A stretch of 64,000 nucleotides of DNA from Patiria pectinifera (taxonomy: Eukaryota > Echinodermata > Asteroidea > Valvatida > Asterinidae). Numbering within the stretch: position 1 is the stretch's first letter; each line of letters starts with the position of its first letter. This document shows positions 1 through 64,000 of this stretch, piece by piece. The stretch covers positions 5,908,643-5,972,642 of the forward strand of contig CM057140.1 of the NCBI GenBank assembly GCA_029964075.1. The letters run 5' to 3'. The position numbers were made by a program, and so were the translations under genes. Below the pieces are notes generated by a model. The model searched no databases and had not been told where the DNA came from. It was given only the letters and a program-made list of their open reading frames with translations.

Positions 1-180
1 GAGTTCATTACCAGGAAGCTCTTCAAGACCTGCAGCAAAAATACTCTCGATTGAAACAGAACATGTTTAAATTTCTGATTGCTCGTACAGTTGAAAGAAA
101 GATCAATAGCACACTACTGCAGTCTAAACCCAACCATACTTGAAACCTGACGGCCTATGCAACACCCGGCGCATACAAAC
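1..180 (+). promoter_or_regulatory. 5' flank and probable 5'UTR/promoter of gene A
   Basis: This stretch matches, with substitutions and small indels, the reverse complement of the sequence just right of the orphan first exon at 28588-28784. Shared blocks include CTCTTCAAGACCTGCA near position 20, a CACACTACTGCAGT-like block near 110 and the CAACCATACTTGAAACC block near 131. Conservation of non-coding sequence upstream of two first exons suggests 5'UTR plus proximal promoter. I see no convincing TATA box. Promoter function is inferred from position and conservation only. Confidence 0.4.
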
Positions 181-362
181 ATGGAGCGAGGTTGGTACAT
201 GAACTTAATGTTGGGTCTTGTCGTGTTGCACTGTGCGGTTCACCCAAGCAAGGAAGCGTGTGAGGTGTGTGAGTGTAGCGACCACAGGCCTCGCATAGTT
301 GACTGCAGCGATAGAGGTCTGATGGAGTTACCGACGGGGATACCAAACGACACCAACGTACT
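181..362 (+). CDS. Gene A exon 1: signal peptide and LRR N-terminal cap
   Basis: This is the first coding exon of an LRR receptor-type gene on the plus strand. The Met at 181 begins MERGWYM, a hydrophobic signal-peptide core follows (LMLGLVVLHC), then a cysteine cap CEVCEC and VDCSDRGL...LPTGIP, the classic LRRNT pattern. An upstream in-frame ATG at 157 exists, but the paralogous exon at 28784 has no ATG there and starts at the position equivalent to 181, so 181 is chosen. The exon ends in CT before GTAAGTGA. That is phase 2, the splice phase used by nearly all other exons of the family. Compared with the paralogue it lacks about five residues between signal peptide and cap. The downstream exons are at 1926, 3134 and 3376. 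Ligand and function are unknown. Confidence 0.85.
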
Positions 363-640
363 GTAAGTGAAACAATTATCATTACTTACCCTACAGCGTC
401 TTTAATTTGCTTTACCTTTCTCACTGACTGAGGGACTGAGTGGGTTGAATCCCCACCCCAATTGACTTCCTCTCCTCCACCCCCTCCCCCCACCAGTTTG
501 ACAATACCACGAGAACATACGAGACAATAATACCAACAGAAAATAAAAGAGAACTTTGTAGTCAACGGAATGAAAAAAAAAAGACTCCAATCAAAATTTG
601 CTTTAAATTGAATGTATGTTTCAGACTGAAACACACAGAA
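363..640 (+). other. Start of gene A intron 1, conserved with locus B
   Basis: After the GTAAGTGAAACAAT donor, the intron stays alignable to the intron of locus B (reverse strand, 28587 down to about 28400). Shared blocks include CACCTTTCTCA-type sequence followed by GACTGACTGAG-type sequence, a C/G-rich run, and GAATGTAT.TTTCAGACTG. Similarity then fades. This shows that the two first exons come from a segmental duplication, not from retroposition. Confidence 0.6.
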
Positions 641-1925
641 ATGGCCCTGAAACGCAGCAATATGGGCATACATAAAATACGTATGGATTGTTCAGCTACG
701 CCTCGCATCCCCGCTTGTGGGTTTCCACGTTGGTTTTTTTTTTCCTGGGGGGGTGGGTCCAATAATTATTTCTGAGGCCCAACTTTCAACCCCTCCCCCG
801 CAAAAAAAAGGACATGAGGTGAATTTCACTTTTAAAATCCTGCGTCCTTTTTACACCAGGCTTTCGATGTTCAACTTGACTTATCAATCCCTTAAGGCAA
901 TCAGTTGCACCACAGAAGGCCAGTCCACAGACAGTACAGTTTCATCGCTGCTGGGTCTACATTGTGTGAACCCCATACTCGTTACATGTGCATGCACAGT
1001 CCGACAAATTCATGATTTCCTGTGTTTGTGCATCATTTTAAACGATCAATTAAAGAAAACATGGTTTAATTACCCGCCAAAAATATTACATTTGATAGTT
1101 AATTGATAAAAATCTATAGGTGCCTATATGCCACTATAGGAATGATTCAGGAATGTCAAACAAGTCGTAAATTCAAGCCATACTAATTGTTTCCTGTTGG
1201 TGGTAGGCATTCATATGATGCTTAACTGCCTAAAGGAAATACAATCTTGGATAAGAGAGATTCCAAACCCTGGTTCAGTCTTGATGAATAACCAGAATAT
1301 AAGGCTGCTGGTCGGGTTTTCTTTTAAAAGAGGATTAAGGGCATGAAAATACCAAAACGTAGAGTGTGGCGTCACCACCATGATTGTTGACTGACTGACT
1401 CACCGACTGATTGTGGGAAGAAACAAAAAAGAGAGTCTTCTTTGTATATACCTGCCTGACTTAATGACTGCATGTCTCTCGTGAGCCAGGCAGTGCAATG
1501 AATGTGCTCCAACCCCTTAGTGTAGACACTATTGATTGATGAAAAATATCATCCGGTGAATGGCCATTCAGAATCAGTTAAATAGTATGTTTGTGGTCTC
1601 TGGGACCAAATTGATCTAGATTTGCTTGTTCTTGTGTCTTGGAGGGTGACAATGCATATATCTAATAACAGACAAGGTAAAAAGAATTACTTGAAAATAA
1701 ATACGTCGGAGGACAATTGTTTCCCAAGTTCAACTTCGATACTTTACATGTATATATATCAAGTTGTGCTTTTGGGGCTTTTGACTCCTCATCAACAGTC
1801 CTTGCCACGACCTTCAACGTAACCTATACACTAATACCACGAAGCAAAACATTCCTTTCTAATACACTATGTACGCTATACAGAGGCCTACGATAACACC
1901 TCGAATGCACAATATTAATTTTCAG

Positions 1926-1997
1926 AAAAATTGCCCAGAATGACTTGAAGGAGATACCGAAGAATAGTTTGATGGAACTTCCGTACCTAATTTCGCT
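1926..1997 (+). CDS. Gene A exon 2: first LRR (72 nt)
   Basis: The acceptor is TTAATTTTCAG and the donor is GTAAGTAC. The exon is exactly 72 nt, phase 2 at both ends. With the CT carried over from exon 1 it reads L-KIAQNDLKEIPKNSLMELP..., matching LxLxxNxLxxIPxxxFxxLxxL. No homologous exon of gene C is inside the window; it should lie to the right of 64000. Confidence 0.8.
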
Positions 1998-3133
1998 GTA
2001 AGTACATTGTATGCCTTATTGTATGCCCGTTTTGTACAAACATTATTATTTAGCCCTAACATTGCCGAGCAAAACCAATTTCATATGTTTTGTATTGATT
2101 GTACTAGCTTAGTTTTACATAGCAGTACGTACATACGCTTACTAACATATTATAAAGAAACTTTACTGCTTGCAAGCCACATAAAATTGGATCCAGATAT
2201 ATTGTTATCTTCATATCAACTTTTTACAGAGTTTTAATGAATAGCACGTCTCTTTCAAAATTATTAGTCCTAATACGCAGTTTATTTTTATTAATGGAAA
2301 ATCCACTGTATTCCAACCTCGTCTCGAAGAGCTACTTTATTTTCAACCTCGTTTCCTATATTAACCTCTGTTTTGAAAACGTTTCCTCTGTATCCTGATT
2401 CGACACAGCAACAACAGTAAAAGATCATTTTCAATTATAAGGTTCACTTAATTCGGTCCGAACCTGTTTCGCCATCTTAACTATGTCTCATTTCAAGGTA
2501 CAGTCCATATAAATATCATTGGCAGCTATCCAAAAAGTAACTGAAGATTTTTTTTTGTTGAAAGGCATACTTGGTTTTAAGATAGTAATGGACTAAACTC
2601 CACGAGGAATTATTCTTTCTGGCAAGCTGTCATGTTGAAGAATATAATAAAATCAGTCCATTTCCAACGATGCGTCTAAAGACGCAATTTTAGTCATTTT
2701 TGTCAGCAGTTCCTGTTTAATTCGGTGTAGCCGTGATTTGATGCGCGCACGGCAATAACACGACTTTCGGTTATAGCGACATCACGCCATTTGTAGCTGC
2801 AATCGGGTGAAAGAAAACGTGTCCCGGACGTTGATTTGGGGCGCAATTCAAAACATGGGGAACTTTTGAATAGGAATCCTGATCCTATAATACTGTTTTC
2901 TCGGAATAGACAGCATTAACTGAGCTCAAACTTCCTCAGGTTAGTTATCCAGTGTCCGTCTTAAGATTTGAGCACTTTTGATGCTTCAGACGAACATAGT
3001 GCACAAGTTACAATGATGTACTCTACCTCTTAAATACTACCAAAATAGCACTTGAAAATGTGAACATGAGGCAAGACTCGAAAATAACCACCGTTTATTA
3101 AAACCTAACTGTATTTTCTCTGTTTTTACATAG

Positions 3134-3193
3134 CAATATGACCGGTAACAGCATTGACAAACCTTTCGAAATTCCGGAGCCTGTAGTGAATTT
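3134..3193 (+). CDS. Gene A exon 3: short LRR (60 nt)
   Basis: The acceptor is TTTTTACATAG and the donor is GTAAGTAC. It encodes L-NMTGNSIDKPFEIPEPVVN-L, a 20-residue LRR. It is clearly homologous to the gene C exon at 63012-63071 (NLTGNSIDRAFEIPESVMS), with the same length and phase. This gives independent support for both exon calls. Confidence 0.85.
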
Positions 3194-3375
3194 GTAAGTA
3201 CAACACGTATTCAACATTACATATTGAACTGCCTCTTGACATTGTATATCACTGGTATTTTCACATCAAAACAAAAGTCACTTCGCGGGTTCAATTGTGA
3301 AGATAACCCATTTCAAAACATTCTCTTCTTATATAACACTTTAACAATGGGAATACGTTCACCTGTTGCTCTTAG

Positions 3376-3444
3376 ATACGCTAGCGGAAATCAACTGCAA
3401 GACATCGACTTGGTCATGAAAAACGGGGTTAAGCTACAGATAGT
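3376..3444 (+). CDS. Gene A exon 4: LRR (69 nt), last exon before the gap
   Basis: The acceptor is TGTTGCTCTTAG and the donor is GTGAGTCA. It encodes YASGNQLQDIDLVMKNGVKL..., the counterpart of the gene C exon at 62808-62876 (YVSVNQLSDVSLVMKNGVEL). The next exons expected by homology (two or more 72-nt LRR exons, then the Cys-rich and membrane exons) are not found between the gap and about 28 kb on the plus strand. Gene A is therefore either broken at the scaffold join or truncated. Confidence 0.85.
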
Positions 3445-3500
3445 GTGAGTCAGTATTAATTGCTTAATGTTCGTCGTTTATTCAAATAGATGAAATTTAC

Positions 3501-4000
3501 NNNNNNNNNNNNNNNNNNNNNNNNNNNNNNNNNNNNNNNNNNNNNNNNNNNNNNNNNNNNNNNNNNNNNNNNNNNNNNNNNNNNNNNNNNNNNNNNNNNN
3601 NNNNNNNNNNNNNNNNNNNNNNNNNNNNNNNNNNNNNNNNNNNNNNNNNNNNNNNNNNNNNNNNNNNNNNNNNNNNNNNNNNNNNNNNNNNNNNNNNNNN
3701 NNNNNNNNNNNNNNNNNNNNNNNNNNNNNNNNNNNNNNNNNNNNNNNNNNNNNNNNNNNNNNNNNNNNNNNNNNNNNNNNNNNNNNNNNNNNNNNNNNNN
3801 NNNNNNNNNNNNNNNNNNNNNNNNNNNNNNNNNNNNNNNNNNNNNNNNNNNNNNNNNNNNNNNNNNNNNNNNNNNNNNNNNNNNNNNNNNNNNNNNNNNN
3901 NNNNNNNNNNNNNNNNNNNNNNNNNNNNNNNNNNNNNNNNNNNNNNNNNNNNNNNNNNNNNNNNNNNNNNNNNNNNNNNNNNNNNNNNNNNNNNNNNNNN
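3501..4000. other. Assembly gap, exactly 500 N
   Basis: There are five hundred unknown bases. A round 500 is a placeholder length rather than a measured one. Gene A stops 57 nt before the gap and unrelated repeat sequence begins shortly after it, so adjacency across the gap should not be trusted. Confidence 0.98.
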
Positions 4001-4114
4001 TTTGAAAAAGGGCCGTCAATGTCGTCATGTTTATTTTTAGCCACGGAGGCTGCCTGACCTACAATTTAGACGTGTAGACGTCGGGGGAAATTGTCAGGTC
4101 GGGGAACCAGACTA

Positions 4115-7100
4115 GCTGGGCGGTGGCGCACCGTCACATATTGCTTGACTATTCTGGCAAACCCAGGCCGGTGTTGCATAATGATTTATACTGGCTATAC
4201 CAACGAAATGGAACCTTATCAGTTGAAGGACATCGGCGTAAGAACCCGGTACAGTACACACAAACGATCTGCAAGCCGGACCATGTCACAGATGTTTTTC
4301 TTTTTGTATCTACACTGATCCAGATTCAAGATCTAGCACATCACTTCTTCGAAAACATATTTGCCAGAAATACAAGATCAAAGGCCGGTTTAGTGCTGGG
4401 GCCCCTTCATTTCTACTAATTCTTTTATTGACAAAATAGTTTGCGCTATATCTACTAAACTTTCGTGTTCGTTTTTTCGTGAGGTTGTAGACTATGCCGT
4501 GAGAAACATTTCTCGTTCCCGGACACAAAACCCCATGACCTTCACTTCCGGTGTTACCAGAAGTGCAATATAAAAACCGAATATAACTCAAAAGCAGTAG
4601 CATTTTACTACACACATACAAATTAGGAAAGTGGCACATAAAAAAGTGTTTGCTTTCTTTTAATTGAAAACCATCTGTTCAAATTTTACCAAATCGCCCC
4701 TTGATATTCTTTGATTAACCACATACAACTTGGAAGGTTTCAAATTCATGACGTCATCAGACCGGAAGTTACTTCTATGAGAGTTTGAAACGACCATATT
4801 TTAAATTTAATTCTATCAACTGATCCATGCCGATCTTAGCTCAAATAAGATATCCCGTTACAATGTTCACCTTTGCTTCCAAATACTGTGTCGTCATGAA
4901 ACCGGAAGGTGGGTGTTATGAATACATACGTTATGTTATTTCACAATGAACATCACTTCCTGTTGTTGGATAATGACGTCACCAACCAAGAAATAACTTG
5001 CATGTGTACAAAGAATGTTTACTGAAATTGATCAGATCGTTACAGATGAATTTTTTTACAAAAATAATTGATTGTACTGGAAATGATTTTAGTTCAAAAT
5101 CCCTTGTTCTTACATAAAAATAGTCATAACTTGAAGGAAACATGCAGTGGAAATTCAGCTCATCTTGTTTTCATGCACATTACTATGTGTCGCAACAATA
5201 CATACCAGATCTTAATACTTGTTTTTATTGGAAATGACAAGAAAGTGGTAGTTTTTCAATCATTAGTAAATCCTTTCATCAGTAAATAAGAGGACGCTAT
5301 TTTGCTTTTTTGTCACACAAGGTACTCCTTGCCAAAGGTGCGTTATGAACAGTACAAAATTTAGTCCTTCATAATTACCCACAAAAAAAGCTTTGAAGAA
5401 ATATTTGCCACTACGATTGTCCAAATCAGCTGTTTTACATGATAAACAATAAAAAGTGGAATTTACTCCAAGAAAATGAACAAAATTTGATATATATTTG
5501 TATACACAAAGCTATGGAGACACTACGGTTCTGCCTTGAATGACATAACGCTTTGGCTCATGAATATGGACATTTTCTTTAAGGATAAAAACTTAAATGT
5601 TGACATTTCTCTCTTTTACAGCTACAAAGGAGGTGGAAACTTCATAGTTACATTGCAAGAAAGATGTTTTAAATGTATTTAAGTCATATAAAGCTTATTA
5701 CATGTTCCCTTTAACTGGACAGTGTTTCATAAAATAGTTGTCTACCCGACCACTCTGCGTTTGTAACAACAGACGCGAACCTCTTTTTAAACTTGCGACA
5801 AACTTTAACTTGACTGTTATTATTCAGAGATGGCAGAAATTAGTCCATTCTTCCAGAAGAAGCATTAGGCTATGCCCATACGGGTGATTATTGAAAACAA
5901 CATGGTCAGTAAAAACCGATTGGCCAGAGTTTTATATGGAAGTCGGCCTAGTGGCCCAAGTGCCATTTTGTTACATATTTTCAGAAGCATTCAAAGTAAC
6001 AGAACATAAGTGGGAGAAAAACACCTTCCTTCATATTATTAACTGCACCACAAATTTGAGCTTAAATATTTGTTAATCAAAAACAGCTTCATCGTGTGTA
6101 CTTTACGAAAAGTTAAATCCACAAACGTGCGAATGCAAGGTGAAATAACTATTGACGTTCTAAAAAAAAAAAGATCTGATGTGATATAGAAACTAATGAC
6201 TATGACTAAGAAACACATAAATCTCATATTGGGTATACACGTCTCTAAGTCATAGATGCAATTTGTATAATTATATGTTTGAGTACTATCAGGTTGACAT
6301 TTCATTGGTTTTTTATCGGTTTGTTTTGCGAAGACTAATTTTTTTGTTCTGCGGAAAAGAAATTGTATGAATGTTCAATCAACCAACCATGAGATAATAA
6401 ACTGACTTGTATGGGTTGTGGTTTTTCGTTGACTGAATTGAGTGGCGATTACTTATCAAAAATGAGTACAAAAATTGTATGAGTACACGTATTTCTGAAT
6501 ATTCAAAACACTCTATAAAAAGGATGACCAATCACCAAACAACTGGACATTTGTCCAGATTTTATTTTAACATAAACCCTGTGAAGTGTTGCATATTTCC
6601 AGAGTGATTCAGTCATCGGATTTCTGTTGACAAGTAAATTAGAGCTTACTTTGATCATAGCTCAATGCTTTGATTCACCTTCTCACTATAAGGGAAGAAA
6701 TTCTGTTGACAATTTAAAGCTTATTTTAATCGGCGCTCTTCATAAACGGTGGATTTAAAATGTTGACCATTTAGAGCTTAATTTCTTTGATTCACCCTCT
6801 CAACAAAGGGACGGATTTCAATTTAACGTTGAGAGCTTACTTTGATTCGCCCTCTCAATATTAGGGTCGATTTCTGTTGCCAATTTAGAGCACTCTGAAT
6901 AATAAGGTGCGGATTTCTGTGGACAACTTGGAGGTTAAATTCACCGTCCCATTTAAGGTGGCGGATTTTTGATGACAGTTTAACTTAGGAGTATACTTTG
7001 ATTCGCCCTCCAAAAAATTGGGGGCGGAATTTTAAAGTTAGGGGGCCTATATTGATTCACCCTCACAATAAGGGAACATATTTAATTCATGTGATATTTT

Positions 7101-8166
7101 GATTCCCCCTCCGAATATGGGATTCTGTAGACAATTTAGAACTTAATTCGAATCGCCTTCTTAATAAGGGGGGGGGGGATTTCTGATGATAATTTAAAGC
7201 TCGACTTTGATTCGCCCTTCCAATAAAGGTGCGAATTTCTGTTGACAATATGAAGCTCATTTTGACTCGCCCTCCCAATAATTAGGGACGAGTTTCTGAG
7301 TGTTGACAATTTAAAGCTCACTTTGACTCGCCCTCCCCCCCCCCCCCAATAAGGGGGCGAGTTTCTGTTGACAATTTAAAGCTCACTTTGACTCGCCCTC
7401 CCAATAAGGGGGCAAGTTTCTATTAATAATTTAAAGCTCACCTTGACACGCCCTTTCAATAAGGGGGCGAGATTCTGTTGACAAATTAAAGCTGTCTTTG
7501 ATTCGCCATCCCAATAAGGGGGCTAGTTTCTGTTGACAATAAAGCTTGCTAGCTTGTTGACAATTAAAAGCACACTTCGACTCGCCCTCCTAATAAGGGG
7601 GCGAGTTTCTGTTGACAATTTAAAGCTCTCTTTGATTCGCCCTCCCAATAAAGGGGACAAGGTTCTGTTGACAAATTAAAGCTGTCTTTGTTTCGCCCTC
7701 CCAATATAAGGGGCGAGTTTCTGTTGACAATAAAGCTTGCTAGCTTGTTGACAATTAAAAGCACACTTCGACTCGCCCTCCTAATAAAGGGGCGAGTTTC
7801 TGTTGACAATTTAAAGCTCACTTTGATTCGCCCTCCCAATAAAGGGGGCAAGGTTCTGTTGACAATTTAAAGCTCTCTTTGATTCTCCCTCCCAATAAGG
7901 GGCGAGTTTCTGTTTACAATAAAGTTCACTATAGCTTGTTGACAATTTAAAGCACACTTCGACTCGCGACTCGACCTCCTTATGAGAGGCGAGTTTCCGT
8001 TGACAATTTAAAGCTCACATTGATTCGCCCTCCCAATAAAGGGGGCGAGTTTCTAGTGACAATTTGAAGCTCTCTTTGACTTGCCCTCCCAGTAAGAGGG
8101 CGAATTTTTGTTGACCAGTTAAAGCTCAATTTGACTCGCCCTCCCAATAAGGGGGCAAGTTTCTGT
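4115..8166 (+). repeat. Large direct repeat unit, copy 1
   Basis: From GCTGGGCGGTGGCGCACCGT onward this segment aligns with 8596-14258 at high identity (estimated well above 90% over most of the body), while the sequences to the left of each copy differ. The unit has no coding potential I can recognise. It contains repeated TGACGTCA..CCGGAAG motifs and ends in a minisatellite of about 52 bp (from about 6615). Relative to copy 2 it lacks about 530 bp after position 4420 and lacks the 464-bp insertion found at 11045-11508. It could be a tandem segmental duplication or a large non-autonomous transposon with internal satellite. Confidence 0.8.
6615..8166 (+). repeat. Minisatellite array 1, about 52-bp unit, forward orientation
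   Basis: The unit reads approximately as TTGATTCGCCCTCCCAATAA, then GGGGGCGAGTTTCTGTTGAC, then AATTTAAAGCTCAC. Units are degenerate on the left (6615-7100) and homogenised from about 7260 on. Each unit can fold through CGCCC...GGGCG. A higher-order pattern of about 190-200 bp carrying the block GCTTGCTAGCTTGTTGACAA recurs near 7540, 7735 and, more divergent, 7925. The short open frames across it (FKLSTETR.. style) are repeat translations, not genes. Confidence 0.9.
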
Positions 8167-8595
8167 TGATCATACATAAATATTTTAAAAGTCTTTGGAG
8201 AAAGAACATTTCTATAATAGACATACTGTATGTAAAACACATCCAAAGATGGATTTCTTTAAAATAAGCGACTTTTGGGGGGAAATCAATTGTTCCAGAA
8301 AACTGAACCAGTCTTACCCCTCGATAAATTTTCCAAGGAATGAGATTCTTTATGGGAAAAAAATCAGTGTAGCAGTTTAACATGTGGCCCTTTTTGTATA
8401 AATCAACATTTCATTCATTACTTAATAATCGTCTTCACGATGGTAAAGACTGAGGATTTGGTAGTCATTGGCAAACATGATGACTGCAGTTTGAAGTTTA
8501 AAAGTTTGCCAACTTAGTGTGAGGTAACTCGCATGCGTGTATGAATTTTCATTGATAAATTCTTTGTGAACCGGGGTATTGCGCATGCGTGGGCC
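8167..8595. other. Spacer between the two large repeat copies
   Basis: This is sequence with no counterpart in the other copy. I see no coding exon or recognisable element in it, apart from a CG-containing stretch (GCGCATGCGT) just before copy 2. Confidence 0.5.
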
Positions 8596-11044
8596 GCTGG
8601 GCGGTGGCGCACCGTCACGTATTGCTTGACTATTCTGCCAAACCCAGGCCGGTGTTGCATAATGATTTATACTGGCTGTACCAACGAAATGGAAATTATT
8701 AATTGAAGGACATCGGCGTAGAAACCCGGTACAGTACACACAAACGATCTGCAAGCCGGACCATGTCACCGATGTTTTCTATTTGTATCTACCCTGATCC
8801 AGATTCAAGATCTAGCACATCACTTCTTCGAAAACATATTTGCCAGAAATACAAGATCAAAGGCCGGTTCAGAGCTGGGGCCCCTTCATTTCTACTAAAC
8901 CCCAAATCTTGATTTCGACGGCGCATAGGCAATTTTTGGCCTATTCACTGGTCTGCCCCACAACCCGACCACTCTCCGTTTTTGTTCTGATACATCTTTC
9001 TTTTTTTTCTGGACAATTCTTCTCGCGGGTTTTATCCTAAACGGTTTATAATATGAACTTGTAACTTCCAACATATATCGACCCTCATCTTTAGTGGTGC
9101 GTATTACTCTAACGTTATGATGACGTCATCCTTCATCTATACTCTTTGAACAAAACGATCAATTGTTTTCCAACCTTGTAATCAGATAGACCATTAATTG
9201 ATGAGCATTTTTTGTTCGTACGTTAACTCGCTTGACCTTTACTTCTGAGTCTACCGGAAGGTCAAAGTTAGATCAATTAAAAACGAAGACTTTAGCCTGA
9301 AATCAAAATAAAGCAACAATTCTTCCAAACGGATTACGGTATGATCATAAAACCTTGTGTGAACTTGTACCATGTAACGAAGATGCTATTAATTTTGTTA
9401 CGTCATCATGACGTCATCAGGCATCAAATTACAAGCAAGGGCAAATTTTGACAAAATAGTTTGCGCTATATCTTTTAAACTTTCGTGTTCGTTTTTTCGT
9501 GAGGTTGTAGACTATGCGGTAAGAAACATTTCTTGTTCCCGCATGACTTTCACTTCCGGTGTTACCGGAAGTGCAATATAAAAACCGAATATAACTCAAA
9601 AGCAGAAGCATTTTACTACACACATACAAATTAGGAAAGTGGCACATAAAATAGTGTTTGCTTTCTTTTATTTGAAAACCATCTGTTCAAATTCTACCAA
9701 ATCGCCCCTTGATATTCTTTGATTAACCACATACAACTTGGAAGGTTTCAAATTCATGACGTCATCAGATCGGAAGTTACTTCTATGAGAAGTTGAAACG
9801 ACCATATTTTAAATTTAATTCTATCAATTGATCCATGCCGATCTTAGCTCAAATAAGATATCCCGTTACAATGTACACCTTTGCTTCCAAATACTGTGTC
9901 GTCATGAAACCGGAAGGTGGGTGTTATGAATACATACGTTATTTTATTTCACAATGAACATCACTTCCTGTTTTTGAATAATGACGTCACCAACCAAGAA
10001 ATAACTTGCATGTGTACAAAGAATGTTTACTGAAATTGATCAGATCGTTAAAGATGAATTTTTTTTACAAAAATAATTGATTGTACTGGAAATGATTTTA
10101 TTTCGAAATCCCTTGTTCTTACATAAAAATATTCATAACTTGAAGGAAACATGCAGTGGAAATTCAGCTCATCTTATTTTCATGCACATTACTATGTGTC
10201 GCAACAATACATACCAGATCTGAATACTTGTTTTCATAGGAAGTGACAAGAAAGTGGTAGTTTTCAATCATTAGTAAATCCTTTCATCAGTACATAAGAG
10301 GGCGCTATTTTGTTTTTTTGTCACACAAGGTACTCCTTGCCAAAGGTGCGTTATGAACAGTAAACAAATTAGTCCTTCAAAATTACCCACAAACAAGTTT
10401 GAAGAAATATTTGCCACTCCGATTGTCCAAATCAGCTGTTTTACATGATAAACAATAAAAAGTGTAATTTACTCCAAGAAAACGAACAAAACTTTGATAT
10501 ATATTTGTATACACAAAGCTATGGAGACACTACGGTTCTGCATTGAATGACATAACGCTTTGGCTCATGAATATGGACATTTTCTTTAAGCATAAAAACT
10601 GAAATGTTGAAATTTCTCTCTTTTACTGCTACAAAGGGGTGGAAACTTCATAGTTACATGGCAAGAAAGCTGTTTTAAATGTGTTTAAGTCATAGAAAGC
10701 TTATTACATGTTCCCTTTAACTGGACAGTGTTTCATAAAATAGTTGTCTACCCGACCACTCTGCGTTTGTAACAACAAACGCTAACTTCTCGTTAAACTT
10801 GCGACAAAATTTAACTTGATTGTTATTATTCAGAGATTGCAGAAATGTGTCCATTCTTCCAGAAGAAGCATTAGGCTATGCCCATACGGATGATTATGGA
10901 AAACAACATGGTCAGTAAAAACCGATTGGTCAGAGTTTTTTTTTTTATGGAAGTCGGCCTAGTGGCCCAAGTGCCATTTTGTTACATATTTTCAGAAGCA
11001 TTCAAAGTAACAGAACATTAGTGGGAGAAAAACACCTTCCTTAA

Positions 11045-11508
11045 CCCTAAAGGGGCCGGGGGGGGGGCGGAATCCGCCCCCCCCCCCTCAACATTTTCCG
11101 TGATAGCCTCTAAAAAAAATTTTTTCGCGACCCGAGCTGTTATGACTTTTTAGCCTCGAGCTTTGCGCATCTCTTGATACCAAAAACATAAAAATCGGAC
11201 CACGGGTTGCCGCGTAGCGAAAAATTTTCCGGCGCTACGCGCCGTAAAAACTGAATTTTCGCATATACGTCGTGTACACAGAGCAGAATTGCCATTCGTA
11301 CATATGAATAATTAATTAGCCATAATTCCAAAACCCTTTGACCTATAGTCATGAAATTTCTTGGGTATGTTTAGGAAGAGGTGCTCTATGCATGTGCCGA
11401 GTTTCAAAATTTTTCGTCACTCGATGGCCGAGATCTTAGGGGGGGGCGGAATCCGCCCCCCCCCCCCCCCGGCTGAGAGATGGTCAAAATAACCCGGCCC
11501 CTTTAGGG
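11045..11508. mobile_element. piggyBac-like MITE with TTAA target duplication
   Basis: The element starts CCCTAAAGGGGCCGGG and ends with its inverted complement CCCGGCCCCTTTAGGG. It is flanked on both sides by TTAA (11041-11044 and 11509-11512). The homologous position in copy 1 (near 6034) reads CTTCCTTCATATTATTAAC with no insertion, so the empty site is visible apart from one base. TTAA duplication and CCCT ends are hallmarks of the piggyBac superfamily. The 464-bp element has no transposase, so it is non-autonomous. Sub-terminal G/C runs around CGGAATCCG occur near both ends. Confidence 0.85.
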
Positions 11509-12114
11509 TTAATATTATTAACTGCACCAAAAATGTCAGCTTAAATATTTGTTAATCAAAAACAGCTTCATCGTGTGTACTTTACGAAAAGTTAAATCCA
11601 CAAACGTGAGACTGCAAGGTGAAATAACTATTGACGTTCTAAAAAAAACTACGGTCTGATGTGATATAGAAACTAATGACTATGACTAAGAAACACATAA
11701 ATCTCATATTGGGTTATAAACTTCTCTAAGTCATAGATGCAATTTGTATAATTATATGTTTGAGTACTATTAGGTTGACATTACATTGGTTTTTTATTGG
11801 TTTGTTTTGCGAACTCTATTTTTTTGTACTGCGAAAAAGAAATTGTATGAATGTTCAATCAACCAACCATGAGATAATAAACTGACTTGTATGGGCTGTA
11901 GTTTTTCGTTGACTGAATTGAGTGGCGATTACTTATCAAAAATGAGTACAAAAATCACGAAGTACACATATCAGAAGTACACGTATTTCTGAATATTCAA
12001 AACACTCTATAAAAAGGATGACCAATCACCAAACAACTGGATATTTGTCCAGATTTTATTTTTACATAAACCCTGTGAAGTGTTGCATATTTCCAGAGTG
12101 ATTCAGTCATCGGA

Positions 12115-14258
12115 TTTCTGTTGACAAGTAAATTAGAGCTTACTTTGATCATAGCTCAATGCTTTGATTCACCTTTTCACTATAAGGGAAGAAGAACTTC
12201 TGTTGACAATTTAAAGCTTATTTTAATCGGCGCTGTTCAAAAACGGTGGATTTAAAATGTTAACCATTTCGAGCTTAATTTCTTTGATTCACCTTCTCAA
12301 CAAAGGGACGGATTTCAATTTAACGTTGAGAGCTCACTTTGATTCGCCCTCTCAATATTAGGGTCGATTTCTGTTGCCAATTTAGAGCACTCTTTGATTC
12401 ACCCTCTGAATAATAAGGTGCGGATTTCTGTGGACAACCTAGAGGTTAAATTCACCGTCCCAGTTAAGGTGGCGGATTTCTGATGACAGTTTAACTTAGG
12501 AGTATACTTTGATTCGCCCTCCAAAAGTTGGGGGCGGATTTTGAAAGTTAGGGGGCCTATATTGATTCACCCTCCCAATAAGGGAACATATTTAATTCAT
12601 GTGATATTTTTATTCGCCCTCGAATAGGGACGAGTTTCTGAGTGTTGACAATTTAAAGCTCACTTTGACTCGCCCCCCCCCGCCCAATAACGGGGCAATT
12701 TTCTGTTGACAATTTAAAGCTCACTTTGACACGCCCTCCCAATAAGGGGCGAGTTTCTGTTGACAGATTAAAGCTCGCCCCCTTATTAGGATGGCGAGTC
12801 GAAGTGTGTCAACAAGCTAACGAGCTTTATTGTCAACAGAAACTCGCCCCCTTATTGGGAGGGCGAATCAAAGAGAGCTTTAAAATCGTCAAGAGAAACT
12901 CGCCCCCTTAGGACGGCGGGTCAAATTGTGCTTTAAATTACCAACAAGCTAGTGAGCTTTAAATGGACTCGCCCCTTATTGGGAGGGCGAATCAAAGAAA
13001 GCTTTAATTTTTCAACAGAAACTCGCCCCCTTATTGGGAGGGCGTGTCAAAGTGAGCTTTATATTATCAACAGAAAGTTTCCCCCTTATCGGGAGGCCAA
13101 GTCAAAGTGAGCTTGAAATTGTCAACAAAAATTCGCCCCCTAACGGGTAGGACAAGTCAAAGAGAGCTACCAATTGTCAACAGAAACTCACCCCTTTATT
13201 GGGAGGGCGAGTCGAAGTGTGCTTTAAAGTGCTTTAAAGTGTGCTTTAAACAAGCTATAGTGAACTTAATTGTCAACATAAAGTCGCCCCTTATTGGGAG
13301 GGAGAATCAAAGAGAGCTTTAAATTGTCAACAGAAACTCAGCTTGTCAACAAGCTAGCGAGCTGTATTGTCAACAGAAACTCGCCCCCTTTATTGGGAGG
13401 GCGAACCAAAGTGAGCTTTAAATTGTCAACAGAAACCTGCCCCCTTACTAGGAAGGCGAGTCGGAGTGTGCTTTTAATTTTCAACAAGCTAGCAAGTTTT
13501 ATTGTCAACAGAAACTCGCCCCTTATTGGGAGGGCGAATCAAAGAGAGCTTTAAATTGTCAACAGAAAGTCGCCCCCTTATTGGGAGGGCGTGTCAAAGT
13601 GAGCTTTATATTATCAACAGAAACTTTCCCCCTTATTGGGAGGCCGAGTCGAAGTGAGCTTGAAATTGTCAACAAAAACTCGCCCCTTTATTGGGAGGGC
13701 GAGTCGAAGTGTGCTTTAAATTGTCAACAAGCTATAGTGAACTTAATTGTCAACAGAAACTCGCCCCTTATTGGGAGGCAGAATCAAAGAGAGCTTTAAA
13801 TTGTCAACAGAAACTCGCCCCCTTTATTGGGAGGGCGAATCAAAGTGAGCTTTAAATTGTCAACAGAAACTCGCCCCCTTATGAGGAGGGCGAGTCGAAG
13901 TGTGCTTTTAATTGTCAACAAGCTAGCGAGCTTTATTGTCAACAGAAACTCGACCCTTATAATGGGAGGGCGAATCAAAGAGAGCTTTGAATTGTCAACA
14001 GAAACTCGCCCCCTTAGGACGGCGGGTCAAATTGTGCTTTAAACGTCCAACAAGCTAGTGACCTTTAAATGGACTCGCCCCCTTATTGGGATGGCGAATC
14101 AAAGAGAGTTTCTGTTGACAATTTAAAACCCACTTTGATTCGCCCTCCCAATAAGGGGACGAGTTTTGTTGACAATTTAAAGCTCACGTTGATTCGCCCT
14201 CCCAATAAGGGGCGGGTTTCTGTCGATTATTTAAAGCTCACTTCGGCTCTCTCAATAT
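12115..14258. repeat. Minisatellite array 2 with two orientation switches
   Basis: It has the same unit of about 52 bp as array 1. It runs forward from 12115 to about 12772, flips to the reverse orientation (CTCGCCCCCTTATTGGGAGG...) from about 12773 to 14105, then returns to forward until about 14258. The flips occur within units, for example at GATTAAAGCTCGCCCCCTTA. Array 1 has no inverted part, so the inversion arose after duplication or was lost from copy 1. Confidence 0.85.
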
Positions 14259-14317
14259 TGTATTTTTCCATGAAATATTGTTGATGTACCCTAACGTGGC
14301 GCGGCCCCTGACGTGAC

Positions 14318-14440
14318 CAAGGGTGGATCCAGAACACACTTTTTGTGGGGGGGGGGGCCAAAAAAATTGGTCCCCCAAAAAAGTGGGTCCAGAAAATTAT
14401 GGCGTGGGGTTCGGGGCCCGCTTAAGGGGGTTCGGGGCCC
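14318..14440 (+). repeat. G-rich repeat end, also present inverted at 30745-30871
   Basis: It begins CCAAGGGTGGATCCAGAA and continues through AATTGGTCCCCCAAAAA, GTGGGTCCA and GGGGCCCGCTTAAGGG. The reverse complement of 30745-30871 carries the same blocks in the same order. This is probably a small interspersed DNA element of unknown class. Confidence 0.7.
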
Positions 14441-14441
14441 G

Positions 14442-14708
<267 letters not shown>

Positions 14709-14889
14709 TTTGGTTTGTATAGATTTTGTAATTGTATCTTTTGTAATCAATATTTTCATTTGTTAATGAAATTTCCCAAAGAAGCTTTGCCTAAAAAATA
14801 ATGAGGGGCTTATCACAGTTTAATTTCAACAGCACAATATCGCTAGGACCTATCTTTACGTGCTCAGCTGTTATGCTGTCATCTTCCCG

Positions 14890-15225
14890 ACCCGTGGCAA
14901 GGGTGGCTTGTGCGTAAAGCGCTCGCCTCTCACCTAGGTGACCACGGTTCAAATCCTGGCCGCGGATCGCATGTGAGTAGAGTTGTGCGTTGGTTCTCTC
15001 CTGTGCCATGAGGGTTTTTCTCCGGGCCCTCCGGTTTTACTCCCTCCGGAAAAATCAAACACTTTCGATCTCAGGCTGTGCTCCGTGGTCATGTATGGGT
15101 CGATGTGGCCAGCAGCCATAGGCGCCTTTACGTGCCAGCGGCCCGGCCACGTTGTAGCCGCGTCCTTCGCAATTCAGCATACCAGCTGCGAGTAAGGATG
15201 ATTAGCCTCCCAAATTATTATTATA
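14890..15225 (+). mobile_element. tRNA-derived SINE
   Basis: The head has pol III promoter-like boxes: an A-box-like region GTGGCTTGTGCGTAAAGCGC and a B box GGTTCAAATCC in a tRNA-like arrangement. The body follows with a CTCCGGGCCCTCCGG-type stretch, and the tail is ATT-rich (TTATTATTATATTAC), typical of SINE 3' ends. It is about 320 bp, which suits the class. The family name cannot be assigned without a library search. Confidence 0.7.
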
Positions 15226-15539
15226 TTACTAACAGCTATAATAGGGCGACAGATTTTGCTAACTCCGTCCACAATAGGGCGACACACCTTATTAAGGCGA
15301 CACATAACTGTCGCCCTTTTGTGAAAACGACCCTTAGGACAAGGAATTTTGCTGTCGCAAACCATCTAGATCGGTTCCTCATGGTCCAATTAGTAAAAAT
15401 ACTAAATTTCGTGGAAAAAAGATAAGGTAAACTTGGGTTAGGTGACAGTTTAGGTTTGTGCACAAGTCTATGGGAAAGTCGCCCTATTGCAGCAAAAACA
15501 GTTACTATTATTATTATTATTATTATAATTTGAAATATA

Positions 15540-16200
15540 CGCAGTCTCAAAACTATCATCAAATTCACGGCCTTTTGTTTTAGTGAGGCCATCAGTTGAG
15601 TATTTATGTTTCTTAGTTTCAACTGGCTGTATCATGGGGGGACAAAGCTCGGTGGTAGAGCGTTCGACCGCAGATCGAAAGGTCCCTGCTTCGAATCCAG
15701 GTGTCCCTTCACATTCAGTTTTTGTTCCGGGTTGTGTCAGAGTTTTCAACCCTGCAATACACAGGGACGTAGCAGGACCGATTCAAAGGTGGGAGTTGGA
15801 GAAAACATTTGCCGACAGACCTTATGGGAGGCCAATCAGATTTTTTTGGCGGTCATTCGGGTTGTCGTGAATAAAAAAAAAGTGGGATGGGTTAGTAGGC
15901 TTGGACACCATCGTCTAAGGCAGGTTGCGAGGCATGTGCTTGTCTCTGGTGCGACGTCGCGTCCGGCACGGGGTAGTGATACCCTTTCACTCTGTCGCGG
16001 CATTAAGAGTCTCAGCCGGTTATAGCGAACCACCAAATAAAAATACAGAACAAGAGCTCAGCACACGGGCATCGAAGAGTGATGTGGGTTTTCACCTCTC
16101 CACCGCTCCTTCCCCAAGTCTTTTTTTTGGTGACATAAAATCACAAAATCGTTCGTTGTTCCTGACTACTTCCAGCACGAAGGGTCTGGCGGCAAATTGA
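15540..16200 (+). repeat. tRNA-Cys-containing interspersed repeat, copy 1
   Basis: This segment, including the tRNA-like block and about 500 bp downstream, matches 19335-20165. Shared blocks include ATTTATGTTTCTTAGTTT before the tRNA part, then GTTCCAGGTGG/GTTCCGGGTTG, CAAGGCAGGTTGCGAGG and GTCTCAGCCGG. The repeat is therefore a mobile or duplicated unit carrying a tRNA-Cys sequence, not an isolated tRNA gene. Confidence 0.75.
15638..15708 (+). tRNA. tRNA-Cys(GCA)-like sequence inside a repeat, probably not functional
   Basis: A 71-nt cloverleaf can be drawn. The acceptor stem is GGGGACA/TGTCCCT, the D arm GCTC-GGTGGTA-GAGC, the anticodon stem TTCGA/TCGAA with loop CCGCAGA (anticodon GCA), the variable loop AGGTC and the T arm CCTGC-TTCGAAT-CCAGG. 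Departures from a good tRNA are C instead of T at position 33, one T-stem mismatch and a G-T acceptor pair. The repeat context suggests a tRNA-derived element rather than a working gene. Confidence 0.45.
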
Positions 16201-16256
16201 CCCAGCCGCGAGGGGCAAGACGGCGGCTGGGAATCCCGAAGATCATACGGTAGGGA

Positions 16257-16440
16257 CAGGGGTGTAGCCGGGAATTTTTCAGTGGGGGGCGCTGGGGGGC
16301 TGGAACATTTCAGGGGGCTTCATGTAGATCAATGATATTTTTTTTAGAAACTCAAGATCTCAGAGGGGGGGCGACTGGGGGGGAACAAGGTTTCATGAGT
16401 GGGGGCTGTCGTCCCCACGCCCCCCGTGGCTACGCCACTT
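16257..16440. mobile_element. hAT-type MITE with 8-bp target duplication GGTAGGGA
   Basis: The element begins CAGGGGTGTAGCC and ends GGCTACGCCACTT. The eight bases GGTAGGGA occur immediately before it (16249-16256) and immediately after it (16441-16448). An 8-bp duplication with CAGNGGYGTAGCC-type ends is characteristic of hAT elements. At 184 bp it has no coding capacity. Internal G runs (GGGGGGCGCTGGGGGG) are common in this class. Confidence 0.9.
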
Positions 16441-17050
16441 GGTAGGGAGCACACTAATCTGCAACCTCGTTAAATTAGTCAATTTCAAACAGTGATATTT
16501 AGTAGCAGCATGACTTTAAAATTAAAACAAGTGTCCTGTTAGACATAAAAAAGAATATTGACTCCTTTTATCTAAGAAATTAATGAAGAAACTCGCATTC
16601 ATTGGGATGGGGACAAAAATCATTTAACTCGCGCTTTCCACAGAAAACGCCCGGTATGTCAACGTATTGACGCCGCGGTAAATCGATATTACGCATACGC
16701 ATGTTCCATGTTGCCGAGTTGTGCGAAGCGGGATTGGAACTCTATTTTGCCCGTGCGTCGCGGCGGACCGTGTGACATTGTCTGGTCGATTAGCGGTGTG
16801 GCCAAAACACAGTGCGATGGTCTGCGGAAAAATTGACTTTTTTCATTATGATATTAATATGAGCGATGGAAAGCTGATAAATTATAAAGTCAACTACTTC
16901 GTTTGGAACCACTCAAACACAGGAACAATGCGCTTCATCTAGTAACACAGCAATTTCTTCCCTTCAGAAAAATGTTATGCCGCCGACCGACTAACCCTAA
17001 CTATTGCCTCTATCCATGGGACCCACAGCTAAGTATTTTTTTTTTTATAA

Positions 17051-17944
17051 GGGGCCATTCAGAATTTTCAATGTTTTAAAATTTCGATTTTTTTTTTCTC
17101 CAAATTATTTTGACCCACCCACACACCCGTAATTTCGATTAATAAAAAACTGAACATGTACATGTACATGTACATGCACTTGCATGTACATGTACATATA
17201 CTTGAACATGAACATGTATACCCCTGTACATGTGTGTCTAGTTCAGTGACGGCGTGAAGTTGTCGGTATTCCTCTTTTGCACTGGGCAGGTGACCTTCAG
17301 TTTTCTTGTGTTTTGCCAGCTGATATGCTGTTGGGAATGACAGGTTGCAGTTCAAGTTTGGAAGCCACAAAGATGACCGTAGTATTGTCGTTTTCTAGCT
17401 GAGAAAAACATTCGCTCGTACCCCCCTCCCTCCTTGTCTGCAGGGCGGGGGGTACGAGCGAAAGAAAAACATCAGGTTTGGGCAGACATCACATCACAGG
17501 CTGCGGTTCTCCTAGTCTTGGAGTCCAGTGGTTGAATAGTCCAGTTTTTATAGCGATTTGGTAATCTACGCCCGCGGCGTGTTATAGAGCCGATCTAGTA
17601 CACCTAGTACCCTGCTGCCTCTGCACGGCCTAACCGCTACAAACGCCCGGCGTCCAAGTCTACTGAAAAACCACCTCCCTCTCATGCCACAGTGGGGGTA
17701 TATACACGTACATGACGTACATGTACAGTACATACAGGGGACGAAGTTGGAAAAGAAACACGCATCGCGATATCGGAACGCTTGCGCGTAGTTCAGGCAA
17801 GTCAAAAGATCTATCTTTCTTTTCTTTTTTTATCTTTTTCCATGGAAAGTGAATTTCGATTTTCAATTATTTAGCTTGACCCACCCACCCACAATTTGGA
17901 AAAAAGATCGAAATGTTAAAACATCGAAAATTCTGAATGGCCCC
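17051..17944. mobile_element. TIR element with TAA target duplication (PIF/Harbinger-like)
   Basis: The left end GGGGCCATTCAGAATTTTC and the right end GAAAATTCTGAATGGCCCC are inverted repeats that extend imperfectly for about 100 bp. Both are flanked by TAA (17048-17050, 17945-17947). A 3-bp TAA/TTA duplication suits PIF/Harbinger. The 894-bp interior holds ACATGT-type repeats (17154-17220), a long hairpin at 17410-17462 and a minus-strand open frame (17370-17068) with a degenerate zinc-finger-like pattern. No transposase is recognised. Confidence 0.75.
17410..17462. repeat. Strong hairpin around a G/C run
   Basis: TTCGCTCGTACCCCCC and GGGGGGTACGAGCGAA form a 16-bp perfect stem with a loop of about 20 nt. 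It lies inside the Harbinger-like element, so it is probably part of the element's structure. Confidence 0.8.
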
Positions 17945-17954
17945 TAAGACCTGT

Positions 17955-19330
17955 TGCAACGAGTAACAATTACAGATTAGGTCTACACACAGACATTCAA
18001 ATCTAAATTAGATTCTGATTACATTGAGTCAGGACTGAAAATTACTTTTACTGCCAGATTTTGTGTTTTGGATATGACGAACAAAGTACAAGTCAACTCT
18101 TCTTTTTCCTGAAATATTGATGCCATTTTTTTCTTTGCAAGTTTTCCTTCAGTCATGGAGGTGGGAAAACGTCCATGTGTGATGTCCATGTATATATGGA
18201 CATTTATCAGTTCGTAGAACGGTAAATGATCAGCGGTGGACAACGGAATTTTGTGATCTTTTTATTAAAAAAGACATAACTCTGTAAATAAAGTTGTTTT
18301 TATAAACTTGCAACAATATTCTACACGCCATACTTTCTGGTTATTATAAAATCGATACGCACGCGGAGGGGTAAAAACTACATGTGAGTGGGGAGTCACG
18401 GATCGGGGGAGTCACAACTTCCCTCGGCAAGGAAATCCGCCCATGTGATAACGATCAATAGACAAATTGAATGAAAGTCATTACATTGTGGCCTTTATTA
18501 ACTCCACAAATTATACCTTTCAAACAGATGTTATAATTGTTATTGGGTAATATAATGTTCCTGCAGATCACGCCGCAGATAATGTTACATGACGCACGTC
18601 AGAAGACTACGAATGAAGTGAGATATATCGCACCTGCATTCATTGGACTATTCTCCATGTCGAGTATATTTCTTGAACTTTATGTAATGCAAGGTGAGTC
18701 TAAACGAAAGTGACCAAATTAGAAAAAAAAATAGTCAAAAATATGAGGCTCACTCCATTTCATAAATATGGCATAGGAATACCAAAATCAGGCTTCAATG
18801 GACTTTCGGATGAGCCTACATCCTTTGAAAAAAATCGGCCATTATTAAAGGGGCATATCGTCCTTAAATCACCGACAATTTTATTATGATACCAGTGAAT
18901 AGACAAACCATGTCTACCTTTCAGCACAGATGCTACAGAAGTTGGGTGCCCCCACACTTTAACAAAGCCAAAATACATTTAAAAAAAGAAGGAAAAATGA
19001 GGTGTGAAGTCACCTGTTATTAATTTAATGATAATTAAATAATGGGATGGTAAAGTTCCAAGATTTATTTTTAAATTGCCTAATTAAGGGTGCAGGAGGA
19101 ATCATCGTAGATTTCACAATTTTCCCTGGGCTGCCGTCGGACCCCCAACAAGCAGGGCGTGCCCTCGACACGCCTTCACTTAACCTCCATCCCCTGTGTA
19201 TTCCCCGTTTCCTCAAGGCTGGACCCGTAACCGCACCTGAAGCATAACACAAAATACTTAGTAATTTTTAAGTTTAAAAAAAAAAATACAAAGGAATCCC
19301 CCACCAAATTGCGTCCTGCATAATCTTGTA
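17955..19330. other. No gene or element recognised
   Basis: This is AT-rich unique-looking sequence with stop codons in all frames and only short open frames. I see no splice-flanked LRR exon and no inverted-repeat element. Confidence 0.5.
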
Positions 19331-19334
19331 GTCA

Positions 19335-20165
19335 ACTATCACCAAATTCAGGACTTATAGCGTTACATCAGTTGCGTATTTATGTTTCTTAGTTTGAAAT
19401 AGGTGTAGCGTGGGGGGGGGGGGGGGTTGAGCGTTCGACCGCAGATCGAAAGGTCCCTGGTTCGAATCCAGGTGTCCGTTCACATTTTGTTTTGTTCCAG
19501 GTGGTGCGAGAGTTTACAACCCATGGCATATACACATTGACGTAGCAAGACTGATTTAAGAGTGGGAGTTGGGGAGCAAATTTACCGACAGACCGTCGTG
19601 GATCTGGAAGGAAGTCAGACTTTTTTATCGGTCACCTGAGTTGGCTTGAAATAAAACAAAGTTGGGACGGGGTAGTAGGTTTGAACATGCATCGTCCAAG
19701 GCAGGTTGCGAGGGTTGTGCTTGTCTCTGGTGCGACTTCGCGATCGGCACAGGGTAGCAATACCCCTTCACTCATGTGCGGCAGTAACAGTCTCAGCCGG
19801 CTAACGAACCACTAAATCAAACCACAGAACAAGGGCTCAAGACACGGGAATCGCTAGAAGACTGATGTGGGGTTTCACACCTTCACCGCCCCTTCCCCAA
19901 ATCTTTTTTGTGTGACAAAAATCACCAAATCGTCCGTCGTTCCCGGCATTAAGAGTATCAGCCGGCTAACGAACCGCTAAAACACAGAACAAGTCACGTC
20001 AACACTCGTACTTTGCTAGAACAGGGGTGTGACGCTTCACCCCTCAACCCCACCCCCACCCGATTTTGTGTGACAAAATCGTCTGTCGGCAAATTTTTAT
20101 TACCTGAAAAAAAAGCTCCTGACCACTTTCAGCACTGAGAGTCTGGCGGTAAATTTGGTGTCATT
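19335..20165 (+). repeat. tRNA-Cys-containing interspersed repeat, copy 2 (decayed)
   Basis: It is homologous to 15540-16200. The tRNA part keeps the anticodon arm TTCGACCGCAGATCGAA and a perfect T arm (CCTGGTTCGAATCCAGG), but its 5' third is replaced by a G run (about 19412-19428), so it cannot fold as a tRNA. Downstream, the block CAGCCGGCTAACGAACC occurs twice (near 19796 and 19960), showing an internal duplication. Confidence 0.7.
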
Positions 20166-20573
20166 AAGCAACGAATCCCATGGTGAAATAACTTTTGATT
20201 TTTGTTTTGACAATGCCGCGCGAGGCAAGCTGGCCGGAATCTTGAGGAATCCTGGAGTTCATACCGTAGGCAAGGGTGAATTGGGGGGGGGGGCTGGGGG
20301 TGGCAAGGGAAAGATGTCTTAAATGTCCAGTATGTTATCTTTCCGAAATCAAGGAAATGCGGAAAATCGGATATTCACTTTTAATAGGTTTCCGTAGACA
20401 GCTAGGCCTACTGTGTTTCGCTCGAAATTAAAAAGCGCGGGAGAAACAGAACTAGGTTCGGATCCCACTTTTTCCAAGCTATTTTGTTTCCGTTGCAACT
20501 TTTTGTTTTCCCTTGCTGAAATCAGTTTAACACACTACGCAGAATTTTTTGAAATATTTTGTTCATAACCCTA

Positions 20574-20750
20574 CAATACGGGCGATTCCCAATAGTGCGC
20601 CTCCAAGAGTTTGCAACGCGTTGGCCAATCACAATGCGCAAAATCTGTCGACCCAATGCGCGTTTGAAAAAGGTCGACTGATTTCGCGCATTGTGATTGG
20701 CCAACGCGTTGCAAACTCTTGGAGGCGCACTATTGGGAATCGCCTGTATT
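20574..20750. mobile_element. Fold-back MITE, about 177 bp
   Basis: The left arm, starting GGCGATTCCCAATAGTGCGC and continuing past GCAACGCGTTGGCCAATCAC, is repeated as its reverse complement at the right end with arms of about 65-70 bp. The arms surround a short core near GTCGACCCAATGCGCGTTTG. The whole element is nearly a perfect palindrome. The short frames on both strands across it are mirror images of each other and not genes. Confidence 0.9.
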
Positions 20751-21539
20751 AAGCAAAAATATTTTATGCCGACCGACCTAGCCTACTTTTTTCTATCCTT
20801 GTGACCCGAAGCAAAAGTGTTATTTTTTTATATGGGTGCAGACCTGCAAATCGACTCCCATAAGACCCCGATGGTAATTGGGCGTATACTTCTAAAAAAA
20901 TATTTAAAACACTCACAACTCTCCAAGGTGTTTGAGACACACATCAAATTAAAGCCTATTTCATCCGCTTTCATGTTCTGTTCCTTTTTTTTGGGAGGGG
21001 GGGGGGGTTAACTGATAACATCTGGTAGAAAATTCAATCCAAAGATGATCAATCCTAAAAGCAGTACTGAAGACCATCGCCACTTTGAAAACGGACGCCT
21101 ACGCTCCATAGCAAAATAGAGCTGGCCATTTTGGGCCTATTCATCCAAATTTCACAGAAATACGAGCTGACAGTCCTCTGCACGGCTTCCACCCTTCTGT
21201 TTTACAAATCATCAAGTTCACGGCACTCAAAATGTTCTAATACCTGAGAATTTGAAGGCCTACAAATTGTGATTTGGCCCTCGTAAGCAATTCTTGGCCT
21301 ATTACAGATCTGCACCCATATGAAGTATTGAACTGAGTAAGAATTACAAATATATACACACAGGACGGTATTCAAATTTAAATAAGACTCCGGTATAAAT
21401 ACCGACCCCACGAAGTAACACTCCACGTGTTAAACTATATTTTTCCCCCGATTTTAAGTTTTTTACATTTGTAAACATAATTCATCAAGGCCTTCCATTG
21501 CACGAAATTAGTCAAAGCTTCAAGAGCTTTACTTTAATA

Positions 21540-24500
21540 ATTAGTACAGGCAATATAAGGTTTCTCCTCAAACAAATTGCAACAGAATTTTTTCACCACA
21601 GTGCATTTCCATAAGGTCCGTAAAATGACATACTAAAAGTCTTAAGAAATCGAGGTGGTGGAAATATGCCTAATTTGCATAAATCCAAAATGGCCGCATA
21701 TGTTAGGGCTTTCGCATTGATTTGGGTCATATTTCTCATACTAGGTAGATTTTGGAGGTAATTTAAACGACAGTTTTAGTCCTTTTACATTGATTTACTC
21801 ACTATTCTAGTCCTAAGTAAATTCCAAGATCCCTATGTTTCTGAAATTTTCCAAATGCCGTATAATTTGCATAAATGCCGTATATCAAATTCCCTAAATT
21901 AAAGTTAAAATAATGGATGTCATGTGTGGACATGTACCAATTGAATTTTCCCTGATGATCCAAGTCAAATTTCACAACACAGTGCATTGCTATAAGGTCC
22001 CTAAAAAAAGTTGTTAAAAAACCAAGTGGTGGAAATATGCCTAATTTGCATAAATTCAAAAGGCCGCTAATTACATGATTTTCATAAGATTTGCGGCCAT
22101 AATAGTATATAAGCCGTTGTGTACTTTTGCTTTTTTTTCGTTTAAGAAGGATTTTTTTGCCATATTTGGAAAGAGTTTACCTCCCTAAGCCGGAAATGCA
22201 TTGGAGACATTTTTCCCAGCTACCATGTGTCGGCCATCTTGGATTTCAAAATGGCAGCCATTTCGAGCCTAATTTGTATCATAACTTCGGACTTGATTGT
22301 CACATGAAATTCATTTTGATGGCAAACCCCATGTTTTGATACCAAGGAACCTGAGTACATTATTGTTTATGGTGTACACCAAATGGATGGCAGCCATCTT
22401 GGATATTTCAAATATATGGCCGCCATTTGCGGCTTATTTGCATAATAAATTTGGACTCGAATGGCGTACGGAGTCAATTTCGGTGCAAACCCCATACATT
22501 TGATACCAAGTAATCTTAATGACCAATTGCTGATGATGTATCCCAGATGGATGGCAGCCATCTTGGATTTTTTTTTCAAAATAGCCGCCATCTTGGATTT
22601 CATTTATAATAACATTGCACCTGAATGTCCTATGAAGTCCATGTATTTGAATGAACTCAAGTAAATCACTGTGGACGGGGTACTTACAGTTGATGTCAGC
22701 CATCTTAGATATTTCATAATTGCCGCCATTCTGAACTATTTGCATATTAATTTTGGACTTGAATGTCGTATGACGTCACTAGTGGTGGCAAAGCCCACAA
22801 ATTTGATACCAAGGAATCCAATTAACACATTTAGGCATCCCAAATGGATGGCAGCCATATTGGATATTCACAAATAGCGTCCATCTTGGATTTCATTTAA
22901 ATAATAAGGTGTCACCCGAATGTCGTATGAAGTCCATTTTGGTGGCAAACTACATATGTTCTTGATACCAAGGAACCTGTTAATCATTGTTGATGGGGTA
23001 CTCCACTGGGAGTATATCCCATCAACAATGATTTTCTCGGGTTCCTTGGTATCAAAACATGGGGTTAGCCATCAAAATGAACTTCATATGACAATCAGGT
23101 CCGAAGTTAGATACAAAATAGGCCCGAAATGGCGGCCAATTTGAATTCCAAGATGGCCGCCACATGGTAGAAGGAAAAAAATGTTACCAATGGATTTCCA
23201 GCTTAAGAAGGTAAACTCCATCCAAATATGAGAAAAATTCCTTCTTTAGCAAAGAAGCTATGCAATGGCCAAAAATACGACATAATATACTATATCTAAT
23301 AACTCTCGTCCTAAGTTGCTTTTCGGGGTACTTTAAACAACATTTTGTCATTTGACATTGGGGTCATTCAGTGTCAAATCACCCCCAACACTTTTAAATG
23401 TTAAACCCCAACCTCTTCAAATTGGTTCATATTTAGTTTATGGGAAATTTCGGCTGAAAAGCCCAAATTTTAAGTTTTAGCGCCACTCCCGGACAAACGG
23501 TTTTCGCGCTACCGCCCAGGCAATTTTGGTCAAAATGGACATTGCTGCCATTTTTTAAAATGACCATATCTCTTTATATGTCTTTAATCTGTGAGCCAAA
23601 TTTGTTAATCTTGATTTCTTTTGAAAGGGTTCATCATGAGAAATCCAAATTTACCGTTGTTTTTCATGTCGGGGTTATTTGAAGTACATGTATAATGACA
23701 TTTTTACCCTTACCTTGAATTTGATCTGACAGATCACCCGACATGGAGACAAACTTGGATGAAAATTAAACCCCAACATGTCTTCTACAAAATATCAAAA
23801 ATAGAGTACAATATTTTTTGTTTGTTTTTTGGCTCATCTCAAAGTTGGCATACGTGTTGCAAAATGTGATATCCCTATGCAGTGTACTAGTAAATTAAAA
23901 GTAGGGATTTTTGTCCCTGAAATGTGTTCATGTACAGGGTGTAACAAGACTGTTAAAATTATTCCTTTTATTTTCTTAGCTGATTTATTAATCACTAAAA
24001 TTACGTAAAATCACGTAATTCCTTTCCCTTTGCATACCAATTCCGGGCTTGCACCCATGTGGGAGGGGTATAAAACCCTCGCTCACGTATTTTCGGATTG
24101 AGTTTTGCGGTTTTTGGTTTATTTCTTTCCCGTAATATATAATTTGATTTTTGTGATTGATGAATCCTGTGTTGAATCATCTGTTCTCTTGAGCTATTTC
24201 TTGATTTTTGGTCTGAGAAGAGCGGCGCAAGGGTTCGCTCTGCGACACACGGATATCACATTTTCCAACACTTATACCAACTTTGATAAGAGCTAGAACC
24301 TATTAACAAAAAATATTACACCCCATAGGAAACAAAGGATCTCAAAAGATACCCGGGACTGGAATGATGATAAATCAAGGTCAAAGGACAAATTGTTGTT
24401 CAAAGTACCCCAAAAAGCAATGCAGGAAGAGAGTCATAGCCAAATCAAAAATCATGTAATTAGTTGCCATTTTGAATTCATGCAAATTAGGCATATTTCC

Positions 24501-25022
24501 ACTACTTGGATTTCTTCCCTTTTTAAAGGAAACTTATAGCAATGCACCATGGTGTGAAATTTATCTATGTACATGACTGAACTTAGATTATCAGGGAAAA
24601 TTTAATTGTGACATGTCCACACACGACAGCCATAATTTTAACATTAACAAATTAACAAATTAGTAAATGGCATTTACGCAAATTATTATAGGCATATCGC
24701 AAATTTGGGAAACATAGGGATATTGAAAGTTTCCAAGGTCTAAAATGATGAGTAAATCAATGTAAAAGGACTAAAATTGTTGTTTAAAATACCTCAAAAA
24801 GCTACCTAGTATATGAAATATGACCAAATCAGTGCGAAAGTCCTAAAATATGCGGCCATTTTAGATTTATGCAAATTAGGCATATTTCCACCACCTAGAT
24901 TTGTTAAGACCTTTAGTATGTCTTTTTAGGGACCTTATAGAAATGCATTGTGGTTAAAAAAAAATCTGTTGCAATTTGTTTGAGGTTCAAAAAATGAAGT
25001 ATTTTGCCTGTACTATAAAGCT
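21540..25022. mobile_element. Long-TIR element, about 3.5 kb, arms about 550 bp
   Basis: The right arm (about 24440-25022), when reversed, aligns with the left arm (about 21548-22090). Both carry TAGTACAGGCAA near their tips, then CTCAAACAAATTGCAACAGA, then GGTGGAAATATGCCTAATTT twice about 370 bp apart. The interior contains a tandem block of about 140-190 bp (22200-23160) built on GGATGGCAGCCATCTTGGA and GATACCAAGGAACC, which itself flips orientation near 23010. It also contains a TATA-like box (GGGGTATAAAACCC, 24066-24079). No transposase frame is found, so it is probably a non-autonomous DNA transposon. Confidence 0.8.
22200..23160. repeat. Tandem repeat with internal inversion inside the long-TIR element
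   Basis: Four to five degenerate units carry GGATGGCAGCCATCTTGGAT, an AATGTCGTATGAAGTC-type block and TTTGATACCAAGGAACC. Around 22990-23040 the sequence turns back on itself (ATCAACAATGATT...), and the last unit runs in reverse to 23160. The CCAAGATGGCCGCC words resemble those of other animal repeats. Confidence 0.7.
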
Positions 25023-25039
25023 GCCCCAGAGCAAACAGA

Positions 25040-28000
25040 TCATTGATTTCGCATGGCTATTTAATGGAAGCGTTTTTGTCACATTTGATCTGTAATTTTC
25101 TTATTTTGATGTGTAATTTTCTCATTTTACCAGTAAGTTTGTACATGTTGTTCCTTTAACTGAATAAAGTTCCTTTAAGAACCAGTCTGTGTCTATTTAT
25201 TTCCCCAATACCTTGATTGGCTAATAGTTTAGGCCTAATGAATATTTAATCAGGTCTTGCTCTTACATGCTTTTCTTTTTCTTGGTTGAGTGAATGTACC
25301 TTATAAGGACAGATATGTGGTGTAGGGTTGATTGTATGAGTGTTGCTGGAATGTGCCTTTTGTTGAGTGCCATGGTAGGTGGAGCTTGGAATTTTTGTCA
25401 GTTTTTCTTGGGGTGCGGCCTAGTCAGTTGAGACCAGATACCGATAGCAGAAGAGTCAACATTTTGCAGGACTCTTGAGCAGAATTTTGCTTTGCCAAAT
25501 ATCCAGTGTGTCATTGCCTAAAAAGTGCTGAATATTTAAACAGCCTTGGGTGACAAGCAGATTGTCTGATTTATTCGAGTGAAGAAACTCCTAACCGTAA
25601 GTTTACACACATTTTGGTTTAATTATTCGTCACCATTTTCAAGTTGATTTATCTTTTATGTGATTGTATTAAATCTCAAAATCGTTCATCAAGACAGTGT
25701 AAATTAAGGTACTTTGCGAAAACATGAAGATAAAATAATTCTGGTTTCCTTTAGGACTAAAAATATAAGGTTTCAATTTAGTGAATCGGATTTTGGTATA
25801 ATATTAATTCTTTAGATGGCACGTTATTCCGGGGTTTGAAGTTGAGCTACTATTACACCAGCTCTGTTGTGCTGAGAGCTACCTGTAATTCCCCTACCGC
25901 ACCGGTTAGAAGTGACGTACCACCTGTATCTGATCTGTTGGACGGGAATCGGGGTGTGGCACTGCACATATAGACTGGGATCACCAAGCTTAGCATCGCC
26001 AACTTCATAACCTACCCTTATAAACTGTGACGTCCCCGGAACGTTTAGGACTGATAACATATCATGTGTCGGGAACAATTTTGTAAATATTAAGATTTCC
26101 TGATCTAGAGGTCCGGAGATATTGAAAATACTTGTAGAAAAGTAAAAATTGCTACAAAAAAAAACAGGAGAAGGTTTATGGCATATATAACTGAAGTTGA
26201 AGGTTTTCAGCAGAGTTAGTTTCGAGGTTGACGATAGCGGATTGAGGTTAAAATTAATATTGATTAAGGCCGGTTGGATTTTCAGATTATTATTGAAGGT
26301 GAATTTGGAAAATCTTGAAGTCAGTAGAAGTCTGGAGACTGTATTTTGGAAGTGATTTTGAAAACAGAAAGTGTTCTGGAAGTTTAAGTGAGTTTCGAAA
26401 GTTTGAGAAGTATAGATCTTGAAACTCGAGTGAAATTTGAAATTTAAGGTTATTGATCACATTTCGAGAAAATTTTGTTTTTGGAGATTGGTTATTGATC
26501 AATGGTTTGAGACCTGAAGTTTGCAGATTGAAAATTAGTGCGAATTGATTGATATTTGAAATTCTCGTAGTTGAATTTGGAAGTGATTTGTTTTTGAGAG
26601 TATTAATTCATCGAAGCGTTGAGAAATACCAAATTTGAAGAAGTTTGCAGATTGAGAATTTATTGGAAATCTGTTCCTGATTTGAATAAGTCAATTCATA
26701 GAAATTGTTTTGGACTTGTGAATTTATATTTTTGTGAAATTTGGGGATTTTGTGTAAATAAATTTGCTTGTATATTTTGTATATAGAATATTGAGAAGTG
26801 TCTATTTGGTTTTCATTCATTTCATGGGAGTGTATGGCATATTTCCTAAATTCTATTTGTCCGATGGAGTCACCAAAAGTGACTGTGTGACAGTTTTCGT
26901 CAAAAAATGGAAAGGCAGGGATGGGCATGGGGTTAGCCGGTGCCGGTTTTTGTTCACATCACGTAGGATGTTTGCGAATAATGTATACATATACATACAT
27001 TTGTTGAATGGCGATCACCTGGCACCCCGTTTTATTTCCATTAAAGTCAAATGTGGTGTCACCACATGTAGCAGCCGGAATGTAACATTTAAAAAGCCCC
27101 CCAAAAATTGACTTTCTCTCTTGTGTTTATTTATTGTATAGTGTTTAAACATTTAAGACTCGAATGGACTCGAGCTAAATACTTGACTCGACTCGACTTG
27201 ACTAATACACACTGTGAACTGACTCGACTCGACTCGACCTTCTTGACCTAATGACTCGACTCGACTCGAGTCACAAAAATCAGTGAATCGTTACAACTCT
27301 GGTACGTCAATTCTTGTTACCGACTTGAATAACATAGCTGCACACCCGTTGTGAACAAAACATGGAGATTGCTACAAATATTGGACGGATCATCTTGATT
27401 GGATAGGAATTGGGAGGATGTAAATATTTTATACACCTTACATATTTCACTGACGTACGTGGATCCCTCAACATGCATTACATCCTGGTCTGAATCGATT
27501 GCTCGAGGTTTCAAAACCCAATTTCTGGACCATTTTATTGGAATGCATGCATCATTATATTCTTATTGAAAAACGGGATTTGGACTTTGTATTGTATGAG
27601 GAGGGTAATATTTGTAACGACAAAACAAACAGAAAAAGAAGAAGTCTGTGTTGATCAAGCATGCACGCGAATTGTATCCCCACTGTAACAATGGTTGATT
27701 CCCAAACGATACGGCCGGCTTAAGCATTGGCTATCTCTATGAAAACTTAAAGCATATGCATTTCGCTTGGCGCATAAATGAATACCAGCCCGGATTCATA
27801 CTATCAGATCGATGGCGGACGTACTCGGGATACACAAGTACAGGGTGAGTACAAAGAAATGCCGTGTCTGTCCTCATGTCTGCAATAGCTCTGCGGATCT
27901 GTGTTCTCGCCCCAACTATGTGTTGCTCTGAATGAGAGACATGAAAGGTCGAGCAACAGGACAGTGATAACGTGAACATTATCTGTAATTCGGTATCAAG

Positions 28001-28400
28001 TTCAATAAATGTAATGACATTTCATTCTTCTCCTGTTCCGTTAAATGGTCCTTTTATTTCCTTCGTTGTCTCGCAGCCCATTGGTTGTTGCTATTGTGTT
28101 GATAGCAAGAGTCCATATCGGACCAACGTGATGCCAGTGTTTTCGGGTAGTCACAACAAAGACCTGTATCTTATTCATGCATGGCTGAATATCAGTGAAA
28201 AATGTAATGGACGTGGTCAATAGCCATACCGATTGTTGGCTGAAAAATAACCATGGTAACATCTCCCGTTTTTGTGGGAGACAAGAAGTTAGGGAACAAT
28301 CAAAAAAGCTTTTTTTACTCATCATGTACAGCGCTCTGAAGCGCCGAGCTATGGGGACTGACAGAACACTATATACTGTCTAACGACTTGTCTTCAAGTC
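25040..28400. other. No gene recognised
   Basis: This is AT-rich sequence. From 26100 to 26790 it is low-complexity (GAAATTTGAAGTT-like words). At 27154-27275 there is a degenerate CTCGA/CGACT simple repeat. No exon of the LRR family is visible on the minus strand, where locus B would need its next exons. Confidence 0.55.
27154..27275. repeat. (GACTC)n-like simple repeat
   Basis: There are several short runs of ACTCGACTCGACT interrupted by unique bases. It is a degenerate pentanucleotide satellite. Confidence 0.8.
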
Positions 28401-28587
28401 TAGGTGTTTCCAGTCTGAAATATACATTCAATGTACAGTAAAATATTGCTTTGAGTCATTGGAGGGGGGGGGCAGTGTTGTCTTCCTTGCCTCACCCCCT
28501 ATCGCGCCGCCTCAGTCAGCCAGTCATTGAGAAAGGTGCAAAAAGAAAACTGCAGGGGGCAGCAATAATAACTATTGTTTCACTTAC

Positions 28588-28784
28588 AGGACTTTGGTGT
28601 CGTTTGGTATCCCCTTCGGTAACTCCATCAGACCTCTTTCACTGCAGTCAACTATGCGAGGCCCGTGGTCGCTACACTCACACACCTCACACGCTTCCTT
28701 GCTTGCATGAACCGTCAAAATAAGAGTCGCACAGTGCAACATCGTCAGACCTAAAATTAACTGCATGTACCAACTCCGCTCCAT
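28588..28784 (-). pseudogene. Locus B: orphan paralogous first exon (signal peptide and LRRNT)
   Basis: It starts with ATG at 28784 and encodes MERSWYMQLILGL..., a signal peptide, then CEVCECSDHGPRIVDCSERG and LPKGIP, followed by CT and the donor GTAAGTGAAACAAT. It is about 85-90% identical to gene A exon 1 apart from five extra residues before the cap. The frame is open and the donor intact, so the exon itself is not broken. However, I found no LRR exon on the minus strand between here and the gap. It may be a solo exon left by duplication, a gene with very distant exons, or an alternative haplotype fragment placed by assembly. Confidence 0.65.
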
Positions 28785-29000
28785 GCCTGCCTGTATACAC
28801 GCAGAACGCTGGGTGTTGCACAGACCGTCTGGTTTCGAGTATGGTTGGCTTTAAACTGCAGTGTGTTATCGATTTTAAATGCTTTCAACGTACTATATTA
28901 AAACAAATCTGAACAAAAGCACTTCTTGTTTCAGTCGAGATCATTGTTGCAGGTCTCGAAGAGTTGCATGGTTAAAGCTGGACGGGGGTCCAATGGAAAT
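28785..29000 (-). promoter_or_regulatory. Conserved 5' flank of locus B
   Basis: The reverse complement of this stretch aligns with 1-180, including CTCTTCGAGACCTGCAACAA, CACACTGCAGT and CCAACCATACTCGAAACC. It is inferred to be the duplicated promoter/5'UTR. Confidence 0.4.
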
Positions 29001-30740
29001 TCCCAGATTTATTTTGTAGTCAATGACAACATTCTGACAAAAATGATCGATTGTTGCTAAAAATGGACCTGCAAAGTTGGAAACAACTGTGGTTTTGATG
29101 TATATCACCCCGACTCAAAATCTTATAATTATTAGTTTATGCGGTAACTGCATAAACTTGGGAGGTAACACCCTGAGTATACAGTGTATAAACGTCGGCA
29201 AAGGGCAAAACCTAATTTGAACTAAAGTTTCGCTCCTGACTGCGGCCCAGCAGGAGGGAGTATATTACGCTTGTACAACTGCAGAATTTTAGAGTGCATT
29301 ATTCTGTTTGTAAAAGGGCGTTACAAGTGAATTGTTTTGCTATTTAAATATTGCCTTGTCAAATGCTGATTATAAGTCTTCTGGAAAGGAAGAAGGGCAA
29401 GGGGTTCTCCAGTCAGCTTATAATTCAACTTGTGGGGAACAGTTCTTTTATATTTCACCTCCAAAAATTTCTCCTATCATGTCACCTGTCTAACCACCAA
29501 CAATGTTTGACCCATCCATCTAGCATGTGCGTTTCCGCACTCCCACAGCGGTATTTGTAAGCTCATATTTGTAGGTCTGGCTGTATTTATGTAAGCAAAC
29601 GAATTGTTATCCATCAGAACGGTGAACACAACAAATCACTATTATTTTCACGAAGGGACGAACTGGGCCACGAATTGGGAGTCGAACATTAGTTTTGCGG
29701 AAAACGGGTTTTGCGTTGCATGGTCATGTTTTGAAATAAAGTTTTCTGACAATCATTGCACTGATTGCTCTGGGCAGGGGTCGTAACATGGTGTCAATGT
29801 GGCAGGAGTAACTGTTTTGACTTCGTCAATAGCGGTCGCTGTTTGTTTATGTTTTTCCTCATACAGAATTGTTGGCGTTTTTACCCCACAGTTTCTCTTT
29901 TCCAAAGAAACTGTGGATCGGGGAAAACAGTTTTTGTTTTCTTTCCGATAGAATACATCATAATCTACATGTCTGGACAGTTTAATAAAATTCGGCGAAC
30001 CAGATCTCCTATCCCAAATACTAAATCGTTTTCGGCCGCCCGTCCCAGGGACTACAGGTAGAAATTGGGCCGAATACAGGAAGAGGCAATCGGCGACCAA
30101 GATCTCGTTGTTTTCTGATTTATTCTTTAAAGAGCATGCGAAGACAAACGATGTGGTTAAGTATTCGGTGAAGAAAATTAATATCACAATGTTTAATAAC
30201 TAACGCAAACAATTACACAAATTATGGGATATTAAACACAATGATTTGCGATGCACGCCGATATAAGGGCGTCATCCGCCATCTTGGAAAATGGGATATG
30301 TACATTAAACGAGGTAAATAATCAAGAAAGCAGCTGGAGATGGTCATGAGTAATGAAGCAATGTACAATTCTAGGAAGTTTCTAAAACAACATTGAACAT
30401 GACATTTATTCGTTTTAGAAATAATTTGTTAATAATTTGATCCCCGTATCTTTGGAATCTCTAAATGTTACTTAGCTTACGGAACATTTAGAGTATGAAC
30501 GACTCTACCAAACTACCAAAACGATGCGTAACAACGGCCCGGATAGGTGGGAATACCACAAGGGAGAATCCAGGGGGCAAAGGGGCCATGCCCCCCCCCC
30601 AAAAAAAAACACACCACGAAACCATGTTTTTACGTGACATCGCAATAAAGGCAGGCAATGAGTACACTACCATCTTTTCCTCAAAAACATTGGTTAAAGT
30701 GGTCAGAAATTGCCTCAGATCGCACCACAGAGCATCTAGA
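29000..30740. other. No gene recognised; one short hairpin
   Basis: A 144-codon minus-strand frame (30187-29753) and an overlapping plus-strand frame of 98 codons exist, but neither resembles a known domain or has family exons next to it. CCACAGTTTCT...AGAAACTGTGG (about 29887-29917) is a perfect 11-bp hairpin stem with a 9-nt loop. Confidence 0.45.
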
Positions 30741-30744
30741 ATCC

Positions 30745-30871
30745 AAAAAAATTTCGGGGCCCTTAAGCGGGCCCCTAACTCACGCCGTAATTTTTGGGAC
30801 CCACTTTTTGGGGGGACCAATTTTTTTGGGGGCCCCCCAAATAAAAAAAAATTCTGGATCCGCCCTTGGAA
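30745..30871 (-). repeat. G/C-rich repeat end, inverted copy of 14318-14440
   Basis: The reverse complement reads CCAAGGGCGGATCCAGAA, then AATTGGTCCCCCCAAAAAGT and GGGCCCGCTTAAGGGCCCC, matching the 14.3 kb copy in order. Poly-C and poly-A runs just left of it (30590-30610) may belong to the same element. Confidence 0.65.
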
Positions 30872-30899
30872 TACCATGGATACTTGTATCAACTAAGAC

Positions 30900-33500
30900 C
30901 CATAACTTATTCACTGTGTGCGGCGGCTATCAAAAAAAAATGACTCGATCTTGTGCCGAATTCCGTCAAGCCACCTAATATGTATGATCCTACATTGTTG
31001 GCATTTATTTTTGAATGATCACAAGTGATAATGACCACATAACCATGTTAACGTCGAGCATCATATCTTTTAGCTTTAAAGTTGCATTAGTGTTTGAGTT
31101 CGGATCCATCTTGCGAAAACGTTTTCAAGAAAGCCTAATTGAAACCGAGATTTGGGTAAACGGTGTTCTTAGTGTGAATCCTATCAAAAGTTAATGAGGA
31201 AAACAAATATTAATGTATACATATGAATAGCTATTAAAAGAAATAAACAATTAAATTCCATTAACCATTTGTCTGTACACACACAAAAATCCACCAAGTG
31301 AACTAATTACATTTTGTATCAAATAAGGCAAATGAAATATAAAACAGAATCTCAACGCAAAAAAGTGTCACATTTGACTTTTTGTCCGCGTAAACACATC
31401 CTCTACGACGATAAATACTGCCCAATACCATCATTTACATCTTGCATTTTGTTTTACAATTGTATAGGATTTGCTAAAAAATATCTCTCAAAGGAGTTTA
31501 ATTGCTGAGAATTTTATGAATATGCCTGTTTCCGATGTCATGCAATTTTTTATTTTTTTTTTAAATGGCACACTTTCAACATTTGCGATGTCCAAGTGTC
31601 AACCATTAGCCTATGTTTTCCAAAACCCAAAAATAATGTGTGTTTCTTCCTTGAAACTCAGGCAGGTTTGATTTCGTACAGACTTTGAGAAATTTAGCGC
31701 TGTAACCAACTTCAAATTGTGATTGTTTTATCGATCTTTTTATTGCAACGAACTCAAGGACCATCGCGAGATCTAACGGGTTTTAACGAGATTTCATATA
31801 GGGCGCAAAGATGTCGGTGATTAACATGCCGGTAAAAGCACGTTATCACGCGTCCAACCGATTAAGGGAAATCCATTCAGTGCATTTTGTAATAACTGCA
31901 TGAGCTCCGAACGTTCATTTTTATGTGTAGGATCCGTGCTTAGCTCCATAATTTGCTCAACATATACATCACTTATCAATAAAACAATATCCAAAAATGC
32001 ATAATAAGAGTGGTCAATGAGGAATATGATGCGCTAATGCCTACGTATATGATGGATGCTAAAAATAAAGTGAAGATACAACAAATACATTGTTACCTGT
32101 TGCGAGCGAAGACAAAACAATTTGGTCGAGTCTTCGGTGAGTAAGAGCGCGCGAAAGACGAATCAAACATAGAGGGCGTTTTGCTAATTTAAATAATTTA
32201 CAAAAGGTAATTAAAGAAAGACTACAAAGCGGGTTTAGCGTTAGCTAAAAAAAACCTGGGGCTCTGAAAATAAGCATAAACATCAGGAGACTGCTTAAAA
32301 GTTTTTATGATACATTGTTGGTATGATTCCTTTGCTTTAAATCATTTGAGTCTTCCCTATTTGTCTAACTGTGATGCTCTTAAGTTAACTTGTGCAATTG
32401 TCTTTATTTTATATACCTTATTATTTCAATTTGCCATAGGGGGCCTAGATGCCATTGATTGTCCTACATTTTCATTACAAACCAAAAGGCCTTAGGGGAT
32501 GTATTAAAGAAGCAAGATGACGAGGTCACCGTTGTCACAATACTTCTGAAAAGCCAACCAAAATAAAAACAGAAACCAAGTCTGGTATTGGAGATAGGTT
32601 ACACGATAGTGTCGGTAAGAATAATTATTTGTTCTAAATAAACACATTTAGGCACTCCTCAGCGCACATAATCTGAATAACTGATCATCAAACTCTTAAG
32701 CAGAGCAAAATAGAATCAAAGCCACCAAGAAATTAAGTTATTTAATTCATCCGATCCGTGAAAGAATAATAAAAATACAATTAACAGTCATCCATTAAAC
32801 AATTAATTCTCTGCTCCATTCTTGTACACTTGAAAATATTTATATTTACACATTTACAATTCGTTGCTTGCGAACAGAATGCAACAAAGCTAACATTTTC
32901 TGATATTTATCAAAATGACTATGATCTGACCATGATGCACAGGTATTTACACTTCGATTAGCTCAAAGAAATTTCTCACAATTTCCCAAAATCCTTTTAA
33001 CTGTCACTACTATGGCAAATATTCACAACTGATCTGTACCAATACTATACAACACAAATTTGAAGATCATGTCTCCAAAAATGCAACATCTTTTCTGGCA
33101 CTACCTGTCCACTTCCACAGCAAGTGTACACTGTACATGTGACCTATGTAGAGATATACATATTCATGTATGTTCATGCACAGCGCACGCGCGCTGGGAT
33201 CTCAAGGTCTAAACCCATCAGCCATACCATGTGCATGTCCACAAACTAGCCGTCTCCGTGTAGGCTTATTCCACCATCAAAATAGCCTTTACAAATGAAC
33301 CCGTTGTGATCTGGTTGGCTTTTTAATTTTAATTGGAGAAAACGGCATCTTAAGTTGAACGCTTTCTACAAGAGCACTTTCCTTTAAAGTTGCAGAGTAT
33401 TGTCAGTTTGGCCTCTCGTTGTGGACACTTGATGTATTGAATGTATAAAATGTGCTGTTTTTACCCTCTGTATATTAAATAAACAATCAATACGAGAAAC
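30900..33500. other. Intergenic sequence downstream of gene C
   Basis: No exon is recognised. ATTAAA words on the minus strand around 33318-33335 could serve as poly(A) signals for gene C, giving a 3'UTR of about 280 nt. An AATAAA on the plus strand at 33477-33482 would suit a plus-strand transcript, but none is seen. Confidence 0.35.
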
Positions 33501-33599
33501 TAGACTTATGTTTGTGGACATGTATGGACATTATGTTTGTATTTACTCAACCTCCTGATGTTCTGATATGATATCTTCGTAAGGCCTGTCCACATATAC

Positions 33600-33835
33600 T
33601 TAGTCACCACCAAGGAAATGATCTGTCGTTCTGTTCTCCACAAGACTTCTGCCTGTGCCTTCCCTGCCCTGTTCCCCGTGTCGACAGCACGAACAACAGA
33701 CATTGCGGATGCATGTTGCCATACTACCCCAGCACACATGGCGCCATGTTGACTTCATCACCGGCCAGAGAAGATTTGCTGTATAAAGAAAACCAAGAAT
33801 GAAAATTGGTACAGATTCGAATAGCCCTGTCCAAG
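33600..33835 (-). CDS. Gene C last exon: final membrane segment and Cys-rich tail
   Basis: The acceptor is TTTGATTGACAG, after an intron of only 153 nt. It encodes WTGLFESVPIFILGFLYTAN plus LLWPV (a further hydrophobic segment), then CWGSMATCIRNVCCSCCRHG and a short hydrophilic tail ending at TAA (33602-33600). The clustered cysteines after the membrane segment could be palmitoylated (inference). If the intron is retained, the frame instead runs to a stop at 33891, giving a different tail of about 32 residues. Confidence 0.78.
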
Positions 33836-36800
33836 CTGTCAATCAAATAGTGCTCATTGACCAGTTAGATTATCACTCATGGTAAAGTGATCACAGTAGC
33901 CCTGTCAATTTTGGTCTCGAGCACCATGCAAGATGCACCAATGAACTGTCTACAACAATCAAGAATATTGATATATTTAAATGCGTACCTATGACAAACA
34001 CAATGATGCTGAAGGTCAGCAGAGCAAAGATAGCCGCAGCGATTTCAGTTCTCAATGTGCCACCTCCAGTAGGAGACAGGAGAACGGTAGCTATCAGGAG
34101 ATTCAGGAAGATGACTGTCAGGGAAAGCATCTGTAGACGATTATCGGTGGCATCTTTCATCGGTGTCAGACGTGCATGTAATAACAGGAACCCAACAGAT
34201 ATGACGATGGTTGCAAACATGGTTAAGTGATCATCTGGGCCGAACATCAGCACAAACAGCGTTTGAGTGATCTTGCGAGAAAGCTCAACAATTTCCCAAT
34301 ACCAGAAATTTGCTTCGTAGTTTCCAGTGAGGAAACTTATCCAGCTGATCTCCACCTGACTTTGCTGTATGGGATTTGGGGGGTTGACTTCTCTCTTGCT
34401 TCTCCACAGAAGTACAAACAGCAAGGACGGAAAGCCAACAACATAACAGAGAGAAGCCTCGGCAGCATGGTTGAAATGAACATGCTGCTCATCTTGACAG
34501 TCGATAGAGTAATCGGATCGAAGTCTCGTTGTACTGTAGGTCTCGTTCTCATCTAGATAGAACAGGTCGCAGCCAGAAGGCAAGAGGGTGAAGATAACAC
34601 CGGACAGGCCAGGATAGGACACAAAGAGAAGCATAACAACAAACAGGTAACATTTCTGCCTTGTAGTTGACAATACCTTGACACGCTCTTCAATGGTGCA
34701 ATTCTTGACCGCCAAGTAGCACTTTGAGACCCAATAGAAACACAATGCTGCCAACACAACGAACGCAACTAAGCTCATCCCAAACAAATACTCAATGTAC
34801 ACATTGCGGTAGGTGAAGTCTGGAAAGTAGCAGCGGGGACTGATAACCAGTTGGACAATATTCATCTCCAGTAGTCTCAAAAATGACCCAAGCTTGGTCA
34901 GAATATTCGGCCAGGGAATCTCGTCAAGTGCAGAAAATATTTCGCCCATCACCTGGTAGAAACCCAGCAAGATTTTTCCCCGAGCAAAGATCACATCAAC
35001 GGCAGACCGTCCTCTTCTCCGATTTCTCCGCACATCCCAAGCGATGACGAGTATTACCACGGCCAACACTACCAGCAACAGAACGACTTCAAGTAAGAAC
35101 CACCACCACTTTGGGCACACATTACAACTATCAAACCACGCGTAGTACCCCATACTGCATTCTGAGCAAAGCCAACCTTCATAACCAACCTCACAAGTGA
35201 CATTGATACCATCACCTTCATTCAAACAAGACTCCTTACGTGGACACGGATGTACCTTAGGCAACACTCCCCTAAAATGCTGCGTGCTACTATTGTAAGA
35301 TTCACTTCTGCTCCTGATGTTGACAACGAAATGTTGATAAGCTTCGTAGTTGTTGTTTGAACTCCAGTCCCAAGTCCACCAGAATCCAGGTAAGAGGTGT
35401 TGATACTCCTCTGAACAGTTAAGACCTTCGTCTGGGCAACGATAACACTCATCAAACCGATCTTTCCGGTAGTACTTATCAAGACAAGAGCATGCGCGGA
35501 ACCCTGCATGGAGACTTTTATTGGTACCTGTAGGACACACCGTGCAATCTGCAGGGCTGATACCAGGGTGAGCAGCTGGGGTGACGAAGGTTCCATTGTT
35601 GCATTTTTGACACTTGATGGGTTGAGATGTATCTGCCACTTGTCCAGTCTTGATTTGGTAAAAACCTCCTGCGATTCAAAGATAATTCATGCAATTCCAG
35701 TAAAATTTATCACCAAAAAAAGTCACTGCCATTTGACAAATATTTTTGACTTCATTTATGGCTGACAGCAAAGTACTCACAGAGTTTCATGCAAACCTTT
35801 CCTTTTTCTCAATGTACTGAGCACTGGTGGCGCTTCCATTAGCATCACGTGGGAGAAGTCCTCCTAACATGACGACACCACTTTAAAATAAAATCCGTGC
35901 ATGCCAAGAAATCGATACTATAATTCCAGGAATCTCTGTCTGTCTGTATGTCGATTATCTCCAGAATATTATAGGTGTATTGCTCGGGACAACAGAATGT
36001 GCAGTGCCAAGTTTAAAGTTCTTTGGGGAGCGGTTCTCGAAAAGCAAATTGTTTACGTCATGTTTAAAAAAAAGTGCGCGTACTCACTATGACGCAACAA
36101 TGGAAAAAAAGGTACATGCATTGTAGGGCGATACCACTGTCCAGTGTGGGTGAATAGCACTGCATATCTGTTGCCTTATGTACACGTACGTACGTGTGTG
36201 AGTGGCTGCACGGGCACATTCATTTTGCAGTCGACTGATGCAACCATCACGGAAGGCGGTCCACTGATCAACCTTTACAGTAAGGGTTGCACAGTCGACC
36301 GCCTACAGTGATGGTTGCTCATTATTTTTTTTACAGGTGGATAGACCATTACCATATACTTGACTGTCCACGTGTAAACAAAATGTAAAATTAAAAAAAA
36401 AAAAAACACCTGTGAGTGTGCGTTTAACCTGTATAATTATAAGCGCAGCGTGCGTTAAACCTGTGTAAACAACAATCATTGAATCGTGTGCGTTGTTTGT
36501 ATTAGCAGTTCTGTGCCCCTTCCGAATAGGCACATTATTGACGGGTCTTGCACTAGTTCTTAAAATCAGAGAACTTTCTAGATCGTTAGTTTCATGCTCA
36601 CACAAATGTCCCATACTCATTGGTGGAGAAAAAAAAACCCAGTGATTGCAAGCGGATGACTCTTGCAATGACATACACGTTTGAGGACACGGTGATTGTT
36701 TAAAATGTCCTTCAAAAAATAATGTAATCCTTTAAAAATAAAAACTGCACTTCACAATACCAGGTGGGCATGCTTTACACCCACTGCTCCATGTTTCTCC

Positions 36801-39800
36801 ATAATATCCTTGGGCACAGGGCACACATTGCCAAAAATCATCTTTGAAGACAGTTTTTGAACAGGAGAATCCAGATTTGCTGAAGAAATATTTAACATCC
36901 TTCGATACAAGTATCGGTAGGGCGAACCCGTCACCAACCTGTTCACTGAAATTGGAAAGTACAAAAGTTAATTCTAGGCATATGTCTCATTTAACAATGC
37001 TCTGTGCCAATGAAAGACAACTCAAGTCTATAGAGTTCATGACACGAACTTTCCTTAGGAACCTTATCCTTCTACTCCTAAATGTATGAAAACTATTTAA
37101 CATCCTATTGCGGGTCAGTTTTGTTGAGAAGTGATTTCTTTAAACGCTTTAGATGTCCATTAGTTGATGGAGAATTAAACATTCCCATGCACCTCCTGCA
37201 CATATTTTTAACCTATTCTTTTTCTAATCCATAAGGTGTCTAGTAAATGAATTTTGATGTTCCCAACATCAAATATTGTCCCATGGGGTTCATTTGACGG
37301 CCATCATGGCGGCCTTCTTGGATTTGGACGAAAATAGGTTATTGAACCAGGCATCATAGGAAGCCAAATGAAGACATTGTGTGTGTGTGTGTGTGGGGGG
37401 GGGGGGGTACTTTGGACGCGAGGAATCGATTGAAAGCATTTATTTTATAATTTGTCGGCAATCTTGGCTGCCATCTTGGATTGCGACGAAAATCAGTTAT
37501 ATGACATAACTTTTCCCAGTAACCTTTAAGTAATATTTAGTTAATGAGATTCGTAAGAGATCCTTACATTTTCAGGTCAGTCCGGTTTGTGGCAGGCGCA
37601 AACTGGAGGGTATTATCAACAGCCCTGAGAATAAAGGAACATAATGTAATGGTGTATGTTCAAAACAACTCCAAACTATTTTTTGGGTGAAAAGGAAAGT
37701 TTTTACGTGTATAACATTTAACAATTGAAACACATATTGGTAGTTCCAATACAGGTAAACTTGCAAACGACAGGGAAAACATAAACATTACTTACACGTA
37801 AGCGTTGATACCCAAATCTTGCCATACGACATCGGAAATAGTCGTCAAATGACTGTCATACAACGATCTGAAAAATAAACAACGGAAAAGTCAAGATCAA
37901 TCGATGCTCAACCGTAAGTGTTTTATCAAACCTGGGTAATTATATGAAATCCAATGTGCATGCCGTGACAAAAATGGTGGTTTACTTGACTCCTTTCAGT
38001 GAAGCAAACAATTACAGAAATTGGATGATAAATGTACTTACACCTGCTTGATTGTGTTATTGACAGTGGCAAATGGCCTCTCTCCAATCGATGAAAAATT
38101 GTTTTGGAACATGGATCTAAAATATAAAATGGAAATGCACGATAACTTTTTTTTTAAATTAAGTTCACAAGCAATAGCTAATTTGTTATCATGTCTCGAA
38201 AATGGGGTTTTCTAAACATGTGTTTTCGTCTTCGGCTTCAGCTTCGTCTCCGACTGCAGAATCACTGAAAAGCAAACCAAATGGAAATAATTATTTCAAC
38301 CTTTGGCCTTATCATACTATAACATTCTCCTGAAGCATAACAGGCACCAGAACGTAACTGGAGTTGCCGAAGTTGGGAGCCTAAAATTGAATGTCCTTAG
38401 CCGAAGACTTTAGACGAAGCCATGATTTCGAAAAGGTCCTGTACAATGTATGAATTGACAGATCCAATAGGCCCCGCGTACTGCGCGCAACGTACCTGCG
38501 TCCCTCTAATATCAATTTGCAATGCAATACCACACTGCAAGGTCTAACCGGTGTCATATGAAAATCAGGCTTCTATAAAAATTGGACTTCTTTACTATTA
38601 CATTGGTTAAACCCTCTCATGTGATTGGTCACTTAATTATCTTTGCTAACGCATGTGCAATACTGCCAATGAGTTCGTTTTTCATAAAAACCTAAATTTA
38701 AGCTACAGTGGACGTGCGTTATGTGAGTGCACACATGTTGGACATAAAACGTTGCTGTAATTGGTAAAAACTTCATGGGGTGGAGCTTGGTTCGTGTATC
38801 TTGTTTTGGCTTATCGTGGTAATTCACGTGACGTCACAGTTCAGTACTTATGACCCACGTTCCCGCCATATTGGACGTCTACGGTTGCAGACTAGTAAAG
38901 AATCTGCCATAAACTCAAGGGATATGCCCACATTGAGTTATCATGATGACAGACCACCCAACCCAACCTAACCTCAACCTCAACCCCAACGACCAACATG
39001 TATACTTACACATTTGTAAGCTGTGTGTTATAGAAAAGCCCGGCTTGTATTTCAACGAGAGGATTGTCAAAAGCGAATCTATGAAACAAAATAACAAGAA
39101 GATTAGTTGTTTGTAGGCCTAAATAATGTATTTTCTTTACTTAAGGTTATTATGATGGGACACTGCAAATTACTTTAAACCCTCTATCACTATACAAATG
39201 CATAATAAACCATTGTTAGGCCAAACCAAGACAGATTTTCGCCATAAGGAATTGCAACGGCCTGGGCGGGGCGATTTGTCTCCTTCAGGTTCAGGTAGGA
39301 TCGACATATTATTATTATATAATATATCCTAAAATGATCCTAAGAGCTATGCTGTATATTTGTCTGATTTTTTTCTGTCTCTGTGGTGTCTATGTGGCAC
39401 TTTTTTTTAAAAACCTACAGAGTGTACGTAAGCACAAAATGCATGGGTTAATTGAGAGGCTTTGTTATTACATGCAGGTCCTGAAATGGTACGGTATGAT
39501 CCGATGTTACTGTCCGCTGAAGCCAGATTGGCAAGTGAAAAACACATATATGTGTCTTTCTTTGGCAAATTGGTTTCTTTCTAGTAGAACTAGAACCGCT
39601 AGTAGAACATAGGAAAAATGGTTCTAGAAGGATCGACACATGATTGTATATGTACAGCCTTGTGTCTGGAGCTTGGGAACAGCGAAGATCTGTTTTTTTT
39701 TCTACCTAAACATGATTGAAAACTAGATTGTTTTAATGAAAATACATTAAAAAAACGACAAGACTCACAGTTCTACTAGAGAGTGAAGATCTTTAAACAT

Positions 39801-42800
39801 CTCTCTGCTGAGGACCCTGATTTGATTGCGTTGCAAGTAGAGCCTCATTAGCTTAGTTTGATTGCGAAATAAGCCATCCGGGATGGATGGGAGACGATTG
39901 GAGCTCAAGTCACTTCAAAATATGAACATATTGAGGAAAAAAAGGAAAGTCAAACCTATGCACAACTCAAACTACACCTGTTTTTTTTTTCGAATCAGCA
40001 ATGCAGGTTAAATTGACAGAGTGAATGTGCAATTTTTTCTTCAGTTTTTTTTTTAATGGGGTGGGTTGTGTTGATTTGAGAATTGCGATTAATGGACTTG
40101 ATAATCGTCCCTCTTGGGAAAAAACCCAAGGGTACAGTTGGGGAGAAATACAGCTGGGTATATTTATGGGCATCGAGTAAATGAATTTGGAAGTTCCCAA
40201 CATTATTGTCCCATTGGTATCCATTTTGAGGCTGTTTCAAAATGTGTCGGCTATCTATGCAGCTATCGGGGTAATTCGGGCATGGCGAATCGATTGAATG
40301 TTATTATTTAATGACAGTAACAAGTAAAATACCTTAATTATTTGATGTTGGGAACATAAAAATTCATTTACTAGACACCTTAAGGATAACACACGTAGGT
40401 GAAAAATCTAATTATATCCAATGGTTGCGTGGGAATCCTATCTTCCTAGTGGCAAAGTTAGGTTACGACTCGCCTAATATATAATAGGCACGTTGTGCAT
40501 GCAACCATTCAACTCATACCACATCTTAAATAGTGTCATTTACTTAGACTGTTTCATGTTTGACACCTTTTTGAAAAATTGAACACTCTGGCACCTCTGT
40601 TTTCTTTTCTCAGATGAAACATCTGTTTTGGCGCATTTTTGTGGGGAAAAACAATCATCATTGTTGCTAAAAGATTGACGTCTAAAATGTGGTGATTGAT
40701 AAAAAAAAAATCGTCAGGCAAAATCTTACAACACTCCGGTTAATGTTGTGTTGACTAGCAGATTCTCTGGTAGAAAAACTAGGTAGTTTTCTGTGATGAT
40801 CCTGTTGGTAAAAGAATATACAAATAACCAACTTACTGGTGACAATCGATTAAAAAAAGCGTTATTGAGAAAATGTTTTCAGGTCTAATTTGTTATGATA
40901 ACGGATGTCGTTGGATTTTTTTTTTAACAAATGTGTACCGAGGTCCTGCAGACAACGACGACTATATTGTATTATACTGTATTATACAACACCTGAATAC
41001 ATTCCCATCATCTGATTGGTGAATTGTAGATCATGTGACATATTATTATTCGGTATAATCATTGATCTCCATATATATGGAGATCAATGGGTATAATGCA
41101 CGGTGCGACCATACGTTATACCCATGCATTATACCGTTTCACTTTGCGCTTGTTCCATGACGCGGTATTTGCGTGCAAAATGCATGCTGGTGTGCGCGTT
41201 CAGCGTAGCGCGTATTGTTCCAAAGAGCCAGCGCTACAGCGTTGGGTTCAAACCATAGATATAGAATAAAAAAACTAGATCGGCAGCGCGTCCACACGCG
41301 CCCATTCACTGTGCGATAAATCTACGCCATTTTTGTTGTCCCTCGTGGACGCGCAACTAATTAACGTAAAGTAATGGAGCTAAATGTATCTTTCCTCCAG
41401 CACGTGACCAAGCTCGACGCGCGCAAAGCCCGAAATGCGCACCGAGTATTTACGCGATGCGCACACGCGTTAGCGATAATGGTGCACTGTGCGCGTAAAC
41501 GGCGTTGCGTTCGTCACGTTTTCGCGCATCAGTTGTATCTTTCCTCCAGCACGTGACCCTCCATGAAAGTCCGCGCGTGTGGACGCTCTGCCGATCTAGT
41601 CTTTTTATTCTTTATCTATGGTTCAAACATATTCGTGAAGGGGTAGTTCAACATCTTTAGAATCAAAACAAATTGTAGTTTATAATTTACCAATCAAATG
41701 ACGAGAATATATTCAGGTGTTGTATAAAACAAATAACGAATGTTTTACGTTCGTGCCATGGAAAGAATAATTTCATTCGGTGACAGATTGAATGTTATAT
41801 TCCACTCGGCTTCGCCTCGTGGACTAGAACATTCAATCTTTCACCTCATGAAATTATTCTTACCATCGCACTCCCAAACATTCGTTATTTGTATACTATT
41901 GTCATTTAAGCAAAACAAACATGAATGAGAAGAAGTGTACTGCACTTACAAATTTCCGATTTCAGTCGACGCTTCAAACAAACCCTCTGGTAGAGTCGTT
42001 AGATGATTGTACTGCATTTCTCTAATGTTTTTACAGAGATGCAAAATGAAAAGTCTATCATTTCTAGCTTCTAACAGTACATGTATGTATTTGTCTAACA
42101 TTGAAACAACAAACCCTTCCAATTAAATGTCGGTCAAGTGAAGCATACACTATTAAGGGAATAAATGTGTGCTCCGGGCTTTTTGATCACTCTGTTTAAG
42201 ACCGCTTAGAGTATGGGTGCTGATAATTACCCAATTATCTCAATTATATGGAGATAGACACGCGCGTAGCATGTTCTGCGCGATGTTGCGCCGAACGCAC
42301 CTGGGGCATTGCGTTTTGAATTTAGAACTATAAAATTCTGATTCGCTGGTAGTGTTGCGCATGTTCTACGTGAGGATTGTGAACGTTCAACAAATAAAAC
42401 GGTAAGAGGCACTGGATTTTTAGGAGTCCACATTTTATTGTGACACTGGAAAGGGTTTAGGACTAGCCCTGGTGGACTCCCTTTCCTCCCTACGTTACGG
42501 AGGGAGTCCTGAGTACACATGTGCTCACAACCGAACGCAAAACATTTCTGACCAATAATTTTAATATTTTTACCTGTTGGAGAAGCTAATTTTTACGTCG
42601 TAGTGTCCTATGTGTCCTTATCTGTTAGCACGCTGGGTTCAGGAATTCCATATGCGATGCTGACTGACGTCAATCAGGAAAATAAACTCGAAAGCATCGT
42701 TAAACTTGTACGTGTTTAGGTTCTTTTCATCAGTTTCTCACCGCCGAGTCTATTCTAGTCGTACATCATGTACGTCTGTACTCTGCAGCGTGTAGTCTGG

Positions 42801-45800
42801 TTCCCTAACCAGACAATTATTCTCGACGCTTATATCACATCTGGTCCGGGAGACAGACTATGCTGCATGAATATGCAGTGCGCACGCGCGATTTGCTTAG
42901 TAACCACCCTCATACGCACGCGCACTTACTTGAAGGTGCGGTCGCTAATCCAATGACCGAGCGTGTTTTCGCGCCAGTTACCAGAAACACGTTTCGGCTT
43001 TGGTCATTGGTTGAGCGTTTTCCTGACATCGGTTGGCTGGAGTGACGTCACGGTTCCAACCAAAACTAAACAAATGAGGGCGCTTAGCGTGCGTGCGCGC
43101 TTTCGGATTGTACGCACGTACATTTGTACATATCGTGTACATTGTACATGACGTACGACTCTGGGAATAAACTGATGAAAAGCGACTACAAACACGTACA
43201 AGTTTAACGTTGCTTTGGAGTTTATTTTCCTGATTAACGTCAGTCAGCATCGCATATGGAATTCCTGAACCCAGCAACCCAACAGATAAGGATACATAGA
43301 GTATGTAGGCGTGAAATATTAGCTTCTATAACGAGGTAAAACATAACAAAACTCTGGTAAAATGTTGTATGGTTTCATGTAGAAAAGTCTTGTTCTGGAC
43401 GTTAGTCGTATTGCAATGAAGACTTCGTCCAACCTGGGCTAGGTTTAGGACAAGCTAGCCATGGGGGTTTACCAAACCTCGGCTTAGGCTTCGTCTTCGG
43501 CTTCGTCTTATGCCGCCATTTTGAAGCCCGTACCGAATGAAGGCTTCGGCTTAGCCTTCATTATGCGGCTCCGTTTTGGGTCCAAATATTGGAGCCTGGC
43601 GAAGCCTGCCGAGGGGGTGACTTCGTGAGGCTCCTCGACGTAGCCTCACAAAATGTATACATTTTCATCTGCCTTCAGATGGCGGACATCTTTTTTTTTT
43701 GCTCGCACAAACATGACCAGAATCTTTTCAAGAAAATGGAAGTTTCCAACCGAAAGTATTTCGGTGTAAAGGTAAGTTCGAGTTCATGACATAATAGTGA
43801 AAGTATTGGCAGATAATGGATAAGGATCATTCTTTGTCGCAGTTCTATTACGCTACGGCCTACGCTGCTGCCGCTGTGCAGTCACAGTACGGTGGCTATC
43901 GTTACGGCAGTCGACTGTCTATAGTGATTTCCGACCTGTCAATATAACCAGACTATTCTCGGAAAGAATTCCATACCCAGACTTCACTCGACATCCCTTG
44001 CACAAACGCTAGAGACTGGTCTGAAAAATCTTAAGTGTTTCCTTAAATGTTTCAATCATTTTTTCTGCTAAAGACTTTGGCCATGTTTACTTTCTGGTGC
44101 ATGGCTAATTTTAATAAAATAAAGTGATAGGTCTAACACTGTACAAATAGTGATGTCCATGTATGGAATTCTTTCCCCTATCCTCCCTTTAGTTTATAAA
44201 AAACAAAATTCCTCCAAAGCCATGGCATAAATCTAGTTCTAGTAAAACTTAAAGTTAAGTAGAGGGCATAGCCTAATATAGAAAACTAGGGCCTAGGCTG
44301 GGCATACTAAAAAAAGGAACAAACAAGAGCAATAAGATTATAACATTCTCACAGCACAAACTTTGATCCAGGGTTCACTATATGCATTCAGTATGGTCAT
44401 GATGTATGGTCCAACGATTTGCTTAACCAACCCCGAGGCAGAGCTACCAAATCGTTCTGGTTGGAATTAAGGACAGTGTGACATTTTTATACGCCCAACA
44501 TTATGACTTCATAATGGATTTGTTCAATACAGTTACTAGTATAGGTTATAGGCCATATCAGTTGAAAATCACGTTACGGCTGCCGTAACTATAGCCACCA
44601 GTCCAGAACAGTAGACCTAACTAGTGAATGTCGGGCATCAAGTTATGCATGACCCTGTCCTTGCAAACACATTGTCTGGAATTTTAATTGTACGGCCTGT
44701 GAATTAAGTGGCAAACCATACTTTAGGCTAGGCCTACATCAGAACTATTGATACATTTGTTTTTGGAAAGAATCATGTAGTGTTTTGGGTGTTTCTTTGC
44801 AGGGATATTTTCAGGGGAGGGTTGGGGGGGGGGGGAGAATGTGAAGATGATCCAAATTCGCATTGCAATTTGTCAATTCTCTCTAGGGCTGTCTATTTAC
44901 AAATAACTTGAATTAGCATTTGTTTTTTTTCGAAACTACATGTACGAGTTCCACCGAATATTTGATTATTTAAAGCTCTCTGATTCATTTTTACGCACGT
45001 CACATGCAACTGCTTGCAGAGCCAGTCAAAAGTTGCACAGGAAAGTCGGCGATCTATATTAAGTATGGACCGCTAGAGTGTTTTACACAAGTTTTTTTTT
45101 TTATTTATTTAAGTGTGAAGGGTTTTAACCTTCTAAAGGATGGGGACAATGGACCACCTTCGATACAAAAAAGTGGCGTCTGGCAATAAAGTGCCACAAC
45201 TTTTCTTCTTTTTCCTCGAATACTCAAAAACTATTTAAATATTTGGTTGATGATTATATTTTCAAATATTCGACCCTGGATTATGGAAGTCATTCCCTTT
45301 ATGTAAATTCCTTAAGATTGTATTTATTTATTTCTAACTAGCAAATTTCCCTACATCTTAATAAGGTTTACATACAATGGGTCAACAAATTGTACAAGCC
45401 TGACAGGTTTTTTTTATGATATTTTCAATTTGTACTAACTTCAAACATCAATTTTGTAAACAGGGACGGAGGAACTTTACTGAGAGAAGTTCATTGACTT
45501 GAGGAAACAAATATTATGAAGAATTCCAGGAAGGAAGGAGAGGCCATTGGAAAACCATATATGGACGAGTAAGTAGGATGTACGTTTTATAATACATCAC
45601 CCAAAGATTCTGCCTCTGGATTGGCCGAAATCGATTCACTTGGCAATTATCTTGTTGACCATTAACTCAGAATGTATGACACACATATGTTGCATATGTA
45701 CTAGTTCTTTATTATTAGTGTTTTGGCTAAAATTATTAGTTGTCTATCAAAGCGGAATATATCGTTGAAACAATGAGACAAATGTATCTGCTTTGAACTT

Positions 45801-48800
45801 GTGCTGCTATGGTTGAGGGTTCCGGTTAAACGTAAGCATCCTTAAATAATCCAGGGAGCTTTTCATTTCCCGTTGGCAATGTCTTGGGAGGATACTGCAC
45901 CAGCACCGCCACCAGTCAATATGGGCACACCCAACTATTTTGTCCTAGACCATCATCATTCTCAATTCAGCTTTTGTTTCTTTTCCTTCAAGGTTCTTTG
46001 GTTCTCGAGAAAATTAAGAGTCCAAGCACGGGAGCAAGACAAACCCCATCATGAGTTGCCCACCAGGAGAGAACCTATTCACCAGTCTCCCACTTCTTAT
46101 TTCTAGCAGTGGAGGAAAGTTCAGAGTCAAAGCCTCTTCAAGTCAGCCAAAAAACGAAGAGGAGGACTAACATTTTTGTTTGCCAGCGTTGTTGTTTAGG
46201 ATCTCTGACATTAGGGACTAATTGAAAAATGATCTTCTTAATTCTCGGACTGGTCCTGACACTTGTCTAAAGATCTGTTCTGCAATGTACAGGGGTGTGA
46301 AATCTCAGCTTTAAAACTGATTTCAGCTTTTTTTTTTTTTTGGATTTCAGCTTTCAAGTTTTGCCTCACTTGCTGCGTACAAAAGTATAGCAGATTTCCA
46401 AAGTTCAGCTTTTTACACCTTTTTCAGCTGTTTTCAGCTATTTTTATCAGTGGTCACTCACACCCCTGAATGTACTGAAAATAAATTGAGGTGCTCAATG
46501 TATTGTAACGGCGGTGCCGGGCCGCCGGCAGAGGGCGCCAGCACGGACCCACGGTGCAACCGTAGCGTTGGGACCCCTGCTGCTGGGCCAGGAAGACCCG
46601 TTGCCAGACTGGGCCGACTCAGTAGTGTGACTTTTATGTAGCGCCCTTTTTGTTGTGAGTTGTATAAAGAGAGAGCCTCGTGTAAAGAAAGTGGAAAGAA
46701 TAAATGGCCGGAGAGCCCCGAGGCCCTGAAGAATAGTGTCCGTGGTTTCCTTCGTCTGGCGTGTGAGAACCCTAGATTCGTTCTACGTTACATTGGTGGC
46801 AGCCGTGGCATGTCTGATGGAGGAAAAACAGGTAGAATTTGGAGTGTTTTTCGCCATGAATACACCGGGTCGAGTTAGTCTGGCGTCCGACTCGCCACAC
46901 GGCGGGTACGCAAGCTGGATCGGGGCCTCGCAGAGAGTAAACCAACCTGGTGAGATGGCCAGCAAAGCGTTCGTCACGTTGGATGACTCGGAGTTGGACT
47001 TTTTCAAGGTTTTGGGGAGCCAGCTAGGCCCACATGCTACATCCCATGGAGAATCGCGCCGCACTGTGCACCTCGTCGCAACAGACGCTCTGTTCCACTC
47101 GGAACACTGCCGAGTTGCGCCTGTTGATAAAGCGGGGCTGGCCGGGCTTGATCGTCCGGAGACACCCCGCATCAACACACGTGCCAGGGCCCACGATGGG
47201 AACAGCCCCGTAACACACGCACCATACAACGGACGCATGTTTTCCTCCAGAACAGCTCCGTTTCACAAACACCAATTCACCGGGTGCACGTTCCCCCCGG
47301 AACTGCCCCGTAACACACACACATTCATACAACGGATGCATCCCATGGGGAATCGCGTCGCGCTGTGCACCACGGCGCAACAGACGCTCCGTTCCACTCG
47401 GAACACTGCCGAGTTGCGCCTGTTGATAAAGCGGGGCTGGCCGGGCTTGATCGTCCGGAGACACCCCGTATCAACACACGTGAGGCTTGGCTTGGCGCGG
47501 AGCCGCACGAAGACGACGCCTCATAAGTCGAAGCCGGAGCCTAAGCCGAAGCCGAAGCCGGAGGTTTGGTAAACGCCCATACTCTTTATCATCGGTTTAA
47601 GACTGGCCACGTGACAAGCTCTCGACCAATAGGAATAGCTAAACTGCCTGAGGTATTTATGAATATACGACGAAGTTTACTTACAACTTGTTGAGCTTTT
47701 TAACACCATTAAAAGCTCCAATGGCAACTCGGCTAACCACGTTACTAGAAAAAGAACTGAAGCAGGAGAGACAAAACAAACACATTACCGGTATGTATTT
47801 CAACAATTCCACTTTTATCGAAATCGCCAATTTGCAGTACAACAAAGTGGACAACCGAATTTTCTCATTTTTTGCCTGTTGGAATTTTAGGTTTTTGAAA
47901 ATGGCAACACCGGATTTTAAAAAACTCAGTTTTCTACTAGCAAAAATTTGGATTTTACTTTTACGACAATCTGGGTGCCTCAAAAGTGGACAACTAAAAA
48001 TCTCAAATTCTTACTAGCAAAAATGTATGGTGCGTCAAAAGTGGACAACCGTATTTTCCCATATTCTGCTAGTAGAAATTTAAGTTTTTAAATGGCCACA
48101 CTGGATTTTAAAAAACTCAATTTTCTGCTAGCAGAAATTGGATTTTACTTTTTCGACAATCCCGGTGCCTCAAAAGTGGACAAGTAAAAATTTGAAATTC
48201 TTACGTGCAAAAGTTGTGATGCTCCAAAAGTGGACAACTGCGTTTTCCCATTTCCTGCTATAGCAGAAATTTTATTTTAAAAGCGATGTCGCCCGTTTTA
48301 AAGGGAATGTACATCATTGGCTTTTGCTGTAATTTTCAGAAATGAACTAATTGAGGGGTTAGTATAAATAGATCAAATATTGTTACACTGACATTTTTGA
48401 AGTTTTGTATTCGAAAAGGTTGGAAAAACCAAGAAAAACAAAAATGTTCAAGTAGTCTGGTTCCCTGACTCCACAAAAGATAAAATGGATCAATTTATAG
48501 ATGATGGAAAATTGTTAGGCAATGGAACCAGTCTAGCTGGCCTGCACCCGTTCATGAACATGTAACCAATAGCAAACAAAATTTGGACTGAAAAAATGGT
48601 CAATTTGGAGCAGTAGTTGAAAAATAGTTAGGTTTTTCCAACGCTGATCGGCCGACCACCGTTGGAAATGTATACAAAAATACCATTTTCTTGAAAATGA
48701 CTTCACACCGGGTGCCATAATTTTACAAGATGCTTGAGACTGTCATTAACGAACATCCTAGTAAGGTATTTCGTAAAAACTTGGTAGTTTTATTTTTCGA

Positions 48801-51800
48801 TGTTTGCAAATGTTGTATATTCCCTTTAAAAGCGCCATTCTTTTTTGCAAGCAGAAATGTGGGTTTTACTTTGACGCCTCAAAGTGCATAACTAAAAATC
48901 ACGGAAACACAGCTAGCACCCCTCTGTTCGAAATAAAACATTCCCAAAGATATATAATCTTTGGGTCTGTTTACTTGAGCGGCTAATTTGACAGTCCTTT
49001 GTGTAGCCTACTTATCACCGCCAGTTTCCGACCCAGCTCCAGTTCACGCGTCTCGCATTTCTATTGGGTTACCCATGTACGGTCAGTTCGTTGTTCCATC
49101 TTCATATTCCGTTTTGATTGGCCGTTTCTTGTAACCTGAGCGAAAAGCTCATTGGATGGCGCGGAAAGAGAGAGGAGAGGCGGTCAGTACTAAGGATAAC
49201 AGTGTATCAGCCGGTTGTACCGGCTGATATTTTACACACACCACACGAAGTTAGGGTTAACGACTGCGGTGTGAGTCGATTTTCTCCCTTGATGCACTTA
49301 TTATATAGGCCCTACTCATGTTTTTAAGGGGGGGGGGGAGGCGAGGAGAGGCGGTCAGTACTGCAGTACTGCTGTGGTCGGTAAACCAGCAGCAAAGTAA
49401 CAGTAGAAACTTTATGAAACAAATTTCGTTTGATTTTGTCATGCGTAGGAAAACTAGGGTTCGGTCGTGTTATTTTAAGCACCAGCAGCAGTCGGGTAAG
49501 CTTCGAAGTGCGCCACATTAGGGAACACGACGTGCATGAAGGGGGAAAATCGAGAGAAAAAAAATGAATCACTCATATCTACTCACACCGCAGTCGTTAA
49601 CCCTAACTTTGTGTGGTGTGTGTAAAATATCAGCCGGTACAACCGGCTGATACACTGTTATCCTTAGTACTGACCGCCTCTCCTCTCTCTTTCCGCGCCA
49701 TCCAATGAGCTTTTCGCTCAGGTTACAAGAAACGGCCAATCAAAACGGAATATGAAGATGGAACAACGAACTGACCGTACATGGGTAACCCAATAGAAAT
49801 GCGAGACGCGTGAACTGGAGCTGGGTCGGAAACTTGCGGTGATAAGTATACATAAAGGACTGTCAAATTCGCCGCTCAAGTAAACAGACCCAAAGATTAT
49901 ATATCTTTTGGAATGTTTTATTTCAAACAGAGGGGTGCTAGCTGTGTCTCCGTGATTTTTAGTTATGCAGCTTGAGGCGTCAAAGTAAAATCCACAAAAT
50001 TTTCTGCTTGCGAAAAAAGAATGGCACTTTTAAAACGGGCGACATCGCTTTTAAAATAAAATTTCTGCTATAGCAGGAAATGGGAAAACGCAGTTGTCCA
50101 CTTTTGGAGCATCATAACTTTTGCACGTAACAATTTGAGATTTTTACTTGTCCACTTTTGAGGCACCAAGATTGTCGTAAAAGTAAAATCTAAATTTCTG
50201 CTAACAGAAAATTAAGTTTTTTAAAATCCAGTGAGGCCATTTCAAAAAATTAAATTACTACTAACAGAAAATTGGAAAATACAGTTGTCCACTTTTGACG
50301 CACCGTTCTTTTTTGCTAGTAAGAATTTGAGATTTTTAGTTGTCCACTTTTGAGGCACCCACATTGTCGTAAAAGTAAAATCAAAATTTTTGCTAGTAGA
50401 AAATTTGGTTTTTTTTAATCCGGTGTTGCCATTTTGGAAAACCTAAAATTCCACCAGCAGAAAATGAGAAAATATGGTTGTCCACTTTTGACGCTCCATA
50501 TAATCTGTCTTGAAGGTTATAGGAAAAGCTCCCAAAAAGCAGAAAAGTAAGACAATATCTAGATACTATTCGCCATGAAATATGTTGACAGTAATACTTA
50601 CCATGTTTTGATTTCTGTCCTATGTTGTTTGTTTGAGGGATCCACAAACAAATTAGGTGGAATTTCGGAAATTGTGTTTCGAGAGAAAGATCTGGAAAAC
50701 ATTAAAAATCGAGAACACGTTTTGAACAATACTTCTTTCTTTTACTGAGAACAAAGTTCAATGCGGTAATGTTATCATTTTTCCAAAGGATATGCATATA
50801 TCCCAAAATCTCTGATCAAAACACTTTAAACTTTATATTTACTTGTTTTTTACATCAAATTTCAAGTTTTTTTTCCAAACTAATGCATGCTTACATCCAG
50901 CTGAGGTTGATGACTCTACCAAAGGTGTGTGCCTTTAACAGTTGCAAACGGTTGTATTGTATCCATCTGTAATTAATAAAACGTATCTTTTAAATTCAAG
51001 GTTCAACGATCAAGGGTAGCGTCATCTTTCTTGGCCAACCCGTGGTTAGCACTTTTTGACACAACGGTTTGGCAGATTGTAAGGTTATAACGTTGTTAAA
51101 ATAAAGAATACATGTAGTTCACATGTTTCCAAATATATCTTTGGATTGTAGTTTACATATTTTCAAACATATCAACGGATTGTAGAAAATAAAAAAAGTA
51201 CCAACAAATGCTACCAAAGACTAATAAATATGCATATTTCATCTAACACAAGAAATGTGTTTATAATCAATTAGTTTGGTGGCGCATGGCTCGCGTATAT
51301 CACATGCATGTCACATCTGTTCGTCATTTGATGCGCGCATGCTATGGAAGCCTTTATTTGTCAAATAATAAATATTATATAACTAACATATACAGATCCT
51401 TGTCATGTAGTTGACGGAACTAACAGCACCTGACATTCAGCATTGCTCCCATACACGCCGGGGCTCAAAAAGTCCCATTCGCTCATGGAGAATGGGATTA
51501 ATTATATAACCGACATGCATGTCCTTGTCATTTGATTAGTGGAACTCACATCACGTGACATTCGTCATCGCTCCCATTTACGCCGCGGCTCAAAAAGTAG
51601 TATCCGCCCATGGGGAATGGGAAATATTATACAACACCTGAATAAATCCTCGTCATCTGATTGTTGGATCGTTGATCACATGTCTTGATTTATTCGTACC
51701 AATGCACGGCGCGCGCATGGCGCGCAACGCGCAGTGCAATGGTTGTACTATTGCACTGTGATTAGAAGTACCATTGCACTGTCACTGCACATGTTGTCGA

Positions 51801-54800
51801 TGGTGGCGCTTTGGTGTTTAAATTGGCAATAAAAGTTCTGAACTTATTGAACTGTTTGAGTTCTAAACTTATGGAAAAGTTTTAAGGCGAGATAAATTGA
51901 ATATTATAGTTCTCAACCTGTTGAACAGTTTGCATAATATGATAAGTCGGAACTTGTCAAATTTGTAAACAATTTTTAACCTGAATAATTTGGCTATTAA
52001 AAGTCAACCAATCAGATGACGAGGATTTATTCAGGTGTTATATCAAACAAATAATGAATGTTTTACGTTCGTGCAATAGAAAGAATAATTTCATTCGGTG
52101 ACAGATGAAATGTTCCATTCTACTCGGCTTCGCCTCGTGAAATGGAACATTTCATCTGTCACCTCACGAAATTATTCTTTCCATTGCACTCACAAACATT
52201 CATTACTTGTATACTATTCAACAGTTAGGATCATGACGTGGTATTTGTGCCCAAATGCATGCTGGTGTGCGCGTTCAGCGTTGTGCGTAGCGCGTATTGT
52301 TCCAAAGACCCAGCGCTATACAGCGTTGGGTTCAAACATGTTTGTGAAGGGGTGGTTTGGAAGAGAGAATACATTTTCCTCCGGTTTTGTATTAAAAAAA
52401 AAAAATCAAATATATCAAATGACAAGGATCTATATGTCAGTTATATAAAACAAATATTGAGTGGCTTTAAATTTTGAAATGGGTAACGCCGATTGCTTCA
52501 CGAGACGAATTTCAAAGATTTTGGACGAATCGGGATGCTAACAATTTGAACTATACTGAACCTTAAATGAAATCTAGTTGTGGTTTTTTGAAATTCAAAT
52601 TGAGAATTGAGCTTGGCAATGTTCGGGGACGAAATTAAAGTATCGATATAGACAATTCGTGTGATACAAGTGTTAAAATAACCGGGAAAACCTATATTTC
52701 TTACAATTGTTGGATCTGCAGTCCTTCAAAATTATCCGGGCCGAGTTCCTTCAAACTGTTTTTTGAAATTTTCCTGCGGAAAACAAAACCAAAAAAAATA
52801 GGTAATTTCTCCGAATATCTTCCTTATGCCCACTCTTATTCTTTATTAATATTTCATAAACCAGCCACAAAAAAAGTCCATAATGTTGTCAAGAAGTTAC
52901 CAAATCGACCTTTAGAGCTAGAATTGCGTTAGGATCGCGTCAACGCAGCTTTAGAAATATTGTCCAATAACATGAAATAAAAATATATGCGGAGCGCCCA
53001 CAATCTTAGACAAACTGTAGTGTACAAAAACTCCATGGGATTGTATAAGGGGCGTGGCTATTAACTCGCAAACAAACGGTGATAGGTCAACAAGGCAAGC
53101 CACGGCTTCGACGCTGTTACCAATACTGCTTTGGTACTAAACAAAGATGTCCCTATTATCTAAGAACCTCCTCCATTATGTTATTGTCTGTAAAGGACAG
53201 TTTAGGTCAAAAGAAGTCCCGGTTTCTTTGATGAAGCTGGCCTCAAAAATGGTGCGGCGACGCGCCCCCCCCCCTCCATTTTTTTCTTAAAATGTCGGCT
53301 GATGTCAAAGGGTTTCTTCAGACTGGAGTTTGCGGTGACCTCAGTAAGGCCATTAAGCTTAAAGCCGATGTCACACGGGGAAATTTTCGGGCAATTTTGA
53401 GGCAATAAAAGTTGCTGGCAATCTAGTTGCTCACAGATTGCCTTGTGTGTCATGTCATGCGATCCGAAAGCAATACGCTGGCAACTCGGAGGCAACGTCA
53501 ATTTTGAGTAGAATGGGTTTCTACTTTGAGGCAACGTTCGGAGGCAACCACCAATCAGTTTGCACAGACGGGATGACGTCATGTTTCACACTGCCGAAAA
53601 GTTTTTAGCGGTAGCCATTTTTTCGTCGTCACTAACGTTTTTCTCATCAAGAAATGACGGTTGCAGGTAGAACAGTGTGGTCTTATGACAAGGAGGTTTT
53701 TTATTGATTTCTACAAAGGTATGTTTTAGTTTTCATATGATTTGCAGGCCTAGACTAGAGTGGGTCGTAACAAAACAGGGTTCGCAAGTTACGTATCAGT
53801 GCTAGTCATGCTAGTGTATGTGCGTCCATGACACCGTATTGCATTTATTTCGTGATAATCGTATCTATTTCGTTATAATTGTATCTGCTTTGTGATAAAC
53901 AATCCAACCCACAGAAATAAGGGCTTAATTATGTTTCAAAAATAGTTAGTAGCATTTAAAACCAACAGGAGTTTCGTGAATAGAGGGCAGGGTGTTGAAT
54001 TTTTGAGGGAAAGGCGCAACACAAAGATCGCACTAGCACTATTTTTGATCACCATATACTGCACTTCTCCGAGCTCCGTGTATTGTGAGCCACACCCAGC
54101 TGTCAAACGTTCTCTGTGGGGAAAAGTTGAGTTTGACGATCGCGATTATTTTTTTTTACACGGAGGAAGTCGGTACAGGGGCGAATCCAGGAATGTTTGC
54201 AGGGGGTCTCATCAGCAAAAAAAAAACATGTGAAATGTAAATAGATTTGTTTTCTTCAGACACTTGGCATTGGTAAAATCAATAGGGGGAGGGGGTGGCT
54301 CGTACCATACTTTCAATGGGGGCCCTGTTCAAATCCAACGATCATCAACACTATATGTACATTTTGGCTCCTATCAATGCAAGGCATTTGTTAAATCCTG
54401 CCATTTTTTTCATAGTTGTTCTGATGTCTTGCGGTTATTTTGACACCAATTTTATGAAAAAAGGCATGAGTTCGCCACGAAATGTCCATTTCCCAACACA
54501 GGTAGGCCTAAATGTGAACTTTTCCCATGAAATTACATGCACATGAAAGCGTGCATGATAAGTGTCGACTAACAGATTGATTGAAGCTGTGCAAATGCAC
54601 TACAAAATTTAAATTGGGAAAAAAAAAGCATTTGTATTGATGCTTTGACATTGTGGAACATGAAAATGTAACTTTTTGTCATACTAATTCTTTTTGGTCA
54701 TACTAATTAACTTTAGAGGGGCGCGAAGAGCACGGAGGGGGCGGGGATGCACGCCCCCCCCCCCCTCCGTGTACATTTTGGCTCCTACCGTCGCAATACA

Positions 54801-57800
54801 TTTAATAAATTCTGCCAAGTTTCTCTGACAATTATTCTGATATCTTGCGACTATTTTCACACCAAGTTTATGTAAAAATAAACAACAAAACATTTTAACA
54901 GGTGGAATTGAAACGTTACAGAGAGATGTTTGGGAGTCGTTTTATTATGGAGATATTAACTTCTTCAAATAACGGGTTATAATGTGAAAGCACAGGTAGC
55001 AGGTCCTGGCGAATTAAGAAACAGATGATATAGAACATATCAGTTTCCCATTTTGAAGCTAAAGATTTATTTGAAGCTTCAGGGGAAGTGGGTATAGGCT
55101 GACAGACCTGTTCAGTTCAAATATCGTAAAAGGTTGTGCACTTTGAGAATAAAGCATACAACTTAGTACATTGGTTCCTTGTGCAATGAATGTAATGATC
55201 AGATGTGAGAAAATGTTTCATATTTGCCTTCTGCCTCGATTTTCGAGGATGGACAGGGACATTTGCCCCACCCCCATTAAATGACCAGTAATGACTTTGC
55301 GCCTCTTTTTCATTTCCTTTTCCCTTTTTTCTCCCTTTTTTCTCATTTCTTTTGGCTTTTCCAGGGGGCAAAGGTTGTGCACTTTGAGACTAAAGCATAT
55401 TTACTTCGTTCATTGGTTCTTCATGCAATGAATGTAATGATCGGATGTGAGAAAATGCTTCATATTTGCAATCTGGTCCCTTTCGAGAGGTCAATTAACT
55501 TTGTATAAACTCTTTATTTATATTTAAAGATGTACGGAATTATTCAAACCCTACTTTTCCACGACCCGTATCTTATTTTACGATACGAATTCTTACTTAC
55601 GTTGATAATGAACTTTCAAAGGTGGGGAAAGTCCATAGCTGGTCAAGTTATGGGCGTCGCCAGAATTTTTTTCTAGAGAGGACAAAGCATTGTTCCTCCC
55701 CCCCAACAAAATCCCTGTTTTCTTCCAGCGTATTTCGATTTTTCGAGGATGGACAGGGACATTTCCCCCCCCCCCCCCCATTAAATGACCAGTAATGACT
55801 TCGCGCCTCTTTTCCCTTCCCTTTTCCTTTTTTTTTCTCTTTGTTTTTCTCCTTTTTTGGCTTTTCCGGGGGGGGGGGCAAAGGTTGTGCACATTGAGAC
55901 TAGAGCATATTTACTTCGTACATAGGTTCTTCATGCAATGAATGTAATGATCAGATGTGAGAAAATGTTTCATATTTGCCTTCTGGTCACTTACGAGTTG
56001 TCAATTAACTTTGTGTAAACTCTTTATTGATATTTAAAGATGTACGGAATTATTCAAACCCTACTGTTCCACGACCCATATCTAATTCTACGATATGAAT
56101 TCTTACTTACCATGATAATGAACTTTCAAAGGTGGGGAAAGTCCACAGCTGGTGAAGTTATGGACGTCGCCAGGATTTGTTTTCTAGAGGGTACAAATAA
56201 CAGTTCCCCCCCCCCCCCAAAAAAAATATATATCTCTGTACTCTTCCAGCGTATTTCGATTTTTCGAGGGTGGACAAGGACATTTGCCCCCCCCCCCTTA
56301 ACTAATCAGTAATGACTTCGTGCCTCTTTTCCCTTCCCTTTTCCCTTTTTCTCTCCCTTTTCCCCCTTTTGTTTTGCTTTTCCGGGAGGGGGCCCCTTGC
56401 CCCCCTCGCGACGCCCATGTGAGAGATCAGCGGTCTTTGTATACCCATCTTCCACTGTTACTTCAAAATGCAAATTTTTCATGTTTCAAGTTTAAAAAAA
56501 ATTCACCAATTAATTTTGATTATTGTTCTACAGGATCTCACAAATTAAGACCCCAATAACGATTTTGTTATTTAGAGCATCCGATCCCAATGTCCCTTAA
56601 TTTCATGCGCGGCGACGCACGTGCAACATAACATACATGCTTAAATTATAATAGGCAAGCCGGAAAAAGTAACAACAGCTTACCAGCAAGTTTGATAAAA
56701 AGGTTAGAAAATATGGGTGGTTAAAGTGAGCTAGAAATTATGTTTCATGGTTGGGTGAAGCGCTTTGGCTACTTTGATTCTGTGCAAAGATCATAAATCA
56801 GAAGTATTGCAGAATGAAAATGATAAGGTAAACAAAGTTAATTGAACTGTCCTAGAGCAACGGACATCTGATATGCTGTCCCAACATTGGAAATTATTTA
56901 CTAAATTATTATTTAGTACCTCTGTGAAGTTTCAATTCAACCTGTTTCAATTCAACCTGTTGAAATGCTTGCGACTTTCGATGTGTAACGTGTAATGGAA
57001 AAGTTAACATTTAAGCCTATACCTGACGAAGGTATGCCCCTTTTTCATAAACCCGGTGTCAAAATAACCGCAAGACATCAGAACAACTGTCAGAGAAACT
57101 TGGCCGAATTTAATACATGAATTGTGACGATATGAGCCAAAATGCATACGGAGGGGTTGCAGCCCGCCCCCTCCGCGGTGTTCGCACCGCTCTTAAGTTA
57201 TTTAGCATTACCAAAAGGAACTCTTTAGCTATACTTCCATGTTCCACAAGTGCCAAGGCATCAATAAAAATGGTTTCATTTCCCCAATTTAAATTGTGTA
57301 GTACATTTACACAGTTTTAATTCGATCTGTTCGGCACTGTCATGCCCGCTTTCATGTGCATGTACTTTTCAATGGGAAAAGTTAACATTTTAAGCCTACC
57401 TGTGTTTGAAAATGGACATTTCGTGACAAAGTTGTGCCCTATTTTCATACACTTGGCGTCAAATTAACCGAAAGACATCAGAACAACTGTGAAATAAACT
57501 TGACAGGATGTAACAAATGCCTTGCGACGATAGGAGCCCAAATGTACAGAGTGGGGGGGGGGGGGGGTTGAGGCCCCGCCCCCTCCGCGCTTTTCCGCCG
57601 CTCTTAAGTAAATAAGTCTGACCTAAAACCACTATTAAGTTATATTTTGTATATTCCATGAGTGTTAAGGCATCAATACAAACTGATTTCATTTTCTCCT
57701 TTACAGCAGAGTTGCAACGGTATCAGCGAAAAGAAACAAAAAAGGGGTGACGGCCACGCCCATCCTCCGCGCTTTTTCAGGCCGTTCTTAAGTTAATCAA

Positions 57801-60800
57801 ATCTTCCAAGCTATCAAATGATACTGGTTTTGTTCTTGTTTGCAAAATGTTGATTAAATGCAAAATTGGCCCCACTTGGCATGGCGCCAATGGGCCTTGG
57901 TCTGATCTAGCAAAACTTAAGAATGGCCATTCTGTGATCAGGGTCGATAGTACTATGCTTTAAGACAATCAGGGGATTTGTTCCCGAGATTTTGATTAAA
58001 CACTGTCCGGCTCTCAGTCTAATTTTGCAGTAGTCGGGATCCATTCGCAGACTGTGTCACAATTTTGGGATTGAGCGATGGTCGTGTATCTGGAACCGGC
58101 CATCTGTGATCTGGGTCGATGACACTATGCTTTAAGACAATCAGGTGATTTGTTCCACGTTAAAATTGTGCAGCAGCAGGATTTCAATTAAACCAGTAAT
58201 TTCGAGGTTTTGAGATATAATCTGACATTAAAAAACAACCTTTTTTCTATTTATGCCAACGCACCCACCCATACACAGGCTTAGAAGTGGGGTACTTCCT
58301 TTGTTCTCGTGAAGTAACATTTGGCAATGTCTTACACTAATGTAAAAATGCTCTATTTTAACCAGAATTCATAAATACCCTCGCCGCCGGCTTGGGTAAT
58401 TATCAGCACCCAGACAACTACCCTCGCCTCCGGCTCGGGTAATTATCAGCACCCAGACTCTAAGCGGTCTTAAACAGAGTGATTAAAACCTGTCGAACAC
58501 ACATTTATTCCCTCATTAATTTCCTGGGCTGAAATTCAGACTTAATATCCCTTTTCTCAAACTCTTCCATTTGCGACAAATCAACCCACCTTTGAAATTT
58601 CTAGTTTTTGAGTAAAATCCATCTATCTACCAAAACGGTACCCCGCAAGTCGGTGGGCATTTCTTGTGGGGTACCTCCCATTGTTCCGGTACCCCATAAG
58701 GCAGTGTTTGTACACGCACAGCTACGCGCAAACCAGAAACGGGAGATTGTCTCTCCCCCCCCCCCCCATCCCTGCTTTATATTTCTTAACACCACGAGAG
58801 TTACTTTATTTTATCGCGGTTTTGTGTAATAACATTAACGTGACTAATTATTGTGTATGTATCGACCTTGGATAGAAATAAAGTCAAATTAGCACGAACC
58901 CAAATGTGAATGTAGTGTAACGCTCATTGAAATTCATTCTTAAATCATAATAACTCGTTTTGTATTACATGTTGCTGGTATATGTAAACAATGACAGTTA
59001 AGGAATGAAAAGGGGAAAAAAACTTACAAAGTATCCATGTTCTTCGGGCCAGTCAATTCCTTGGCTGATATGGTTGATATGTTGTTTCTGTCCAGATATC
59101 TGATTGAGCCAATACATTCGAGTGGAAAATATAGCTCTGTTTCAGATGTTTCACTTTGATATCATCATTTATTCATTCAAAATCAAGTAATTCTGAGCTC
59201 AATCACGCCCCTTAACTCTATTTTGGACCCCATCAAAGTCTGGAAAGATGCTCCCTCATTTGCCCAGACATATTGACATATTTAAATCGCTTTCACTTGA
59301 CATTATAACCAACTCCAGGGACAAAGCTTTGGCACAATTTTCAACTACACCAATATGTACTGATAGCTCTCTGTTGCAAATCACAGTAGCATAATTGCTA
59401 ATTTGTCTTCTCTGAATGTTGTTTTGTTTATGTTGGACTCATTCGTCATTAAACTAATCTACGAATTAGTCAAACACGACAACTACTGCAAAAATGATGT
59501 TTAATTACAGAATATCCATGTTGACAACATAATAGGTTCTTACACAAAATACAAACTTCACTTAACATTCTTCTCCATTTTATGACGGTAATAGTTATAA
59601 AAAAGCCTTTTCGTTTGATACTCACAAATGTTGAAGGTCGGTGCAACTCTTGAATGCACCCGCTTCAATACTAGTCAAATCATTCCCGGTTAAGATCCTG
59701 CAAAAAAAAAAATGTATCTTAAAGATGCGCTCTTCTTGCTTTTTTTCGAATTTCATTCCAACCTTTTTTTAAAGTTAATAATGTTATGGCGATAATGTTA
59801 TTCACTTTTAAATGCAACAGCGACCGAAAATAAAATCCTCCCACGTTTAGTATTACTTTACAATTTCGAATTATTGGCGACTAGACAATAATTCCGTTCT
59901 CGCGTGGTAGTCTGGCTCCCGCCGCAATATCGATATGTACAGACCGGGCGCCAGTGTGCTCGAAAAGCAGATCTGTGTTGTGCCTAAAACTAAAACTAAT
60001 TTTTCAGAGGTTGAGGTTTCTGCAAACGAGGTTTAAGATACAGTATAAGCTCGCTCGGGACGGGGTCGGTAGACTTGAGATATTAGACTTGAGATACGTA
60101 CAAGTGACATTCTTATTATGACCAATAATAAAAAACATTGTTCAAACTTACAGATGTGACAACTTGGTACATCTTGCGAATGTATCTTTACCGATCGCCC
60201 TTATTTTGTTGCCTTCGAAATTCCTACAATAGAAACCAAAATTGTAATATAAGTTAATTGTCTTGCATTATTATCATCAAGGTAATATAGCAACGACAAA
60301 CTCCCCTGATAAGCCAGCGCATGCATCACAGCTGCAATATCTACTTTATAAAAATACAACACAATCAAGCCTTAGCATTTAGACTTTTGTATTACAACAT
60401 CAAAGAATACGGAAGCGTAGAAGGGCCAAAAAAAAGTAAGAAAAATGTATTTACTATCTCGCCGCGGCGAGTTACTATCTCGCCGCGGCGAGTTACTATC
60501 TCGCCGCGGCGAGTTACTATCTCGCCGCGGCGAGTTACTATCTCGCCGCGGCTAGTTACTCCCCCGCCGCGGCTAGTTACTATCTCGCCGCGGCGAGTTA
60601 CTATCTCGCCGCGGCGAATTACTATCTCGCCGCGGCGAATTACTATCTCGCCGCGGCGAATTACTATTTTGTATAAGTTAGCGTCAGGCACGACAATCGC
60701 GATCCCTCCGGGTCCTATGGAACGCCAAAGAGGCAGCAGCGTAGCCAGGGTTCTCAATTCTCATCCTAGGGGACGTGAGAGGGGGTGGGGGACTTGAGGT

Positions 60801-63071
60801 TAAAATGGGGAGGGGGCGCCCAAAAATGTTAAAGACCGTAAGACAGGGTTTCTTCACCGGATAGCCGCCCGATACCCGCCCTATAGTCTAGTGTCCCACA
60901 TGCAACTGCACTCAGCAGGGAGGAGAGACGCACTACATTATTCCGTGTTCTGCTCGCGTCTACCGCTTTTCAATTTTCAAGGGACGTAACAATAAACAGC
61001 CACTCGCGAAAAAAATGCGTACAAAAATCGCTGAAAAAATTACTTATATTCTTCAAGCTAATCATGGTAACTCATGGAGGTGTTTTTTTACGGATGCCAA
61101 GTTTTCAGGTGGGGGGGGGGGGGCGACTGGGGGTGCGTCTTGTTTATGCCGGGGGGTGATAGGCTTTTGCAATCAATGTTGAAATATCGCAATCGGTGAT
61201 GGATTTTCGTGATCGGTAATGAACTTTGCAAATGGACGTTCACGATGCAGAAACGTCAATACTGGTCACCGGTGAAGTTGACCTAAAAGGTGCGCGTGGG
61301 GAAAATCGTTTTTAAGGTTCCCCAATCTTTTTTCTAGGAATCCTTACAAGTTGTTATTTCACGAGTAGTTGAACTCTAATAATATTCCGAATTTAAGCTT
61401 AATCTGTTGCAGACGCTTGTGTTACACCTAAAATCACCGAGGTCAAGCTCAAATTTTGCCGAGCAAAAAACATGGTCAACCGGTACGCTATACCATGGCC
61501 GGTTTTGCCGCAACGTTGACGTAAAATATGACGTGCGCGTTATTAGCATATTAATTAGCGTGACTCTGCGTGACTTCCCGTTGGCCTTGGTATAGACCAA
61601 TCGAAAACAACCCAAAAAGTTAACTCTTTTTTTGGTGGAGAACTCATGAAGGAGGGAGTCGTAAACTTTGTAACTGCATTCCATGTGGATAGAACCTTAT
61701 TAATATTCGTGACGCTTGAAAGTATTGAAAAATGACGAACTCAAAGCCTATTATCAAATTGTAATGAGAAATACTGAACATATCAAAACGATTTCTTTTT
61801 AGCACATAGTAGGATCATGATCTCTGAGATACGGCCTTCAAAACGGGAGTAAATGATGTTTAAAGAGTTAGCCCGCGAACATCCAAATGTCTGTGTAACG
61901 GTAATTTGAGCTTGTTTCCTTCAAATCGGTCGTAACAATCGAAAGACGGTACATTACAGTAATTACTTTCCCCGCCCTCTGAGAGATGCAATTATAATGT
62001 TGAATAGTTGGCAGGGTCATCTTCATCCCGTACGCGAATGGATCTAGCATTCCAAGTGGATAAATCACCTGTTGCCGCCTATTGAACTTTGTTTTCTTTC
62101 TTAATTTATTCTTAACAAAACAAGAAAGGACAACTTTATTATTACATATATTATTTCATTTATCGAACGTACTAACTTAAGAAATTAGAACCCAGCCCTG
62201 TGTGGGTGATTAGGGTGTTTGTTTTGCCAGAAGTTGATCACATATTGCATAAATCCATCACCACTCGCGAAAATCCATCACCGATTGTGACAGTCAATCA
62301 CCGATTACAAAACTCCACTGCCTATCGATAAAGTGCATCACCGATTTGATGATCACATTAAATGCCGCTATTCGCTATTCGTCGTGCCTGAAGTTCGCCG
62401 ATGCAAAACAGTAAGTCGCCGCGGCGAGATAGTAGCTCGCCGCGGCGAGATAGTAACTCGCCGCGGCGAGATAGTAACTCGCCGCGGCGAGATAGTAACT
62501 CGCCGCGGCGAGATAGTAAATACATTTTTCTTAATTTCTTTTGGCCCTTCTACGCTTCCGTAATAGAACAATAATTTCCAGGCTACAGTTTCTTAAATGT
62601 ATGACATTAATCTGTGGTGGTAAAAAAAAAAAAACTGTCATTTAATTCTAAGCATCAAAGCAGTTTCTAATTTGTCAGATTAACGCGTCACGTGCCTTAC
62701 CAAAGAACTTTGCAACAGATTTTCTTGCGGAGACATTTTAAAAGTCGCAAATGTGTCCATTTCCGTTATTGAATATAAAAAGCAACGAAAAGTTAATGTT
62801 TACTCACACTGTCTGTAGCTCGACCCCATTTTTCATGACCAAACTAACGTCTGACAGTTGATTTACACTGACGTATCTACGAACAATGGTTAGAGTTTTC
62901 GCGTTGTTAAATTGTCATAACAGCAGAAGAAGTTTTAAAGTGGGATTTTCTCACAAATGAATGGTTGAAAAATGTCAGTGATTCACAATGTCAAGAGGAA
63001 TTTATACTTACAAACTCATTACCGACTCTGGAATTTCGAAAGCCCTGTCAATGCTGTTGCCGGTCAAGTTG
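33600..63071 (-). CDS. Gene C: LRR / GCC2-GCC3-like Cys-rich / multipass membrane receptor (17 of its exons)
   Basis: Exons, 5' to 3': 63071-63012, 62876-62808, 60223-60152, 59697-59626, 59099-59028, 52773-52705, 50691-50602, 47744-47685, 42021-41950, 39912-39769, 39078-39010, 38116-38042, 37867-37796, 37624-37568, 36945-36761, 35668-33989, 33835-33600. Joined, they give 3154 nt: one base completing a Leu codon, then 1,050 codons and a stop, with no frame break. All borders are GT/AG and the LRR introns are phase 2. The product has about 15 LRRs, a Cys-rich ectodomain, about 8-10 hydrophobic segments and a Cys-rich tail. The exons at 63012 and 62808 match gene A exons 3 and 4, so two exons (signal/LRRNT and first LRR) should lie to the right of 64000. 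Large introns hold transposons. It is probably a cell-surface receptor or channel-like protein; ligand and pathway are unknown. Confidence 0.85.
33989..35668 (-). CDS. Gene C main exon: Cys-rich ectodomain and membrane region (560 codons)
   Basis: The acceptor is TTTGAATCGCAG and the donor GTACGCAT. Cys pairs CQKC, CTVC, CSC, CYRC, CSEC and CNVC mark a GCC2/GCC3/EGF-like ectodomain of about 185 residues. TM1 follows (WWWFLLEVVLLLVVLAVVIL, about 35108-35037) and then a basic patch (RRNRRRGR). After that come FYQVMGEIFSALDEIPWPNI and further hydrophobic segments around YLFGMSLVAFVVLAALCFYW, YLFVVMLLFVSYPGLSGVIF, LCYVVGFPSLLFVLLW, HLTMFATIVISVGFLLL, LQMLSLTVIFLNLLIATVLL and EIAAAIFALLTFSIIVFVI. 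The ENFW-like stretch FWYWEIVELSRKITQTLFVL sits between them. This layout recalls uncharacterised large multipass proteins of animals and protists with TRP-like/polytopic C-termini; that comparison is from memory. Confidence 0.9.
36239..36318. repeat. Small inverted repeat in a gene C intron
   Basis: GCAACCATCAC at the left and GTGATGGTTGC at the right, with GGCGGTC/GACCGCC inside, form a stem of about 28 bp with small mismatches. It is possibly a miniature element. Confidence 0.6.
36761..36945 (-). CDS. Gene C linker and start of the Cys-rich GCC2/GCC3-like region
   Basis: The acceptor is TTTCCAATTTCAG and the donor GTATTGTG (a weaker GT). The 185-nt exon changes the splice phase from 2 to 1. 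It encodes EQVGDGFALPILVSKDVKYF, then a segment with CxxCxxGYYGxxWSxGCxxCPPG spacing (PCAQGYYGETWSSGCKACPP), which continues as GGFYQIKTG in the next exon. This spacing is typical of the ephrin-receptor-like GCC2/GCC3 repeat. Confidence 0.8.
37233..37460 (+). mobile_element. Fragment of a TIR element shared with 40163-40383
   Basis: It begins AAGGTGTCTAGTAAATGAAT and TGTTCCCAACATCAAATA, the same terminal sequence found inverted at 40340-40383. The interior includes (GT)n followed by a G run at 37378-37407. No right-hand TIR is seen. Confidence 0.6.
37568..37624 (-). CDS. Gene C short exon at the end of the LRR block (57 nt)
   Basis: The acceptor is CTTTATTCTCAG and the donor GTAAGGAT. It encodes AVDNTLQFAPATNRTDLK, a truncated repeat with an NRT sequon. 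It is probably the last, incomplete LRR leading into the Cys-rich region. Confidence 0.75.
37796..37867 (-). CDS. Gene C LRR exon (72 nt)
   Basis: The acceptor is TTATTTTTCAG and the donor GTAAGTAA. It encodes SLYDSHLTTISDVVWQDLGI followed by NAY-V. This is a degenerate LRR in which the conserved Asn is replaced by Ser-His. Confidence 0.8.
38042..38116 (-). CDS. Gene C LRR exon (75 nt)
   Basis: The acceptor is CATTTTATATTTTAG and the donor GTAAGTAC. It encodes SMFQNNFSSIGERPFATVNN followed by TIKQ-V, an LRR one residue longer than usual. A likely N-glycosylation sequon is NNT. Confidence 0.82.
38222..38440. mobile_element. Short element with CTTCGGCTTCGTC-type ends
   Basis: The left end CGTCTTCGGCTTCAGCTTCG and the right end CTTAGCCGAAGACTTTAGAC are imperfect inverted repeats. 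They belong to the same family as the ends at 43461 and 47576. Confidence 0.5.
39010..39078 (-). CDS. Gene C LRR exon (69 nt)
   Basis: The acceptor is TGTTTCATAG and the donor GTAAGTAT. It encodes FAFDNPLVEIQAGLFYNTQL followed by TN-V. The first consensus Leu is an aromatic residue here. Confidence 0.82.
39769..39912 (-). CDS. Gene C double-LRR exon (144 nt)
   Basis: The acceptor is ATATTTTGAAG and the donor GTGAGTCT. It encodes two consecutive 24-residue LRRs, DLSSNRLPSIPDGLFRNQTK and YLQRNQIRVLSREMFKDLHS (shown in part). The size is exactly 2 x 72 nt, consistent with loss of one intron between two LRR exons. Confidence 0.88.
40163..40383. mobile_element. MITE, about 221 bp, TIR ..AGTAAATGAATTT..GTTCCCAACAT
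   Basis: The left TIR (40167-40203) and right TIR (40340-40383) are inverted, about 40 bp each. The interior has no frame. A related fragment lies at 37233. Confidence 0.75.
40975..41727. mobile_element. TIR element (TTATACAACACCTGAATA family), copy 1
   Basis: The left end TATACAACACCTGAATACAT, then the CATCATCTGATTGG block, is repeated inverted at 41690-41727 (ATTCAGGTGTTGTATAA). It contains the perfect 28-bp palindrome centred on ATCTCCATATATATGGAGAT (about 41063-41090) and CpG-rich sequence shared with 52230-52360. A second MITE is inserted in it at 41254-41620. Confidence 0.8.
41254..41620. mobile_element. MITE nested in the 41-kb element, 8-bp duplication GTTCAAAC
   Basis: The ends CATAGATATAGAATAAAAA and their inverted counterpart extend through ACTAGATCGGCAG and CGTCCACACGCG (TIRs of about 50 bp). 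GTTCAAAC flanks both sides (41246-41253, 41621-41628). The related sequence near 52330-52340 reads GGGTTCAAACATG uninterrupted, which is the empty site. An 8-bp duplication points to hAT-like transposition. The 367-bp element has no coding capacity. Confidence 0.9.
41745..41885. repeat. Long hairpin next to the TIR element, copy 1
   Basis: GTGCCATGGAAAGAATAATT ... AATTATTCTTACCATCGCAC form a stem of about 60 bp whose loop is near CTCGGCTTCGCCTCG. The same hairpin is at 52068-52190. Confidence 0.85.
41950..42021 (-). CDS. Gene C LRR exon (72 nt)
   Basis: The acceptor is AAAAACATTAG and the donor GTAAGTGC. It encodes EMQYNHLTTLPEGLFEASTE followed by IGN-L, a canonical LRR. A transposon-associated hairpin begins only about 70 nt past the donor. 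Confidence 0.87.
42150..42240 (-). repeat. Interspersed repeat shared with 58440-58520
   Basis: Read in reverse it contains GGGTAATTATCAGCACCC, CTCTAAGCGGTCTTAAACAG and ACACATTTATTCCCT, the same as the 58.4-58.5 kb segment. Confidence 0.7.
42610..43298. mobile_element. TIR element with arms of about 140-bp, about 690 bp
   Basis: The left arm (TCCTTATCTGTT, then GGGTTCAGGAATTCCATATG, then ATGCTGACTGACGTCAATCA) is found inverted at 43157-43298. The core is CpG-rich with palindromic ACGTACAT words. No transposase is present. Confidence 0.85.
43679..43771 (+). other. Possible first exon of a plus-strand gene or captured gene fragment
   Basis: ATGGCGGACATC at 43679 opens a frame through HKHDQNLFKKMEVSNRKYFG up to the strong donor AAG-GTAAGTTCGAG at 43772. 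A second piece after TTTGTCGCAG (43842 on) reads FYYATAYAAAAVQSQYGGYR before a stop. The Tyr/Ala/Gly-rich piece faintly recalls the N-terminus of ZFR-type RNA-binding proteins. Splicing between the two pieces and coding status are unproven. Confidence 0.25.
46290..46468. mobile_element. MITE, 179 bp, ends CAGGGGTGTGA / TCACACCCCTG
   Basis: The inverted ends are flanked by the direct repeat AATGTA (46284-46289 and 46469-46474). The interior is a run of TTTCAGCTTT words. The ends are of the hAT type (CAGGGGTG), although the visible duplication is 6 bp rather than 8. Confidence 0.75.
46504..46792 (+). mobile_element. LTR of a retrotransposon (289 bp)
   Basis: It starts TGTAACG and ends CGTTACA, a perfect inverted terminus. 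It contains a TATA-like TATAAAG (about 46662) and AATAAA (about 46698) in the correct order for an LTR promoter and poly(A) site. It is followed at once by TTGGTGGCAGCCGTGGCATG, whose TGGTGGCAG suits a primer-binding site. Together these indicate the 5' LTR of a Ty3/gypsy-like element. No matching 3' LTR is seen in the window. Confidence 0.8.
46793..47535 (+). mobile_element. Truncated internal part of the LTR element with a duplication of about 300 bp
   Basis: A frame beginning near MASKAFVTLDDSELDFFKVL (about 46957) may be the start of gag. The block from CATCCCATGGAGAATCGCG to CATCAACACACGTG (47040-47180) recurs at 47339-47481 with few changes. No protease, reverse transcriptase or integrase motif is present, so the element is a relic. 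Confidence 0.6.
47685..47744 (-). CDS. Gene C LRR exon (60 nt), rest of the split repeat
   Basis: The acceptor is TTCTTTTTCTAG and the donor GTAAGTAA. It encodes NVVSRVAIGAFNGVKKLNKL. Together with the end of the 50602-50691 exon it makes two LRRs of about 25 residues. The intron between the two exons is almost entirely a giant fold-back element. Confidence 0.78.
47838..50496. mobile_element. Giant fold-back element filling a gene C intron
   Basis: The left arm (about 47838-49283) is the inverted copy of the right arm (about 49578-50496), estimated at 85-95% identity and best near the centre. Outer arm parts are tandem units with CAAAAGTGGACAACT and TTTTCTGCTAGCAGAAA words. Inner parts carry CAGCCGGTTGTACCGGCTGA. 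The core of about 290 bp holds a G run and CAGTACTGCAGTACTG. The left arm is longer because a MITE lies inside it. The exons at 47744 and 50602 sit about 95-105 bp outside the two ends. Confidence 0.9.
48302..48825. mobile_element. MITE nested in the left arm only, TTAA-flanked
   Basis: The ends AGGGAATGTACA and their inverted partner TGTATATTCCCT are flanked by TTAA on both sides. The right arm of the host has the uninterrupted site CCCGTTTTAAAAGTGCC (reverse of about 50020-50036). Because the bases around are TTTTAAAA, the duplication could also be read as TTTAAA or TA; TTAA (piggyBac-like) is only one reading. It is 524 bp with no transposase. Confidence 0.85.
50602..50691 (-). CDS. Gene C LRR exon (90 nt), junction shifted relative to the repeat
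   Basis: The acceptor is GTTTTCCAG and the donor GTAAGTAT. It encodes SFSRNTISEIPPNLFVDPSN followed by nine more residues (KQHRTEIKT), then TG completing a Cys codon in the next exon. It carries one full LRR plus the start of the following one, so the intron cuts inside a repeat instead of at the usual boundary. The frame with both neighbours is correct. Confidence 0.72.
51373..52450. mobile_element. Nested TIR elements, outer copy
   Basis: The outer ends TTATATAACTAACATATACA with GATCCTTGTCAT (51373) and their inverse near 52420-52450 enclose an inner pair TATACAACACCTGAATAAAT (51634) / ATTTATTCAGGTGTTATAT (52027-52045). A third related end (AATTATATAACCGACATGCA) lies at 51497. It shares CpG-rich internal sequence with the 41-kb element. 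Confidence 0.75.
52068..52190. repeat. Long hairpin, copy 2
   Basis: GTGCAATAGAAAGAATAATT ... AATTATTCTTTCCATTGCAC form a stem of about 55-60 bp with a loop at CTCGGCTTCGCCTCG. The stem is better conserved than the surrounding DNA when compared with 41745-41885, and several changes appear compensated on both sides (GAAATGTTCC/GGAACATTTC here, GAATGTTATA-type there). Confidence 0.85.
52705..52773 (-). CDS. Gene C LRR exon (69 nt)
   Basis: The acceptor is TTTTCCGCAG and the donor GTAAGAAA. It encodes KISKNSLKELGPDNFEGLQI followed by QQ-L. It is separated from the preceding exon by about 6.2 kb of repeat-rich intron. Confidence 0.84.
53350..53720 (+). mobile_element. Possible DNA-transposon 5' end
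   Basis: A GATGTCACACGGGG-like terminus is followed by repeats of the words GGCAAC, TTTTGAGGCAA and GTTGC. A short frame then begins at ATGACGGTTGCAGG (about 53655) and reads MTVAGRTVWSYDKEVFY, reminiscent of the Trp-anchored start of Myb/SANT-like domains carried by some transposons. It ends at a stop codon. The call rests on resemblance only. Confidence 0.3.
54170..57800. repeat. Cluster of C/G-run-containing repeats with tandem duplication
   Basis: Blocks of one family occur at about 54290-54540 and 54690-54900 (one orientation) and at about 57030-57250, 57340-57660 and 57700-57790 (the other). They carry words such as CAAGACATCAGAACAACTGT and GCCCGCCCCCTCCGCG. Between them a unit starting AAAGGTTGTGCACTTTGAGA repeats at about 55128, 55371 and 55881 (periods about 243 and 510 bp) and ends in long C, T and G runs. 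No exon of gene C is seen here. Confidence 0.65.
57900..58160 (+). repeat. Tandem duplication with period about 140-bp
   Basis: GGCCATTCTGTGATCAGGGT, then ACTATGCTTTAAGACAATCA, then GGGGATTTGTTCC (57929 on) recurs at 58098-58157 with small changes. Confidence 0.7.
58376..58520 (+). repeat. Two tandem copies of about 57 bp and the interspersed repeat shared with 42150
   Basis: TACCCTCGCCGCCGGCTTGG followed by GTAATTATCAGCACCCAGAC occurs twice in tandem (58376 and 58421). It continues into CTCTAAGCGGTCTTAAACAG, found inverted at 42.2 kb. Confidence 0.75.
59028..59099 (-). CDS. Gene C LRR exon (72 nt)
   Basis: The acceptor is GGCTCAATCAG and the donor GTAAGTTT. It encodes YLDRNNISTISAKELTGPKN followed by MDT-L. 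The consensus Phe is replaced by Leu. Confidence 0.86.
59626..59697 (-). CDS. Gene C LRR exon (72 nt)
   Basis: The acceptor is TTTTTTGCAG and the donor GTGAGTAT. It encodes ILTGNDLTSIEAGAFKSCTD followed by LQH-L, a canonical 24-residue LRR. Confidence 0.87.
60152..60223 (-). CDS. Gene C LRR exon (72 nt)
   Basis: The acceptor is CTATTGTAG and the donor GTAAGTTT. It encodes NFEGNKIRAIGKDTFARCTK followed by LSH-L, a canonical 24-residue LRR with N, I, F and L at consensus positions. Confidence 0.85.
60455..60668. repeat. 21-bp satellite of CTCGCCGCGGCGAG units, left arm
   Basis: There are about ten units of CTCGCCGCGGCGAGTTACTAT. Two central units carry changes (CGGCTAG, CCCCCGCCGCGG) and the last three read GGCGAATTA, so units are not fully homogenised. 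Open frames such as TISPRRV repeats are translations of the satellite. Confidence 0.93.
62405..62520. repeat. 21-bp satellite of CTCGCCGCGGCGAG units, right arm
   Basis: There are five to six units in the opposite orientation (GCCGCGGCGAGATAGTAACT). Copy number is about half that of the left arm. Confidence 0.93.
62808..62876 (-). CDS. Gene C LRR exon, homologue of gene A exon 4
   Basis: It is 69 nt, acceptor TTCGTAG, donor GTGAGTAA. It encodes YVSVNQLSDVSLVMKNGVEL followed by QT-V. The unusual GTGAGT donor and the junction valine are both shared with gene A exon 4. Confidence 0.88.
63012..63071 (-). CDS. Gene C LRR exon, homologue of gene A exon 3
   Basis: It is 60 nt, acceptor TTTACGTAG, donor GTAAGTAT. 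It encodes NLTGNSIDRAFEIPESVMSL, with 14 of 20 residues the same as gene A exon 3. Confidence 0.88.
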
Positions 63072-64000
63072 CTACGTAAAACCAGAAAAGAAACGGTTAG
63101 ATTTTTTTTCCACCGTGTAACAATAATTGACATTTTTTTTACAAAGGTATCTCACTATAGTGCGCACACTGACAACCTGACATTGCAAGGGTGGGAGTTG
63201 AAACAGCCTTCGTATAAACAATAACTGCGTCATTAACTGTAAACTCATGTCCTCATATTTGTAAAATTTCCAAAACATTCCTTTTGCGAACAAAACAAAC
63301 GTAGTAAGATAACGTTTAGAAACCAACCCTGAACCGTTTACATTGTCTCTATTTTTGGTGTTTTAGAAATGGTCAAGCCTAGTAGCCTTATAATAAATGG
63401 TTCAGCATAAAGCTTGACCTTTTCACTCCTTAGTCTCTGTGGTTCGTTAAAATTGGTCAACAGCGTTCTAGTTAATGTAATAATTATCATTTTGGAAGTG
63501 TTGTGTCATCGCAAGAGTGGTCTTTTATGATACTGTCTAGTGCGGGTGATATATGCATGCACTGCAAGTTTGTTTAAATGTCTTTGGTGCAGAACTGAAA
63601 TGGTTTGCAGAAAAATTGTGGTAACCAATGCACGACAGGTCAAATATTTTGGGGGGTTGATAGGGACATTTGGATCGAATTTCAAGTGGCTTGCAGGCTG
63701 CAATGTTTCTTAACATGTTAGTGGGCAAATGCACTTTAATGCCATGTGAAACAAAGCACACACAACACAAAACAAACACAATTGTGTTGATACGACGTTA
63801 GGCATTGTTTGCTTATGGCACGTCGCCCATTAGAACAACTAGTGCAGGGCCCGTCGAAAATGTGCCTGTTCGGAAGAGGCGGAGAACTGCTCATACATAC
63901 AACGCAAACAGTATCCGATAGTGTCGTTTTCACACGTTGAACGCACACTTTTTAAATGCACACTTTGTACACGTCGTCATCCCCAGGCACTGATGTTTAC

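Follow-up and report, generated by a model that had tools for sequence, protein, structure and literature searches.

The minus strand of the analysed stretch of sea-star DNA (the window, 64,000 nucleotides, C12:5908643-5972642 of a 613.5 Mb assembly) carries most of a 20-exon gene that belongs to a family of at least 35 copies. The source is most likely Patiria, an asterinid sea star; a search for COX1 found none. We estimate at about 50% the probability that these genes form an expanded sea-star receptor family, in which a recognition arm of leucine-rich repeats (LRRs) is coupled through a stalk to a TRP-like, possibly Ca2+-permeable membrane domain. The product is probably a cell-surface protein, a location predicted from the sequence. 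From its N-terminus it is composed of a signal peptide, an LRRNT, approximately 16 LRRs, a cysteine-rich region with DUF7630, and about nine hydrophobic segments.

The one long frame in the all-frame list of open reading frames is located on the minus strand at 33891-35675 and has 594 codons from stop to stop, or 591 from the start of its exon; an earlier note on this DNA had put it at 582. The frame contains the IPWP and FWYWE motifs of that note, and the gene is thus read toward lower coordinates. When segments flanked by AG and GT were sought on the minus strand with a constant intron phase, a series of 60-90-nt LRR exons and one double exon of 144 nt emerged. The 8 kb past the right edge of the window contain an exon with the start codon, a signal-peptide-like stretch and the LRRNT, and one further LRR exon. 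All 20 exons, the splicing of which is predicted from the sequence, join into a single frame of 3,441 nt that encodes 1,146 residues and has its sole stop at the end. The 19 introns are all GT-AG, and the donor of exon 19 (gtattg) is weak. The earlier note had joined 17 splice-bounded exons into one open frame of 1,050 codons between 33600 and 63071. The 20-exon model, its introns and the paralogs bear out the joining but not the count or the bounds: the window holds 18 exons (63071 to 33891, approximately 1,057 codons with the stop), the coding sequence ends with the stop at 33891, and the two exons of the 5' end are outside the window. The strand, the 5' end beyond the window, and the 35-copy family were absent from that note. 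The coordinates of the gene are listed in Table 1.

Table 1. Exons and domains of the sea-star gene in window coordinates; exons 1 and 2 are given in extended coordinates.
Feature	Position	Strand	Remark
Exon 1 (signal peptide and LRRNT)	71933-71737	-	extended coordinates, outside window
Exon 2 (LRR)	64122-64051	-	extended coordinates, outside window
Exon 3 (LRR, 60 nt)	63012..63071	-	conserved in B6053, C5502, D6166
Exon 4 (LRR, 69 nt)	62808..62876	-	splice scan and paralogs
Exon 5 (LRR, 72 nt)	60152..60223	-	splice scan and paralogs
Exon 6 (LRR, 72 nt)	59626..59697	-	splice scan and paralogs
Exon 7 (LRR, 72 nt)	59028..59099	-	not found in paralog D6166
Exon 8 (LRR, 69 nt)	52705..52773	-	splice scan and paralogs
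Exon 9 (LRR, 72 nt)	50895..50966	-	splice scan and paralogs
Exon 10 (LRR with insert, 90 nt)	50602..50691	-	splice scan and paralogs
Exon 11 (LRR, 72 nt)	47685..47756	-	splice scan and paralogs
Exon 12 (LRR, 72 nt)	41950..42021	-	splice scan and paralogs
Exon 13 (LRR, 72 nt)	40730..40801	-	splice scan and paralogs
Exon 14 (two LRRs, 144 nt)	39769..39912	-	double exon also in C21 paralog
Exon 15 (LRR, 69 nt)	39010..39078	-	splice scan and paralogs
Exon 16 (LRR, 75 nt)	38042..38116	-	splice scan and paralogs
Exon 17 (LRR array end, 72 nt)	37796..37867	-	splice scan and paralogs
Exon 18 (post-LRR linker, 57 nt)	37568..37624	-	splice scan and paralogs
Exon 19 (start of Cys-rich region)	36761..36945	-	Ephrin_rec_like below cut-off here, over cut-off in six paralogs
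Exon 20 (last, including stop; Cys-rich region, DUF7630, TRP-like membrane domain)	33891..35668	-	
DUF7630 (PF24633)	35115..35252	-	residues 139-184 of the 591-residue exon-20 product, just before first membrane segment
Membrane domain (about nine hydrophobic segments)	33894..35090	-	tied to Pfam TRP PF06011 through paralogs

With the intron phase fixed and exon lengths taken from the gene model, a strict search for LRR exons bounded by splice sites identified 14 on the minus strand, all of which are exons of the model. Over the same 38 kb, the plus strand gave no such exon, and each of 20 Markov shuffles gave zero or one. A loose scan separates the strands less well, with 36 segments on the minus strand and 12 on the plus strand, compared to a shuffle mean of 13 and a maximum of 20. 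The strict scan and the identical order of the exons in the paralogs rule out that unrelated open segments fell into one frame by chance, a reading to which we assign a negligible probability.

Several repeats and other features were observed elsewhere in the window. A GC-rich unit of 21 nt that is in part palindromic (CTCGCCGCGGCGAG core) forms two arrays, at 60451-60667 and 62410-62519, in the intron between exons 4 and 5. Two further arrays, at 7123-8169 and 12643-14243, consist of a related 55-nt unit, which mostly has the opposite orientation in the second; they may represent a satellite or a mobile element whose ends are inverted. They are followed by a (TA)n run of approximately 132 units at 14444-14708 and by a tRNA gene or tRNA-derived repeat at 15638-15709, which is the sole Rfam match (RF00005, 53.6 bits). 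A run of N is present at approximately 3500-4000.

A search of the genome with the membrane part identified at least 35 copies, 20 of which are on contig C12 at 4.88-6.53 Mb, within 1.65 Mb, with five on C10, four on C14, three on C6, two on C21, and one on C18. In addition, C10 carries a broken piece of this exon that contains stops (C10:8545615-8547335). The set was unchanged when one of the most distant copies served as the query. Paralogs B6053 and C5502 contain all 20 exons and encode intact proteins of 1,191 residues, D6166 has 19 of the 20 exons, its exon 19 being uncertain, and in E4883 exons 9-20 were found, and exons 1-8 were not found in the stretch covered; the exon borders of these paralogs were set by a script guided by the model from the window. 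The conservation of DNA between the window and the C12 copies falls on the exons. In a copy on C21, the last exon of which is 64% identical, the 10 kb covered upstream contain the Cys exon and LRR exons that match those of the window, the fused double exon among them. Since this copy shares the exon plan, the arrangement of LRRs, cysteine-rich region and membrane part predates the split of C12 and C21. The Cys exon, exon 19, is located near the last exons on C6, C10, C12, C14, C18, and C21. The gene in the window shares with the family the common exon plan, DUF7630, and the homologous membrane exon.

The cluster also displays signs of recent exchange and loss. On C12, the copy at 6053 kb and that at 5502 kb are near-identical in all three domains (dS 0-0.03), which indicates a recent duplication within the cluster. 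Over 33001-34387, a segment with the 3' half of the last exon and the DNA that follows it, the window and the C12 copy at 4883 kb are 97.8% identical, whereas the adjoining 34392-35889 is only 87.4% identical; this switch near 34387 looks like gene conversion between copies. Copies of exon 19, together with a neighbouring exon 17, occur at C12:5616255 and C12:6534065, and the list of membrane-exon matches has none close to them; these are possibly truncated or decaying genes.

The ectodomain begins with the LRR arm that the earlier note had proposed. Pfam profiles run against residues 1-639 (E<=1) detected LRR_8 (E 4.2e-51) and LRRNT (E 4.8e-6). The best relatives of the LRR part in the PDB are LGR4 ectodomains (E 1.2e-34), and it also matches TLR3 and a VLR chain, all among the best 60 of 332 sequences at E<=0.001. 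The cysteine-rich stalk, likewise anticipated, contains DUF7630, which is over its cut-off of 27 in the window copy (35.3 bits, E 1.3e-8). DUF7630 was detected at E<=0.1 in 28 of 28 aligned copies (the window copy and 27 of the other 34); among the copies shown in full, the five divergent ones score under the cut-off (19.1-25.4 bits). A literature search for DUF7630 by name found nothing. The second stalk element, Ephrin_rec_like, which we take to be the renamed GCC2_GCC3, scores 15 bits in the window copy, under the cut-off of 23.1; in the genome search it is over the cut-off in six places, each of which is exon 19 of a paralog on C6, C10, or C12.

The variation between copies is concentrated on the concave face of the LRR arm. 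Where it could be computed, dN/dS between pairs of copies is 0.15-0.52 in the individual domains, which shows purifying selection on their coding sequences. In 15 aligned repeats from four copies (window, B6053, C5502, and D6166), the five concave x positions vary at 53 of 75 sites and the 14 later positions at 63 of 210. The conserved asparagine does not vary in any of the 15 repeats, and the two core leucine positions vary in seven of 15 each. Positions -4 and -3, counted in neither group, vary in nine and four of the 15. In eight of the ten possible pairs, dN/dS is 0.65-1.87 for the concave codons and 0.29-0.44 for the other LRR codons. The difference between the concave and other positions (Fisher p 1.5e-9) is less certain than the p-value implies, because B6053 and C5502 are near-identical and the sites are not independent; the concave-face statistics come from four to five copies, including these two. 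The pattern is as expected if the concave face binds differing ligands. Relaxed constraint on this face may be the source of the variation instead, given the small number of copies, the variation of the core leucines, and the concave dN/dS below 1 in four of the eight pairs. Together with the copy number, the variation pattern gives moderate support to a role in recognition.

The membrane part is a remote relative of the Pfam TRP family PF06011, which includes fungal Flc and Pkd2, with the link made through the paralogs. Since the window protein fails the PF06011 cut-off (10.6 bits, E 0.24, cut-off 28.5), we class it as a remote relative and not as a member. PF06011 was detected at E<=0.1 in 26 of the 28 aligned copies (best E 5.2e-10), the window copy being one of the two without it. 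A PF06011 search of the genome produced nine matches at E<=0.001, all inside the present gene family; seven of the nine are marked over the curated cut-off, one only with its frame neighbours. Of the six paralogs for which the full match was shown, L030 (39.2 bits) and L033 (34.8 bits) score over the cut-off and the other four under it (16.8-21.7 bits). The passing copies are approximately 63-87% identical to the window exon. The matches cover the C-terminal half of the profile (positions 228-395 in L030 and 207-396 in L033), and none of three reversed paralogs matched PF06011. The earlier note had suggested that the membrane part may represent a poorly described class and had guessed at a TRP-like fold; the guess gains from the paralog matches, which also mean that the part is not wholly unclassified. 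A PDB search with the last exon and its alignment left the membrane part unmatched and returned three weak matches to the cysteine-rich part only, an NCBIfam search gave a single match at chance level, and a search of viral contigs for relatives confirmed none.

A hydropathy scan of the protein placed strong segments near residues 736-771, 842-876, 886-926, 955-979, 1025-1058, 1064-1093, and 1091-1132. Weaker segments lie near 775-803, 813-836, and 1014-1030, and the tail at 1116-1139 is hydrophobic. The count of about nine agrees with the 8-10 segments proposed previously. We infer a topology of nine helices, with 8-10 possible, in which the N-terminus would be outside and the C-terminus inside the cell. 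No pore residues were identified in the membrane domain.

The Pfam profile search that the earlier note had suggested for the membrane part identified PF06011 in the paralogs and no rhodopsin-type GPCR family, in agreement with the proposed distinction of the protein from rhodopsin GPCRs and Toll-like receptors. No 7tm, GPS, PLAT, or PKD_channel match was found in the last exon of the window copy (E<=10) or in the 28 copies (E<=0.1). TIR was matched neither in that exon nor in the first 639 residues; PKD repeats, GPS, PLAT, and PKD_channel had no match in the first 639 residues (E<=1), nor PKD repeats in the last exon (E<=10). On the basis of these scans, membership among rhodopsin GPCRs, Toll-like receptors (TLRs), and polycystins was rejected.

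The protein could nevertheless be an LGR/RXFP receptor or a polycystin-1-like protein, the membrane part of which has diverged past recognition. This reading would agree with the LGR4 matches of the LRR part and with the LGR genes, which have one LRR per 72-nt phase-2 exon and thus resemble the present gene. LGR4/LGR5 and RXFP also have an LRRNT, a long LRR array, and a multi-pass membrane part; however, the sea-star protein is without a 7tm match and has a DUF7630 cysteine-rich stalk and a PF06011-like membrane domain. Polycystin-1 similarly combines LRRs with a TRP-type multi-pass membrane part in one protein; its LRR array is shorter than that of the sea-star protein, in which PKD repeats, GPS, PLAT, and PKD_channel had no match. 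Fungal Pkd2 is called the ancient homologue of animal polycystins in a review (PMC12028594). With PF06011 as the membrane match, we consider a diverged LGR/RXFP receptor or polycystin-1-like protein very unlikely.

The window copy differs from the other members in a variable loop, acidic in composition, that joins the fifth to the sixth segment. This loop has 32 residues in the window copy and 64-127 residues in the 26 others that could be anchored (27 others examined); approximately 43 residues of this predicted cytoplasmic loop are missing. The short loop may be a sign that the window copy is a decaying, non-functional member of a functional family, in which other copies are damaged, such as the C10 fragment and copy L017 with its truncated last exon. 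The deletion is, however, in frame and in a variable loop, the 20 exons and 19 splice borders are intact, and dN/dS against B6053, C5502, and D6166 is 0.31-0.46 in every domain, which together make decay of the window copy unlikely. Acidic dileucine-like motifs are present in the loop in 12 of 27 anchored members (28 examined) and absent from several close copies, so a dileucine function is a weak suggestion.

If the genes encode receptors of the kind that we favour, the signal peptide would place the LRRNT and the approximately 16 LRRs outside the cell, where the concave face, diversified between copies, would bind ligands. The stalk, formed of the ephrin-receptor-like repeat and DUF7630, would link the arm to the membrane domain of about nine helices. 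The binding of a ligand or a pull on the LRR arm could then be transmitted through the stalk to open a Ca2+-permeable path in the membrane domain. A variable recognition arm would thus feed straight into a calcium signal and serve chemosensing or immune recognition. In this scheme the channel activity is predicted from remote homology, and the ligand binding and physiological role are likewise putative.

The fungal relatives Flc, Pkd2, Trp1322, and TrpR are described as Ca2+-permeable or as controlling cytosolic calcium (PMC9600462, PMC12028594, PMC8618638). We tentatively propose, with the odds somewhat against it, that the family is an undescribed class of animal ligand-gated cation channels, in which a tandem-duplicated, diversifying LRR arm is fused to a Flc/Pkd2-type TRP-like pore, and which would couple recognition to Ca2+ entry in one polypeptide, in chemosensing or immunity. 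A comparably possible alternative, also short of even odds, is that the proteins are recognition or adhesion receptors, the membrane domain of which is not a pore and has a metabotropic, scaffold, or transport function. Similarity to PF06011 does not establish a channel, fungal Flc proteins have also been proposed to carry FAD (PMC8618638), and the dileucine-like motifs of the loop could fit trafficking or adaptor binding. The calcium functions described for the fungal relatives argue against a non-pore domain, and the present analysis gave no sign of G-protein coupling.

The receptor reading that we prefer combines modules that are each known from other proteins. Fungal Flc1-3, Pkd2, and Trp1322/TrpR resemble the sea-star proteins in the C-terminal half of PF06011, as matched in the paralogs, and in an N-terminal non-membrane domain that precedes the multi-pass part. 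Among the papers searched, six name PF06011, three of them on fungi (PMC10732042 being one) and three on crustacean sensory systems. Most tested Flc1 homologues carry the ML-like domain PF14558, according to PMC9600462. In contrast, the sea-star proteins are from an animal, are encoded by at least 35 copies, with the window copy below the PF06011 cut-off, and have an ectodomain of LRRs and a cysteine-rich region; PF14558 had no match in the first 639 residues (E<=1). In the work on crustaceans, PF06011 was used as one of several TRP screening domains. The extracellular LRR solenoid and the variation of its concave face are shared with TLRs and VLRs. Both VLRs and TLRs bind on the concave face. 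Unlike them, the sea-star protein is neither single-pass nor GPI-anchored, with its approximately nine hydrophobic segments, and has no TIR.

None of the titles and abstracts among the literature matches listed describes an LRR protein of an animal that has a PF06011-type membrane domain, but sequence databases may contain such predicted proteins without a name. A term search of PMC13228809 and PMC13409769 returned nothing on a family of LRR proteins with a PF06011-like domain. The combination of the modules, their expansion, and the concave-face variation were likewise not found among the matches listed, and the sea-star genes may be an undescribed family of recognition receptors. If so, an animal family of at least 35 genes with a long, variable LRR arm on a PF06011-type domain would widen the range in which this domain is found. 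It would also offer a repertoire of sensor-channel fusions that arose in nature and, for recognition in echinoderms, a candidate that can be tested.
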